DNA from: Luzula sylvatica
Taxonomy: Eukaryota > Streptophyta > Magnoliopsida > Poales > Juncaceae
Direction of reading: 5' to 3'
NCBI GenBank assembly: GCA_946800325.1
Contig: OX326956.1
Location: 9,155,167 to 9,219,166, forward strand
DNA: 64,000 bases
Positions 1 to 64,000 of the stretch are shown one piece after another. A model generated the notes under the pieces. That model ran no database searches, was not told the origin of the DNA, and worked only from the letters and a program-made list of their open reading frames with translations. The translations under genes and the position numbers were made by a program. Each line of letters starts with the position of its first letter. Positions within the stretch are counted from its first letter, which is position 1.

Positions 1-760
1 TTTTAATGAATCTTTAGTTCTTGTTACTTGAATCAAATCTTTGTTAGTGTGTTTACTTGATCTCTTACTTTTAATTACTGCCTTGAACTTAGTTTAAATC
101 TCCCTTAATTCAATCTCAAATCAAACATTCAATTCAATCCTCAATTCAAAATTATAAATTCGAAATCCAGAACAAGTTCTGTTGTAACGGAATCCAAGTC
201 CGTTGTAACGGACCATTCGGTTTGTACCTGACTTTCAGTCTGTTGGTACTCTGTTGTAACGCACTTTACTTCCGTTGTAACGGACCAGCGAGGAAAAGCA
301 TTCAATATCACTCATACTAGTGCGTTGTAACGGACATAAGAGTCCGTTGTAACGGATCAACTAATCCGTTATAACGCTACTCCTATCCGTTATAACGGAC
401 TACCTCTTTCCGTTATAACGGAACTTCCTCCGTTGTAACGGACCTTCATATCAATTCCTGCGTTAACATTACCCTAATGTCCGTTGTAACGGAACCTACT
501 TCCGTTGTAACGGACTACCTTCTGTGAATTTTCTTTGTTATTTCTCATCTAGTTTCGATTTAATCTTTGACGCAATTGCTCCCCGTGGAACGAATCTATA
601 CATTTGCCTCTGTACAAACATAGATTACAAATTTTGTTGATTGTTCGGGGTTTTTACAACGACATATTAAGAACACGCCAAAATCTCTCTCATCAGGAAA
701 CATACACAATCATTCAAAGATTGTAAAGCCAATTAAAAACAAATATAAAGATACAAAAAA
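1..760. mobile_element. LTR-like sequence with palindrome array, probable LTR-retrotransposon remnant
   Basis: Between about 181 and 515 there are about 12 copies of a palindromic motif with consensus TCCGTTGTAACGGA (variant TCCGTTATAACGGA), separated by 10-40 bases of unrelated sequence. The stretch that follows (about 560-680) has the look of the R/U5 part of a plant LTR, with a 'gacgcaattgctccccgtgg' block of a kind I have seen near LTR ends. No second LTR, primer site or coding domain is inside the window, so the element is cut by the window edge or is a solo LTR. Superfamily is uncertain. Confidence 0.5.
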
Positions 761-831
761 AAATTGTTAAAATATGGCAAAAGAAGAAAAAAATTCTTAC
801 TTTTTGGAGAGTTAAGGGTAAAATAGACAAT

Positions 832-1368
832 ATGCATACGTCTCCAAATAAAAGTATTAGAGAAAGACGAACCTTAGAAGAGGATAATATCATAAATAAT
901 TTAAATCAAAAATCAATTGAAAAAGAAATAAAAAATGGTACAGGAAAGGATGAAATTCGGGATAAAGTTAAAATATCACAACAATTGATTATTTATAATA
1001 AACAACAATCACTACCTAATTTTATCAAATCACTATTGGATCCTAAAATGTCATTAAACCCTAAAATTATAGAAAAAGAACCAAATCAAATGTCTCTCTC
1101 ACTAACTGATATTGAACCAATTCCATGTTCAAATTCTTTGGATATAATTAGGGTTGAAACAATTAATAATCAAAACTATCCAATTAGTCAAGGAAATGTG
1201 GATATAAAAAATTTAGAGAAAGAGAACTTACAGTGTAATAAGGAACACACCAATCTGGCTATTGTAAAGAGTCCAATTCAAAACATCATTAAAACACCTG
1301 AAAAAAATCAAAGAAAGATAAGTGAGTATTTTTATAAAATTAATAATAATCTTAACAGTAAGTTTTAG
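832..1368 (+). CDS. AT-rich hypothetical ORF, 178 aa, origin unknown
   Basis: Open frame rich in Lys, Asn and Ile, with no recognisable domain and no CCHC knuckle, protease or polymerase motif. Coding-like sequence continues past its stop in other frames: roughly 1370-1560 in one frame and 1545-1789 in another. It therefore looks like one longer protein of about 300 residues broken by frameshifts. The composition and the close spacing to the next small frames would fit a gag-like gene of a retroelement or an old pararetrovirus copy. Nothing seen proves either, and I do not recognise it. Confidence 0.3.
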   Translation: MHTSPNKSIRERRTLEEDNIINNLNQKSIEKEIKNGTGKDEIRDKVKISQQLIIYNKQQSLPNFIKSLLDPKMSLNPKIIEKEPNQMSLSLTDIEPIPCSNSLDIIRVETINNQNYPISQGNVDIKNLEKENLQCNKEHTNLAIVKSPIQNIIKTPEKNQRKISEYFYKINNNLNSKF

Positions 1369-1544
1369 AAACAAATAATAATACCAATTCCAGTAGAGTT
1401 TCTTGTTATGATATAGTGGAAAATCCAACAAACCAAACTGCACATATAAATAATAATATAATATCAAAAAATATCATTAAAAATAAAAATAAAACAATTA
1501 AAATGGATGAACAAATAAGAAGTTCAAGACTATTAAACAAACAA

Positions 1545-1789
1545 ATCATTATCAATCTCCTATTGAAAAAGCACAACTAGTTAAATTTAAAGAAATTCAA
1601 AAAGACATATCAAAAAGACACAAATACAACAAACAAATCAATACAGAAATTAAATCATTGAATTTGGAAGGGAAAATGGAAATAATGGATAAAAATGAAA
1701 TTGCGGATATTTTAGCATTCACTGGAATTGATATTACTGATGCTCTTAAAGCCACAATAAATAATCTAGTGGAAGAACAAAGTACTTAA
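1545..1789 (+). pseudogene. Frameshifted continuation of the AT-rich hypothetical gene
   Basis: An open frame ends at the TAA at 1787-1789. Its last third reads as an ordinary helical protein (acidic and hydrophobic, ending in a Glu-Glu-Gln-Ser-Thr tail). It lies in a different frame from the 832-1368 ORF and has no start codon of its own at its 5' edge, so I read it as the 3' part of the same broken gene. No family is recognised. Confidence 0.3.
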
Positions 1790-1822
1790 GTACTTGTTCA
1801 GTTTAGTGGAAAAAATATATAA

Positions 1823-2059
1823 ATGTTATATAAAAAATTAAAAATTGTTTATAATGAAATATATAACAGCATAGTTAGAAGGAATAATCACACAATTCCT
1901 AACACATCAGAATCTAATTCAAGTTCAAGTGAAAACTTTTCAAATTCAGATGCAAATTCTTATGATTGTTTTATAAATTCAGATAATTGCTACACTAATG
2001 TTTCTAATTCTACAGAGATAACTAATGGAGAGGAGCAAGGAGAAATTTTTTATACATAA
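1823..2059 (+). CDS. Small Ser/Asn-rich hypothetical ORF, 78 aa
   Basis: It starts 33 bases after the preceding stop. The second half is almost entirely Ser, Asn, Glu and Asp, an acidic low-complexity tail. There are no membrane segments or motifs. It may be part of the same decayed unit as the upstream frames. It could equally be a chance ORF, since length alone is weak evidence here. Confidence 0.2.
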   Translation: MLYKKLKIVYNEIYNSIVRRNNHTIPNTSESNSSSSENFSNSDANSYDCFINSDNCYTNVSNSTEITNGEEQGEIFYT

Positions 2060-2077
2060 GGGATATGGTGGTTTAAT

Positions 2078-2600
2078 TTGGATATGAATGAAGAAGAGAG
2101 ATCTAGAGATAGAATTGATCGAATTAATCAAATAAGACAAAGTGAACATACCATGAAAAGTGCAGTTGCAAATCTGGAGAAGCTAATTGGTACTGCTATG
2201 GCAGAATCTTCAAACGGTCGTAATCCTCTCAGTGAAGCGGTCCAGGACTCAGAAGATTTAGAAGAGATGATATTGTTGGAAGGTAGTGAGCCAATATTGG
2301 AGGAATTGGGTTTCGTGATTGAACCCTAGAGCAACTGGTGAAAGACGATGTTGGAAGTGCTATTGTTGGGAGTGCTGATACTGATAGATCTCCTCTATAT
2401 CGCGGAAACTATGGTCGTACAGTAGGGTTTGGATAGAAGAGGACATGGCGTGAGAAAGAGGATATCGAAGATGGCGTCCATGGTTCAGGAGAGGGAGAGG
2501 ATAGAGGAAAGAATCGATGGAAAAGGGGGAAGGGTCGAAGAGAGAGCTGGCGGAGGAAACATTCAATGGAAAAGGGGGAAGGGGCGAAGAGAGAGCTGAT
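2078..2600 (+). other. Coding-like segment with an 83-aa frame and a purine-rich direct repeat
   Basis: The 2078-2329 frame encodes an acidic, charged 83-residue protein (Arg/Asp/Glu-rich N-terminus, then a Leu/Glu-rich segment) that I cannot place. Its base composition is higher in GC than the frames before it. From about 2440 the plus strand is purine-rich. It contains a 35-base block beginning 'gatggaaaagggggaaggg' at about 2515 that recurs about 50 bases later, followed in both copies by 'cgaagagagagctg'. This may be a captured exon fragment. Confidence 0.25.
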
Positions 2601-2913
2601 AGACGGTTGTTTCCTGGGTTTTCATAACATCAGAACTACAAGACTTGGTTTTACATTCCTGAGTTTTGTAGAATTCTAATTTGTGAGTTAGGAACGAAAC
2701 CAGGAATTCATGCATTGGATTCAATTAAAAGATTGGATTTAGTATATCATGGTAATAGTTAGTTCATACAGAAGATTAAGAGGTGTTTATGAATAGTTTT
2801 TTTCATAATTTAGGACAAACACCTCAAATTTGTATGAACTAAATCATTATTATATAAAAATAATAGAAGTAGGGCACAATAACCTACTCTATTTTCTTCA
2901 AAAAAAAAATTAA
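2601..2913. other. Intergenic, no gene seen
   Basis: AT-rich sequence downstream of the lipoxygenase stop. It contains a short imperfect inverted pair around 2755-2845: 'agttcatacag' with 'gtatgaact', and 'aggtgtttatgaa' with 'acacct'. This may be a small MITE remnant in the 3' flank. No coding signal was seen. Confidence 0.35.
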
Positions 2914-5900
2914 CTATGCAGATACGCTATTAGGGATTCCTTTTCCGGTCAGGCCTATCTGTCTTCCATTGTTAGAAGTGTCTGGATACATCAACATGTA
3001 TGGTACCTTGTCAAATAACAAAAATTAATTAGTAATCAATTATGAAGGTATTAATTTAAATAAACTTAAAAAGGTAAAATAGTAATGGAAAAAATTGGGT
3101 AATTTTGAGAAAATATTTTTCTATTATACCTTAGCAGGACCGGATCGGTTCTTCAGCTTTGTGTCCTTGTTTCTCTCTTTTATCTTCTTCTCCAGTCTCT
3201 TCAGATCATCTGAAAACTCGTGGAACAGTCGAAGAATCTCGCCATTGTCGGTCCATCCTTCTGAAGCGCGCTGGCCGAGATACACTTCATCAGACAGGTG
3301 ACGCGATAATACCTATTATTGTGATATCACGTGGAGTTCAGGATCTAGGGTTTTGGGTTTAGGGTTTAAATATATAAACTAGATATTACCTCTATCAACG
3401 CAATCCCCAAAGTGGTTGTGAACCGGTCAGGTATCATTTCAAGGTAAAACTTCTCAGGGTCCTTTGCGAGCTCTGAAAATTCTGGTGTATTTTCGAAAGG
3501 AATGAATTCACGGCACCGAGTTGGCCTGTTCGGTGGATATCCCGCATAAGCAAACTGTCCGAAATTTACGGATGCGTGTAGTGCCGATGCGATCCATATC
3601 AGCGTGGTTAGGGTTTGGATCAAGTTCTCAATGGTGTTTAGCTCAAGCCAGCAATTTGGGTCACCAAGTTTGTCACCATGACCAACGTGACGTATTTCAT
3701 CGTACCTGACACAAGAAAGAAATGATTATTGTTAGCATTATCTATTATTGTTATTATCAGCCTCAAACAATACCAGGATTGTAGTTCCAAATCCGAGATC
3801 ACTGCCTGACCATCATAATAAAAGCTGGTGCAATAATTGTGGACCCATTTTTGGATTGCGATCCATACATCGAGTCCATCATTAGCATACGGATAATCTT
3901 CTAGAAGGACTGATACTCCTGAGGGTTGTTTTGGATCTCTGATAGCAAACCCCCTGAAATATGGGAAATACTTCTAGAGTTACTATATTCAAAATGTTCC
4001 TCGAAAATTTAGATCCATTACCTCTTAATAAGGTCCTCAGGAAGTGCTTGTTCGGTAAATCGCCAATCCGCATAGATCTTAGAGGATAATTCCATCGCGT
4101 ACTTGCCAGGAAACATGGTCCTCTCAAGTACTCCTCCAGCATTTAAGAGGATACTTCTTGCAAGGGCATTTATATGCAAAGTATCCTTTAAATGTGGATC
4201 TAATAGTTTGTATATCGGATGCATTGTACTCAATTGCCTCCTCGTCGCTATCACGAATGGCTCCACGGTCGCGTGAGTGTATAACCTAATATATCAGATA
4301 AAAAAGGGATAATTTCTGGTACAACGTTCTAAGAATCTTTCAAATAAACAAAAAATTATTAGATTTATCATCTTAAATTTTAGTTTCTATTATGTTCGTC
4401 CGACCATATATATTTAACTTTTGAGAAATTTTACTCAGAACTCAAATTTCAACAGAACACCCTTGATATCATAATTAACACGCTTAATTAACATAGCAAC
4501 TAACACGTGTCACATAATTAATAAACATGTGATATAAAATTAACATTATTAATTCAGATGAATGTTACTTTTGTGATACATGAAAATTAATTACATATTC
4601 CTTATTAATCACCATGTTAATTAAGTGTGTTCATTAGGATATAGAGGTGTTGTGTGAAATATGGGGGCACAGTATATGCCCTCTTTAACTATTATGTAGA
4701 AAATTATGTCTCTTGTTAATTATCATGTTAATTAATTGTGTTAATTAGGATACAGAGGTTTTTTTAAAATACAGGGAATAGTATATGAACGTATAAATTT
4801 TATATGATACTTTAGTATTTTAAACATTAAAGTTGAAATCTTAAATGAAAACTACTTTCTATGGACTAAAAATTATATGAAAGAAGTTTCTTCGTACCAG
4901 TGACTAATAAGTTGATGATAGCCAGAGTCATTGACAGCAACGAAAGTTTTTGCCAATTGCCAGAGTTCTGGACTTTCCGGTACGAAAACGCGACTTGTAT
5001 CTTTTCCATGATCCTCGGATAGGCTAAGTTCGATAACGAGTGGCTTTAGAGTTGCGTCGTTTTTTAGAAAAAGCAAGGTCCTTGATGCGTAAACGCACAC
5101 CCCTTTCTGCGAGTTTATTTGGTTTAGGTATGGCATTAAGTAGTCATGGTGGTCTAGGATGAATATTCTCTTCTGACTCATGGCCTGCCAAAAAAAATGT
5201 TACAAAATTGTGAAGTATTATTATTTGTGTTGATTGTACATAATTGTTACATAGTATGTAAAGGATTAATCAAATTAAATAATGACCGATTCGACGGAAA
5301 GGCCCTCGAGCTTGTCTTTTATGTGATGGGAAGCAATAGAGCTTTTCTGGCCTCCTAATCCCATGGGTGGAAAAATCTAGTTGAAAAATATAAATATTAG
5401 CAATATTATACCAAAAAATCGAACAAAGGTCGTAACCAATAGCCCCCAATTAAAAATGAAATTGAGTAGAGGTACGTACTTCATTTGATTTCTTAATTAT
5501 TTTTTCTTTTTTTGAAATGGACAACATGACTTGTTATGCAAAATATTTCTTACCTCTAGGCGTTTGATAACCGCGGGATTAAGTCCGGCGAGCATTTCTC
5601 GCGCGAATTCTTCATCAGTTCTCCATGCATTTTCATTAGCTGCATAGATAATTTTACCAACAACAGTTTTTAGTAATATACTGATGAGGCCATTTACCCT
5701 TCCCCATATTTCACCACCACATTCTCTATATTCTAATTAACATCTTTAATTTACGTCCACTTAAATTAACAATTTCTAATTATTATTATTATTAAGAAGT
5801 TATTAATTTTGTAGTGTGGTGGTGAAATCTGGGGGGGGAGTAAAATTTTCCCATGCTCATAGACATGAGCTTGTATTGGTGACGATACCAATTGACGTAC

Positions 5901-7383
5901 CGGCAATTACTTGTGGGATGGGGAACTTGGCTGGTTTCCCTTTCATCTTCTTTGTGACGTCCTTGTATACCTCGTCCGGTATGAGAGTCTTCAATTTCTC
6001 CATTGCTAGAGTCTCGAAGCCTGCCATTTTCGGGGTCTCAGAATACAGGTCCCTTTTCAATTGCTCGAATGACCTGATTAAGTTAGTACCACCTTGGACA
6101 TTAGAATTTTAATGTTGTTACACGAATATTATAATTTTTATTTCGAGTGAAATTCCTTTTTTGCATGAGCTCCAATTAATTTCCAGTGTAACACTAATGT
6201 GAGAAGGGAAAAGGGGCGGGGGGGGGGGGGGGGGGGGGGGGGGGACCTAAAATTGTTGATGGCTCCTTCAGAAACGGATTTTACTTCAGGTACGAGAAAA
6301 TGTATCAAGGCCTGAATCGCGCCCGTAATGAACTCCGAAAACTTCTCCTGGCTGAACCTATCGTCTGGTGGTACGTAGGCGTCAAGGTTTAAGAACTTGC
6401 CACGTGTCTCGGTCACACCGTCTAAACCAATCAGCAAAATAATTGTTTTTATTATTATTAAATATATTTTTTTTAAAAGCTGATTCCAAAGTTTAGCTTG
6501 GAAACCGTCCAGATATATAAATATAAATTTGATAATAATTATTATCACAAAAGTGTTATTTACCAGTCTTGCTAAGAGGGCGTCCAGTACGGCACCGACG
6601 AGGATAAGGATACGAGTTGGTGCCACCTAGCACGGGCCTAATGTGATCTTCTCCTTTCTCTTCCTCTGGGGATCCAAGATCATTGTAGTAATCATAGTCA
6701 TAAATACGCTCCCAATGATTTCGTTCTCCTTTTCCATTTCCTCTTAAGAATGCAAGTTCCTCTTTCCGGAGCTCCTTCAATAGTTCCGGTGTCCTGCTCG
6801 GTACATAACTCTAAGAAAAATTTCCAACATTAAGCATATATATTCACCATTCTAATAAAAGTTTTTATAAAATGAAATATTCACCGTGTTAGAGAAGAAC
6901 ACACGATCGAGATGCGCAGTCCTAAAAGGGTAAATCCACGAATTGCAATCGAAATGGATTTTCCGATCCTCCGAAACCGCAAGGGAAACAAACTTGAGAA
7001 AAAACTCGTTTCTGTTTCCGTTTTTCACCACGATTGCTCCTGGTGCTCCGAAATCGTCGTCGAGATGAAATGTGAAGCGGTATGTGAAAGTTTTTATTTT
7101 CCCATTCTTAGTTTTCTTTTTACCTTTAAGACTTGCCTCGCTACTCAACTTTGCTTTTTTTGTTTCTATAATATATGACACTGTTATTTAAGTATTTATG
7201 TAACACATACTATATATGATTATGTACAGAAAAATGAAAACACATACTCGAATCAAGTTGAGTACTGCTGTACAGACGAACGGTTGTTCTTTGTCCTGGA
7301 GGTGATTTCACAATTGGCCGGAGAATCACAACCGTCCCTTTGACGACATGAGAAGAACTATTGAATGGGTGACATAAATTCAT
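2914..7383 (-). CDS. Linoleate 9S-lipoxygenase-like gene, 13 exons, 836 aa, intact
   Basis: It encodes a lipoxygenase, which adds O2 to linoleic/linolenic acid. Exons (5' to 3' on minus): 7383-7248, 7165-6885, 6810-6564, 6421-6247, 6073-5901, 5639-5554, 5376-5287, 5184-4898, 4285-4022, 3953-3774, 3705-3390, 3312-3130, 3006-2914. All introns are GT-AG and the joined frame is open. A PLAT domain covers about residues 10-145, then the catalytic domain. Iron ligands are visible: H491 and H496 (HWLYTH), H683 and N687 (LHASVN). The C-terminal residue is Ala836, not the near-invariant Ile. A534 (NALAR) predicts S stereochemistry. T548-M549 align with soybean LOX-1 T556/F557, nearer the Thr-Val of 9-LOX. 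The N-terminus is short with no plastid transit peptide, so it is probably cytosolic. The start is the first in-frame ATG (7383); the next upstream context is not coding. Thirteen exons are more than the roughly nine usual for plant LOX genes. Confidence 0.93.
4286..4897. repeat. MITE-like insert in lipoxygenase intron 8
   Basis: This 612-bp intron contains alternating 'ttaattaa'-rich stretches. A block near 4660-4685 (gggggcacagtatatgccct) recurs as a close match near 9545-9565 outside the gene. The left part has 'aacacccttgat' and a related 'gatatagaggtgtt' appears in opposite sense, suggesting degenerate inverted termini. Exact ends are not resolvable by eye. Confidence 0.4.
5693..5844. 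repeat. Small TIR element (MITE) in lipoxygenase intron 5
   Basis: The left end 'tttacccttccccatatttc' (5693 on) and the reverse complement of the right end (ttttactccccccccagatt) match over about 30 bases, including a shared 'atttcaccaccaca' core. About 90 bases of AT-rich sequence lie between. The size and terminal inverted repeats fit a MITE. I could not define a target-site duplication with confidence. Confidence 0.55.
6218..6244 (+). repeat. 27-base poly-G tract abutting a lipoxygenase splice donor
   Basis: A run of 27 G on the plus strand is poly-C in the transcript. It begins right after the GT of the intron-4 donor, so the donor reads AG|GTCCCC rather than GTAAGT-like. It could form G-quadruplex DNA on the plus strand, and its length may be unreliable in the assembly. 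Confidence 0.8.
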
Positions 7384-8044
7384 TTCTTGTTAAGGATTGA
7401 AAGACCTCTAATTTGCAATTCGGAAATGGAGAGGTGCTTTAATAAGGGTGGTTAAAGAGAATTATACTTTGGGTTAAGTGTAAGATGAGAGGGGCATAAT
7501 TTTTTTTTCTCAGAGAAGGAATGGAATGTGCTTGTCTTTTGCTTACACTTGCATCTGATTCTTGTTGTACTTTCAGGCTGGAAAACAAGAGTGAAAAATA
7601 GTGTCATTATATATGTGGCTCTAGATGTTTGTTTTCACGTATTATCATGCTTAATAAAATATTTCTTTTCAATGTTAGTGTATATTGTTTCAATGTGCTT
7701 GTCAGTTTTAATACGTCTTAGTCTTAGTATTAATATATTAATTAATATTAATTTTAGGCGGAATTTAGCATATACCACTACAAATCATGAAATATCATTT
7801 ATACCCTCCAAAATGTAAAGTATCATGAATACCCATGCAAAAAAAAGAAAAGAAATATCATCTATACTCTTCATCTCTTAATTATTAAACAAATGTCTCG
7901 TTTATTTTAAAATGAAACAATGATAGTTTGGGGGCAACTTTCAAGCAAATACAATATTGGTACACATGATATTTATTATGTTTTGTAAGGATATAACTGA
8001 AATTCTTCTTATGTATAAAGTAAGAAGAATTGGAAGAAATCTGT
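7384..8044. other. Lipoxygenase upstream region
   Basis: AT-rich flank upstream of the minus-strand lipoxygenase ATG. It should hold its promoter. A 'tatataatg' stretch in minus sense about 220 bases upstream of the ATG could be a TATA box, but nothing distinguishes it from background. No ORF of interest was seen. Confidence 0.3.
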
Positions 8045-8870
8045 GCTTCCACGTCACCAGGGGCCTCTTTGTAAAAAAAAAAATTAATTTATATTTTTGT
8101 CCTTTTTTATTTATATTTTGGTCCTTTCAAGTTTAAAAACTTACATTTTGGTCCAGGGGCCTCTTTTTAAAAAAAATTTAATTTACATTTTGGTCCTTTT
8201 TAGTTGAAAAAATTATATTTTGGTCCTTTTAAGTTTAAAAACTTACATTTTGGTCCTTTATATTTACATCTTGATCATCTTTTATTTACATGTCGGTCCT
8301 TTTTTACATTTTTGAATTTACATTATAGTCCTTTTTATTTATATCTTGGTCCTTTTCAGTTTTAGTTCACACTTTGGTACTTTTTATTAACATTTTGGTC
8401 TTTTTTTATTTAAATTTCGGTCTTGTTTTACATTCCTCCACGCCACCAGGGGCCTTTGTGTAAAAAAAATATTTTTAATTTACATTTTAGTCCTTTTTAT
8501 ATATATTATATCTTATATATAAGTTAAACAAAATTCTTGCAATTATAAGCCTCCACGTCATCAAGAATTTTTGTGTAAAAAAATATTTTTTATTTACATT
8601 TTGATATTTTTAATTTATATTTTGGTCCTTTTAGTTTTAATTTACATTTTAGTCTTTTTATTTACATTTTGGTCCTTCTTTATTTATATTTCGGTCCTTT
8701 TTTTACATTTATTAATTTATATTTTGGTCCTTTTTATATACATTTTGGTCCTTTTTAGTTTTAATTTACATTTAGTCCTTTTTTATTTACATTTTGGTCC
8801 TTTTTATTTACATTTCGGTCCTTTTTTACGTTTTGGTCCTTTTTTACATTTGGTCTTTTTTCCTATTTTA
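8045..8870. repeat. Degenerate tandem array built on TTTACATTTTGGTCCTTTT
   Basis: Dozens of imperfect 17-19-base units with the core 'acattttggtcctttt' fill this stretch. Three longer blocks beginning 'ccacgtcaccaggggcc' (about 8048, 8437, and a decayed one at 8553) break the array into higher-order units. The open frame across it is a low-complexity artefact (Ile/Leu/Phe-rich). It lies within the DNA just upstream of a Helitron 3' end and may be part of that element. Confidence 0.85.
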
Positions 8871-9117
8871 CATACATATTAAAATTTGCGAACATGTGCT
8901 GATTATATTAATCGATTTTAGAAGCACCTGAACAAATGCTATTTATATAAATTATATTAGGAAATAATATTCGTGATAGACTTATTTCACGAACCTTATG
9001 TATATATTGACATCATGATATTTGCAAATATGTCATGATTAAATTAATTTAGTTCAAACACATGTGCGTTAATTCGTGCACGCGTTAATTCTATTTAAAT
9101 AATTATATAAAAAACAT

Positions 9118-9146
9118 CCCGCTCAATTGCGTGGGGATAAAACTAG
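9118..9146 (+). mobile_element. Helitron 3' terminus 1
   Basis: A GC-rich hairpin, cccgctcaattgcgtgggg (9118-9136), is followed 7 bases later by CTAG (9143-9146) and then T. This is the classical Helitron 3' end: a subterminal stem-loop, CTRR, and insertion before T. The 5' end was not identified. The upstream tandem array is likely inside the element. Confidence 0.7.
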
Positions 9147-10397
9147 TTTTTTATATTTTTAGGGGTACTATTGATATTTTAAGAATTTGCAAGGGCACGG
9201 GCACATTTAAAGTCGTCTCTAATTTTATATGGGTCGGGCTAACGCATTCCGGTATTGTGTGCTCCAAACCATGCCAGAGATATGAACCCGTCAAATATTC
9301 ACCTCAACATGCCACGTGGTCGTTTTATTTTGGGAAATTATATTCTTCCCCCAACCACCCCCAATTTAATTAACAGTTAATTATGTTTTGAATTAACAAT
9401 TAATTATGTTTTGAATTTACAGTTAATTAAATTATATTAGTTATTAACATAATTAATAATTTCAATTAACAGCTAATACAATTGAGTGGGTACAAATTGG
9501 AAATATATCTGAGCCCCCCATTGATCGTGAATAGTGGGAGGAATTTCGGGGGCACAATATATGGCCTCTTTTATTTTTGTCATTTTGACTCCATATCACA
9601 CAACCACCAAAACAGTATAAATTTTTATACAAAAAATGTAAAATCTAATCCAAAAAATATTCAAAATGTTACTCACGAAAAAAAAAATATGATACATCTT
9701 AAAAATATATCATACATATAAAAAATATACCATGCATATAAAAATATATAAGATGTATTGTATTTTAGGAAGAGATGTCGTACATATAAAATGTATATAT
9801 CATATATCTAAAATATATATAACAAATAAAAATACATCATATATGTAAAAAATATATAATATGTATTGTACTTAAACAAATCTATAATATATCTAAAATG
9901 TATAAGTTACATCTAAAAATAATAACACATAAATATATATTATGCAGGTAAGAATGTATAATATGCACCTAAAAGATATAACAATTATTTAGATGACTTA
10001 ATTGATCAAAATACAACTGAAATGAACATATCCTTAATTTTGGCGGAATTACGGATTCCGTCAAATTACCAAGCGTAATTAATATGCACCTGAAGAAGAT
10101 TAGCTTTTCACTTAATAATTAAATTATGACGGAGTTATAAATTTCTCCATTTTTGGTTTTGGCGGAGTTTGAAACTTCTCCAATGTGTATTTTCCAAATT
10201 AACTTATGGGTTCGTGTATTTTGAAAATATTATTAAAAATCTTGTGTATATATAGAAATTCTTCAAGCTTGAAGGGAGAAATATGTTCTTTCTTGTTGAT
10301 CAAAATTTAGTTGAAATTGGTTGAATGAAAGTTTTGTTTAACCTCTGATTGATTTTTGATGCTATGATAGCTTGAAGGGATTTTATATTGATGTTAT
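9147..10397. other. AT-rich intergenic DNA with a repeat shared with the lipoxygenase intron
   Basis: No gene seen. Around 9360-9480 'aattaacagttaatta' is repeated. Near 9545 a 'gggggcacaatatatggcct' block matches one in lipoxygenase intron 8. 9640-9970 is a degenerate array of 'aaaatatatcatacatataa'-like units. 10030-10190 contains 'ggcggaatt' and 'ggcggagttt' blocks, probably another TE remnant. Confidence 0.4.
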
Positions 10398-10587
10398 AAA
10401 GGCTTGTGAAACCCTCATGTTGTATAGGTTGTGGGTTCGAGTCCCGACGGTATCAATATAAAACTCTCTCTCTCTCTCTCTCTCTCCTCATTATGAATGT
10501 CAAAATATATCACATTCATTTATCCAATATATTCGAGGCCTCGACAAATTGTCGATCCTCCTTCAAAAAAAAAAAGGCTTGTGAAAC
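10398..10587 (+). mobile_element. 5'-truncated tRNA-derived SINE with 15-bp target-site duplication
   Basis: The insert at 10413-10572 is flanked by perfect 15-bp direct repeats, AAAGGCTTGTGAAAC, at 10398-10412 and 10573-10587. It carries a pol III box B (GGGTTCGAGTCCC, near 10433-10445), a (CT)n run and ends in an A-tract, as SINEs do. Box A is missing or degenerate at the very 5' end, so the copy is probably 5'-truncated. Confidence 0.85.
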
Positions 10588-11340
10588 ATAACAATCAAAG
10601 ATCTACGGAGATACAGTTCACAATTGAAAAGTTAAAGGGGGTGTAGTAAAATTGATAGTTCTTTTCCATAAATAGTAAGATTATTATAAACGCAATAAAA
10701 GCACCGTACTTTGTGCATAGAGGACTAAATGAAATCAAACCCGTGACTCAAAAATGATTTGTTACCTAAATTCAAAACGATCCGTTAGCTCAATTACCCT
10801 GATTTCAAATGATACATAACCCCGTATCGAAAATAATTTGATTATAATTAGTCATTCGTGATACATCAATAATACGATACGTGATAAGTTCGTACATAAT
10901 TCGAATCAAATATTTTTCAAGTATGTCAAATAAAATTGAATACGATAATGATTCGTCAATTCGACTATTAAAAAAAAATCAATGTGTTTTATAAATAAGT
11001 CATATCAATATAAAAAAAATTTTCAAAAATATAATTATTTTATTAAGAAATATTTATTTTAGTTCAAAATCATAAATTTATAAATTATTATTTATATTAG
11101 GATAATAACTCGGGTTTCGTTGCAGAATTTGTTATGTAATAAATCAATGTGTTTTATTACGTATTTTCCTCTTTTGGTTTTACTTCTTTTGATAATTAAA
11201 ATTAAAAAAAAAACCAAATAATACAAAACTTTATAAAAGCAAAAAAAAAATTAAAACACAAACTAGAAAGATAAATAGTTATCTTACAATTAAAAAACAC
11301 ATACTTAAGAAGACAAGCCAAATCTTTAAATAGATATAAT
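10588..11340. other. AT-rich DNA, no gene seen
   Basis: Low-complexity, A/T-rich sequence. The 10790-10960 stretch has several 'gatacgtgataa'- and 'gattcgtcaatt'-like phrases resembling decayed repeats. No open frame of note. Confidence 0.35.
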
Positions 11341-12170
11341 GCAAAATATTCTGCTGTTTTCTCATTCGGCCACGTCGCCCTTTAATTATGGGCCGTTCGA
11401 TTGAGATCTCACGGTGGAAAACTGAATGGACGCGGCTTATATGATCCGTATTATGTTGCTATGTTTAGGTTCATGTGGACCGTGTCCATCCGGTCATGAA
11501 ATGACCTCAGCCACTTACCCCCTTTCCCTCTTCTCTCTCTTCATTTCGACGTCAACAGAGAAGAAAAAAAAAAAGACGGAAACCCTAGAGGCGAAAAGGG
11601 CGAAAAAGAGGCGAATCTGACGCCGAACGGGCGCGACGGCGACGTCTAGCCAGACCATTTCTCGGTCTCACACCATTACTCCCCCTTCTTTTCTCTCTTC
11701 TCATTTCTCACGACGGGAAAAAGAAAAAAAAAAGCTCCTGAATCGAGAGGAAACCCTAGCAGGCGACAGCCGGTGAAAGCGGGGACGAAATGGTGACGAC
11801 GATGGCCGAGGACGGCGGCCTTTGCTATGGCAGACGCCTAGCCCTGCTCCGCTTCTCTCTCTTTCTCATTTCCGCGAGCCAGGGGAAAATGAAGCTTGCG
11901 ACGACGGTGGAGGAAGCATATCGCCATGGCAGGTGCGATTCTTCGATTTTGCCTCCTATTCTTCTTCGTTCCTGTGTTGATTTACTTTTTTTTTCTTTCT
12001 TTTCAATATTGCATTGAATCTGCGGTTGCACGAGAAGTGTTTGATGAAAAGCTTCTTCAGAAAAACATGGCTTCTTCAACGAAAGTTTTCTGCCAAGCAC
12101 GAATATCAAAGTAGCTAAAAGAGAGACATCGTGATACGCACCAGTAACTGGTCAGTTTTTCGTGTTCTTC
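11341..12170 (+). other. GC-richer gene-like 5' sequence, probably captured
   Basis: The composition rises abruptly. Two similar leader-like blocks each contain 'ctctcttc', an A-run and 'gaaaccctag' (near 11535-11590 and 11690-11760), resembling 5' UTRs of plant housekeeping genes. Short frames follow, such as the one starting at 11790, but none extends past 100 codons and none has a known domain. Because recognisable gene fragments follow directly, I read this as part of the same captured block. Confidence 0.4.
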
Positions 12171-12249
12171 TCTCTGTAATTGGTAAGTTTTTCGTGTTCT
12201 TCTCTTATTTTATTTAATTTCCTTTCATTAATGTCGACCCTCAAAGCAA

Positions 12250-12720
12250 GAAAATTTGGAAAGCGGGATGTTTCAAAATCGACCCTCAAAGCAAGAAAAT
12301 ACACTGCCGGTCCAACATCGGTACCAATGTCGACGGTACCAGCAAGTTTTTAGTCGATTACGATTACTTAGTCGTTGCTGTCGGTGCCCGAGCCAACACC
12401 TTCAACACACCTGGCGTAGTCGAGCACTGTCATTTTCTCAAGGTACCCCTAATTTTATCTCATTCTCGCAAAATTACAAAGAAGCCCCTTGATTTAAAAA
12501 AAATTGAATTTTTATGCAGGAAGTAAAGGATGCGCAGAGAATAAGGAGAAGCATAATGGACTGTTTCGAGAGAGCGAGTCTTCCTTATCTGAGCGACGAA
12601 GAGCGAAAAAAGAACATCCATTTCGTAATTATCGGAGGCGGGCCCACCAGAGTCGAGTTCGCCGCAGAGCGGTACGATTTCGTAACGGAAGATCTCGCGA
12701 GACTCTACGCTGCTATTAAA
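12250..12720 (+). pseudogene. Fragment of external alternative NAD(P)H dehydrogenase (NDB type)
   Basis: Two exon pieces with their intron are preserved. The first is about 12258-12438, ending CAAG|GTACCCC. The second is 12520 on, after TGCAG, running to about 12720. The first matches the region with the 'DYDYLVVAVGA' NAD-binding strand and 'TFNTPGVVEHCHFLK'. The second matches 'DAQRIRRS' through the second nucleotide-binding loop. There the usual GGGPTGVEFAAE reads GGGPTRVEFAAE, a Gly-to-Arg change in the dinucleotide-binding loop. Homology stops after 'AAIK'. The N-terminal half, the EF-hand region and the C-terminus are absent, so it cannot make the mitochondrial inner-membrane enzyme. A 21-base phrase, 'cgaccctcaaagcaagaaaa' plus one base, occurs twice at the left edge (about 12236 and 12278), a possible rearrangement scar. 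Confidence 0.85.
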
Positions 12721-13430
12721 TTGGGCACAATTGAGAATGATTATATAGGTTTTGTTTTTGCTGGATTATGTTGTGATGCGGAAAATTTCTCGCACTTATT
12801 CGAAATATCATGCATATCATTCCTCGGTGAAGAATCAGGTGAGGATGTTACAAGTTACAATTTTATTCAATTATTTATTTGATTTCGGCAGTATTTTATC
12901 GATTAATTTGATTTGATTCGAAACATTCTTTTTCCTATGTTGTTTTGTAGTTGATTTGGAAAAAGAAAAGAAGGATTGCCTGCTTTCATGCAAAACGGTT
13001 GTCGAAACTTCCCTTTATTTATTTTTCTCATTTTGAACTTAATTTGTCTAAATTGAATTTCACTTATACTTTTGTAAATATTTTGCAGTTACGACATGCA
13101 TAGAAGGAGCATGAGGAGGAAGGTGGTGGCTTGGATGTCAAGGAGATATCTGGCAGGGTTCAGGAGATGGAGGTCATAATGTCGGGGTTGGGTAAGGTGG
13201 GGTTGGAGGTTTGGCAGGGTGGGAGAGGGATTGAAGATGTGAGCCGTGGATGGCACAAATTCTATTATACCAGAATTGTACGATTTGCAAAATGGTACCT
13301 CGAAGATTTCGATTTCAGGTCGCAACTCCATATTTTCATTCTGCGAGTCACAAAGTCGCGGCAAGCGGAATTTGGAGGGAATTGATATGCAGTTTTTTCT
13401 CTTTGTCTGTTCCTAAACCCTAGACAGAAA
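12721..13430 (+). other. Gene-like segment of unknown origin next to the NDB fragment
   Basis: Contains intron-like and exon-like stretches. A purine-rich stretch at 13090-13385 has open frames on both strands but none I recognise. An acceptor-like 'ttgcag' precedes it at about 13083. Its GC content matches the captured NDB piece rather than the flanks, so it is probably part of the same mosaic. Confidence 0.3.
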
Positions 13431-13709
13431 AAAAAGGCTCAATGAAAACATCATCGTCAGAGAGATAGAGAGTCCGCTCAGAAGACTTCGGTTCTTACTT
13501 GCTCGATCTCACAACGAAGGTAATTCGACTTTTTTCCCATTTTTCCCTGATTGACTCAAATAAACGAGTATGATTTTCAATTCAATTTAGACTTTTCAAT
13601 TTTCACAATATATTTTTTCCTTTCTTAGGGTTTGTAATTTTACATTCCAGACCTCCAATTTTTCTTAAATACCATTTTTGCTTTTTATACAATATTTTTG
13701 AAAATTATA

Positions 13710-14183
<474 letters not shown>

Positions 14184-14239
14184 TGATTTTAGTTTGTGGA
14201 CAAGTAATAATCATCCCTTTCGCTCACAATAATTTAAAA

Positions 14240-15109
14240 CGTACAAAAGAGTTCACAAATAATGATACAAATACAAATACGAAATACGAATACGAATATG
14301 AATACACATATATGGATAATACACAAACACGAATATATGAATATAAATACACACAGACGTGAATGTGAATAGGAATGCGAAACACGAATATGAAATACAA
14401 ATTATTTACAAATAAAATTTAAAATATGAATACACATAAATTGAAATACGAATACGAAAACGAATAATACACAAATACATGAATATAAATACAACTACAA
14501 ATACATCCAAACCAACACCAATAACATTACCAACACCAACTGAAACAATGAAATACAAAAAAATAAAATGGAAATTCAAATTCAAATACAACAACAAAAT
14601 CGAAATACAAATATGAACAGAAAATACAAATACGGGATACAAATATGAAATATACATCATTATCATCATCATCGTACCATCATTATTATCATACCATCAT
14701 TTTCATCATACCATCGGCATCATTATCGTCATCGTCATCATCGTCGTTGTCGTCGTCATCATCTTCATCATCTTCATCATCATCATCATCATTATCATCA
14801 AGATGCAGATACAAAATACGAACTGCCAAAAACAAGTACAAATACAAATCCACGTAAAAAAATAGAAATACAAAATACATATGCAAATAAAATATAAACG
14901 GGAGTACGAAATACGAAAATGAGATGCGAATATGTATACGGAAACAAACACGAACACTAATACTAATACAATTAGGAATTAGGAATAACGAATAACGAAT
15001 TATGAAATCACACAAATACAAATAGGAAATACGAATACAGATACGAATACGCGAATAAGAATAATATCATGATCTTCACATCATCTACGTCATATCATCA
15101 TTTTCATCA

Positions 15110-15151
<42 letters not shown>

Positions 15152-15543
15152 TATTATTATCATCAAAATGCGGATACAAAATACAAAAAAAAAAAATGAA
15201 TACCAAATACAAAATACACAAAAAATACGAAATACGGATACGAAATCATATATTACGAAATACAAGTATTAATACGAACGGCGGAAAAAAAATACAAATA
15301 CAACATATAAATAAATACAAATCCAAGTACGAATATCAAATACAATTACAGAAACCAAATACAATTACGAAATACTAATACGCGAATAAGAATGATACAC
15401 GAATACAAATACACGAATACAAATATACGGACATGAATGCGAATATGATTGTGAAATACGAATACGAATACGAAATACAAATACAAATACAAGTACAAAT
15501 ATGAATCATTCGATATATTTAAAAAATGAGGACATGTTAATCA

Positions 15544-15612
<69 letters not shown>

Positions 15613-16520
15613 CCATCGTCGTCATCATCATTATTATCATCAAAATACGGATACAAAATAGAAAACACGAACAGAAAAAAATACAAAATACCAACACGAG
15701 TACGAAATACGAAAATAAAATACGATACGAATACGAACACGAACATAAACACAAACACGAATACTAATACGATTAGGAATTAAGAATTACGAAATACGAA
15801 ACCACACAAATACTAATACGAATACGCGAATAAGAATAATACACGAAGACAAATACACGAATACGAATATACTGACACGAATGGGAATATGAATACGACA
15901 AGACCCGTTCCCAAACGACAAGAACCGTTCCCGAACTACAAATAATTTACAACCAAAAATTAAATACGAGTACACATAAATTGAAATAGGAATACGAATA
16001 ATACACGAGTACAAGAACACGAATCCACAGACACAAATGCGAATAGGAATACGAAACACAAATAATTTACAAATAATTTACAAATAATTTACAAATAAAA
16101 ATATGAATACACATAAATTAAAATACGAATACGAAATAAGAAATGTGAATTACGAAATACGAGTACGAAGACAAATACGAAATACGAATGAGAAAATGAC
16201 AAATCAATACGAGTACGAAATATCAACACGAATTCAAACATGAATACAAATACAATTACGAATTACGCCCACAAATCCTAAACCCCAAACCCCAAACCCT
16301 AGAACCTGAAGACTAAAGCCAAAACCCTAGATCATAAATACGAAATGCGAAATATGAAATGCGAAGTGAGAATATACGAAACACCAATACAAATATAAAA
16401 ATAAATGAGAAATATGAAATATGAAATACGAAGTAAGAATATACGAAAGACGAATATGAAATACAAATACAAACACAAACACAAACACAAACACAAACAC
16501 AAACAAAAACAAAAATACGA
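14240..16520. repeat. 2.3-kb simple-repeat array: AATACGAATAC pentamers with three CAT/ATC blocks
   Basis: Almost the whole stretch is imperfect (AATAC/GAATAC/AAATAC)n. It is interrupted by three (ATC)n blocks at about 14654-14805, 15085-15165 and 15540-15645. Each ATC block is followed by the same phrase, 'atgcggatacaaaatac' or a variant, so the array has a higher-order unit of roughly 360-475 bases. At 16275-16325 a short 'aaaccccaaaccctaga' run resembles telomeric repeat but is too short and impure. All ORFs here are simple-repeat artefacts. Confidence 0.9.
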
Positions 16521-17063
16521 ATACATAAACACATTTGCCAATGCTTTATAGAAAATAAACACATTTTAAAGCAGGTACCGTTTAAATCGTTCAAGGAAGC
16601 CGGCTCTTGAACAATTTAAGCAGTTCTTGCTTTATAATTTATAAAAATCGTGATTTACTGAGGCAAACACAACGTCATACCATATTTTGTGTCGTGGTGA
16701 AAGTGTTCGTTCTTTCGAACGCATTTGACTACATTCGTTTTTAATAATTGAATTAATTAAAACTATATATTATGTTAATTATTGTAATTTATCTCATTAT
16801 TAAAAGTTGGGTAAAATGATGTACTATATATTTTTTATTAAATGTTCACAATTTGTACATTGCTTCTTTGCATAATACATACAGTGCATCTATATTATAT
16901 CGTAAAACATGTTATATACATGTTATATAAATCTTTAATGTTCGTAAAATACGCTACTTTTTAGCTGTCTATATTATATCGTAAAACATGTTGTGATTCA
17001 TTGAGGAATACTCACACAAAACATAAAAATCAGGAGAAAGTACGGAATTTTTTTTACAACGAA

Positions 17064-17092
17064 CCCGCGCAATTGCGCGGGTACCACGCTAG
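17064..17092 (+). mobile_element. Helitron 3' terminus 2
   Basis: A perfect hairpin, cccgcgcaattgcgcggg (17064-17081), sits 7 bases before CTAG (17089-17092), followed by T. This is the best of the four Helitron ends in the window. If the element extends back past 11 kb, it would contain the simple-repeat array and the NDB and other gene fragments, as Helitrons often do. The 5' TC end was not found. Confidence 0.8.
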
Positions 17093-17334
17093 TAATTAAT
17101 AAAGTTTCACCATATAGATGAAAATATGGAGAAGACAACTGAATGAGTGAAGTGATGTGGTTAGAGACCATGACACGTAACTTTTTTTGACTATTTGGGT
17201 ATTATGACGACTCTAACTCAAAACAAAAGAAGACTATTTCGGTATGGCTTAGTAAAGATCATCCTGCTACAGATCCCAAAAGACATTCGATTAAACCCTT
17301 AAAAGTAACACCAAAATTTCAAGCACTCAACAAC

Positions 17335-17338
<4 letters not shown>

Positions 17339-17384
<46 letters not shown>
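17339..17384. repeat. (TA)n microsatellite
   Basis: About 22 uninterrupted TA units. The minus-strand ORF over it is an artefact of the repeat. Confidence 0.95.
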
Positions 17385-17385
<1 letters not shown>

Positions 17386-17948
17386 AACACTCATTGAGCA
17401 TGAACAAAATTTCATGTGTTTTTTAAACTTACTTTGGTTTCCTTGTGACATAATAACCAAGCAAACATATTTTTTGAGATTTTCCATGAATGCTTCCAAT
17501 TTTTCAAGGAATTTTCTAGATTTAAAAATTGAATTTAATCAATCAGAAAGCTGCATAATTTGCTTAGTCCAGTCTGTAGTCTATATTGTGTAGTACTTCT
17601 TGAATATTTAGCCCAATTATGCAATCCAACTATATAAAAAAGAAATATGAAATAAATCAAATAATATTGATGAAAATAAATAAACAAATGCAGAAATAAA
17701 ATGAAATGGACCACAATTTCTCAGAGCATTTTTTTTGTCGCGGTATGCATTTCATAAAATAGTCACGATTTCTTGCAATTTCATCGTCTCTGGTCAGAAT
17801 ATGTGAAATGGTTCCTTACATTCTACAATTAGACATTTATACACAACGATAATTTTTTTTAATTTATGTGTAAAGAATCTTGAGATTTTTATTTATTTAG
17901 ATAAAATTTGTGAAAGTAAAAAATTAACTAATTATTACAATTACTTAC

Positions 17949-18043
17949 CAAGTAACTTTTTCCCCATCTCCAAGCTGCACAGCCTCGTTAAAATCATATG
18001 TACCATCCAGAGTGATATAGCACCTATCGAGAAATGAACTAAT
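17949..18043 (-). pseudogene. Exon-like block cut by the Copia element (unknown host gene)
   Basis: On the minus strand an exon-like stretch ends ACTTG|GTAAGTAATT at 17949. One frame reads CYITLDGTYDFNEAVQLGDG and then EKVTW, which looks like real protein, but I cannot name the family. Its 5' part continues on the far side of the retrotransposon (26445-26453, after a CAG acceptor at 26454-26456). With one copy of the target duplication removed the block is about 104 bp. An alternative acceptor (cgatag, about 18027) would put the insertion just upstream of the exon instead. Confidence 0.4.
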
Positions 18044-19055
18044 TGTTGGGAAATATCCCCGATCCCGGGCCCGCGCAGCGGAATGAAGGCCCGGTCCGGT
18101 TCCCTAAATCCAAGATCACGCCATGACTTCGAGGGTACGATGCAAATAGAATGATAGATCTATACCAGTGTCAAATTGATGGCACACGAAGGGTTGATCG
18201 CCGCCTTCTATTCCTCCTGTCACGTTGGTGACAATCCGCGCGTCCCATACCACGCGTCCTTCACCACTCGTTAACTACGCCGGTTCACTCGACTTCGTCT
18301 TCGTGCGTCCAAGCGTTTCCACCGTCTTTCTCACTCGAGTCGATCACAATCGAAGAACCACAAACGTCGTTCCTCTACTTGTATCCACGTTGATTCGTAA
18401 GACGTCGGTCACGGATGCACCTGCCTAGACGATGCACCGGCGAACTTGCTCGATCTAATCGATTCTCTATTTCTCTCTCTTCGCACCTTTTCACTCACGA
18501 AAGATCAAATCTGAATTTGCTCTTTTTCTTGTGTATTGGGCAGAATGATAATCTCAATTGTCTAATCTGGATGAGAGAGAAAGTATCCTATTTATATCTA
18601 ATAGGATTAGGATTAGCCAAAAGGCATGTATATCCAATATACATTCTTTCACACAGAAAAGTGCATGAACCTGTTCAGTATTCTGTCCAGACGAAATTGA
18701 AAAATTTCTCTGACAAAAATTCACCCAACATGAACGTTGTAGATAATCTCATTATCTACACAACCCAATTTGGCCCAGCCCAATTGGAGTTCGTATGCAA
18801 AAGTTATGACTGTTTTACTAACTATATGTCATACTGTTGTACCCTTTCGGTATTTCACATAAACAACACTGATACTTCGTTCATATGAAATATATTTCTA
18901 CATGAAGGTTATAGATAATCTAATTATCTATCTAACCCAATTTGAACCATTCAAATCGGATTTTCCCACTGACAGTTATGGCCACGAATGTACGACTACA
19001 TTCGTTTATCCTTGTGTACACTTTTACGGTTGATCCTGAAACTGTATTTCCTTCA
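18044..19055 (-). repeat. 3' LTR of the Copia element, 1,012 bp
   Basis: In element sense it begins TGAAGGAAATACAG and ends GGGATATTTCCCAACA. The U5-like end contains 'ccgctgcgcggg', also present in the two solo LTRs near 29.3 and 31.0 kb, which shows common ancestry. Open frames inside (18225-18428, 18415-18888) recur in the other LTR and are not genes. Confidence 0.95.
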
Positions 19056-19070
19056 GTCTCCCACTCAATT
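19056..19070 (-). other. Polypurine tract
   Basis: Immediately upstream of the 3' LTR in element sense: 'aattgagtgggagac' then TGAAGG. The position and purine bias fit the plus-strand priming site. Confidence 0.75.
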
Positions 19071-20299
19071 TCAGATATACCTAAAAGGTACTCATGCATA
19101 TCCAATACGCACGATTTTAGAGAATATAGCTCGCGTATCAAATACCAAGCTATGCACATCCAATGTGCCAATTTTATGATCAAGCCCGACTTAGTACGAC
19201 TCGTTGTGTGACCATGTAGGTTCGACTTAACGATGGCAGTAGGTTGTTTCCAATACCTACAAGCTCATGAGCGGGATCTAGTCACTCCATCATAGCTACC
19301 CATGTTAAACGAATAATGATTGTGATCATTGTGCCTATCTCGAATAGCGGTTACTAGTTCTCTTGTTTGCGATATCCGTTAATCAAAAGGCATGGTAATA
19401 GTCATCCTTATAATTTGATTAACTACACTTATTCCCCGATTCCGAGTTGAGTTAACAAATTTCAATCGATATTAACCATTAATATCATTGACTGTGGCCA
19501 CAGTTTTCGTTAATCGACTCATCGAGCAGCGCCTAAGAGATATCTCTTCCTTCCGGAATAAACAATTCATATCTTGGAGACTCACATTGAATTTCGTGTT
19601 TCGGACAATACCCAATGATGACCCTTTTAACTCCCTGTTACGGTGAGCGTAAGATCATATCAAAGCATTGTGTTACGCACGTAACTCAATCAATGATCCC
19701 CTCAAGTTTGAAGAACCTAAAACCCCATCCGTCGCAAGTCCATCTAGAATGACTAAACCATGTCATGGTCTCGCGGCTTCGGTCATATCCAATACATGTA
19801 ACCTAACATATATCTACGTTCCCGATTCGACAAGCACCTTGTCCCATGATTAGCAAAACATAATCATCTCCTCGGCAAACGTACTAGTGTACACGTTCAG
19901 TCTATTATCTAATAATAGAAATGCTTCTCTCTTAAGCAAGCTGATCCGCGACTAGGGATGTTTAGAAATGACACTTTAAGTGTGACGGTTTTGCTGCACA
20001 TGGTCCTCAACCATGTCGACGTCCACACAAGTTCAAATCAAGGTTCATGTAACAATCATATTACACAACCCGCACACAGTTTTCATATAAGGTGAATGCA
20101 TATTAATTTAAGTAAACAAAAATTTTAAAAGGGATGCATTCATATGGACTAAGTATTTGGGTGATACAACATTTACCTATGGATATCTCCATACCCATAA
20201 CCTGCGAGGACTATCGTATTAGATAACTACACTCTACTCTCTTCTTCCTCCTCTAGGTATCTCCGTACCCATAGTCATCGCATGACAGTCACGCGCGAC

Positions 20300-22900
20300 T
20301 AGAGAGAGCGGTTTTGTAAACGGGTCCGCACGTTCCCGCTAGTGTTAATCATCATCAGGATTGGAACATTTCCAATACCTACGATCACATCTTTTCACAA
20401 AATTTCATGGATCAAATGAAATTTTCTGAGTATTGGCTAGAAGTGGTTGTGACCTCGGCATTTTTGGCTTGTACTATTGCGTCTCACGCAATAAACAACC
20501 ATAAATCCGATAACTCGTGACTACTAGAGTTTGGTCATGTATCCTTGAGCCATACCACTTCCTTTTGCGATTAATAACCGCAATATACTCACCACCGTAA
20601 ATAGAATCATAAACTATTGGTCTTGTGGAATCTTTCCACATAATCGTGTTTTCATTTAAGCAAAACATGTACACACTTTGTGATCGAAAGTCGTGCTACA
20701 TATTTGGACGTGCTTAATCTTTGGAAACTGTTGTTGTTATAACTCTTTATAACCAACACGTCCTCCACACCATTATAGATAAAAAAAATCCTGAATTCTT
20801 TTGTAAAGTATTCAACGATAACATTCACCGCTATCAATACAAATCCCGATGAATTTAAATATACATAACCATTATGTATATATATATGTATAACCATTAT
20901 ACATTCACAAGAGTTAGTCTCATGTAATCGCATTACATTCAAACTCGTGTGATTCCTTGGATTTTATTGACGGTGAATTAGACGCTTCATCTATACGACA
21001 TATAGCCACATTCATATCATGACAGATATAATAGATCCTTCACATTGAATGTAAAGCATCATATTTTTATTTTCGCCCTGCTTGATGTCTCACATCGAGC
21101 CGTAGAAAATTTCTGCCATTCGACATCTCTATTTAACCCCGCCAAGGAGTTATATGTTGAAAACCTTTTTCAACAATATGTCGATATACGTGCTATAATA
21201 TAGAACGAGGAACTTCTTAGATCTATCCTATAGATCTTCACGCTTAATTCATAAGCGGTCTCGCCTAAATTTTGTGTCGTTACAAGAAATATAACGCGGC
21301 TCCCACTAACCTTCGTATGTACACAAAGTTTCCATTCGTTCCGACAATGTTATAGCAGTTTATAACTTCATCAAAGCGAATACTCCAATTGCGAGAAGCT
21401 TTCTCTAATCTATCATATGGATTGTTAAAGCGTGTATATCTTATCCCCGATTCTTAAGAATCGACAAAACCGTAAGGTTGTGTCAAGTACACATCCTTTC
21501 ATAAAATTTCTGTCAAGAAATTCGGTTTTGACATCCATTTTGCTACATCACATAGTCATAATACGCGACCATGTCAAGCAGAATTTCGAGAATGTGAAAG
21601 CATGGCAACATGCGAAAACGTTTCTTCATAGTCCGACTATGAAATTCTTGAAACTCTTCGCTACGAGCCTCGCTTTGCATATATGCGTATTCCTATCCGT
21701 GTCGGTTCTCATCTTGAAAACCCATTGTCTTTTCACGGGTCTAACCCGGAAAGTAATGAAATCAAGTTCTAAACTTGATAATTTTACACGGATCGAATCT
21801 CAGAATTCATGACATCATGTCATGTGGAATCAACCTTTCATACCATCCCTGTAGGATATCGAATCATCATATGATTTCGATCTATCATCATTAGCCATGG
21901 TAAATCCGTATTTACCGGCTTATGATATAGCCTACTTGATCTACAAATAATTTCTTTGTGTGTTCGACTCGTATTCATCAACTCTTGATGAAGTCGTGTC
22001 AACATTCATCGGTACAATGTTCATTTTCAGATCTCGAACTCTTTCGAGATTTATTCTACTCCCACTAGCCCGCATAGAGATTAGCAACATCAAGTTTCAA
22101 ACTTGTGCGCATCGAGTCCTCCTCCAAGAAGGCATCTCTTCGAGCCACGAAAATCTTATTTTCGTCGGAACGTTAGAACTAATACCCTTTAGTTTCCTTA
22201 AGGATAAACGAACAATTTCCAGATTTGGGATTGAGTTTAACCGAAACAAATTTCGAAATACACTCACATCCTCAAATCTGTACAAGTGACAACTTCGAAA
22301 CCATTCCGATCCATATCTCATATGACGTCTTTTGTACCGATTAGAAGGATTATGGTTCATATCTCATACGCAACCATTCATTAGTGCCGCTGTCTCAAGG
22401 GCGTATCCCCAAAACATTTTTAGGAGATCCTATTGATTTATCATTTATCGAACCATGTCCAACATGCGTTTATTTCCTCTTTTCGGACACGTCTCAATGG
22501 TCCGAATAAAAGCCATCGTGAAACGATTCCACAATCATAAATGATCATCAATATTCATAACTCAAATATCGCCTCTTCGATCCTATCGAAAAGTTTAGCT
22601 CAAATACTCGCCTTATCGATCCTATCGAAAAGCATTGATTTTCTTGCTTAGTTGATTTCGTATTTCGTTTTTGAAACTCTTTGAACCTTTCAAAAGTCTC
22701 CGTTTCGGCACGCATTAAATAGATATTTCCATATCTACTTTAACCGTCCATAAACATAACAAAATATTGATAGCCTCCTCTTGCCTCGAAACTTATCGGA
22801 TCATCTACATGTGAATGTAAGTTCCAATAATTCGTTGGATCTTTCTCCAACCTTTGGAGAATGATGCCCTTTGTCGTCTTGCCTAATAAATAAGTATCGC
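20300..22900 (-). pseudogene. Remnant of Copia pol (integrase, reverse transcriptase, RNase H)
   Basis: Recognisable islands on the minus strand are, in order: integrase core 'ARGGYQYFVMF' and 'ETFERFKEFQK' (about 22,690-22,790); 'FWGYALETAA' (about 22,385-22,420); reverse-transcriptase 'KASRNWSIRFDEVI' (about 21,360-21,405); RNase H 'VEDVLVIKSY' (about 20,740-20,770) and 'STRPIVYDSIYGGEYIAV' (about 20,575-20,630); and the terminal 'ADPFTKPL' (about 20,305-20,330). The RT active-site YVDD was not found. Stops and frameshifts separate all of them, so no polyprotein can be made. Confidence 0.85.
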
Positions 22901-24449
22901 ATTAATCAATCGAATCTAATTCGAATGATTCTAGCAATCCATCATATGGAATCTAGATACACGAATCTCGTTTATATGGCCAAGACGGCAATGCCAAAAG
23001 AATCAATCAACTTCTAGGTTTAATCCTCCTCGGATTTCACCATTCTTTGAGTCACTAGTTTGGACAACTCCTTGTCCTAACTCTCCGTTTTGGAAAACAT
23101 TTTTCCAAAATACCCTTAGACATACATTTCTTTCGATCCTGCTTTTGAATTACAAGGACATTCAAAGCATCTTTGGATTCCCCGGACACTCCAAGCATCT
23201 CCTATTCAAATTTACATCGCATCATATGCAATTTCGGGATCGACTTATCTATCGAATGCATATGATATTCGGTCACGAAGATCAAATCTCGTACCATCAA
23301 CACACGAGTGTTAATCCAAGACCCATAAGGCGTCTCAAAATTAACCTACTCTTTGAGCCGCATGGAATCATTCAACGCGCTCTAACTCTTGAAACTATTT
23401 CATGAGCGTTGTGTTTTATTTTCATATACACCCGAATTCTCAAAACAATTGTGAGAAAAATGCGTCTACACATGCCACCACAAGGCATGTAATATTTTTC
23501 GATTCTTTCTTAAAGTGTATCAAACACGGCTTTCTCTAAAGCCAAAGCCTCGAGCCTCAAATCTACCGTTTCCGTGTCCAACACGTTTCTTTAAGTCTAA
23601 GAACTATTCTTTGACTATCAAGGTTAATTACGGTAATTCCGACCCAAAAGCCATCTATCATATCGATCTCATCGATATTTTTGGTGTTTGCTTGAAAACA
23701 TAATTCTAAACGGATGATGAAGATTAAGCTCCTAACCGTGCGTACTTAATCTATATGCTTATATGATACTTATATGATAGTGTTATTTTATCGAATCGAT
23801 AACCCTCCTACCGATACGGGACTCCAAGTCCATAACACTCAAGATCCATATTTCCGTTCCTCCCACAAGTGACTTTAGCCTATCGGGTGGGATCCCGTTA
23901 TTTAGGTAGGATTATATCCAATCGCATCCAATGCGACTCTTGAACCTTTATAGGATTTCGGTGATGGATTGTATCCTATACAATCCCAGTTCCGTGTGTG
24001 CATCCTATCTATGCCCCGAACTCCAATCTGATTGGCCTGGACGGTTAAGTCACAACCATCTCCAACGTATCGTTCAAATAAGCTACTAATGAGTCGACTT
24101 TAGCATGTGCCTCACAAGTCCCGATTTAACGCTTGCCACCCTTTCGATGGTTACAATATCACGTGCCCGACTTTAGCCTGAACCCACGTGAAACGTAACA
24201 CCAAACTCGGTGGTTGTGGACATGGAAGGCATTTCCATGACTAAAATATTATGAGGGATCATGCCATTGCATGTTTCTAAATCCGTGACATAATCAAATT
24301 ATATCACTATCACAAGATTTTTCAATATGCATATGATTTTATTTGGGAGTCTAATTATTCTAAATAATTATCTAATTATATGCTAGTATGTTTGATGCCG
24401 ATCAAAGCGATATAAAAAACTCAAAATTCCGAGCTTCGTAGCCAAAGTT

Positions 24450-25143
24450 ATCGCGAAAACAAAAACAGCATCCAGAAGGGGATCCGTTATAACGGACTGC
24501 CCCATCCGTTGTAACGCAGGGGCCCAACGGGCGCGAGAAAACCTCGCCCGGGACGCGTCCGGGGCGCCAAAAACTGCCCCCGGGGCGGCAGAAAACTGTT
24601 TTTCTGCACCCTTTCGGTATTTCATTAGAACGACACTAATACTTCGCTTAAATGAAATATATTACAACATGAAAATTCTAGATAATCTCATTATCTAACT
24701 AACACAATTTGAACCATTCAAATCGGAATTTCCTACTGAAAGTTATACCAGTTTTAGTAAAATACGAACAAATGAAAATGTAAGTATATCCAATACACAC
24801 CTTTTCAACCAGAAAACTACAGACACCTTTTCTGTATTCTGTTGAAACAAAAATATTAAATTATTCCAACCGACTTTGAACGTGAACGAAAGTTCTAGAT
24901 AATCTTATTATCTAACTAACCCAATTGGATTGGACTCAATTGGGGTCTCGATGCGACATATACGGACGTTTAAGTCTCTGTATGTCAAACAGTCGCACCC
25001 TTTCAGTATTCCATAAAAACGACACTGATAATTCGTTCAAATGAAAAAACTTTCTGTATCAAAGTCATAGATAATCTCATTATATATCTATTCCAATTTT
25101 ATCCAATCAATTTGGAGTTTTCCACTGAAAATTATCTTAGTTT
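24450..25143 (-). repeat. Copia leader with palindromes and duplicated ~390-bp module
   Basis: A module beginning 'caccctttcggtatttcat' and running through 'agataatctcattatctaac' occurs at about 24,607 and 24,995. A third copy lies inside each LTR (about 18,840 in the left). A GC-rich patch at 24,478-24,590 carries TCCGTTATAACGGA and a TCCGTTGTAACGC variant, the same palindrome class as at 0.2-0.5 kb. Confidence 0.7.
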
Positions 25144-25413
25144 TACTCACTGTTTCGTATTCTAATTTTCTGCAGATTTTGCCGTTTCGTCCGTTTTCGC
25201 TCGTTTCCAAAACGATAAATCATGAAACTTTTTCATGATCATTCCTAGATACTCTCAATCAACTTTTGATCGATCTCTAGCCAATTCCACTTGTGATTTT
25301 AACGGAATTTGATTTTCTCTATATGTAACATCATGCAAACGGGTACGAACTTTGATAATCCGTGCGTATATCGAATATACGACTATGATTCGACCCTCGA
25401 ATCGATGGCGATC

Positions 25414-25425
25414 GCTCTGATACCA
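25414..25425 (-). promoter_or_regulatory. Primer-binding site, complementary to initiator tRNA-Met
   Basis: In element sense TGGTATCAGAGC follows the 5' LTR after one spacer base. This is the standard plant Copia primer site for tRNA-iMet. It fixes the element's orientation as minus. Confidence 0.93.
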
Positions 25426-25426
25426 C

Positions 25427-26439
25427 TGTTGGGGAATATCCCCGACCCCGGACCCGCGCAGCGGATATGAAGGCCCGGTCCGGTTCCCTAAATCCAAGAT
25501 CACGCCATGACTTCGAGGGTACGATGCAAATAGAAGGACATATTCATACCGGTGCCAAATTGATGGCACACAAAGGGTTGATCGCCGCCTTCTATTCCTC
25601 CTGTCACGTTGGTGACAATCCGCGCGTCCCATACCACGCGTCCTTCACCACTCGTTAACTACGCCAGTTCACTCGACTTCGTCTTCGTGCGTCCAAGCGT
25701 TTCCACCGTCTTTCTCACTCGAGTCGATCACAATTCAAGAACCACAAATGTCGTTCCTCTACTTGTATCCACGTTGATTCGTAAGACGTCGGTCACGGAT
25801 GCACCTGCCTAGACGATGCACCGGCGAACTTGCTCGATCTAATCGATTCTCTATTTCTCTCTCTTCGCACCTTTTCACTCACGAAAGATCAAATCTGAAT
25901 TTGCTCTTTTTCTTGTGTATTGGGCAGAATGATAATCTCAATTGTCTAATCTGGATGAGAGAGAAAGTATCCTATTTATATCTAATAGGATTAGGATTAG
26001 CCAAAAGGCATGTATATCCAATATACATCCTTTCACACAGAAAAGTGCATAAACCTGTTCAGTATTCTGTCCAGACGAAATTGATAAATTTCTCTGACAG
26101 AAAATCACCCAACATGAAAGTTGTAGATAATCTCATTATATACACAACCCAATTTGGCCCAGCCCAATTGGAATTCGTATGCAAAAGTTATGACTGTTTT
26201 ATTAACTGTATGTCATACTGTTGCACCCTTTCGGTATTTCACATAAACGACACTGATACTTCGTTCATATGAAATATATTTCTACATGAAGGTTATAGAT
26301 AATCTAATTATCTATCTAACCTAATTTGAACCATTCAAATCGGATTTTCCCACTGACAGTTATGGCCACGAATGTACGACTACATTCGTTTATCCTTGTG
26401 TACACTTTTACGGTTGATCCTGAAACTGTATTTCCTTCA
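25427..26439 (-). repeat. 5' LTR of the Copia element, 1,013 bp
   Basis: Same termini as the 3' LTR and about 97% identical by eye. It contains the same spurious frames (25609-25812, 25799-26272) as the other LTR. Confidence 0.95.
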
Positions 26440-26444
26440 CTAAT

Positions 26445-27671
26445 TATTTGCATCTGAGTACAATAGACGAAAAGGAAATTTTTTCGAATCTAATTCTACA
26501 TGCCGTAGGAAGCTAATATGTAAAACTAAACAAATTAATTACCATAATTAATCAAAAAAATGAAGGATAAAATGAAGAATTTAAGATGACCTCTAAATAT
26601 GAAAATTTGATCAGCAGAAAAAATAAATTCATCGGCCTTTTTTACTCCTAAATTACAAAGTATCTGAACTTCACCGAAAACGGGAAATTAATCCGTAAAC
26701 CCTAAACTCGATATCTGATATTGTTTAATGGAGTGACTCTCTCTCTACTAATTATAGTATTTCTCGGCTGCTCTATTATCCATTTGAAATTTAAATCACC
26801 AAAGTAGTTTTATGATAATTATAGCATTTTTTCTGTTACAATGAAAAAATTAAATAGCAAAGATATGTAATGTTCATAACAGAAAAAAAAATTGATGAAA
26901 AATTAAGTATTAAAAAGGAACTGTACTTTTTTCTCGTACCGAAAATCACGATTTGGCAAAAAATGGAGAGGCAAATTGAAATTGCAAGGACATTTGATTA
27001 GAAGAAACAATTTTGATGGACCTTCAAACAATTTTTCAAGAATTAAGAATAAGATAAACAGATCAAAATTGCCGAAATTCATACTTGTGAAGGGGTAATT
27101 ATGGAATTTTGTACTTGTATATACTAATATGAAAATTGGTCAAAGAGAATTCAGCACAAACCTGTATGAGTAGAACTACAAGCACCAATTACACCATTTG
27201 ATATTAAAGAGTGAATAGACTGTCAAAAATTTACAAAATTAAAGTGTCAAATATTTACTAACTATTCAGACCAACACTGCAGAATCGACCGAGATCAATA
27301 GGAGAACCAATAAACGACCAAATATATGATATGTATCAAGACATTCGTAACAAAATAGCAATTCAATTCAAGTACATAACTTGTACATACCAAGATTTTG
27401 AACTCATCCTGGAGCGAATTGAATCCATCTTCTAAGTATTTCAAAACCTCGTATATCAAAAAAGAAAAGACTATTAATGACCTCACCTTTCGTTCTTGCC
27501 TCCTGGCGCAGAGGAAGAAAGAAACCATAAACCCACTGCTCACCGCCGAAATTATCTTGGAGCTAACAAATCCACCAGGCACCATTAAAATGTACCGGCC
27601 ACCAACTATTCTACAGCCGCATGCTGACTCCTGTCGCAAAAATGGAGCCATTAATTTTTTGTCGTGCTTTC
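26445..27671 (-). pseudogene. Upstream part of the interrupted host gene (exon-like pieces, family unknown)
   Basis: A 58-bp exon-like piece (27219 to 27162) is bounded by a ttttgacag acceptor and a CAG|GTTTGT donor. Its only open frame reads SIHSLISNGVIGACSSTHTG. A further piece near 27485-27660, with an ATG and a donor-like AAAG|GTGAGG, reads MAPFLRQESACG... The phases of the pieces do not join cleanly to the 17949-18043 block, so I may be missing an exon or the gene may already be decayed. No family recognised. Confidence 0.3.
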
Positions 27672-28298
27672 TGTTGTTTAATTAAGACCGACGTAGAGGA
27701 TGGTGAATAAGTAATCTTAAGGTCCAATTTTCGGTAATGATATACAATTTTGATTTAGTGTGGAAGCGTAAAATAAATTAGAAATAGAAAGAACGATATC
27801 AAAACCAATAACACAAGATATTTGTTTATGGAATTCGGTAGGTGATTGTTTTGTAGTTTTAACTCACCGGCTACTTGCTCAATCGACCGATTCGATTGAA
27901 TACAAGTACCTACATTTTCGGAGATGCCTTGTGTCTTTTCGGCTTTCGATTGAATTCCCGTATCAACTCTTACAAAGTTTTGCCTATATCGATTTACACG
28001 TTTCTATCGATCTATGACGGGTTTTACAATTCTTGTACTAGCGTATTACAATTTATCTAATATGAACTAGAACGTTATCAATCACGCAAGTTGGGAATCG
28101 TATTTGATTGGATTCGAAAGTGGATCTAATAAACCCTAAGTTTGTTTGGAATGATGAGCTTAAGATTTGGATTAGGTTTTCTCTCTTTTAGTTTGCTTTT
28201 AAAAGTGTGGAAGAGTTAGAGAAAGAAACCAAGGAGGGATCATATTTATAGAACAGATAGTCCCCTCATAATTCTTTGTTTTTCTGTACAGTCCGTCC

Positions 28299-29386
28299 TG
28301 AAGGAAATACAGTTTTGGATCAACGGTAAAAGTGTATGTATAAGGATATATGAACATAAGTATTCATGGGTTTAAGTAAATGCATAATAAGATTGTGCAA
28401 AGTTAAGTTCCAGAAAGGGTTCATTCGAACGAACCGTAGGGTCCGTTCGAACGGACTGCTTCGAGTGTAAAATGGTTTTATACTCAATTCATTCCAAAGA
28501 GCCTGCGTTCGAACGAACTGGAGTTCGTTCGAACGAATTATAGAGTTCGTTCGAACGGACTATACGGAATGGAATCTGGAATTAACACAGAAATGAGACA
28601 GAAGGTGGTTCGTTCGAACGAACCATCAGGTGCGTTCGAACAAACCATAAGGGTGCGTTCGAACGAACCTCTTCGAGTATAAAATGGTTTTATACATACT
28701 CATGACTGAAAGCAGTTCGTTCGAACGAACCTTATGGTGCGTTCGAACGAACTGATGCTGGAAGTGTGTATTGGATATATACAACCTTTAACCCAATCAT
28801 TATTCTATTTTAGTACAAATAGGATGTTTCTCTCTCCTCTGTTAAGACAATTCAGAAGTTGAACAAGAAGTCTCATTCAATCCAGAAATTAGAGAGACTC
28901 TTATCAAGTTGTTGAAAGAGTGCGACTAAAGAGAGAAAGAAAAAAGAGGAGAAAAGGAGTTTTCTCCGTATAGAGAATCAAACGTGATCAAGCAAGTTCT
29001 CCCGTGCATCGTCTAGCCAGGTGCATCCGCGACCGAGGTGTTACGACTCACGGTGGATACGGGTAGAGGAGCGACACTTGTGGCTCTTCGTTGTGATCAA
29101 ATCGGAGATGTAAACGAGTAAAAGGATGTGGAAGCGTGTGGACGTGGGACGCACGAACGGTGGGAGAGATGTGTGGTATGGGACGCACGGCTAGTCACCA
29201 ACGTGACACCGGAGTAAAGCAAGGAAGAAAGTGATCAACCCTTCGAGCGTGATCAATTTCACGCGGTAACGATCTATCCTTCTATTGCATCGTGCCCTCG
29301 AAGTCATGGCGAGATCTCGGGACAAGGGAACCGGACCGGGCCCTCAATTCCGCTGCGCGGGGCTCGGGGTCCTCGGATTCCCAAAA
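28299..29386 (+). mobile_element. Solo LTR 1, 1,088 bp, TSD CGTCC
   Basis: It begins TGAAGGAAATACAG, like the Copia LTR, and ends ...CGGATTCCCAAAA (canonical CA mutated to AA). It is flanked by CGTCC at 28294-28298 and 29387-29391. The U3 part (28420-28760) carries about 10 palindromes of the form GTTCGTTCGAACGAAC. The U5 end shares 'ccgctgcgcgggg' with the full-length element. The insertion splits the left fold-back arm, whose sequence resumes at once on the far side. Confidence 0.9.
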
Positions 29387-29391
29387 CGTCC

Positions 29392-29765
29392 GTCATGATG
29401 CAAGGAATGGTCCATCATGACGGACTGCAAGTCAGACTAGCCGTTAGAACAAAGATATTCAAAATCTGGCACTACCGTCACGACGGAGGAATGGTCCGTC
29501 ATGACGAACGTGCCTTGCACTGAGGGTTCGTCGTAACCCTTGAATGGTTCGTGTCGACGAACTATCCCCTGGAACTTTTCTTGCCACTTCCGTTGTGACG
29601 CTAGATTTGTGCGTCACAACGGACTGCCTGTATTGGGAAATAATTGCTATATGTCCGTCATGACGCTTGGAGTGTACGTCAAGACGGACTGAGCGAGAAA
29701 CCTAAAGTATATGTGACATGTATATGCGTCATGACGGTCGTGTGGTCCGTCATGACACACCCGAA
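29392..29765 (+). repeat. Palindrome array CCGTCATGACGG, left fold-back arm
   Basis: About 12 irregularly spaced copies of GTCCGTCATGACGGAC-like motifs, including GTTCGTGTCGACGAAC and CCGTTGTGACGC variants, in the U3-like part of the left arm. Confidence 0.9.
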
Positions 29766-30120
29766 CTCAAGGCACATATTCTTTTTTTCTTTCCTTGTTT
29801 TGAATATATTTCTATTTTTTTGAACTTAATCATTTCAATGACAAGTTTAAGAATACCTATTAGGTTATTTAGGAGATTGTGTGATATCCCAATTTGTGAA
29901 ATCTTCGATGTCTTGATTCTTTTGTTGGTTCAAATTTTTTAGGATTTGATTATCTCAAAATAATGTCGATATTACTAATCAAATTGCGTAAGTGTCATTT
30001 GTAAAGATAAGAGACGTAGCCCACAAAAGGATCAAAAGAACAAGCAAACACAAGAACATCAAGAATATAAGGAAGTCAAGAACGTGAAGAAATGATAGCA
30101 CGGAAATGCATGATCAAGTG

Positions 30121-31030
30121 TGAATGAAATACAGTTACAGATCAAGTAGTAGATTGTACATATGAGGGTAGATGAACGTGCGCGTTCGTCGGAACGATTT
30201 GATGAGTAATAAGATTATGCAAATCTGACAGAAATTACATAGTCCGTCATGACGCACCATATGGTCTGTCATGACGCACACTAGTGTATTTCTGTGTAGA
30301 CCAATCTATGAGTATACCGTCATGACACACCATCCAGTGCGTCATGACGCACAATCTTGTCCGTCATGACGGAGCACAATTATAACGGCTAGATCTAGTA
30401 CTCGTGACTAAAACTGTGATCCAAATTCTGGATTAGCAGTTTTGATACTCCTTAATGCCCCTTAATGGAAGCTTTGATTATAAGATATGAGCAACTCCTC
30501 TCTCTCTAAAAAAAAAGAGTGTGGCAATTCCATATCTAAAAGTGAGAAACTTGTTGGACAAGTTGAGAGGAAAACTCCATTAGAGATTCAAGGTTTTAAG
30601 CAAGTTTGCTGAAATTTTAGGGGAATTTGCCGCAACCGAAAGACGCGAGCTCGAGGTGGATACGAGTAGAGAAATCTCGCTTGAGATTTTCTGTGGTGAT
30701 CAAGGTCGAGCAAGGTCGGAGACAAACCGGATAAATTCCGGTTGTATAAGACAAATCGGAGCTTCGAATTAGGTGTCGAATCGCGCGGACGTGGCACGTG
30801 CATGTCGCCGGAATCGAAGCAAGGACAACAACAACTACACGAGAATCAACCCGTCTCCGTGATCAATTTCACGTGGTATGATTCTCTATGAATTAAGAGT
30901 TAATTTCATAGGTTTTAGTTGCATTACATGATTCGTACTTTCGAGTCGTTGACGTGGTCCTCGGGATCAGGTCGGACCGGGCCTCTCAATCCGCTGCGCG
31001 GGGCTCGGTAGTGACGCCGGTATCCCAACA
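30121..31030 (+). mobile_element. Solo LTR 2, 910 bp, TSD AAGTG
   Basis: It begins TGAATGAAATACAG and ends CGGTATCCCAACA. It is flanked by AAGTG at 30116-30120 and 31031-31035. Its U3 (30240-30370) carries five palindromes, but of the CCGTCATGACGG type rather than the TCGA type of solo LTR 1. It lies in or beside the central loop of the fold-back element. Confidence 0.9.
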
Positions 31031-31189
31031 AAGTGAAGATGTCAAAACGTTGAAGACTTCCGCAAGTTGGGATATCACCATCATCAAAATAACCATAGGT
31101 ATCCCTAGACTCGTCTTTGAATTATAACTCAAGATTAAAAAATGAATATTTGAAAACATTAAAAAAAAACTAAGTGTGAAAAATGTGTA

Positions 31190-31740
31190 CAGTCCGTCAC
31201 ACTGGATCATAAGTCCATCATGACAGACATACACGTATAAAACAAGAATTATGGCACTCAATACAGTCCGTCATGACGATTAACCAATCCGTCATGACGG
31301 AGCAACAATGTCCGTCATGACTGACATTCAAACGTCATGACGAACTATACAAATAATTCTTGAGCAGATTTACAATAAGGATCCGTCATGACGGACTAAC
31401 ATAGCGTCATGACGGACCTCAACTCAAAACTGAGAATGAACACACAGTCCGTCACAACGGATCAACCAGTCCGTTGTGACTGACCTATGGATTCCATCCC
31501 GACGAATATTCCATAGTCATGACAGCCTATACAAAGTCTGTAATAACCAAACTTACAGTGAAGGTCCGTTGTGACGAACCATACTTGCGTCATGACGGAC
31601 CCCCTGTATAGTGAACGTCTGTCACGACGGAGAAAATGTCCGTCACGACGAAAATATTGATTTTCAAATAACTTAGTTCTAACGGCTAGTTTGACTTGCA
31701 GTCAGTCGTGACGGACTATAAGTCAGTCATGACGGACTGT
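31190..31740 (+). repeat. Palindrome array CCGTCATGACGG, right fold-back arm
   Basis: About 18 copies in inverted relation to the left-arm array, followed on the plus strand by 'tgttctataaatataac' (31,772-31,788), a good TATA box, and a CT-rich leader. The order palindromes, TATA, leader is that of an LTR U3-R. Confidence 0.9.
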
Positions 31741-32349
31741 ATAGAAAAGCTGAAAAATAGGAAGGAACTATGTGTTCTATAAATATAACTCTTCCTATCT
31801 TTCTCTCTCTAACCATTCTTGTCAAAAATCACACCTATATTAAAAGAGAGAAAACAAAGTCTAGATCTTGAGCACTAAATTCTCTAGACAAAAACCTTAG
31901 ATCGTTGATCCATTTCCTCTACTTAAACGATTCCCAACTTGCGTGACCGATCACGACTAGTTCGTTTGTAGTTATTTGTAATAGGTTAGTTACTATTTGT
32001 AAAGTCCGTCATAGATCGATAGATTCATGTAAATCGATCTAGGCAAACCTTGTAAGAGTTGATTTGGGTATTCAATCGAAAGTCGAAAAATCGCAAGACA
32101 ACTCCGGATACGTAGGTACTTGCAATCAATCGAGTCGGTCGATTGTGCAAATAGCCGGTGAGTTAAGGCTACAAAGCAACCACCTACCGAACTCCGTAAA
32201 CAAATATCTTGTGTTATTTGTTTCGGTATTATATTTCTTTCTCTAATTTATTTACGTTTCCGCACCAAATAGTATTTGTATTCCTCTACCGCGAAAATTG
32301 GACCTTAGGATTTCATATTCACTCCCCTTTAGGTCGTAATTAAACAACA

Positions 32350-32610
32350 ATATTATATATTATTACATTATATTATGTTATTTTATTTTATATTATATTA
32401 TATTATATTATATTACAATATATTATATTATATTATAATATTTTATATCATATTACATTACTTTATATTATATTGTTTTATATTATATTATATTATTTTA
32501 TGTTATTTTATTTTATATTATATATTGTTTTAAATTTTATTATATTAAATTATATCATATTGCATTATATGATAATATATAATATAAATATAATATAATT
32601 ATTATTCATG
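32350..32610. repeat. (TATTA)n-like AT array
   Basis: About 250 bases of tattatattatattaca pentamer-like repeats abutting the right end of the fold-back element. It may have obscured a target duplication. Confidence 0.85.
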
Positions 32611-32942
32611 AATATAATTTGAAGAATTAATATTATAATAAAATACATGAATAATTATATTCATGTATTTGAAATACCAAATTTTTTTTTTTTGTATAAC
32701 AATATTCGTTTTCTAATTCATAATTTCATTAAAATACATCAAATCAAAATTAATTGTATTTAAAATTATGAATATCCAAATACAATCGGTCATAATTCAC
32801 CAAATCAAATTTGCCCGTTTAGAACTCGAAAAAGATACATCCGAATTTAACGCGAGAACTTCATGCGCCCATGACTTGTTGCCATAGTGATAGCTCTCTT
32901 GGAAATGTCACACTCCCTTAACTAATAGTCCTCTTCAGTATC

Positions 32943-32968
32943 GTCTCTCTCTCTCTCTCTCTCTCTCT
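32943..32968 (+). repeat. (CT)n tract in the leader of the SLC35F gene
   Basis: A CT dinucleotide run ends 13 bases before the ATG, a common feature of plant 5' leaders and core promoters (Y patch). Confidence 0.7.
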
Positions 32969-32980
32969 GCAAAATCTATC

Positions 32981-35688
32981 ATGCTGAGCTCGAATAATTA
33001 CTTCACGAAAACGACTGTAACTGGTCTGGTTTTGGGTCAGTTAGTTTCGCTTCTAGTCACCTCAACTGGCCTCTTCTCTTCCGATCTCTCTCGCCGTGGT
33101 CCGTAGAATTAATATTAGTAATTACTTTCTAGTTATTGTTTTTTCTCTCACCCAGTTTACTTCTCACGTTGAGAAATTCGTGGTATTTTGCCGAGTGATG
33201 ATGATAATGGGAAGTTGGAAACTTCATCTTCTTTTTGTAATTTATCAGTTTAATAAAGTTGTTCCCTGATCCTGATGGGCGTAGCATACTAACGCAATTT
33301 GGTACAGATACCAAATTCCACAGGAAACTCAAAACTCTGCATAGACAACAATTGATTCGTAGTTTACTGTCTTTTTCCAATTTGTTTAGAACTAATGTCA
33401 ATTAGCCCAAAGATATTAATTATACCCAAAATTTAATATTAGGAAGAACCAAAATAAGTATGCAGTTTGCACCCAAATTTAGCTAATAAGTGACAATTTA
33501 CTCTTAGTATTAAACCCAATCTTGATTTTGTTACCCTCAATTGTGAAATTAAGAATTTAAGCCCCAAATAATTCATTTTTTTATTATTTTTAGGGATTGA
33601 TGCTCCTACATCACAATCTTTTTTGAATTATTTATTTTTGTGTATTTTCTACGGGGCCATTATCCTATACCGAAGGAAGCAACTTCAGGTTCAATTTAAT
33701 TTCTATCTCTAATTATTTTATATGATTTTAAATATATTTCAGTAATTTTACTAAATTAATGGGTTTAGTTACTATTTATGGGGAATTTGGTCGAGGAAAA
33801 TCCAAAAATTAGAAGTTTGGGTATTTGAGACAATAAACAACTAATACGGCGTAAAATCTTAGTAAATTTATTTGTTAATTTTGTGTAGATCAAATGGTAT
33901 TATTATCTATTACTTGCCTTCGTAGACGTAGAAGCAAACTATCTAGGTAACAAAATAATATATACACTATCCTTTTATTTCAGTTCAATTTTTGCCTCTT
34001 TTAGGTTTTCTTTCTAAATAATAATTATAATTATAATTCTTTTTGAGTGTATAGTGGTGAAGGCGTATCAATACACGTCAATGACAAGTGTGATGCTTTT
34101 GGATTGCTGGACAATCCCTTCTGTTATAATTCTCACCTTAATTTTCTTGAAAAGGAGGTACCAAATCAGAAAATTTGCCGGTGTGGCCATTTGTGTGACT
34201 GGTCTGGTTTTGGTCCTCTTTTCTGATGTCCATGCTGGCGATAGAGCCGGTACCTCTCTCTCTCTCGCATAATTTTTTGTCATTTTTAATTCTAGTTTAA
34301 TAAAAATAAATTAGAAATATGTTTGAATGTGGTGTATAGGAGGGAGATCTCCAGTGAAAGGAGATGTGCTTGTAATAGCAGGATCCACACTTTATGCAAT
34401 TAGCAATGTTAGTGAGGTATGTATTTCTCCATTAATTCTCTATTTATTTACATATATATGTTTTCTGTAGGTTTTTTTTTCTTTTATGAGGGTATTAAAT
34501 ATTTTTTTGAAATTCGAAGGAGTTTGTGGTAAAAAGTGGCGATAGGATTGAGTTGATGGCCATGCTTGGTTTGTTTGGAGCTATTCTTAGTGCCATTCAA
34601 ATGTATCTTTTTCTTATATTATAATTGTTCATATTTAATTTCTTCACTTATTTTGTACATAATATAATTCATGCATGTAAGTCATTATTTTATCTTTAAA
34701 AATAGTTGTATAATTAATGTTCTTGCAGAGGAATATTTGAGAGAAAAGAGCTGCAATCTATTCACTGGACCAAGGATGCTGTTAGTTCCCTCTTCTCATA
34801 GAAACAAAAAGAAAGGAAAAAAAAAGTTCAGTATTTACGATTTGGTCCCTTGAGTTTCAATAGTACCAAATTGGTCCCTAAAAAAAATTATTTTTAGGTG
34901 GTACCGTTTCTTGCGTTTGCAGTGACAATGTTCTTGTTCTACTCAATCGTACCAATTTTGCTCAAGGTTTGCTTCATAAAAAAGATAATAATAACAAATC
35001 CAATGAAATACTGGGTATGGGGCTTTGAACCCGTCTCAGTTGATCAAAAAAAAAAAAAACAAATCCAATGAAATAACAAGAGTCTTGAATTCATTAGCTC
35101 TAAATATGTATTATTTTTTGTTTTTTAATTTTATATTTGAAACGTAGATAAGTGGATCTACCATGTTGAACCTTTCATTGTTGACTTCTGACATGTGGGC
35201 CATCCTCATCAGAATTTTTGCTTACCATGAAACGGTATTATTATTTTGTCATTTTTTAATACAACCCTTATAGAATTTTCAAATTACAAAAGTGCCCCTA
35301 GTGTATTTAAAAAAAATTAACGAATAAAACATTACAGGTAGACTGGATATACTATTTGGCATTTTTATGTGTTGCAATTGGGCTCCTAATTTATTCAGGG
35401 TAATTAATTTAATTAGCTTTCAATTCGACTAAATTTATAATAAATTTACCATATATTGTGTACATATTTAGGGGTTCAATAGAAGATGACACAACGCCCG
35501 CAGATAGATTCTCTCCAGTTCCTGCTCACACTGGAGATGGTAAGTCTTTTTTCCTTATACTTTGAAAATTTTATGGTTTCCATTTTCTATTATCATTGTC
35601 TTGCTTATATATTTAGCTCTTGATTTTATTTTATTTTGTGCTGAATGTAGAAGGAGGATATCACACACTCGACGATGAAGAGAATTAG
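32981..35688 (+). CDS. SLC35F1/F2-type solute transporter gene (DUF914 family), 12 exons, 333 aa
   Basis: Multi-pass membrane protein of the drug/metabolite transporter superfamily; the substrate of the plant SLC35F group is not settled. Exons: 32981-33098, 33594-33688, 33889-33946, 34055-34249, 34340-34416, 34520-34602, 34729-34780, 34898-34966, 35148-35234, 35338-35399, 35472-35539, 35651-35688. All are GT-AG and the frame is open to TAG. Family signatures are 'GIDAPTSQSF', 'KWYYYL', 'VDVEANYLVVKAYQYTS', 'VMLLDCWTIP', 'FSDVHAGDRAG', 'GDVLVIAGSTLYAISNVSEE', 'FLGLFGA'-like, 'IFERKEL' and 'LNLSLLTSDMWA'. About ten hydrophobic segments lie between residues 15 and 300, with a short acidic hydrophilic C-tail. 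Length matches the family. A (CT)n tract lies in the 5' leader. Start chosen as the first ATG in frame before the first transmembrane segment. Confidence 0.93.
34993..35075 (+). mobile_element. Tiny SINE fragment in SLC35F intron 8, 18-bp TSD
   Basis: A 47-bp insert ending in an A-run (35011-35057) is bracketed by perfect 18-bp repeats AACAAATCCAATGAAATA (34993-35010 and 35058-35075). The insert has 'ctttgaaccc' and an A-tail, so it looks like a severely 5'-truncated SINE. It lies wholly inside the intron. Confidence 0.8.
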
Positions 35689-35935
35689 TAAGATTTATCT
35701 CCAAATAGAAGAATTTTATTTATTCAAGGAAAAAGGACACCATTTTTTATGCATTTATTTTATTCTACAATATAATTGTACCAAATTAATATAGAATAAT
35801 ATATTCTGTTACAAACATGTCTTGCACTTCACTTTTGTTGTTGTCTTGTTTTTCTGAGTACACGACTCGCATTTCCCTCTAAAGGCTCCATTTGGTCTAG
35901 ATCTTGAATTGCCGAGAGTAGTAGTGAGTCATGAG

Positions 35936-36595
35936 TAGGGCTGTGAATTTTGTTCGAAGTTCGATGTTCGTTTGAGTTTGATTCGAGTTCGCTCGTTAAT
36001 TGTTCGTTCGATAACCGTTCGAATTCTTATCGAACCGAACCGAACATTCTTCGATAACTAACGAACCGAACTCGAACTTGAATGTGTTCGTTCGGTTCGT
36101 TCGAATGTTTGATTATTATATTTATTAATTAATATGAATTAGAGTTCACACTCAAATTAAGCATTATAAATTAAAACTCATGTTAAAAAGCACATATAAA
36201 CAATGAGCTCAAATAATTTTATTTTATTTTCAATGGCATAATTATTTCTTGGAATATTTTTGTATACTTTTTTTTTCTTTATTAAAAGTCAGATTGTATT
36301 TTAATTAGATGCGTACTTTGTGTTGATTATAAATGTTATTTTACTTTTTGATATTATAGAGTTCAAATTTTAGTTTGGTTTTTATGAATATTTTTAAACT
36401 TTTTTAATTCGATATTTTTATTAATAAAATATAAAGAAAATGAATTAAATATGATTTTTTGTAAGTTTCGAACAAATATCGAATGAACCGAACTGTTCGG
36501 AATACTAACGAACCGAACCGAACAATATTCGATAAGTTTTCGAACCGAACCGAACTATTCCAGGTTCGTTCGAGTTCGGTTCGTTAACAGCCCTA
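35936..36595. mobile_element. hAT-like MITE, 660 bp, 8-bp TSD
   Basis: Ends TAGGGCTG...CAGCCCTA. Flanking 8-mers are GTCATGAG (35928-35935) and GTCGTGAG (36596-36603), one mismatch. The subterminal regions are inverted and built of repeated 'cgaaccgaac' and 'gttcgttcg' phrases. No transposase. It lies about 250 bp downstream of the SLC35F stop. Confidence 0.88.
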
Positions 36596-36603
36596 GTCGT
36601 GAG

Positions 36604-37394
36604 TGAGTGCATCCTAGCTTTTTTCCTAAAGATTCGTGTACTTTTCCAGAAGTGGAATTTTTTCTATGGCTTGCTTTCGGAGGAAGGCTTAATACGGGTC
36701 CACATGCAAACTATGTCCTTACGTCGGTCCAAAACACATTTTTTAATTGATTATCCTCGTTCATCTCCATTTCAAAAAAAAAAAATCTAAATTTTTTTTG
36801 TGCATTTTAGTAAACATATCCTTTAATTGAATGTTTCGTCATGCGCATTTGTTCATATGATTATTTTTGTGCATTTTTGTGATTGAATGTTTCGTCGTGC
36901 GCGTCTCACAAACACTAATGTATACAAGTTAGTAAATGAAAATTTTCATGACTGGTTTTGGATGAAGGTACTTTTGATAATTAAAAAATAAAGTATTATA
37001 TTTCATAAATATTAAGTCTTTTTTTATTGAAAAGTAAACATATCCTTTAATTTAAAGGTAATGGAACCAGACTTTAATGCACCTAATTCGAATATACTAG
37101 TATTGCTTGGTAGAGGGCTGAACAATGCTGCTAGGAGATTTACGGGATTAAGTATAAATGGATTTAAATTTCCTTACAAAATCATGAGAAGTTGGGATGC
37201 ACACACAAAATAGTGGAGTTGTTAATGTTTCAGAAGACGAGAATATAAATTATTATGGAAAAATTAGTGACATAATTGAGATAAATTACTACGATGCTTC
37301 AAAGTGATGTTATTCTAATGTGATTGGATGGATGTTCAACGTAGCATTGGTACGAAGCGAGATGACTATGGTATTACTTTGGCCAACTTTGATA
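36604..37394. other. Intergenic DNA, no gene seen
   Basis: AT-rich. 'tgaatgtttcgtc(a/g)tgcgc' occurs twice (about 36,829 and 36,883) and 'agtaaacatatcctttaat' twice (about 36,810 and 37,032), so an old repeat may be present. No coding signal. Confidence 0.35.
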
Positions 37395-37469
37395 ATTTAA
37401 TACACACCGGAGAAATTTATTATTATTATTATTATTATTAAATATTTATTATTAAAAACAGTTACTCAT

Positions 37470-37850
37470 AAACACGGTTGAATCCGTGTTAAAATAAATA
37501 AGATCCAAATATAATATAGTCACGGTTCAGACCGTGTTAATGTTAATTATTAAGTACGGTTCAGACCGTGATAATGTTAATTATTTAAGTACGGTTCAGA
37601 CCGTGTTAATATTAATTATTTAAGTACGGTTTGGACCTTGTGGTTGTTAGTTATTTAACCACGGTTCAAACCGTGAGAAAGAAACGATTTACCAACGGAA
37701 CACAAACCGTGTCAACAAGTGTTTGCCACGGTGTGGGATGCATTTGTTCTAACACGGTTGCAAAACCGTAGGTAAATTCTTGTTGACACGGTTTGGACCG
37801 TGTATAAAAGAAAAAAACCGTGTTTAAGCGTGTTTTTTTTGTTGTTGTGC
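37470..37850. mobile_element. DNA-transposon end with CACGGT-N4-ACCGTG subterminal repeats (CACTA-like?)
   Basis: Nine or ten copies of CACGGTTCAGACCGTG or variants lie in 330 bases, some spaced by 'ttaatgttaattatttaagt'. The right edge reads in reverse complement CACAACAACAAAAAAAACAC, reminiscent of CACTA-type termini (CACTACAAGAAA). The left terminus and target duplication are not resolved, so the superfamily is tentative. Confidence 0.55.
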
Positions 37851-38044
37851 TAATTCTCCCCTCCCATTAATTTTTGAATAGAAGAGATGTGGTGAGGCCA
37901 CATAATCAATTACTGATCGCCCGGTACTGTTCCATACTGTTCATCATGACACTGTTCACCTCGCTACTGTTCGTCTTAGCACTGTTCCCCGGGTACTGTT
38001 CATCGTTTTTTTTTTTTTTTTTTTTTGGGAATTTTATTTTATTT

Positions 38045-38230
38045 GACATATGTGTTGTGTTCTAAATAAAATATTTGAATTTTTCATCGTATTAATAAAT
38101 ATAATTGACATATGTCTTGTGTTCTAAATAAAATATTTGAATTTTTCATCGTATTAATAAATATAATTGACATATGTCGTGTGTTATAAATAAAATATTT
38201 GAATTTTTCATCGTATTAATAAATATAATT
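38045..38230. repeat. Three tandem copies of a 62-bp unit
   Basis: Units at 38045-38106, 38107-38168 and 38169-38230, each beginning 'gacatatgt' and ending 'aataaatataatt', differ at only two or three bases. They lie upstream of a Helitron 3' end and downstream of a run of 'tactgttc' phrases (37,925-38,005). Confidence 0.95.
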
Positions 38231-38469
38231 TGTATACTATAATTTTACTGTTAACAAAATACTATTCACACAAATACTTTTTGTTAGCCTGAGCTGGTAT
38301 TATTATTATTTTTTGCTTATTATAGAAGTTTTTATTGGTACCAAGCTGCGTTTTTTATGCTTATTATAATATTTTTGATTGGTACCAAGCTGCGTCTTTT
38401 ATTTCTTATCAAATAATATATCAAGTAATTACTTTTGCTTATTATATTATTTCTTATCAAATAATATAT

Positions 38470-38499
38470 CCCGCAGCGAAGCGCGGGATATTTTCCTAG
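38470..38499 (+). mobile_element. Helitron 3' terminus 3
   Basis: Hairpin cccgcagcgaagcgcggg (38470-38487), 8 bases, CTAG (38496-38499), then T. The 62-bp tandem repeats just upstream are probably inside the element. Confidence 0.78.
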
Positions 38500-38539
38500 T
38501 TAAATAAATATTATATTAATTTGACCATAAAATGAAATT

Positions 38540-38760
38540 GTAGTGTAGTGTAGTGGTGAGTTGCTCGGCTTTTACTCTATCCACCTGAGTTTGATCCCCA
38601 AGTCCAATTTTTTTTTCCGACCTAAGTTTGATCCCCAAGTCCAAAAATATTTTTTTGAAACAATAAAAGATAGTTTTGTTCAAGTGATGTTATTAAAAAG
38701 ATGATATTAATTCACAAATAGTATAGTAGTTTAGTGGTAAGATGCTTGGATGTATACTAA
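38540..38760 (+). mobile_element. SINE-like fragments (tRNA-type box A/B phrases)
   Basis: 'tagtggtgagttgctcgg' followed by 'gtttgatcccc' resembles a tRNA-derived head. 'tagtttagtggtaagatgc' at about 38,729 looks like the start of a second. Neither has a clean target duplication. Weak call. Confidence 0.35.
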
Positions 38761-39019
38761 AAAGAGAAAAGTCTATACTTTTTGGAACAAAGAGAAAAGT
38801 AAATGAAACACATAATTTTCACAAGCTAAAAACATATGACCTATGTAAACTATTAGAGCAACATAAATGTATACTAAAAACCTACAAAATAATTTTTTTA
38901 GTAAACATATGAATTATGATATATTTATACAATGTTGAAAAGTTATATAAATGTTGACGTGATTTTCAAAATGTATAACATATGTATTAAACTTATTATT
39001 ATTTATAAGTTAATATAAC

Positions 39020-41215
39020 AATATCCCACTATTATTATTACTATTATCAACATACTAACAATATACGGACACACACAATTAATTAACTTGGTTAGTTAAT
39101 ATTAATAATAAAGATAATTAGTCCCACAATATATTTAATATTGTTTTTCATAAAACAAAATGATTACCTACGACATATACAATTCTTTTTGACACTATAA
39201 TTTTGTTTTCATTCCTACAAAATGTTGAATAAAATATTTTAGTTCATAAATCTACAAAGAAATATTAATTAGCTCTGTAAAAGTAAGGTCATATTATTTT
39301 TACTTCTAAATGAGATATTATTTACACCGCCCACTAATTGATGTGAATTTTCTCATCAATTTTATACATTCTTTTATCCATCTATTATATCTACTATTTT
39401 TTATGTTTATTATATATTTGAATGATCATGATATATTTTATATGTTTATTGCACAAATTTGTATACATATTATTTTTTTACGAGACTACTACTATTGACA
39501 ATCATTGAGGATGACAAAATAAAATTGATTACTTTTTAATACTAAAATAATGGAAAAGATGCGTGTTGAAAAAACGAAAAATCAAAAAGAAATATGTTGT
39601 GATTGTTTTCAAATTGGTCCAGCTCATGTTACCGCAAATACTTGTTACCGCAAATATGTAACAACCTTATGAATTTCATTCAACCGCAAATACTTGTTAC
39701 CCAGGGCCGGCCCGGTGTTTTAGGAGGCCTCAGACGAAAATTTAACAACATTAATTAAATATTATTATTATTATATTAACTTCATCATAAAAATTTCTCA
39801 AATACAAAATATACTCAAAAGTATTACATAACTAACAATTATCATTTTTTTTAAAACATCGTAAATAGAGAATAATAGAGATTGGAAGAAATCATATTAG
39901 TTTTCTAAATATTGTTTTTAAATGAAAATACAATTGAATTGTTTTTATTAATAAATATATGTAGAAAGAATAAAATTATACGAATTTAGGATAAATTTAT
40001 TAAAAAAATATTAAAAAGTTCAATAATGTCAAGATAAGAGAAGCTTTAGCATAGAGTTTTTTTTTATATACGTATACGAATTGTTTGTAAAATAATTTAC
40101 GTACATATAATTTATTTTACGATGATATATTCTTGTCATATATTTAAATAAAAAATATTCACTTGATACAAATTTGTAGAAGTTATAATATTTTGGTGAT
40201 ACAAAAAATAGAAAGTCATTTGTTATATTGCTTTGAGTGCAATGGATTTTCAATGACTATTTGTAAATATAACCAATAAATTTATATAGAAACTTCAAGA
40301 ACATAATAAATTACATGCCACATAATGCCACATGATCTTGATAATCTATCCCCCACTACAAAAATTATGTCAAATCAATTATACCCTTCTTCTTCCTCAA
40401 CACTACTCCCTCCATGAAAAAAACCGAGAATCATATGAAAACTAAAAAAATGATAACTCTCACAACCTTGGTTAAAAAAAATTGGGGGCCCTTATTTATC
40501 ATAGTGTTTTTGAATTCTTATCACATTTGTTTTTACTTGAAAGTACATATTTATATATTCTAATCAACTGGAGAGTTAGCTCACAAAATTTGTGCTTGGA
40601 TGAAAAAAATGTAAATGTCGTGAAGTCATGCACACAAAGGAAATCATAGTTGTAAACATCATCTGAGATTAGGATTTTTTTTTTTTTACGAAATGATTTC
40701 GTCGCCGGGGATTTTAATGTATATCTTTCATTATGCCACAGTTGTAAATATCACAAATGCATGCGTGCTATGCAATAGTGACGAAGAAAATGCCTCTCAC
40801 ATATTCAACACATGTCCTTTTACCGTCCAGGTACTAAATGCCATAACGGTGCGAGAGGATCAAACCATACAACGAGAACTACACGCTCTTGTTACCACAT
40901 TACCAAGCTCTAACGATACCGCATTGTATTGCATCCTCTCATTTGCTATTTGGAGAGAGTGATGCAATAGAATTCTTAAGAATTCGAGCGACACATCTCA
41001 ATACTTTTTTTTGATAAAAAAAAAAGTATTACCTAATGTATTACCTAATGTAATAAAGAGGAAATTGTTACGTCTTGTGATCTAATCCATATTTTTTGTA
41101 TTACCTAATGTATTGTGTGTTGTAACATTTACATACATGATTACGCTAGGTATAAATAAGCCCTACCCATTTTATCAAAAACAAAAAAAATCTTCGGTTA
41201 ACCCAATCCAAACAT
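39020..41215 (+). repeat. Duplication copy A, with LINE remnant
   Basis: This segment is a diverged direct copy of about 41,975-43,960. Matching landmarks include 'agctctgtaaaagtaaggtc' (39,271 and 42,181) and 'agtacatatttatatattct' (about 40,542 and 42,868). Within it 40,740-40,965 encodes a zinc-binding motif of plant LINE reverse transcriptases (CVLCNSDEENASHIFNTCPF) followed by ALYCILSFAIWRE and a stop. A 'cagggccggcccggtg' element begins at about 39,701 only in this copy. Confidence 0.75.
40693..40965 (+). pseudogene. zf-RVT domain remnant of a LINE (non-LTR retrotransposon)
   Basis: Cys-x2-Cys...His-x4-Cys zinc-binding module (CVLCNSDEENASHIFNTC), then the typical C-terminal 'FAIWRE' ended by TGA. 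No reverse transcriptase precedes it. It is the decayed 3' end of a LINE ORF2, and a second, more broken copy lies at about 43,470-43,790. Confidence 0.75.
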
Positions 41216-41974
41216 GAAAGATGGGTGGAATTATGAATTTTTGTATATTCTATTGCATTCAAATAAAATACTTAAAAAATTATTATGTAAATATGTATTT
41301 TTTTGCATTGTATTTTATTACATAATATATTTACAAATTGAAATTATGGAAATGGTATGTATGAACTATGTTAATATGTATGTCAAAATAAACAGAAAAT
41401 TAAAATGAGTATACTTGTGGTTTTTAAAAATTAAACTTCTAAAACAAATACTAATATATATGTTGTATGTTTTATTATATTACATATTAATATTTCATAT
41501 ATTTCATATATGAATTTTTCATATTTCATTGCATTCACATTTGATCATGTAATTTTATTTGAAATATTAAACAATTGATTAGCCTTGGTCTAGTGTGAAT
41601 TTAACAAATAATAATAATCCACATCGTTAATGTAGGATGATGTGAATTTCTAAGAATATTCAAAACATAGTGTAAAATAATGAAACATAAATTATTACAC
41701 AAAATATGATCTTCAAAAAATCTAACAAAAATTAATGATTGAGATTAAACCACACCACTACATCTAACGGTTCAAATTAATAATTAGAAATAGTCGTACA
41801 AAATGCATATCTTAAATAATCAAATATAATATTAATGTATATGATGAAATCACATCATACAATATAATAGTTAATAATCCTGGTAAGTATGATGATGCGG
41901 CTTCATGATGAGGCACAAACATAAGTGCAAAATAAGGGATGAATAAATTATTGTTATTATTATCATCATCATCA
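41216..41974. other. AT-rich DNA between the two duplication copies
   Basis: No gene seen. A (ATC)n/(ATT)n run lies at about 41,950-41,995 at the junction with copy B. Confidence 0.4.
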
Positions 41975-43960
41975 TCATTATCATCATCATTATCATACTA
42001 ACAATACACAATCAAACACAATTAACTCAGTCCCACAATAAATTTAATATTATTTTTCATAAAAGAAAAATGATTACCTACAACATATACAATTCTTTTT
42101 GACATTATAATTTTATTTTCATTCCTACAAAATATTGAATAAAATATTTATGTTCATAAATCTACAAAGAATTATTAATTAGCTCTGTAAAAGTAAGGTC
42201 ATATTATTTTTACTTATAAATGAGAAATTATTTACATCTCCCACTAATTAATTTTCTCATCAATTTTATACATTATTTTGTCCATCTATTATATCTACTA
42301 TTTTCTATGTTTATTATATATTGTTTAACATTCATTATATATATATGAACGACCATGATGCATTTTATATATTTATTGCACAAATTTGTATACATATTAT
42401 TTTTTACGAGACTAATACTATTGACAATCATTTGAGGATGACAAAAAAAATTAATTTTTAATACTAAAATAATGGAAAATAAGCATGCTGAGAAAATGAT
42501 AAATCAGAAAGAAATATGTTGTGATTGTTTTCAAACTATTAATTTTTATTTTTGACTAATTCACTATGACAAATCGGGCAAACGGAATGTAGCGAGCAAG
42601 TCTCTAGTATTTCCTAGGCCAACATATTACTTGCGTCTTAATGTCAAGCGATTATAAATACTATTTATAATCTGCACAGATCTAATTCAACAAATAAAAA
42701 ATCTGCACAGACCGAAAAACCTTGTGTATTTCCGATATTCTTATTTACTTGATTTAATCCAATATCTCAGTTTCACATACATTCTAATTACCATTCTCTT
42801 AAGTAGATGTTTTTGTTCATACATGCAAAGTGTTTTTGAATTCTCATCACATTTGTTTTCACTTGAAAGTACATATTTATATATTCTAATAAACTGGATA
42901 GTTAGCTCACAAAATTTGTGCATATATGAAAAAATAAATGCAAATGTCATGAAGTCATGCACACAAAGAAAATCATTGCTGTAAATATCATGTGAGATTA
43001 AGATTTTTTTTACGAAATGATTCGTCGTCGCCGGGGATTTTATTTTAATGTATATCTTTCATTATAGCATAGTTGTATATATCACAAATACATGCGTGCT
43101 ATGCAATAGTGACGAAGAAACTCCTCCAAATTATTTTTTATTTTTTGTATGTATGTAGTGTAAAAAAAATTTAGTATGTTAAAGGTCCACCAAATTATTT
43201 TAGTATGTATATAGTGTAAATTAATGGTTAAAAAACGATGAATTGAATTAGCAAATATAATAATTGCAAATAATTTTGTCGAATACCAAGATTATTCAAA
43301 TTTAATTGATGTATTCCCTTTGGAATGTAAAAAAAATATTTAAATGATAATTGTTAGTTATGTGATAGTTTTTACTATATTTTGTATTTGAAAGTTTTTT
43401 TTTATTATTAAGATAATATTAATAATTTATTAATTTTTATTTCAAAGGCCCTAAAAATGTCGGGCTGATCTTATATTCAACACGTCCTTTTACCGTCCAG
43501 GTACTAAATGGCATAACTGCGCGAGAAGCATACAACGAGAACTACAAGCTCTTGTTACCACATTACCAAGCCCTAACGACGCATTGTATTGCTTCCTCGC
43601 ATTTGCTATTTGGAGAGAACGATGCAATAGAATTTTTAAGAATACGAGTGACACACCTCGATACACGAGAATAAGACTCACAACTCAATACAGGAGCATA
43701 AGAAGGGGCATGTGTCAACATTATAATAGAGAGGAAATGGTTACGTCTTGTCTTAATTGTGATCTAATCCATATTTTTCGTATTCTCTAATGTATTGTGT
43801 GTTGTAATATTTACGTAAATGATTAGATAAACTAAAAATACATTGTATTGGTATTTTCCGTCAATGAAATATACCTAGGGATAAATAATCCCTACCCATT
43901 TTATGGAAGAAAAAAAAAATTCCATTAACCCAATCCAAACATGAAAGATGGGTGGAATAT
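41975..43960 (+). repeat. Duplication copy B, with interrupted LINE remnant
   Basis: Direct copy of the 39.0-41.2 kb segment. Its LINE remnant is broken after 'gtgacgaagaaa' (about 43,120) by an insert of about 350 bp, resuming at 'atattcaacacgtcc' (about 43,474). The insert is related, in the opposite orientation, to the element that begins at 39,701 in copy A ('acataactaacaattatcat' is shared). An additional unrelated stretch lies at 42,540-42,780. Confidence 0.7.
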
Positions 43961-45536
43961 AAAAGTTTTGAGTTAATACAACTATTTAGAAAATAATAAT
44001 TAGCAAACATAAATTTAGATGTCAAGATGAAAATTTTCTTTTTAAATAAAATTGTAATATTGTGACATACGAATATGATAAAATTTAAACTCACGCAAAT
44101 TTCGTGACCATGCATGTCCAAGATGTGACTTTTAACTAACAAAAAGAACTTGAATGTCCATGATAAAAAAAAAAAATTCTTTGCATTTTATCCTTTTGAC
44201 TATATGCTTCACACCTTCTTCCCCTTTTTTCATTATATCATTGATATAATATTATGATTATGATGCATAGTGAATATTGTAGTTTTGGCCATGGGGTTGA
44301 AACTTATTAGATCAAAAAAAGATCATTCTTTTATCGAGATATTGGAGATAACCAAATGAAAAATTGACCGTACAATAAATTTCATTGTTAACAAGAGAAC
44401 ATAAAAAAATCCCATACTGGTGGATTGATTTTATATCATAATGAAATTATTTCAGGTATATAAAAGTCAATCTTACATCGAATTAGAATGACGATCAGCC
44501 ATATTTTATTTGTCAAATTTTTTCCGGAAGATTTTGAATTTTAATAACGAATAGTATGGATATGAATAACTAAGAAAACAAATCATTTTGAAATGCGGAT
44601 TCAAAATTTGGATACAATTTCAAAGATTTTTTTAACATCAAATCTTAAAGAAATCCAAGTTTTTCCCGTCAATTCTACATCCACCCTATATGTTTTTGTT
44701 TTAGCTAATTAATTAAGTTTTTTTTTTTAATTGGTTCGACTTGTACATTTGTATTGGTTTTATTATATATGAATTATGAATGTATTTCATTTTAGTTGAA
44801 ATATTAATATTTCTAATTATTAGTTTAATAATATTTGATAATGTTTAGACTAAAATATTTTAAAAGCCATAATATATTTCAAGCTATTTCTTAGAACATA
44901 CTATATTTTTTCTTATTTTTTGAAACTATTATTTTTACATCCGTCATAAAATATTTGCTATATAGAAAGAATATATTGCCTAATATCCAAAAAAATGAGA
45001 GTAATTATTTTTCGGACGATTTTCTTGTATTGTAGTTTGTACATTAGGTAATAAATGAATGTAATACAAAATTCGATATTTTTATGAGAATATTATTACC
45101 ACTAAAATTAATGATTTTTATCTATTTTTATGTTTGAATCTTCTTCTCAATAGAAAATTGCCTACTACCTTTTTTTCAATCATTTTGTTTATTTTAATTA
45201 AAAATAATAATTACCAGTAAAATCCAATGAATACCGAGATAAACTTCAAACAATCTAAGTTTTAACAGATTAGCCAATTTGAATACACAGATAAAAAATC
45301 AACAAACTTCAAACAATCTAAAATTGCAATGAATGAAATAAACTTCAAACCACAAATCTAAAAATCCACAAACTTCAAACCACAAATCTAAAAATCCAAT
45401 GAATCATGTCCACTATTTAACTTTGACATGCAACCATATAATTGCACAAAACTTGTTAAATTCAGTTAACCCAACCCAAATTTACCCCAACAAAAAAAAA
45501 AAAAACCCAAATCAAATCAAATCAAATCACACAATT
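43960..45536. other. AT-rich intergenic DNA
   Basis: No gene seen. 45,240-45,400 has several copies of 'aaacttcaaac(a/c)a' followed by 'aatctaaaa', a short degenerate tandem repeat just downstream of the next gene. The rest is low-complexity. Confidence 0.4.
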
Positions 45537-46838
45537 TCAATCTTCTTCTTCATCTTCATGAAACCTCAAATGCTTCCCTTCAGGCACGGGCAACCCTTTC
45601 AGGACAATCACGCCGCTCTCCGGCTCGACACGCTTCTCGATGAACTCCACCTCTCCTTCAATTTCATCATCGCTGTCCGCCTCGGCACGCTTCTCGATGC
45701 ACTCCACGTCTCCTTCGATTTCATAATCGCTGTCCGGCTCAGCACGCTTCTCGATGCACTCCACCTCTCCTTCGATTTCATCATCGCTGTTGTACACGAA
45801 CCTCACGTGCTTCCCTTCGAACACGTTCATCTTTTTCACACCCTCGCACAATTCATCCAATTCATCGAGCGCTTCGTGAAATTCTCCTTCAGATTCTTCT
45901 TCCGTACCGGCAAGGGCTCTGATCGACCAATCAGAAGAATTGTCCGAATGGGGAGACACGAATCGGCTCTTCTCGTTGAGAGCCAGGTTCTTTTGGCACG
46001 TAACGGAGGAGTTACTGCCGGTACTGGAGATTTCCAGTACTTCGTTGAAGGATAGAGAGGAGGGCGTTTTGGTGGCCCTTACACTGGAGGTCTCCTGTTT
46101 GTCTGGCGATTCGTCGAAGAGGAGAGCCCTGTTGATCATGCACGGGCCGAGAGATTCGAATGATGGCAAAACCGGAGCAACAATCTGAAAACGGAATTAT
46201 TTTTGATTGATTTCAATGATGAATTTTGAATTTTCGAAATTCGAGCTATGTAGTGTGTACAGACCTGAGGCGGTGGTTGCAAGAAACCTTGATTGACCAC
46301 CAATGGAGCGATCTGAGGAGTATTCGCCGGAGTTGGGGCGAGAATTTCCAGCGAAGAGGGAACAAACCCGAATTGCGAAGGAGGGATGAGATTGCGAGAG
46401 AAAGATGGAATCTTGTTTCCCTCCTCTACTTTTTGCAAGAGATTCTTCACTTGGCCACGTAACAACGCTTCGCCGGATCCAGGTGTGAGATCCTTAACGG
46501 GGCTCTTCGTAAAGGATCCGTTAGCCAGACCCGTTATTGGAGAGTCGTTCGTGATGTCGATCAAGGCTGCGCGGTCCATTTTTGTGCCTTCTTGCTTCGT
46601 TTTATCTGTTCATAAAAGAGAAGCGTGCAAAAATTTCCACAGATTAGGTTTTGAAATTTCGAAATTAGATGAGCAAAAGAGAAAGATTGACCAAATTCAA
46701 AATTTAAACTGTGTGGGCAGAGAGATTTGGCCGATTTGGGGCTAAAATTCAAAAATTTTAACGAAAAAGAGAAGCTTGTTGTTTGCTCTTACAAGATGCG
46801 GAAGAAGCTTTTCTCGTGGTTGAAGGTGTTTTCTCCAT
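45537..46838 (-). CDS. Conserved acidic plant protein of unknown function, 3 exons, 344 aa
   Basis: Exons: 46838-46793, 46605-46265, 46184-45537. The frame is open across both GT-AG introns. The N-terminus has a basic start, then 'MDRAALIDITNDSPITGLA' (residues 25-43), 'TPGSGEALLRGQVKNLLQKV' (about 55-75) and 'LAPTPANTPQ'. The C-terminal half is Ser-rich, then acidic, with 'DELCEGV', 'FEGKHVRFVYNSDDE' and a final 'PVPEGKHLRFHEDEEED'. I recall this arrangement from uncharacterised plant proteins and know no demonstrated function. No membrane segment, signal peptide or enzyme motif; the charged, low-complexity make-up suggests a nuclear regulatory protein. Residues 261-317 are three tandem 19-residue copies. 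Two MSA-type boxes upstream suggest G2/M expression. The upstream ATG (46838) is preferred over the Met at 46579 because the first intron then keeps frame. Confidence 0.8.
45621..45791 (-). repeat. Three tandem 57-bp coding repeats
   Basis: Each unit encodes (N/D)SD(D/Y)EIEG(E/D)VE(C/F)IEKR(A/V)E(P/A). The three are nearly identical in DNA, so the expansion is recent. It extends the acidic tail between the two EGKH-x-RF blocks. Confidence 0.95.
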
Positions 46839-47005
46839 CGAAAATTTTTAAGCTTGAAAATTCAATTTAGAGAGAAATTAGGGTTCTTGCTCTGAGAAAC
46901 GGACTGGAATTGAAAGAGAGAGAAAGAGAGAGATGTGCGAGAGGTGGAAGGGGTGGGTATTTAAAAATGATGAGTGGGGGACAAAACGGTAAATCTGGAA
47001 ACAAC

Positions 47006-47041
47006 TAGCCGTTGTGCGTGTAGATAAAACTAGCCGTTGGG
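47006..47041 (-). promoter_or_regulatory. Two MSA-type (mitosis-specific activator) boxes
   Basis: On the minus strand CCCAACGGCTA (47041-47031) fits the MSA consensus YCYAACGGYYA exactly. CACAACGGCTA (47016-47006) fits with one mismatch. They lie 168-203 bases upstream of the ATG at 46838, close to a TATA-like 'tttaaata' (about 46,960-46,967). MSA boxes bind three-repeat MYB factors and drive G2/M transcription in plants. Confidence 0.65.
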
Positions 47042-48100
47042 AGGGTAAAATCGGAAATTGTAAAAATACAGCAGGAGCTAGCAGGCTCTCTTTCCTTCTT
47101 TACAAAGTGGGCCGTTTTAATTGGGCTTAATTATTTGCAAAAATTGATAAAATTTATACTTTTTAACTTTTTTGAATTATATACTGAATTTAAACTTTGA
47201 TTTCTAAATATAGTTTTTTTTGTAGAAAATTAAATAAGGGGATTTTCATGAATTCAAATAATTTAGCTAAAAGAATAGATTAAATTGTGCACTGAAAAAA
47301 TATACTGGGATTATGTTTTCAGAGAATAATTAAATGAGAGAAATTTCTCTACGTTACTTCCCAATTTCAAATATTTGATATATGAGTAAAGAAGGGTACA
47401 TTGGAATAGGAATAAGAAAAACTGAGAAAATTGGTGTGCATATTTTTTTGAAAATTTGTTCAACACAAGTCAAAAGTCAATAATTAACAACCAAAAATCT
47501 AATCAATGCATATGAAATCTTCATTATTGAAGTTGGTTGGTTCATGCACTACATATCTTTTCTAATAAAAATGAAAAAAAAAAGAAAAGTGAAGTGATTA
47601 TTCTCTAGATAAGAATCTTTCTGAAAGCATGAAAAGCTTTAACAACTAAGAAACATTAAATGGGGGGTACATGGACAGCAATGAGACATGACAAGAAAAA
47701 CATTATATATACCTTAATTTGTTAATTTGTTAGGTTCTCATATATCCAACCCTTTTTCATTGTTCTCCTCTTTTTGGGAAAAAAAATTTGTAATAAGAAC
47801 TCAAAAGAAAATCCAACAAGTTCTTGTATTTGCAAACTATTTATCAAAAAAAAAGTTATATAATTGAGTTACTTACTTGTTATATCTATAAAAAAAAAAT
47901 GTAAATTGCTCACTTTTGTTGTTCATATTATGATCATTTCAAAGATCTTCTTACTAACTTAGGAAAAAATTAAGGTGCATGATAATAAGTATTGAAAAAA
48001 CATATTGACCTTGTATAATTAGTTGTACATGAGTGCAACATACATGCATATACATATGTTTATTGTAAATGTATTTCGTTACTGAAAAATGGGATTAAAT
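47042..48100. other. Intergenic DNA between the acidic-protein gene and a MITE
   Basis: AT-rich. No ORF or recognisable repeat apart from A-runs. Confidence 0.4.
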
Positions 48101-48350
48101 ATTGAGCCCCAAACTCAAAATAACACCCTTGATGAGGTGGCAAATAAGGAGTTAAGTGAATTGATTAATATTATTAATTGATTCAACTAGCGATTTAAAT
48201 TAATCGTTTAATTAAATTAACACGTCACTTAACATATATTAATGTTAATATACTATAAATTATTTACGTGTCAATTAAAGAGTCTAATCAATTCATTTAA
48301 TCATTTGAAAGCACTTCATCAAAAGTGTTGAGATGAGTTTGGAGGGCAAT
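48101..48350. mobile_element. MITE with about 36-bp imperfect TIRs, 250 bp
   Basis: Left end ATTGAGCCCCAAACTCA...ACACCCTTGATGAGGTG. The right end in reverse complement reads ATTGCCCTCCAAACTCA...ACACTTTTGATGAAGTG. The interior is 'ttaattgattaatatta'-rich. No clean target duplication could be fixed. It sits about 370 bp downstream of the XTH stop. Confidence 0.7.
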
Positions 48351-48719
48351 TATATTTTTTAATCATCGAGTAGATTTAAGTTCAACCACCTTATAAATTA
48401 ACGAATTGCAAACTAAAAAATATTCCAAGAAAAGCAAACCTAATAAATAATTTTTCAATGAACACAAATCCACCTAAAAGAATCCAAAAACCTGTGAACC
48501 CAACAACCCATTTCTATCATACAAACCCTGAAGTAAAGAAAACGCCACCCCTCCTACTCACATGTATCCTCTTTTAAATCCAACCAATAGATTGATATAT
48601 CCACCAAAAATGATAAATATATTGATATAACATCAACAAATGAAAAAAAAAAAAAAATTAAATCTATACCCTATCACTATTTATTGACAATCAACCCAAA
48701 AAACTATCCCAAAACTAAT

Positions 48720-50362
48720 CTAATCCTCAAATTTGCGTGTAGACATTGTATTCGCAACTAAACGGCTCTTTCTTTTCGACTTTTTACGAGGTATAACAAT
48801 TTTCGACTCGCCCCACTCCCAAAAATTTTCCTTTTCAACCACACTGTTATCGCACTCCGGAAAAGTCTCCGAGTATCTCAAAGAGTCGTAACAGACCGTA
48901 TAGGTCAAATAACGCTCTCTAAATTCTCGCATCGCTGCGCGTTTTTTAGGCGTCATGATGGCGTATTGTTCGGTCATGAGTTCCACTTCGGACTCGAGAC
49001 AGTCTTCCATAGATGGTATTTGTTGGATGTTATGCACTTTGCATCCGCGGAGGACGAACTCGGAAAAATCAGAAACGAAAGGGGCGTATTTGTAATTTAC
49101 TTTGTATTTTCCTCCTTCCGTCGCCCAGGCCGACCCGTCCCAAATCGTCGCGTATACGTACATCGGTTTCGACGGGAAATCACCGCCCATTTCTTCGTGT
49201 CGTATAACTTCTCTAATTGGAGTTCCGTCAATGTAGAATCTACATTAAATTCGAAGATATAAACATACCATCTTTTTCATGATATAAAATATATATATGC
49301 TTACATGATATTATTAGCTGTCCATAAGATGGAATAAATATGGGGTTCCTCGGAAGGGTCAAATGGTAAAAGATATCGCTCTTCGCGTCCGCGACTCGTG
49401 CTTCCATTTCCATACACGTTGGTTTGGATTCGCCATTCTTTTCCTTTTCGATCGCCCAAAAACTCAAAATCTAACTCGTCGTGATTATGCTCAAATGCGT
49501 CGCCATTCGATAACTACATAAAATTTCAAAAAAATGTTAAAATTAATTAACAAATATTGGATATATTTGAATGGGTTTTGGTTAATTAATTTGATTCATA
49601 TTTTGTTAATTTAAGCGCAGCCTTTCAAAGAGACACTAATTAATTTTTGGTTTACCATGTGACAAGTACTTGATACCAAACAAACAAACGAACCACCCAA
49701 CAAAGAATAAAATTTTGAACTATCTAACAAACATCCTTTTTTTGAAGTGTCAAATTTTTGGTTTGAATATTCTAATGTCGACTATTGCTAAAAATGAAGA
49801 AAAAGTCAGTAAAAATATTCATTCAAATTTTTCCATCTACTTTTTTGCACTACTAAAAGTCATATATATATCAACTAATTATAAAACCTCATGATAAATA
49901 CCAATATATTTATATATAATATTATTAGATTATAGGTTAAATTTACTCACATAAAAGGCAACAACAACTCCAGCAGTATATCCTCTTGGAAGCTTGATTT
50001 TCGCGCTGAAATATCCATGGTGATACGAATCCTTCGATATAAACCCTGATCCTGAAAATTCACTCAAATTCACTCAAATTCTATAAACTCTCACAAAAAT
50101 ACTTGAATTGATCAATAATCAATCGTCTTAATTGAATTAAATTCGATTAATTACCAGAGTAACGGTCGAGTTTAAGACGAACAGTCCTTCCATTTTTGGA
50201 TTTGACGAGGTTTCCTTCTCCGAATAGATGAGCATATCCTTCATCAAAGGAAACCGCCGGTGGAGAATCGGAATACGAAGCGACGGCTCCGGCGATCGCT
50301 GCCATCATGGTGATCACCGCCACCAGTAGAGAAAGCTTCGACATGAAGATATGCATGTGCAT
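48720..50362 (-). CDS. XTH: Xyloglucan endotransglucosylase/hydrolase, group III type, 4 exons, 345 aa
   Basis: Glycoside hydrolase family 16 enzyme of the cell wall that cuts and rejoins or hydrolyses xyloglucan. Exons: 50362-50155, 50051-49951, 49513-49305, 49239-48720, all GT-AG, frame open to TAG. The N-terminal hydrophobic stretch (about residues 7-29) is a signal peptide, so the protein is secreted. The catalytic motif HDELDFEFL is at residues 114-122 with E116 and E120 as catalytic pair. An N-glycosylation sequon (NGS) follows at N139, as in family members. 'YATIWDGSAWATEGGKYKVN' and 'YKYAPFVSDF' are the acceptor-side signatures. The C-terminal XET domain has 'MREFRERYLTYTVCYDSLRY', as in XTH27-30-like proteins, with a basic extension. 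Two possible starts (Met1 and Met7); the upstream one is given. No lesion seen. Confidence 0.93.
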
Positions 50363-50478
50363 GAGAAATTTCGATCCTTAATTTTCCTTCTCTGATTTGT
50401 AAATTTCTTCTTTGTTGTGCGTGTGCGTATACGAAACGTTTCGCCTTCTTACTTTCTTTCTTTCGCCATTGATTTTGG

Positions 50479-50486
50479 TTTATAAA
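50479..50486 (-). promoter_or_regulatory. Putative TATA box of the XTH gene
   Basis: 'tttataaa' lies about 120 bases upstream of the XTH ATG, in a flank otherwise rich in pyrimidine runs. Position is right; sequence alone is weak evidence in AT-rich DNA. Confidence 0.4.
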
Positions 50487-52589
50487 TGATGAAGAAGATT
50501 AAAGACAAAGGTGAAAAGGCTGCAGGTAGACTCGGTTCATCATTAAATGTATATACCACACAAAGTTTATAACAATAAAAAAAATTATATCATTAAATTA
50601 AATGTATATAAAGATATTTTTTTTTAACTTTGTTATGGAAATTGTATTTTTTTTTTAATAATTTAGATACAGTTTTTGTTGAATACAATGGAAAATAATT
50701 TAAATATAAAGTTTCAATGTTATTTCAGCATATCTTATTATATACTCAGAATATTTAGTGAATCCTTAAATTTGTAAGTTATTCTAAAAATATAATCTGG
50801 AGTTTAAATTGAGGTTTATTAAAACTTAAAATTAGAAAGTTTTTATACGAAATATTTTATTATATTTTTATTTATGTATGCCATATCTAAGTGAATGTGT
50901 AGGTATATATTTTTAGAATTACAAATCATTGTATATTATATTAAACAAACAAAAATATATATTCACTAAAATTAAATCCGTAATCTTTTAAATCACGTAC
51001 AATACGTTCAATCAATTATACATAAATTACACATATAATTTCATTCAATGATGATATTTATCTAGATTTTACATATAAATTTATACGTAAATACATACGT
51101 GACATTCAAATTTAAAATGTCTAGAATTGTGTTTTTCATTTCGAAACTTAACGCAACTGCACTATGACTTGACAGTTGACACACATGTAATTCGGTACAA
51201 ATTTAAATACGAAAAATGTACATGTCTATCAATATTATAATTTTATTACATTGTAATATATAATTATAAATTAAATATTTTATTATTTTATTATTATATT
51301 ATTATTATTATACAAAGCAGCCCAACTCAGTTTGATCCATTATATTATATGTAGACCGGTTATATGGAGGTTATAATTGTTATGATGGGTTTAGTGAAAG
51401 TGGGGTTGGAGCGTGTACACGTATTACTGGACGAGATAAATTGTTTATTTCTTCAACAATTATTCCATACACTTTGGACCCTTGTTAATGTTAACAATCA
51501 ATATTTCTTCTAAAATGAGTACACCAATTAAGCAATAAGCAGTACATACAAATGAAATATAATTAACTTAGGCTTTAATTTTAATTATTAAAGACTAATA
51601 AATCTAAAAATGGATTGCCTGTTTCGTAGGGAAGGTTTCTTCTTAGCTGGGACGAGTGACGTGTCAGATAGTGACACAATAACACGCTTGCATCCTTGCC
51701 ATTTTTGGTTAAGGATTTTCTATGACATGTTTTTTAATTATTTTATGTGCACATAAATAAATCTTGTTTTTTTGAATCATTAGTAATTTCGGTGAAATTA
51801 TTTGATTAGTTAGTAAATTTTAGTAATAACAGTTACGTCAAAAATTATTTATAATTGCGTACATATAAATTGCTTTAGTTTGAAGTGAAATATTATTAAT
51901 ACGATAAGTGTGATACATTTTTGAATTTTTCACGAAATTATTATGAGATATAAATAGATTTTTTGTTATGATTTTTTTTATATTATGTACATTTATGAAG
52001 TAAATATTGCAATAACTAGTGATAATTGCATTGTTGATAATTTCTTTTGTAAGTTATTAAGACTAGCGTTTTGGTCAAATAAATCATCTCAAATTCAATT
52101 TTGCATGAGTCGTACGATTTTCAATATGTCAAAGATATATTAATATGCTAGTTTTTTATTCATTTATTGACGAAAATTACTTCTGGTCCGTGTCAATTTT
52201 GATGCAAGAATCATTTTGAATCTGGTCCTAAATTATTTTGAAAATGATGATTGTTTGTTTAGAGTGTTTCAAGAGTCGAATACTAAAACTAAAACAAAAG
52301 ATTTTTCTGATCGGTAACAACTAACAAGATAATCTAATTCGAACAAATTCAAAACTTGATGAGTTCAAAAATATTTGAAATTTGAATATCTTGCAAAATT
52401 GAAAAATTGAGTGACGCAGTAAAAAAAAATACATTCCCACTAAATTCCATATTTTTGAGGTGCATATCCAAAAATATTCATTAAATATAACATTATTATT
52501 CTCTTTATTTGCCTTATATTAATTTTCTCAACTAAATGACTAAAAATATTTGATGGTTTAAGATCATGCAGTGCAAATGACACGTTCCA

Positions 52590-52915
52590 AAAATATTGGA
52601 ACTTTGGCATAGGAGAACAAAAGAGCAACTTTGTTCATGTATTTATTTTTTTAATATCAGTTTCTTTTTAGTATGGGGCGGTTGGTCTCCCTATATTTTA
52701 ATTACCAAATAAATGACACTATTAAAGTAGTGGTTAAGAGAAAACAAATCATGACCATCTTAATCATATTAAGGGTGCACCAAAGAAAATATATGAAAGG
52801 AAATCTCCATCTCTTTCTGCCATCTTGTTGATGTGATGACTCAAAAAAAATATTATAAATAATGAATATGTAAAATTGTCAATAAATAATTAAACAAAAT
52901 ATTTCAAACATTCAC
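52590..52915. repeat. Dispersed repeat, intact copy (second copy split at 63-64 kb)
   Basis: Shares with the window's right end the blocks 'ggttggtctc', 'aatgacactattaaagtagt', 'ggaaatctccatctctttct' and 'aattgtcaataaataattaaa' in the same order. At 63.4-63.85 kb the second copy is interrupted by another repeat. Confidence 0.65.
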
Positions 52916-55259
52916 CAACTTTTCATTTCTTAATTAAATAAAAATCGACTTTTTAGATTTTCTCTTTTAGTGATTATAAAGTATGTTAAAAAAAATCATT
53001 TGAACTCATATGGGTTAAAATTAACAGTGACCTAATAGATTTTTTTTATCAAATTAAAAGGAAAATTAGAATTCTGCTATCGATTTTCTAGAAACAAATT
53101 GAATAAGTCAATTAACAAGTTTGTCATGCTTGATTTTGATGATTTAGAATTTGAAGTTGATTGAGAGGCCATATATTGAATAGTCTTTAATTCCTGTTGA
53201 AAATACAAAGTTTGAGTAAATGATATCATATATTTTCAAACAAGTTATGTCATACAATATATTTTCTTTAATTGTGTGCATTACATGATAAATAATAAAA
53301 TAATCCACACAGAGGTAGGTATGTATAAAAGCCACCATCTCCACCACAAAAAAAGAACCAAAATTTTCAATTTCCTCCATATTTTGTTCTTTCTTTCATT
53401 GTGAAAATTTAGAATGAGAAAATAACAAGCAAATTGAGTTATAACATTGTAATATTTAATATCATGGAAACCCTTAAAACTCATTAAATTTGCTACAATA
53501 CAAAGAATAATCAAGTTATAGGTCCCACATTATAGTCAAATAAGTCTCCTAAATAAAATAAAATAGAAGAGAATATTTTCAAATTTGTGGGCCAAGATTA
53601 ATGAGGACCTAATTATGTTTTGCTGGCATTTAGGATGTACTTGAGCCGCCCACGTCTATCCATTTTTTTCATCACTGACAAGTGGGCTCCACTGGTTAAA
53701 AATATTATAGCCAATTAATTTCATAATTTTATCCTGTAAACACCCCAAAACAAAATAGAGATGATACTGAACCGAGTTTTTACGCGCGAATTCAGCTCAG
53801 ATTCAGCGTGACATTATTGTTCGAGTCGAATTCTGAAGTGAAAATCAAGAAACAATACAAACTCTTATTTTTTTTTATTCGATTTTTTCGCAATTTCAGA
53901 AGAAAAGGTGAAATTCATATCAATGATCTACAAAATTCAAGTTGATATGGTTACTCAATTAAATAAATATTATTTTATTTTGATAAATATAGGTGCCACT
54001 TGGCAGGACAGGATAGGGTGAGAGATAACTGATAAGTGGGGCTTGAATGGTCGTTATCCTGCATGGACATGTTACCAACCTCCTGTTAATGTACAGCTAT
54101 TAATTTTCCACACATCTTTTTTGGCAATTGTGCTCGTGAATTATCATGGATAAGGCTAGTTTTCGTGGAACTGTTACATAAATATACAGGCAAAAATCTA
54201 ACGAAAGTGCATATATAGTTGCATTATTTATTTGTTTATAATTGTTAGATATCTTTCTATTTACATAAATGTATGTGAGCTGGACGGTGTTTGGCAGATA
54301 GGGATGTACGCAAGATACAACCCAATAAAGCCACCACCATGCTTGTCCTTCTCAGGCCTTCGCACCTTGTAATTTCGGCCACGATACATTATGCCAATAT
54401 GACATGTTTTGTTGATGTGACGTAGTGTGATTGAATGAGATTTTATATATATTTATGCTACTTCAGCATTTTGTTGTCAATCATGTTGTAATCATGTAGT
54501 GATATCCTACTGTGTAACATTACTCTATATGCATATGAATCGGGATTGTCCGAATCGGAATTCTACCTTGAATCGTTTAGCGTGTAATAATACATCAATT
54601 AATGCTTAGTTTATGATTTATCGTATAAAATGTGAAATTAGCAATCACGTGATGGGGTCGCGCTAATTATATTCGACGATGAATTGAATAGGATTTTGCT
54701 TTCTCACGAATCTAGAACGAGATTGATGGCGGACGAAGCATCGAAATGGCGAGGAAGAAGACTAATAAGTAATAACTCCATGGAGGCGAAACAAACATGA
54801 TTTATTAGGATTGTGAGTGGTTTATGTTGAAACATTATTATAACGTTAAACTTATATTATACATAGCATTTTTTGTATTAAATTACTGTTATTTTGAATG
54901 CTTAAGTTAAAAAGATCATTTTGATTTAATAATATTATAGCATTTTGGTGAATGCACATGTACAATCTAAGAAATAGATCTTTTTGCAGAGACCACAGAA
55001 AAGAGGCACTGAACAGAAAACACAGGTATGTTGTGTTGGTTAGTTAATTGTCTGGCTCTGGTTGCTTCTTTCAACCGTTTACACTATCCAATCTGACAAT
55101 TGACACGTGGCAACTCTATTTCGTGTTCATTTTATCAACATAGATAAAAAGAGGGGTGATGCATGTCCTCGTTAAAACTCTTTAAATTGATTGATTGATG
55201 GGTTGATGTTTGTATTAATGATGATGATAAACTATGATTTTTTTTTTCATCCTATATAA

Positions 55260-55760
55260 AAAAAGATAAAAAAAGATTCATCGTTTCATATATCATTAAT
55301 TTATTTAATATTTTTAACAAGTTTGTTTACTATTATCTATAATTAATGAAATTTAAATCTATAAATTTGGAAAATAAGTTATTTGGACTAAATTAATATA
55401 ACATTTAACATGTGTTAAACGGATACACATGAATAAATCATCGTAAACAATAAACAAAAATATAATAATGAAAATTTGTTTCTTTTAAAAAAAAATTGAA
55501 AAAAAAATAATAAAAATTTGTTCAAATAAATATGACTTATCGTGTGTTAAATTAAATATAATAAAAATATTATATAAACCAAATTATTTTTTCATAATTT
55601 GGTTTACCACCTAATCAATATGGTTTACCACCTAATAAATACAGTTTGTCACCTAATTAATACGGTTTGCCACCTATTATGATTTATTATCTAAAATAAT
55701 TTAAAATTTAATGCATTTATTATATATTGTCAACACATCAATACATTGTGAGATATTATA
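55260..55760. repeat. Dispersed repeat related to 63,420-63,840
   Basis: Common landmarks: 'taatttatttaatatttttaaca', 'aacatgtgttaaacgga', 'aaaatttgttcaaataaata' and 'tttattatatattgtcaaca', in the same order and orientation. No coding sequence, and termini not defined. (The first landmark is compared as two adjacent blocks.). Confidence 0.6.
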
Positions 55761-55900
55761 AGGGACAAATATTTTTTTTTTTTTAAGATAAAACTACCCT
55801 ATCTCGTCGTATAATTAAATGATAATTAGAATATTCTATTTTTAATATAAAACATGGGACCAAAACTTTGACTATTAATCCTAGTATAATATTTCACAAA

Positions 55901-57460
55901 CACTTTTCTCAAATCTTAGATTGCCACGTCACGTAATCCCATTAATTTTTTACGAAAACATATCTTTCACGTCCATTTAAAATTACCGTCTGAACGCTTC
56001 CTATTTTCACACACTTCACACTCTTCTCTAGCTTCACGTCTCTTTCTAAGGATCATTCACATCTTTCTCAAGAGCTATTCGAGAAAGCCATTCGCCGCTC
56101 GCGCCTTCAATAGATATTAGATACCTCTCTCAAAGCCATTCACGCCTTCAAATGACACTTTTTAAAAAAAAAAAACTCCTCTTCACCAAATAACCTTTCT
56201 CCCACCAAACCAATGCTCACTTGATCTTCACAGGCCATGGCCATGGCACACCGACGCCTCTTCCCCCTCTCCCTCTAACCGATACCTTCATTTCTTCACG
56301 GACGCTATGCCACAACGACTCCACTTCTCCTTTTCCCGTCAGATTCGAGCGATGCCACGCCAACGCCAATTTCTCTTTCTCGTCAGATTCGATCCTGGTC
56401 AGAGATTCGAAAAGTTAGTCATTTTTTTGATTAAAATCACTTGAAATTGTTCGAACTTATTGCCTCTCAGATTCATTTTACAGATGCGTTTTTTTTTTAA
56501 AAGATTTGCAATAGAAATGTTAATTGTTTTTTACAGATGCATTTTTCTTGTGTTTCCTTTGAGGATTTTCCATATTTGACAAGTTTCCAGATTTCGATTA
56601 ATTTGAGGAATTCAATTAAATTAGGAAATTTCCAATTAATTGACTGGTTTCCAATTATTGGGTTTTCATTTTATTTTTTTGTATATTGGGGTTTATTTGG
56701 TAATTAATTATATTTCACAAATTTGCTACATATAGATATTTTTATGCTGATTGCAGAAATCCATAAATATGGTAATTGTAGGTGTTTGTTTTGTTAATAT
56801 TTTCTTGCTAACTCTTGTGAATCACTAAATTTACTGTAAATCCTATTTAAAGAGTATTAATTTTCAAATTTCAAAATTTTGAATTTCGCAGTACTGTTTT
56901 CAATACACAAAATTTATTTTGAATTTAATGTAAATCACCTTTTTCCTGGTGTGATTAGAAAACTTAATTGCAATTGAAGAAAAAGTAGTAAGGTACTATC
57001 AATATACATACTTAGTCGTTACATATCTCTCTGAATTTAGCCAGTTTTTACGTTTATATATTCTTTTCAATTACAGATTTAGGTTAGAACTCATTTCGAG
57101 CAAAAACCTCATGAAGATAATGAAGATAACGTGTTAGATGAAATTCCTAATTACGTTGGTTTAGTTTATCTCTTGTTGTAATAAATGGGCATGCTATTTA
57201 ATCTCACTTCATTTAGTCAATTTTTTTTGCTGATTTTGAAGGGGTTCCAATAAACCGGTGAAATTGGGCAAAATTCCAAGGAGGGAGCATTTCCGTGCAA
57301 TTTGTATTTTGCGTTCCTCAAAACCGTAAGCGGCGTAAGCATTTTTTATGATAATTTATTTTGAGAATTTACCAAAATGCCCCAACATTATGCCTAATTG
57401 TTTAGAGAAAAAACCTACAATTTTGAAAACTGCAAAAAGTGTAGGTGATTAAAATTTGGA
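55901..57460 (+). other. CT-rich leader-like segment and AT-rich DNA, no convincing gene
   Basis: 55,970-56,420 is richer in C and resembles a plant 5' leader, with a frame at 56221-56418 (Thr/Pro/Ser-rich, 65 aa) that I do not regard as proven. Donor-like 'aaaag|ttagtc' follows. The rest is non-coding. Could be a captured or decayed gene 5' end, or a non-coding transcript. Confidence 0.3.
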
Positions 57461-57464
57461 AGAT

Positions 57465-57900
57465 CGCAAATGATATTTTTTTTCTTTTCTGCAGTTTAAT
57501 TAATAATAGCAGGACTTCTTTTCAATCTAGCCACAATGCAGGGACCTTTTTGCAAATTTATATTTCAGTAGTAATTTTGAGGGATTTTTTTATTTGATTT
57601 TTTTTGCAGTCGTTGAGCTTCGCAACGCAAATTCCAACTGTGTGCCTCATAGTGGTACGCATTTATACATTTTGGTGTTCTATTTATTCAATTTTTTTTC
57701 TTTTCTGCAATTTAATTAATAATAGCATGACTTCTTTGCAATCTAAGCACAATGCAGGGACCTTTTTGCAAATTTATATTTCAGTAGTAATTTTGAGGGA
57801 TCTTTTTATTTGATTTTTTTGCAATTGTTGAGCTTCGCAGCGCAAATTCCAACTGTGCGTCTCATAGTGGTAAGCAATTATACATTTAATGTTCTGTTAA
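57465..57900. repeat. Tandem duplication, two copies of about 216 bp
   Basis: 'gcagtttaattaataatagc' at 57,491 recurs as 'gcaatttaattaataatagc' at 57,707. The copies stay about 90% alike through 'caacgcaaattccaactgtg' (about 57,622 and 57,838), then diverge after 'ctcatagtggta'. Confidence 0.9.
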
Positions 57901-58364
57901 TTCAATTAATTTTTGGGAGAAATTTTCGGACAATTCTGAAAAGGGTCTATTTAAATAATTAAATGATATGTATTTTATTTATGAGTAATTTTAGCAATTT
58001 ACTTCATTATAATTTTTTGAATTTGATTGAAGCGTCCCCTATTCCAACTGTGCTTCAATTTTGAAAAAAGTCTAAAATTGGAAAATGAACATGTATTACC
58101 AAAAAAAAAGGAAAAGAACCATTATTATCTTAGTTCTCGCTCTCAAACTGTGTTACGTAGGTTCCAGTCCCCAAATTTCTGCGGGGACAAACTGCTAAAC
58201 GGGACATGAGAAAGCTAGATTCGAAGCTCTCGCTCTCAATCCCTCTCCAATGATTTTTAAAATTGAAGCAACAACTGATATTATTAGCTTCGTCGAGAAC
58301 AGGTATTAAAATTGTTTTTTTTGGGGAAACTGGCAAAAGGCTCCTCTATTATGCACAAATATCT

Positions 58365-59495
58365 GGTTCTGAATATCGGACTCGGACTCGGACTCGGCCG
58401 GCCCTGTCGACTCGGGGCTCGGTCGACTCGGACGAGACTCGGCCGAGTCAAAAAAAAAAATCGGACGGTTGATAAAAAAAATCGAAAAAATGGAAAAATA
58501 TATAAAAAAATATTTTAAAAATTAATAATCATTCATAAACATGATAATAACAAATTCAACTCATAAAACTCAAATTACTACAATAAAAACATGTCATTTG
58601 GAATAATATGTCTATTGATTGTATATACAATAGTATGGTTATCGCCGTATACAATAATATTGTTATTAGTTGTATGTACAAAAATGTATCTCAAAATTCA
58701 AACTCAATAAAATGGTTATTGGCTACTTAAAAGTAAATAGATTCTTCTAAAAAAATAATCTTTATTAATAAAATAATATATAAATATATATGATATTTAT
58801 AACTTATAAGTATGTGTTGTATTTATTTATAAAGAGAGCATTATTCAATCTAGTTTTATTTTTAGCTTATTGTTCAACGTAGTTATAAAACAATATATCT
58901 AAAAAAGAAAATTACATATAATTATCTTACTAATATAATATCTGTAGTTATATTATTTATTTATGTATGATTTTATTAATATAAACTTTCTACACAGCAA
59001 TTTTTGGGTAAATGTGTTTGTGTACAGTAGTAGCTTAAATTAACATGGCTTTATTGTGGTATTGGATTTTTTGTGGTTATCTTTAATATCTTAATGAAAA
59101 GATAATACCAAAATAACTACAAAAGTTCAAAAATATAAAACATAGCAATCAAACATGCCATATACAATCCCATTTATCTCTCTTCCTCTCCCTATCAACT
59201 CGAGCTCTTTTTTCTTGTTCATGGCTGTTCATTCATGGATATTAAAAGCTCGAGCTTTCTCTCGTTCTTCTCCCAATCTCATTAAACTCAACCTTAAAAC
59301 TTGGATTCCGACCGGATCTAGTCATAAACCGGCGATTCTACAAACTATGATACACAAAACATCTTATCTCAAAAAAAAAAAAAAAAAAAAAATTCGGTGA
59401 CTCGGATCCGATTTTATCGGGGCAAAATCGGCTCGGTGGCCACCGAGTCCGAGAATATCGGCCGAGTTTTTTTTATCTCGGCCGATATTACGAAC
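58365..59495. mobile_element. TIR element with CTCGG-rich subterminal repeats, about 1.13 kb
   Basis: Left end GGTTCTGAATATCGGACTCGG; the right end in reverse complement is GGTTCGTAATATCGGCCGAG. Both ends carry many 'actcgg'/'ccgagt' units. The interior is AT-rich with no transposase. Flanks share 'caaatat', but a clean target duplication is not certain. Probably a non-autonomous hAT-like element. Confidence 0.6.
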
Positions 59496-59690
59496 CATGC
59501 AAATATTCCAAAATGCCCCCATGTTAGCTATTTGTTATTAGTAATTGCTAAAAAGTGGTACATCAATTTTAATGTATTTATTTTATTTATATAATTATAT
59601 TTTGATGGGTTGTGTAGATTTAAATTGAAATTTAAATGCCAGAAGATTGGCATAATCAGTTCTCATCGGTGCCAATTATGAGCAACTGAG

Positions 59691-60881
59691 GGGCCGTTTG
59701 GCAAGCGGAATTAGTAGAGTGGAATTGGATTACAAGGTGGAGGAGTAAAAAGTTCTTGAATTAGTAATTCCACAGTTTGTTTGGATGTCCAAATTATAAG
59801 ATGCTGGAAAATATAATTCCTTGTTTGGTTGTTTAAAAAATTTCTGGAATTATGTTAATTGTGAATAAAAATAATATTTTAATTAAATTAGTAAAATATT
59901 TAAATATTATGATATGATTATACAAAAATAAAAAACTAAGACAATAGAGAAAAAAAATATGCAAATTAAATTATCTTTAATCTAAAAAATAAAAATAATC
60001 TTATATGTTGATCAAAATTCAAAATTTGATTATGGAAATATTACTGAGTATAAATTACATATTTCAACTTAACTCGCATTTGCATATAGGTTCATTCAAT
60101 TATACAATCATGACTCTAACTCTAATTTTTAATCTTAAATCTTCACTGTCAAAATCAACTAGTCTTCAATTAAGGATCAATTAGATATTAGCCCATAACA
60201 GTAAGCATCAAACTAATTTTATATTCTTGGTCTATTCACTATTTTTCTCTCACTCACTTTCTCCTTGAGAGCAAAATGATACTTTATACAATTTGTAAAA
60301 AATAATTTCTTTTGGGGGGTCCCAATTAACTAATTTAGTCGATGTTAATACTTGATCAATCTTATATGACAAATGGGTGATTTTTTTTATTCAATCTCAT
60401 AGTATTTACAATTGATACTAATACCAGATGGAATATACCTAAGTAAAACAAAATCATTGTTTAAAAAATACATCAAGTCAAGGACTCAAGGTGGATGCGC
60501 TCAGAAATTTATCATAAAGTAGAGGTACATATGCAATATCAGTAGAGTGCGATAGATGGGAGACAAATCGAGAGAGATAAGACAAACAGAGCATAGAGTA
60601 GCAAGCTCCGGATCGAAGCAGAGAAACAGAGTAAAAATGTGTTAACTTTGGAGAAAACTAATCAGTAGAGTACAAGCGTGAGAGAAGAATTAGGCAAGAG
60701 AGAGATTCTCCACTTTGGCGCTCCATCATCTGGAGAGAATTTCATTTCACTAGAGTTGTGGAATAATATTTCTCCGGAACTTTTTGGCTCCTTTCTAATT
60801 CTTACGCCAAACAAGTAATATGGGTTTTGCGGGGATATAAGATCCCGCTCTAGTCCAAAATTCCGGCTCCCAAACACGCCC
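59691..60881. mobile_element. TIR element (GGGCCGTTTGG... ends), 1.19 kb
   Basis: Left GGGCCGTTTGGCAAGCGGAATT; the right end in reverse complement is GGGCGTGTTTGGGAGCCGGAAT. Flanked by TGAG at 59687-59690 and 60882-60885 (possibly CTGAG). The 'gggc.gtttgg' start is common among plant non-autonomous DNA transposons. No transposase frame inside. Confidence 0.7.
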
Positions 60882-60885
60882 TGAG

Positions 60886-62032
60886 ATAGAAATATGACAA
60901 AACGTTTGGATATGAATCTCAAGGTACAATTAAAGAATAGGTGGATGGATTGCAAGAACGTGAGTCAACATTTTGATTCTCTGTACTGTTAGGGCCTCTT
61001 TCAAATCTGACAAAGATTGCTCCACAGGTACAATTAAAGAATATTATTAAAATCAAATCCTCAAATAAAAATTCCTTTCCTTTTTGTGAATTTTAGAAAA
61101 GCTGTATTCTTAATTATGTTTTCAACATTTTGAATGACTTCAATTTAATTCTTAGATGCAATTATATACGATTATTTATTTTTAGATGCAATTATGTACG
61201 ATTATTGTTAGGGGGTTCCCTACAAATGCCATTAAAGCAGGGGATTCAGAGGTAATTAGATATAATGCAGAGAATTTATTGCAAATTCGAAATAATAATA
61301 GATATATTTTTGTGTGGGTAAATTTTTAAAATTTTACATTTTATTTTAAGGGGCATCAATGATATTTTTAATTTTGCAGGGTATAAATGATATTAATAGT
61401 TTTTGCAGGGTATATTATGATACTAAGGTTTTTGTTTTCTATTTGTTGAATTTTATAGGTATTTTTTAATACAAAATAATGATTGATCCTTTTGTAATGA
61501 TGTAATGTAGTTTTGGAGCACTGCGATGCAGTTCGAGAATTTCATTAGATTTCTGAGATACCTTTTTTATATATGTTATACTGATATGGATTATGGATTC
61601 ATAATAAGAACAAAAACAAAAAAATTAAATTGTTCTTTATTTTAGATGTTGTATGTACGATATGTGGAGCAAAGCTGAGGATATTGGAACTAAGGAAACT
61701 TGAGAAAGAGAAGTCATTTCATTTTCTCATAAATAAAATCAACAATTATTTATCATGAATATGGACTGAGAAATGTAATTTTGAGATATGTAGTTTTGAG
61801 AAGTGATCTGCCACAATATAATAACAATAAATTTTAATTATTTTCAACTAACGCATGATAATTATTTATCATTAATAAAATAATCATTTTTATTTGGTTT
61901 AATTTTAGATGGATGGTAAACACTCATTACTTTATTTTATAGTTGGTTGGTCATAATTATGTATAATTAATCAAATTTTACTATCCTGACAATATGCATC
62001 AAGCTATTATAAATATAGAAACAATTAAAAAT
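60886..62032. other. AT-rich DNA, no gene seen
   Basis: Low-complexity sequence ending at a Helitron terminus. 'ttagatgcaattat(a/g)tacgat' occurs twice (about 61,154 and 61,182). Part of it is presumably the body of the Helitron. Confidence 0.4.
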
Positions 62033-62062
62033 CCCGTAGCGAATGCGCGGGTATTATACTAG
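62033..62062 (+). mobile_element. Helitron 3' terminus 4
   Basis: Hairpin cccgtagcgaatgcgcggg (62033-62051), 7 bases, CTAG (62059-62062), then T. Similar stem to terminus 3, so probably a related family. Confidence 0.78.
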
Positions 62063-63060
62063 TATATATATAATCGACAAGGATAATGTGGTTGTTTCTC
62101 TAGGGCCCAAACATGCATGTGATCCAATAATAACCAATTAAAAATAATAATTGGGTAATTTAACAATTTATGTTTTTTCATATTATTAACTTGTTGTTTA
62201 CATTATTCATGAACAATACAAAACCTAATCAAAATTTAAATAGTAAATATATTTTAAATACTACATTATTTTTAGCATATAGAAAACAACAACCATGAAA
62301 ATACAAATAAATATTGTTTGTGTAGTTAATTAAATGAATATAATTCTATAATCAAGAATCAAAGAAACTCGATATTTTCTTCTTCCAAATGCATTTTCCC
62401 TTGATTGGGATTATTTTGTCATTCTCAAAAAAAAAATCATCAATTGCAAAATCGTCCATTAAATAATTTTATTGCTTATTATTATCTTTTTGAAAACACA
62501 AGCCAAGTAAAGATATAAGCCACCTCCCATTCATCCCTGTTGAAGTACCTGAAAATTATTAAAATTTAACCATTAATTTTTTTATTTTAGACAAAATTAT
62601 TATGAACAAAATTATTTTGAAAAGTACTTTGATCTTGTCTTCCATCTCCTAAAGCACCACAATCATTGAAAAATTCGAGACAAATTGATAGATTTTAAGT
62701 TATAACAAAAACAAAATTAAATCATCATTTCTCGATTCTCCATTCATCCCTAGCACAACCATCATATGGAGTACCGTTGAGTTGATAATTGATATATTTC
62801 TGCATCCAAGAAATTTGACATTTGAAGTCATATTAAACATATAACTAAATATTTATATGACAAATTAATTGAAAATTGACCCGATGTATCACACTAACTC
62901 CGATGACTTAATATCATTGATTTAAATAGCGTCGCAATAACGCTGCTATAACGCAAATCGCAATAAATATTTACAAAACGCAATATCGCTACCTACTTTA
63001 GTTGTGTAAATTACAGTCCAAAAAATACGGACCGCTATATCGCAATTCAAAATATTGCTT
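62063..63060. other. AT-rich DNA, no gene seen
   Basis: 62,930-63,030 has repeated 'atcgcaata' and 'acgc' phrases, perhaps a decayed repeat. No coding signal. Confidence 0.4.
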
Positions 63061-63094
63061 AATATCAAAACTTTGTCATAGAAAAACCAAAGAG

Positions 63095-63362
63095 TGATTT
63101 TGTTCATTTATTTTTAATTTAAGTTTTTTTTTAGTACGGAGTGGTTGGTCTCAATATCTTTCAAATCACCTACTAAATGACACTACTAAAGTAATGGTTA
63201 AGAGAAAAGAAATTGCACTTAGTCATGATTTTGTTCATTTATTTTTAATTAAAATTTTTTTTTTAGTACGGAGTTGTTGGTCTCAATATCTTTCAAATCA
63301 CCTACTAAATGACACTACTAAAGTAGTGGTTTAAGAGAAAAGAAATTGCACTTAATCATGAT
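63095..63362. repeat. Tandem duplication, two copies of about 132 bp
   Basis: 'gattttgttcatttattttt' begins at 63,095 and 63,227. Both copies continue through 'ggttggtctcaatatctttc' or 'gttgttggtctc' to 'aaagaaattgcactta'. It is an internal duplication of the dispersed repeat seen at 52.6 kb. Confidence 0.92.
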
Positions 63363-64000
63363 CATCTTAACCATCTTAATACGCACCCAAGAAAATATAG
63401 TGACGTGATACATCATTTTCACACACCATTAATATTAATGTATTTAATATTTCTAACAATTTGATCAGTGTCCATAATTAATCAAATCTAAATTTATAAA
63501 TGTTGGAAAATAATTTATTGGATGAATTAATGTACCGTTTAACATGTATTGAACGGATATGAATAAAACAATCATAAAAAATAAACAAAATATAAGAACG
63601 GAAATAAAAATAAAAATTTTGCAAAAATCTGGAAAATACAAATGAAAATATTTTGCTTTTAAAAAAATTGAAGATAGAATAATAAAAATTTGTTCAAATA
63701 AATAAAATATAATAAACAAATTTTTTTTCTAGTACTTTTGTTTACCAACTAATTAATACAATTTCACATATTATAATTTATTATTTAAAATAATTTAATA
63801 TTTAATTGATTTATTATATATTGTCAACACATCCCTAAGTTAAGGATAAACATATTTTTTTCAAGAAGATATACGAAGGCAAATCTCCATCCCTTTCAGC
63901 CATATTTTTAATGTGGAGACTGAAATATATTATAAATAATGAATTATCTGAAATTGTCAATAAATAATTAAACAAAAAAAAATTCAAACAACCACCAGCT
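63363..64000. repeat. Dispersed-repeat copy interrupted by a second repeat
   Basis: The copy of the 52.6-kb repeat resumes at about 63,860 ('aaatctccatccctttcagc') after an insert at about 63,405-63,850 that matches the 55.3-55.8 kb repeat. This dates the insert after the duplication. No gene. Confidence 0.6.

Follow-up and report, generated by a model that had tools for sequence, protein, structure and literature searches.

Retrotransposons and dyad arrays at the locus

The window, the whole 64,000-nucleotide stretch of Luzula sylvatica DNA that we analysed, holds five arrays and one further pair of a short inverted motif, CGT-N4-ACG, in the following setting (arrays and the pair carry no strand):

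1-695, + strand: portion of a gamma-family Ty3/gypsy LTR whose 5' part falls upstream of the window; 2-695 is 79% identical to L045:596-1296
180-512: array of 12 dyads with TGTA/TATA centres; L045 has every one of them at the matching place
18044-26439, - strand: full-length Copia, alpha lineage; TSD CTAAT, PBS at 25414-25425, PPT AGTGGGAG
24485-24516: dyad pair in this Copia's leader, spaced by 22 bp, centres TATA and TGTA
26125-26313, - strand: two copies of the palindrome AGATAAT-N3-ATTATCT in its 5' LTR, in the same places in its 3' LTR
27672-29921, - strand: left beta LTR, inverted, 5' end truncated, interrupted by solo LTR 1
28299-29386, + strand: solo LTR 1 of the alpha lineage (TCGA subfamily), with TSD CGTCC; inside the left beta LTR
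28422-28749: array of 10 dyads, centre TCGA, in solo LTR 1
29391-29757: array of the left beta LTR, 12-13 dyads whose centres are mostly CATG/CACG/CACA
29923-32349, + strand: right beta LTR (TGTTGGTTC...AAACAACA), interrupted by solo LTR 2
30121-31030, + strand: solo LTR 2 of the alpha lineage (CATG subfamily), with TSD AAGTG; inside the right beta LTR
30187-30371: array of 6 dyads, centre CATG (the first one CGGA, weak), in solo LTR 2
31269-31734: array of the right beta LTR, 16 dyads by the relaxed criterion, with CATG/CACG/CACA centres
31778-31786, + strand: TATA box TATAAATAT, about 45 bp past the last dyad of the right beta array

What had been described as fold-back arms is a pair of beta LTRs, members of a single Copia family that face opposite ways: the left one is an inverted match to 31042-32349 (76% for the outer arm), and the right one has a start common to L009, L016 and L018 and an end that adjoins PBS TTGGTATCAGAGC in its relative L016; no TSD was seen at the window beta LTRs. 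The solo LTRs inside them belong to a second lineage, alpha. Solo LTR 1 has its ends and U5 in common with the LTRs of the window's full-length Copia (18044-19055 and 25427-26439, 97% identical) and is 83% identical to L016:4367-5422; solo LTR 2 is 77% identical to the LTRs of L013, which are 100% identical to each other. The LTRs of the full-length Copia contain no CGT-N4-ACG dyad. The palindrome AGATAAT-N3-ATTATCT stands at LTR positions 127 and 299, with at most one mismatch, in each of five alpha-C LTRs compared, alpha-C being an alpha subfamily with no dyad arrays in its LTRs.

Arrays are found in LTRs of two Ty1/copia lineages, alpha and beta, and one Ty3/gypsy lineage, gamma, and the carriers include near-identical LTR pairs (100% over 963 bp and 99.9% over 1,209 bp). 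Alpha and beta LTRs have TG..CA ends and a PBS of the tRNA-Met type; alpha TSDs are 5 bp long (CTAAT, CGTCC, AAGTG, TGTTG). No Pfam family exceeded its cut-off in ten short frames from the alpha element of the window, so alpha was assigned to Copia from its PBS and PPT; beta has gag PF14223 in L016 and none above threshold in L020. Gamma was assigned to Ty3/gypsy from Retrotrans_gag (PF03732), integrase rve (PF00665) and PBS TGGCGCCGCTGCCGGGGA (TGGCGCC...) in L045 and L046; in L045 the stretch matching the window is followed by this PBS and a gag ORF (PF03732). From the PBS, we take gamma to belong to the Athila/Tat clade.

The right beta array does lie just upstream of a TATA box, as originally predicted, and in alpha a TATA-like sequence follows the last dyad by about 65-110 bp (L1 also has TATATA at 26 bp). 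The two copies noted earlier in the Copia leader near 24.5 kb are the dyad pair listed above; arrays also occur in leaders, past the PBS, in L011 and in L013, which has 8 dyads per LTR and 16 in the leader. The array at 181-520 had been placed in U3, probably wrongly, because it is near the 3' end of a Ty3/gypsy LTR. It comes after a TATAAAT and is probably downstream of the start site, a placement that a plain upstream-enhancer model does not predict. The gamma element has further dyads between integrase and 3' LTR.

A symmetric dyad, its spacing and its conservation

The repetition is real: exact CGT-N4-ACG occurs 41 times in the 1,944 bp of arrays, against 5 times in the remaining 62,056 bp of the window and means of 0.02-0.32 (maxima 1-2) when each array was shuffled. 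The gap is fixed, with 215 matches to CGT-Nk-ACG at k=4 against 9-66 at the twelve other k from 0 to 12. A relaxed criterion of at least 5 of the 6 core bases gave 59 sites in the window: 12 at 180-512, 2 at 24485-24516, 10 and 6 in solo LTRs 1 and 2, and 13 and 16 in the left and right arms, the right one having been credited with about 18; those at 29442, 30187 and 31675 we judged weak. Across these 59 sites the true unit is larger than the CGT/ACG core, a symmetric dyad of 14-16 bp, GT[C/G/T]CGTY-NN-RACG[G/C/A]AC, with 0.5-2.4 bits in each column from -3 to +12 and a pyrimidine after CGT in 58.

In a set of 132 dyads, position -1 is symmetric in 76, against 64.8 in within-array shuffles (2 of 1,000 as high); symmetry beyond array composition was absent at -3, at the Y position and in the inner centre (554, 140 and 716 of 1,000 shuffles). 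The centre is mostly of one class per array. The centre is not specific to an element, as had been claimed, because the same centres recur in distinct lineages: CATG and TCGA each turn up in alpha as well as in beta, and no similarity was detected between the spacers. Indeed, dyad-masked arrays, compared on the plus strand, match only within lineage and centre, bar one weak match within beta.

These sites are abundant. In the 445 Mb host genome exact sites with just three of the centres number 65,205, whereas reversed controls give 1,056: 12,679 against 61 for CGTCATGACG, 21,454 against 454 for CGTTCGAACG, and 15,415+15,657 against 299+242 for CGTTGTAACG.

The spacing, described before as an irregular 10-40 bases, is regular: 33 of 53 neighbour distances in the window are 20-23 bp, and those that are longer tend to fall at multiples of about 10.5 bp. 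This phasing has p=0.00015 in the window alone with the three weak sites left out, 0.0009 with spacings collapsed and 0.008 with all. Outside the window, we scanned periods of 6-16 bp over 72 collapsed long spacings among the matches listed in the first 3 Mb of contig 1; R was 0.56 at the best period, 10.7 bp, and 0.545 at 10.5 bp, with none of 5,000 nulls as high. Collapsing does not make the spacings of related arrays wholly independent, and some of the phase is a consequence of the 21-22 bp unit. The common gaps among these listed matches are 84-85 bp (four units of 21) and also 52-53, 72-73 and 92-96 bp.

Dyads differ less than the spacers between them in all five families tested, significantly in four, so that the possibility that they are no better kept than spacers was not borne out. 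Mismatch is 0.129 in dyads and 0.242 in spacers for alpha-CATG (7 copies; 0 of 99 rotated masks), 0.017 and 0.093 for beta-TCGA (3 copies; 1 of 99), 0.276 and 0.429 for beta-CATG (4 copies; 0 of 99) and, without significance, 0.189 and 0.228 for alpha-TCGA (3 copies; 27 of 99); in these four Copia families the aligner may pair paralogous dyads, which flatters dyad conservation. The Gypsy pair (window and L045) is less prone to this because all 12 dyads line up with their flanks, with spacing kept within 1 bp: 13 of 168 dyad positions are mismatched (7.7%) against 74 of 170 in spacers (43.5%; Fisher p=1e-14), and 15.9% in the rest of the LTR. Dyads are more divergent than the rest of the LTR in alpha-TCGA (0.189 vs 0.104) and beta-CATG (0.276 vs 0.240).

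Relation to palindromes known from plant LTRs

Box I of Tnt1 belongs to the symmetric repeated motifs of Copia LTRs that act as cis-activators; it has few copies and a sequence other than that of our dyad. Box I and other LTR repeats are named in the available part of the Sirevirus paper (Bousios et al. 2010, PMC2829016). Palindromic repeated motifs of plant LTRs are already known, of the Sirevirus type, and although the original prediction knew of no description of such a series, that part of the paper describes element-specific dyad palindromes upstream of TATA. As there portrayed, the Sirevirus motifs have in common with ours that they are high-copy LTR dyads, clustered shortly upstream of the TATA box as are the alpha and beta arrays here, though not the gamma array; they vary by element around a common core, have extra clusters upstream of env, and are suspected transcription factor sites, and divergence of their flanking sequence is mentioned. 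They number at least eight copies per element, as do the dyads of four window arrays (12, 10, 12-13 and 16), with only 6 in solo LTR 2.

There are also differences. The Sirevirus core is CGG-CCG in 12 of 13 elements in the text available (PMC2829016), against CGT-ACG here. The Sirevirus motifs are called Sirevirus-specific and absent from classic Copia in the same text (PMC2829016), whereas the carriers here are a classic-type Copia (alpha), a lineage with a Sirevirus-type junction (beta) and Ty3/gypsy. The Sirevirus 5' LTR/PBS junction, CA/ATTGG + TATCAGAGC, is present in beta (L016, L020); alpha instead has CA/G + TGGTATCAGAGC in the window element, L011, L013 and L015, and gamma has its own PBS given above. 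The multiple Sirevirus PPTs AGGGGGAG before the 3' LTR are absent in alpha, where the window element and L013 have the terminal PPT listed above. Beyond the accessible Sirevirus descriptions go the CGT-ACG core, the classic-type Copia and Gypsy hosts, the helical phase, centres common to lineages, and the contrast of dyads that stay fixed with spacers that change fast.

Maize Sireviruses likewise have palindrome clusters with predicted secondary structure in the regulatory part of the LTR, a region described as highly variable and rapidly evolving (PMC5311732, on Bousios et al. 2016); the palindrome there, CACCGGACNNNGTCCGGTG, differs from our dyad and is interpreted via small RNAs, as the available passages of PMC10760457 and PMC5311732 report that study.

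A putative dimeric reader and the alternatives

The dyad arrays point to docking sites for a paired DNA-binding protein. We think it probable, judging from sequence patterns, that they are DNA-level sites for a symmetric dimeric protein, helically phased and cooperative, which would activate or de-silence the elements. Each half of the dimer would read T-N-CGT-Y, the two halves lying across the fixed 4-bp centre, and dimers would stack on one face of the helix, at intervals of 20-23 bp or of some other multiple of roughly 10.5 bp. Such stacking would probably make binding cooperative, with the array acting as an enhancer or keeping the promoter free of silencing. Most likely the putative factor comes from the host and several retrotransposons exploit it, since the same dyad is found in distinct lineages, two of which also have centres in common but unrelated spacers. 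Several findings count against this reading: one alpha subfamily is devoid of arrays in its LTRs, alpha-TCGA falls short of significance, dyads of alpha-TCGA and beta-CATG exceed the rest of the LTR in divergence, symmetry beyond composition is confined to position -1, and the gamma array probably follows the start site.

More tentatively, and less likely than not, three lineages of two superfamilies may have converged on one cis-code of phased dimer sites with a small set of interchangeable centres (CATG, TCGA, TGTA/TATA), whose reader would be a plant DNA-binding system not yet described, made by the host or by an element; the spacers would be driven to fast change as if escaping recognition by small RNAs, the sites would remain fixed, and a single promoter would record the arms race. 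A 16-bp dyad with tens of thousands of copies and defined centres and phase would make a clean bait for the putative reader, whose identity could reveal how several retrotransposon lineages switch on or escape silencing at once; with kept dyads beside fast spacers, one stretch of a few hundred bases could serve to measure both selection for binding and selection for evading silencing.

It is unlikely, in our view, that the dyads are targets of a sequence-specific anti-silencing protein which some mobile element encodes and which these LTR elements parasitise. The model would be VANC, whose targets in VANDAL elements are short motifs multiplied in non-coding parts, differing between related families and shared by one non-VANDAL element, according to the available text of PMC5735166, from which the word palindrome is absent; our arrays, too, lie in several non-coding places beyond the promoter. 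The VANC motifs, YAGTATTAY and AGTTGT[AC]C, are unlike the dyad, however, and belong to another element class with a known anti-silencing protein (PMC5735166, same text), whereas the element parts read here gave no candidate gene and L013 has no internal ORF above 130 aa.

A role in RNA, with adjacent dyads pairing into long transcript stems and the arrays kept, or merely persisting, as hairpins that feed host small RNAs, strikes us as quite improbable. All seven 150-nt pieces that were folded gave much stronger folds than their shuffles (z -4.0 to -10.0), the arrays of L013 and L011 extend to leaders, position -1 shows its excess of symmetry, and maize Sirevirus palindrome clusters are small-RNA hot spots (Bousios et al. 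2016, as cited in the available parts of PMC10760457 and PMC5311732). Yet the outer stem pair is broken in 56 of the 132 dyads, the centre would be a free loop in a single-dyad hairpin despite its uniformity within arrays, the 10.5-bp phase has no evident part in RNA pairing, and an element would be expected to select against being a small-RNA source. The hairpins are likely a side effect of DNA-level dimer sites.

That the arrays are ordinary 21-22 bp satellites, slipping and homogenising without function, is very improbable and already contradicted: a 22-bp unit gain in L010 against other copies, a larger internal duplication in solo LTR 1, the frequent 84-85 bp gaps and the single orientation of the non-palindromic centre TGTA (7 of 7 in the window array, mostly so in L048, L049 and L051) fit it, but dyads stay while spacers are unrelated or fast-changing, the other common gaps are not multiples of 21-22 bp, three distinct lineages have the same dyad, and every dyad of the Gypsy pair keeps its place.

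The original prediction of dimeric-factor sites under selection gains from symmetry, phasing and the lower divergence of dyads, but its suggestion of NAC, prompted by inverted CGT/ACG half-sites like the NAC core, we give almost no credence: in the available part of PMC4844398 the two half-sites of bipartite NAC sites are separated by 7-8 bases (ATAF1, ORS1, JUB1) and CGT is followed by a purine (ATAF1, ORS1), and here CGT-N7-ACG, with 32 matches, falls inside the range of other gaps, against a gap of 4 and CGTY at nearly every site.

A palindromic unit in dense arrays

The window holds 41 copies of CGT-N4-ACG within 1,944 bp, distributed over six places, versus 5 in the remaining 62,056 bp, and dinucleotide shuffles of the arrays yielded a maximum of 1-2 copies per array. 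When windows of 600 bp were scanned for any repeated 5-bp inverted half-site, the dyad arrays were recovered, and otherwise only 36.0 kb and 37.05-37.5 kb. A position table of 59 sites with at least five of the six core bases defined a symmetric unit of 14-16 bp, GT[C/G/T]CGTY-NN-RACG[G/C/A]AC, which we call the dyad; its inner four bases are its centre. The outer bases are T at -2 in 54/59 sites and A at +11 in 51/59; inside, Y follows CGT in 58/59 and R precedes ACG in 59/59, the scan having required Y or R on at least one side.

After removing duplicates before the count, namely one of the two identical LTRs of L013 and one copy of the repeat in L008 (both among the other stretches, L008-L051, compared with the window), we found the outer base at -1 equal in both halves at 76 of 132 sites versus 64.8 expected (2/1,000 shuffles); shuffling these 132 sites showed no symmetry excess at the three other positions tested. 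Such equality fits a homodimer, and equally a hairpin. Some dyads have the left half CAGT (GTCAGTCATGACGGAC; L017:1440-2411 and window 31704 and 31725), a joint shift resembling the spread of a new variant within one array.

Carrier elements and shared centres

The arrays are carried by three groups of LTR retrotransposons. By its PBS and PPT, alpha classifies as a Ty1/copia lineage: its LTR runs TGAAGGAAATACAG...CCCAACA, with TGGTATCAGAGC one base past the LTR, PPT AGTGGGAG and 5-bp TSDs; ten short frames taken from the window element gave no Pfam family above cut-off. Beta is a second Copia lineage, whose LTR runs TGTTGGTTC...AAACAACA followed by ATTGGTATCAGAGC; its gag (PF14223) is present in L016, and a homology search with gag returned 8 relatives, all with PF14223. 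Gamma, to which the first array of the window belongs, is assigned to Ty3/gypsy on its PBS TGGCGCCGCTGCCGGGGA, gag (PF03732) and integrase (PF00665).

Alpha and beta copies by dyad centre
Alpha, CATG: window 30121-31030; L008, L010, L011, L012, L013, L017, L044
Alpha, TCGA: window 28299-29386; two copies in L016
Alpha, array-less: full-length element at window 18044-26439 (LTRs 18044-19055 and 25427-26439); L012, L013, L014
Beta, CATG/CGTG: window, L009, L016
Beta, TCGA: L010, L011, L012, L020
Beta, TACA/TATA/TGTA: L018; L050 (by a 136-bp match)

The original prediction had described an element-specific centre; this does not hold, as CATG and TCGA each occur in both alpha and beta. With dyads masked, plus-strand comparison of 17 array stretches (E < 0.05) gave matches only within one lineage and one centre, bar one weak match (E 0.003) of a beta-CATG with a beta-TACA stretch; neither alpha-TCGA and beta-TCGA nor alpha-CATG and beta-CATG spacers matched. 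The common centre therefore either evolved convergently or dates from too far back to be traceable in the spacers; recent movement of entire arrays from one lineage to another is unsupported.

The array-less alpha subfamily has a different palindrome, AGATAAT-N3-ATTATCT, whose two copies per LTR, at positions 127 and 299 and hence 172 bp apart, recur in 5/5 LTRs (at most one mismatch); three copies each also lie in leader-like stretches of the window and L020. A single CGT-N4-ACG occurs in one (L012) of these five LTRs.

Some carriers show signs of recent activity. The alpha element at L013:1699-9294 has two 963-bp LTRs that are 100% identical, a TSD TGTTG, 8 dyads in each LTR and another 16 in the leader; it contains no internal ORF above 130 aa and was therefore presumably moved by the proteins of another element, apparently being a recently moved, non-autonomous, non-coding retrotransposon. 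The gamma LTR pair is identical at 1,208 of the 1,209 bases read, with 12 dyads per LTR, and a second gamma array (L046:1043-1444, 13 dyads) lies between integrase and 3' LTR, comparable to the Sirevirus motifs upstream of env. L008:1-3842 recurs without mismatch at 5160-9001, offset by 5,159 bp, with a TCGA array and a CATG array inside; this is either a very recent tandem copy or a very long LTR. The structure at 27672-29921 and 29923-32349, earlier read as the arms of a fold-back transposon, proved to be inverted LTRs of one Copia family (beta), each split by a solo LTR of another; an (ATATT)n tract (32350-32605) begins where the right LTR ends.

Across the 445-Mb assembly (six contigs of 60-77 Mb), exact matches far outnumbered those to the same pattern read backwards: 12,679 versus 61 for CGTCATGACG, 21,454 versus 454 for CGTTCGAACG, and 15,415 + 15,657 (other strand) versus 299 + 242 for CGTTGTAACG. 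A motif-blind sample of 26 stretches (100 kb) contained CGT-N4-ACG 20 times versus 11 for the reversed control. Only three stretches contribute to the 20: L018 has 7, in a beta LTR; L020 also has 7 in a beta LTR, besides 3 in a tandem repeat and 2 at other positions; and L030 has 1, beside gamma-like sequence. Satellite arrays of ~180-bp periodicity occupy L015:1-2640 and L018:5860-10000.

Outside the plant, GC-rich IMG/VR viral contigs (60-70% GC) contain two or three CGTCATGACG dyads each, 22-23 bp apart:
L001:4762-4815, CGTCATGACG repeats
L002:693-725, CGTCATGACG repeats
L003:5762-5815, CGTCATGACG repeats
The three are probably phages and their dyads perhaps operators or iterons; we judge them convergent with the plant arrays, dyad and spacing having arisen here independently.

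Conserved dyads, divergent spacers and helical phase

To compare dyads with their surroundings, we defined dyads in a third copy and counted mismatches between two others at dyad, spacer and rest-of-LTR columns, omitting L012 (beta-TCGA, with an array equal to that of L011 outside masked dyads) and L008 (alpha-CATG).

Mismatch at dyad/spacer/rest of LTR, with rotated masks as low
Alpha-CATG (7 copies): 0.129/0.242/0.177; 0/99
Alpha-TCGA (3 copies): 0.189/0.228/0.104; 27/99, not significant
Beta-TCGA (3 copies): 0.017/0.093/0.056; 1/99
Beta-CATG (4 copies): 0.276/0.429/0.240; 0/99

Gamma was tested on one pair, the window and L045; of four more array stretches, L048 and L049 are near-copies of L045, and L050 and L051 belong to other families. 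Mismatches numbered 13/168 in dyads versus 74/170 in spacers (Fisher p 1e-14), and 56/352 in the rest of the LTR, with 2/72 at the six core bases. All 12 of 12 dyads are in place, at spacings of 21,51,21,50,22,22,21,23,20,51,21 in the window and 21,52,22,50,22,22,21,23,20,52,21 in L045. One outcome that would have undone the original prediction, palindromes no better conserved than spacers, did not arise: dyad mismatch is below spacer mismatch in 5/5 families (not significantly in alpha-TCGA). Earlier tests conditioned on dyads, which the third-copy test supersedes, gave 120/158 identical positions between left and right arms where both have dyads and 206/339 outside, and shifted masks as low in 23/713 (alpha-CATG) and 245/701 (alpha-TCGA).

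Spacers also diverge more than the remaining LTR in 5/5 families, as do dyads in alpha-TCGA and beta-CATG. The spacer excess is compatible with pressure on spacers to change, as judged from these alignments; alternatively, it may reflect no more than stronger constraint on the remaining LTR sequence.

Neighbouring dyads in the window are 20-23 bp apart in 33/53 cases, the remaining distances being 29-34, 41-45, 50-51, 58, 62-63 and 72 bp. These long spacings are phased, R at 10.5 bp being 0.70 when three weak sites are left out and 0.48 when they are kept, with a best period of 10.1-10.15 (null p 0.00015 and 0.008, respectively). Among the genome matches listed, all from the first 3 Mb of contig 1 outside the window, 72 long spacings (similar arrays collapsed; period scan 6-16 bp) gave a best period of 10.7 bp (R 0.56) and R 0.545 at 10.5 bp, a value that 0/5,000 random sets reached. 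Gaps of 52-53, 72-73 and 92-96 bp are common among those matches; because these are no multiples of the 21-22 bp unit, unit duplication alone is insufficient to explain the phase, although 84-85 bp, which is such a multiple, is likewise common. An ordinary tandem satellite, the other reading that would have undone the original prediction, is rejected on the phase, the third-copy test and the gamma pair together.

Candidate readers and known relatives

A dimeric protein binding cooperatively on one face of the DNA would leave these features: the fixed 4-bp gap, the two-fold symmetry, an outer base that each half reads degenerately, mostly one centre class per array, and helical phase between sites. 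In alpha and beta the arrays lie upstream of TATA, a position that suggests transcriptional control. Others lie in leaders, close to the gamma LTR's 3' end and downstream of integrase, suggesting an effect that reaches beyond the promoter; an anti-silencing role like that of VANC, the anti-silencing protein of VANDAL elements, is accordingly conceivable. Less probably, transcribed arrays act as RNA structure and small-RNA source; array pieces are predicted to fold strongly in 7/7 cases (z -4.0 to -10.0), and small-RNA production is therefore likely on these predictions, whatever function was selected.

Among known plant factors, the NAC sites once proposed are rejected on the half-site gap (4 here) and the base flanking CGT (Y in 58/59). 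The bZIP half-site, TGACG, fits the CATG centre only, and in an order not known from bZIP dimers; the MYB-type core, AACGG, fits T..A centres only. A CpG island is a weak candidate for the cause: observed/expected CpG is 1.24-1.85 in arrays but already 1.13 across the window, where the lack of depletion is unusual for a repeat-rich plant region. CpG loss was lower in dyads (12/79) than elsewhere (65/339) in alpha-CATG and higher (10/48 versus 9/100) in alpha-TCGA; given these opposite directions, we make no claim on it.

The arrays are real and extensive, a clean instance of a cis-element type already known. Bousios et al. (2010, PMC2829016) describe palindromic repeated motifs in 13 Sirevirus elements, at 8-32 copies and, with one exception, with a CGG-CCG core; they lie ahead of the TATA box and ahead of env, and no common factor is reported. 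On that account our arrays operate alike, but with CGT-ACG in place of the CGG-CCG core. Later work on maize connects the palindromes with secondary structure and with small RNAs, and describes the region rich in them as variable and fast-evolving (PMC10760457, PMC5311732). By their PBS junction, alpha and gamma are not Sireviruses, whereas that of beta is Sirevirus-type; a PPT of the Sirevirus type, AGGGGGAG, would in beta favour Sirevirus. Among the matches listed in the literature searched, largely open-access papers, we met no CGT-N4-ACG series in LTRs, nor its CGT-ACG core, Gypsy and classic-type Copia carriers, helical phase, centres common to several lineages or kept dyads beside fast spacers; papers with the exact dyad string among the matches listed were, by title and abstract start, not on LTRs.

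A tandem 35-bp repeat at window 37522-37675 (4.4 copies) contains in its unit CACGGTTCAGACCGTG, a CGG-CCG palindrome of the same kind as described in Sireviruses. Elsewhere the window has a lipoxygenase fragment (6138-6626, minus strand; PF00305, E 7e-6) and a direct duplication (39120-39613/42029-42535 and 40500-41231/42826-43958) that includes a zf-RVT fragment (40624-40962; PF13966, E 4e-6). At 45614-45790, a 57-bp repeat of 3.1 copies, its unit a multiple of three, sits within open frames on both strands (45.3-46.2 kb).
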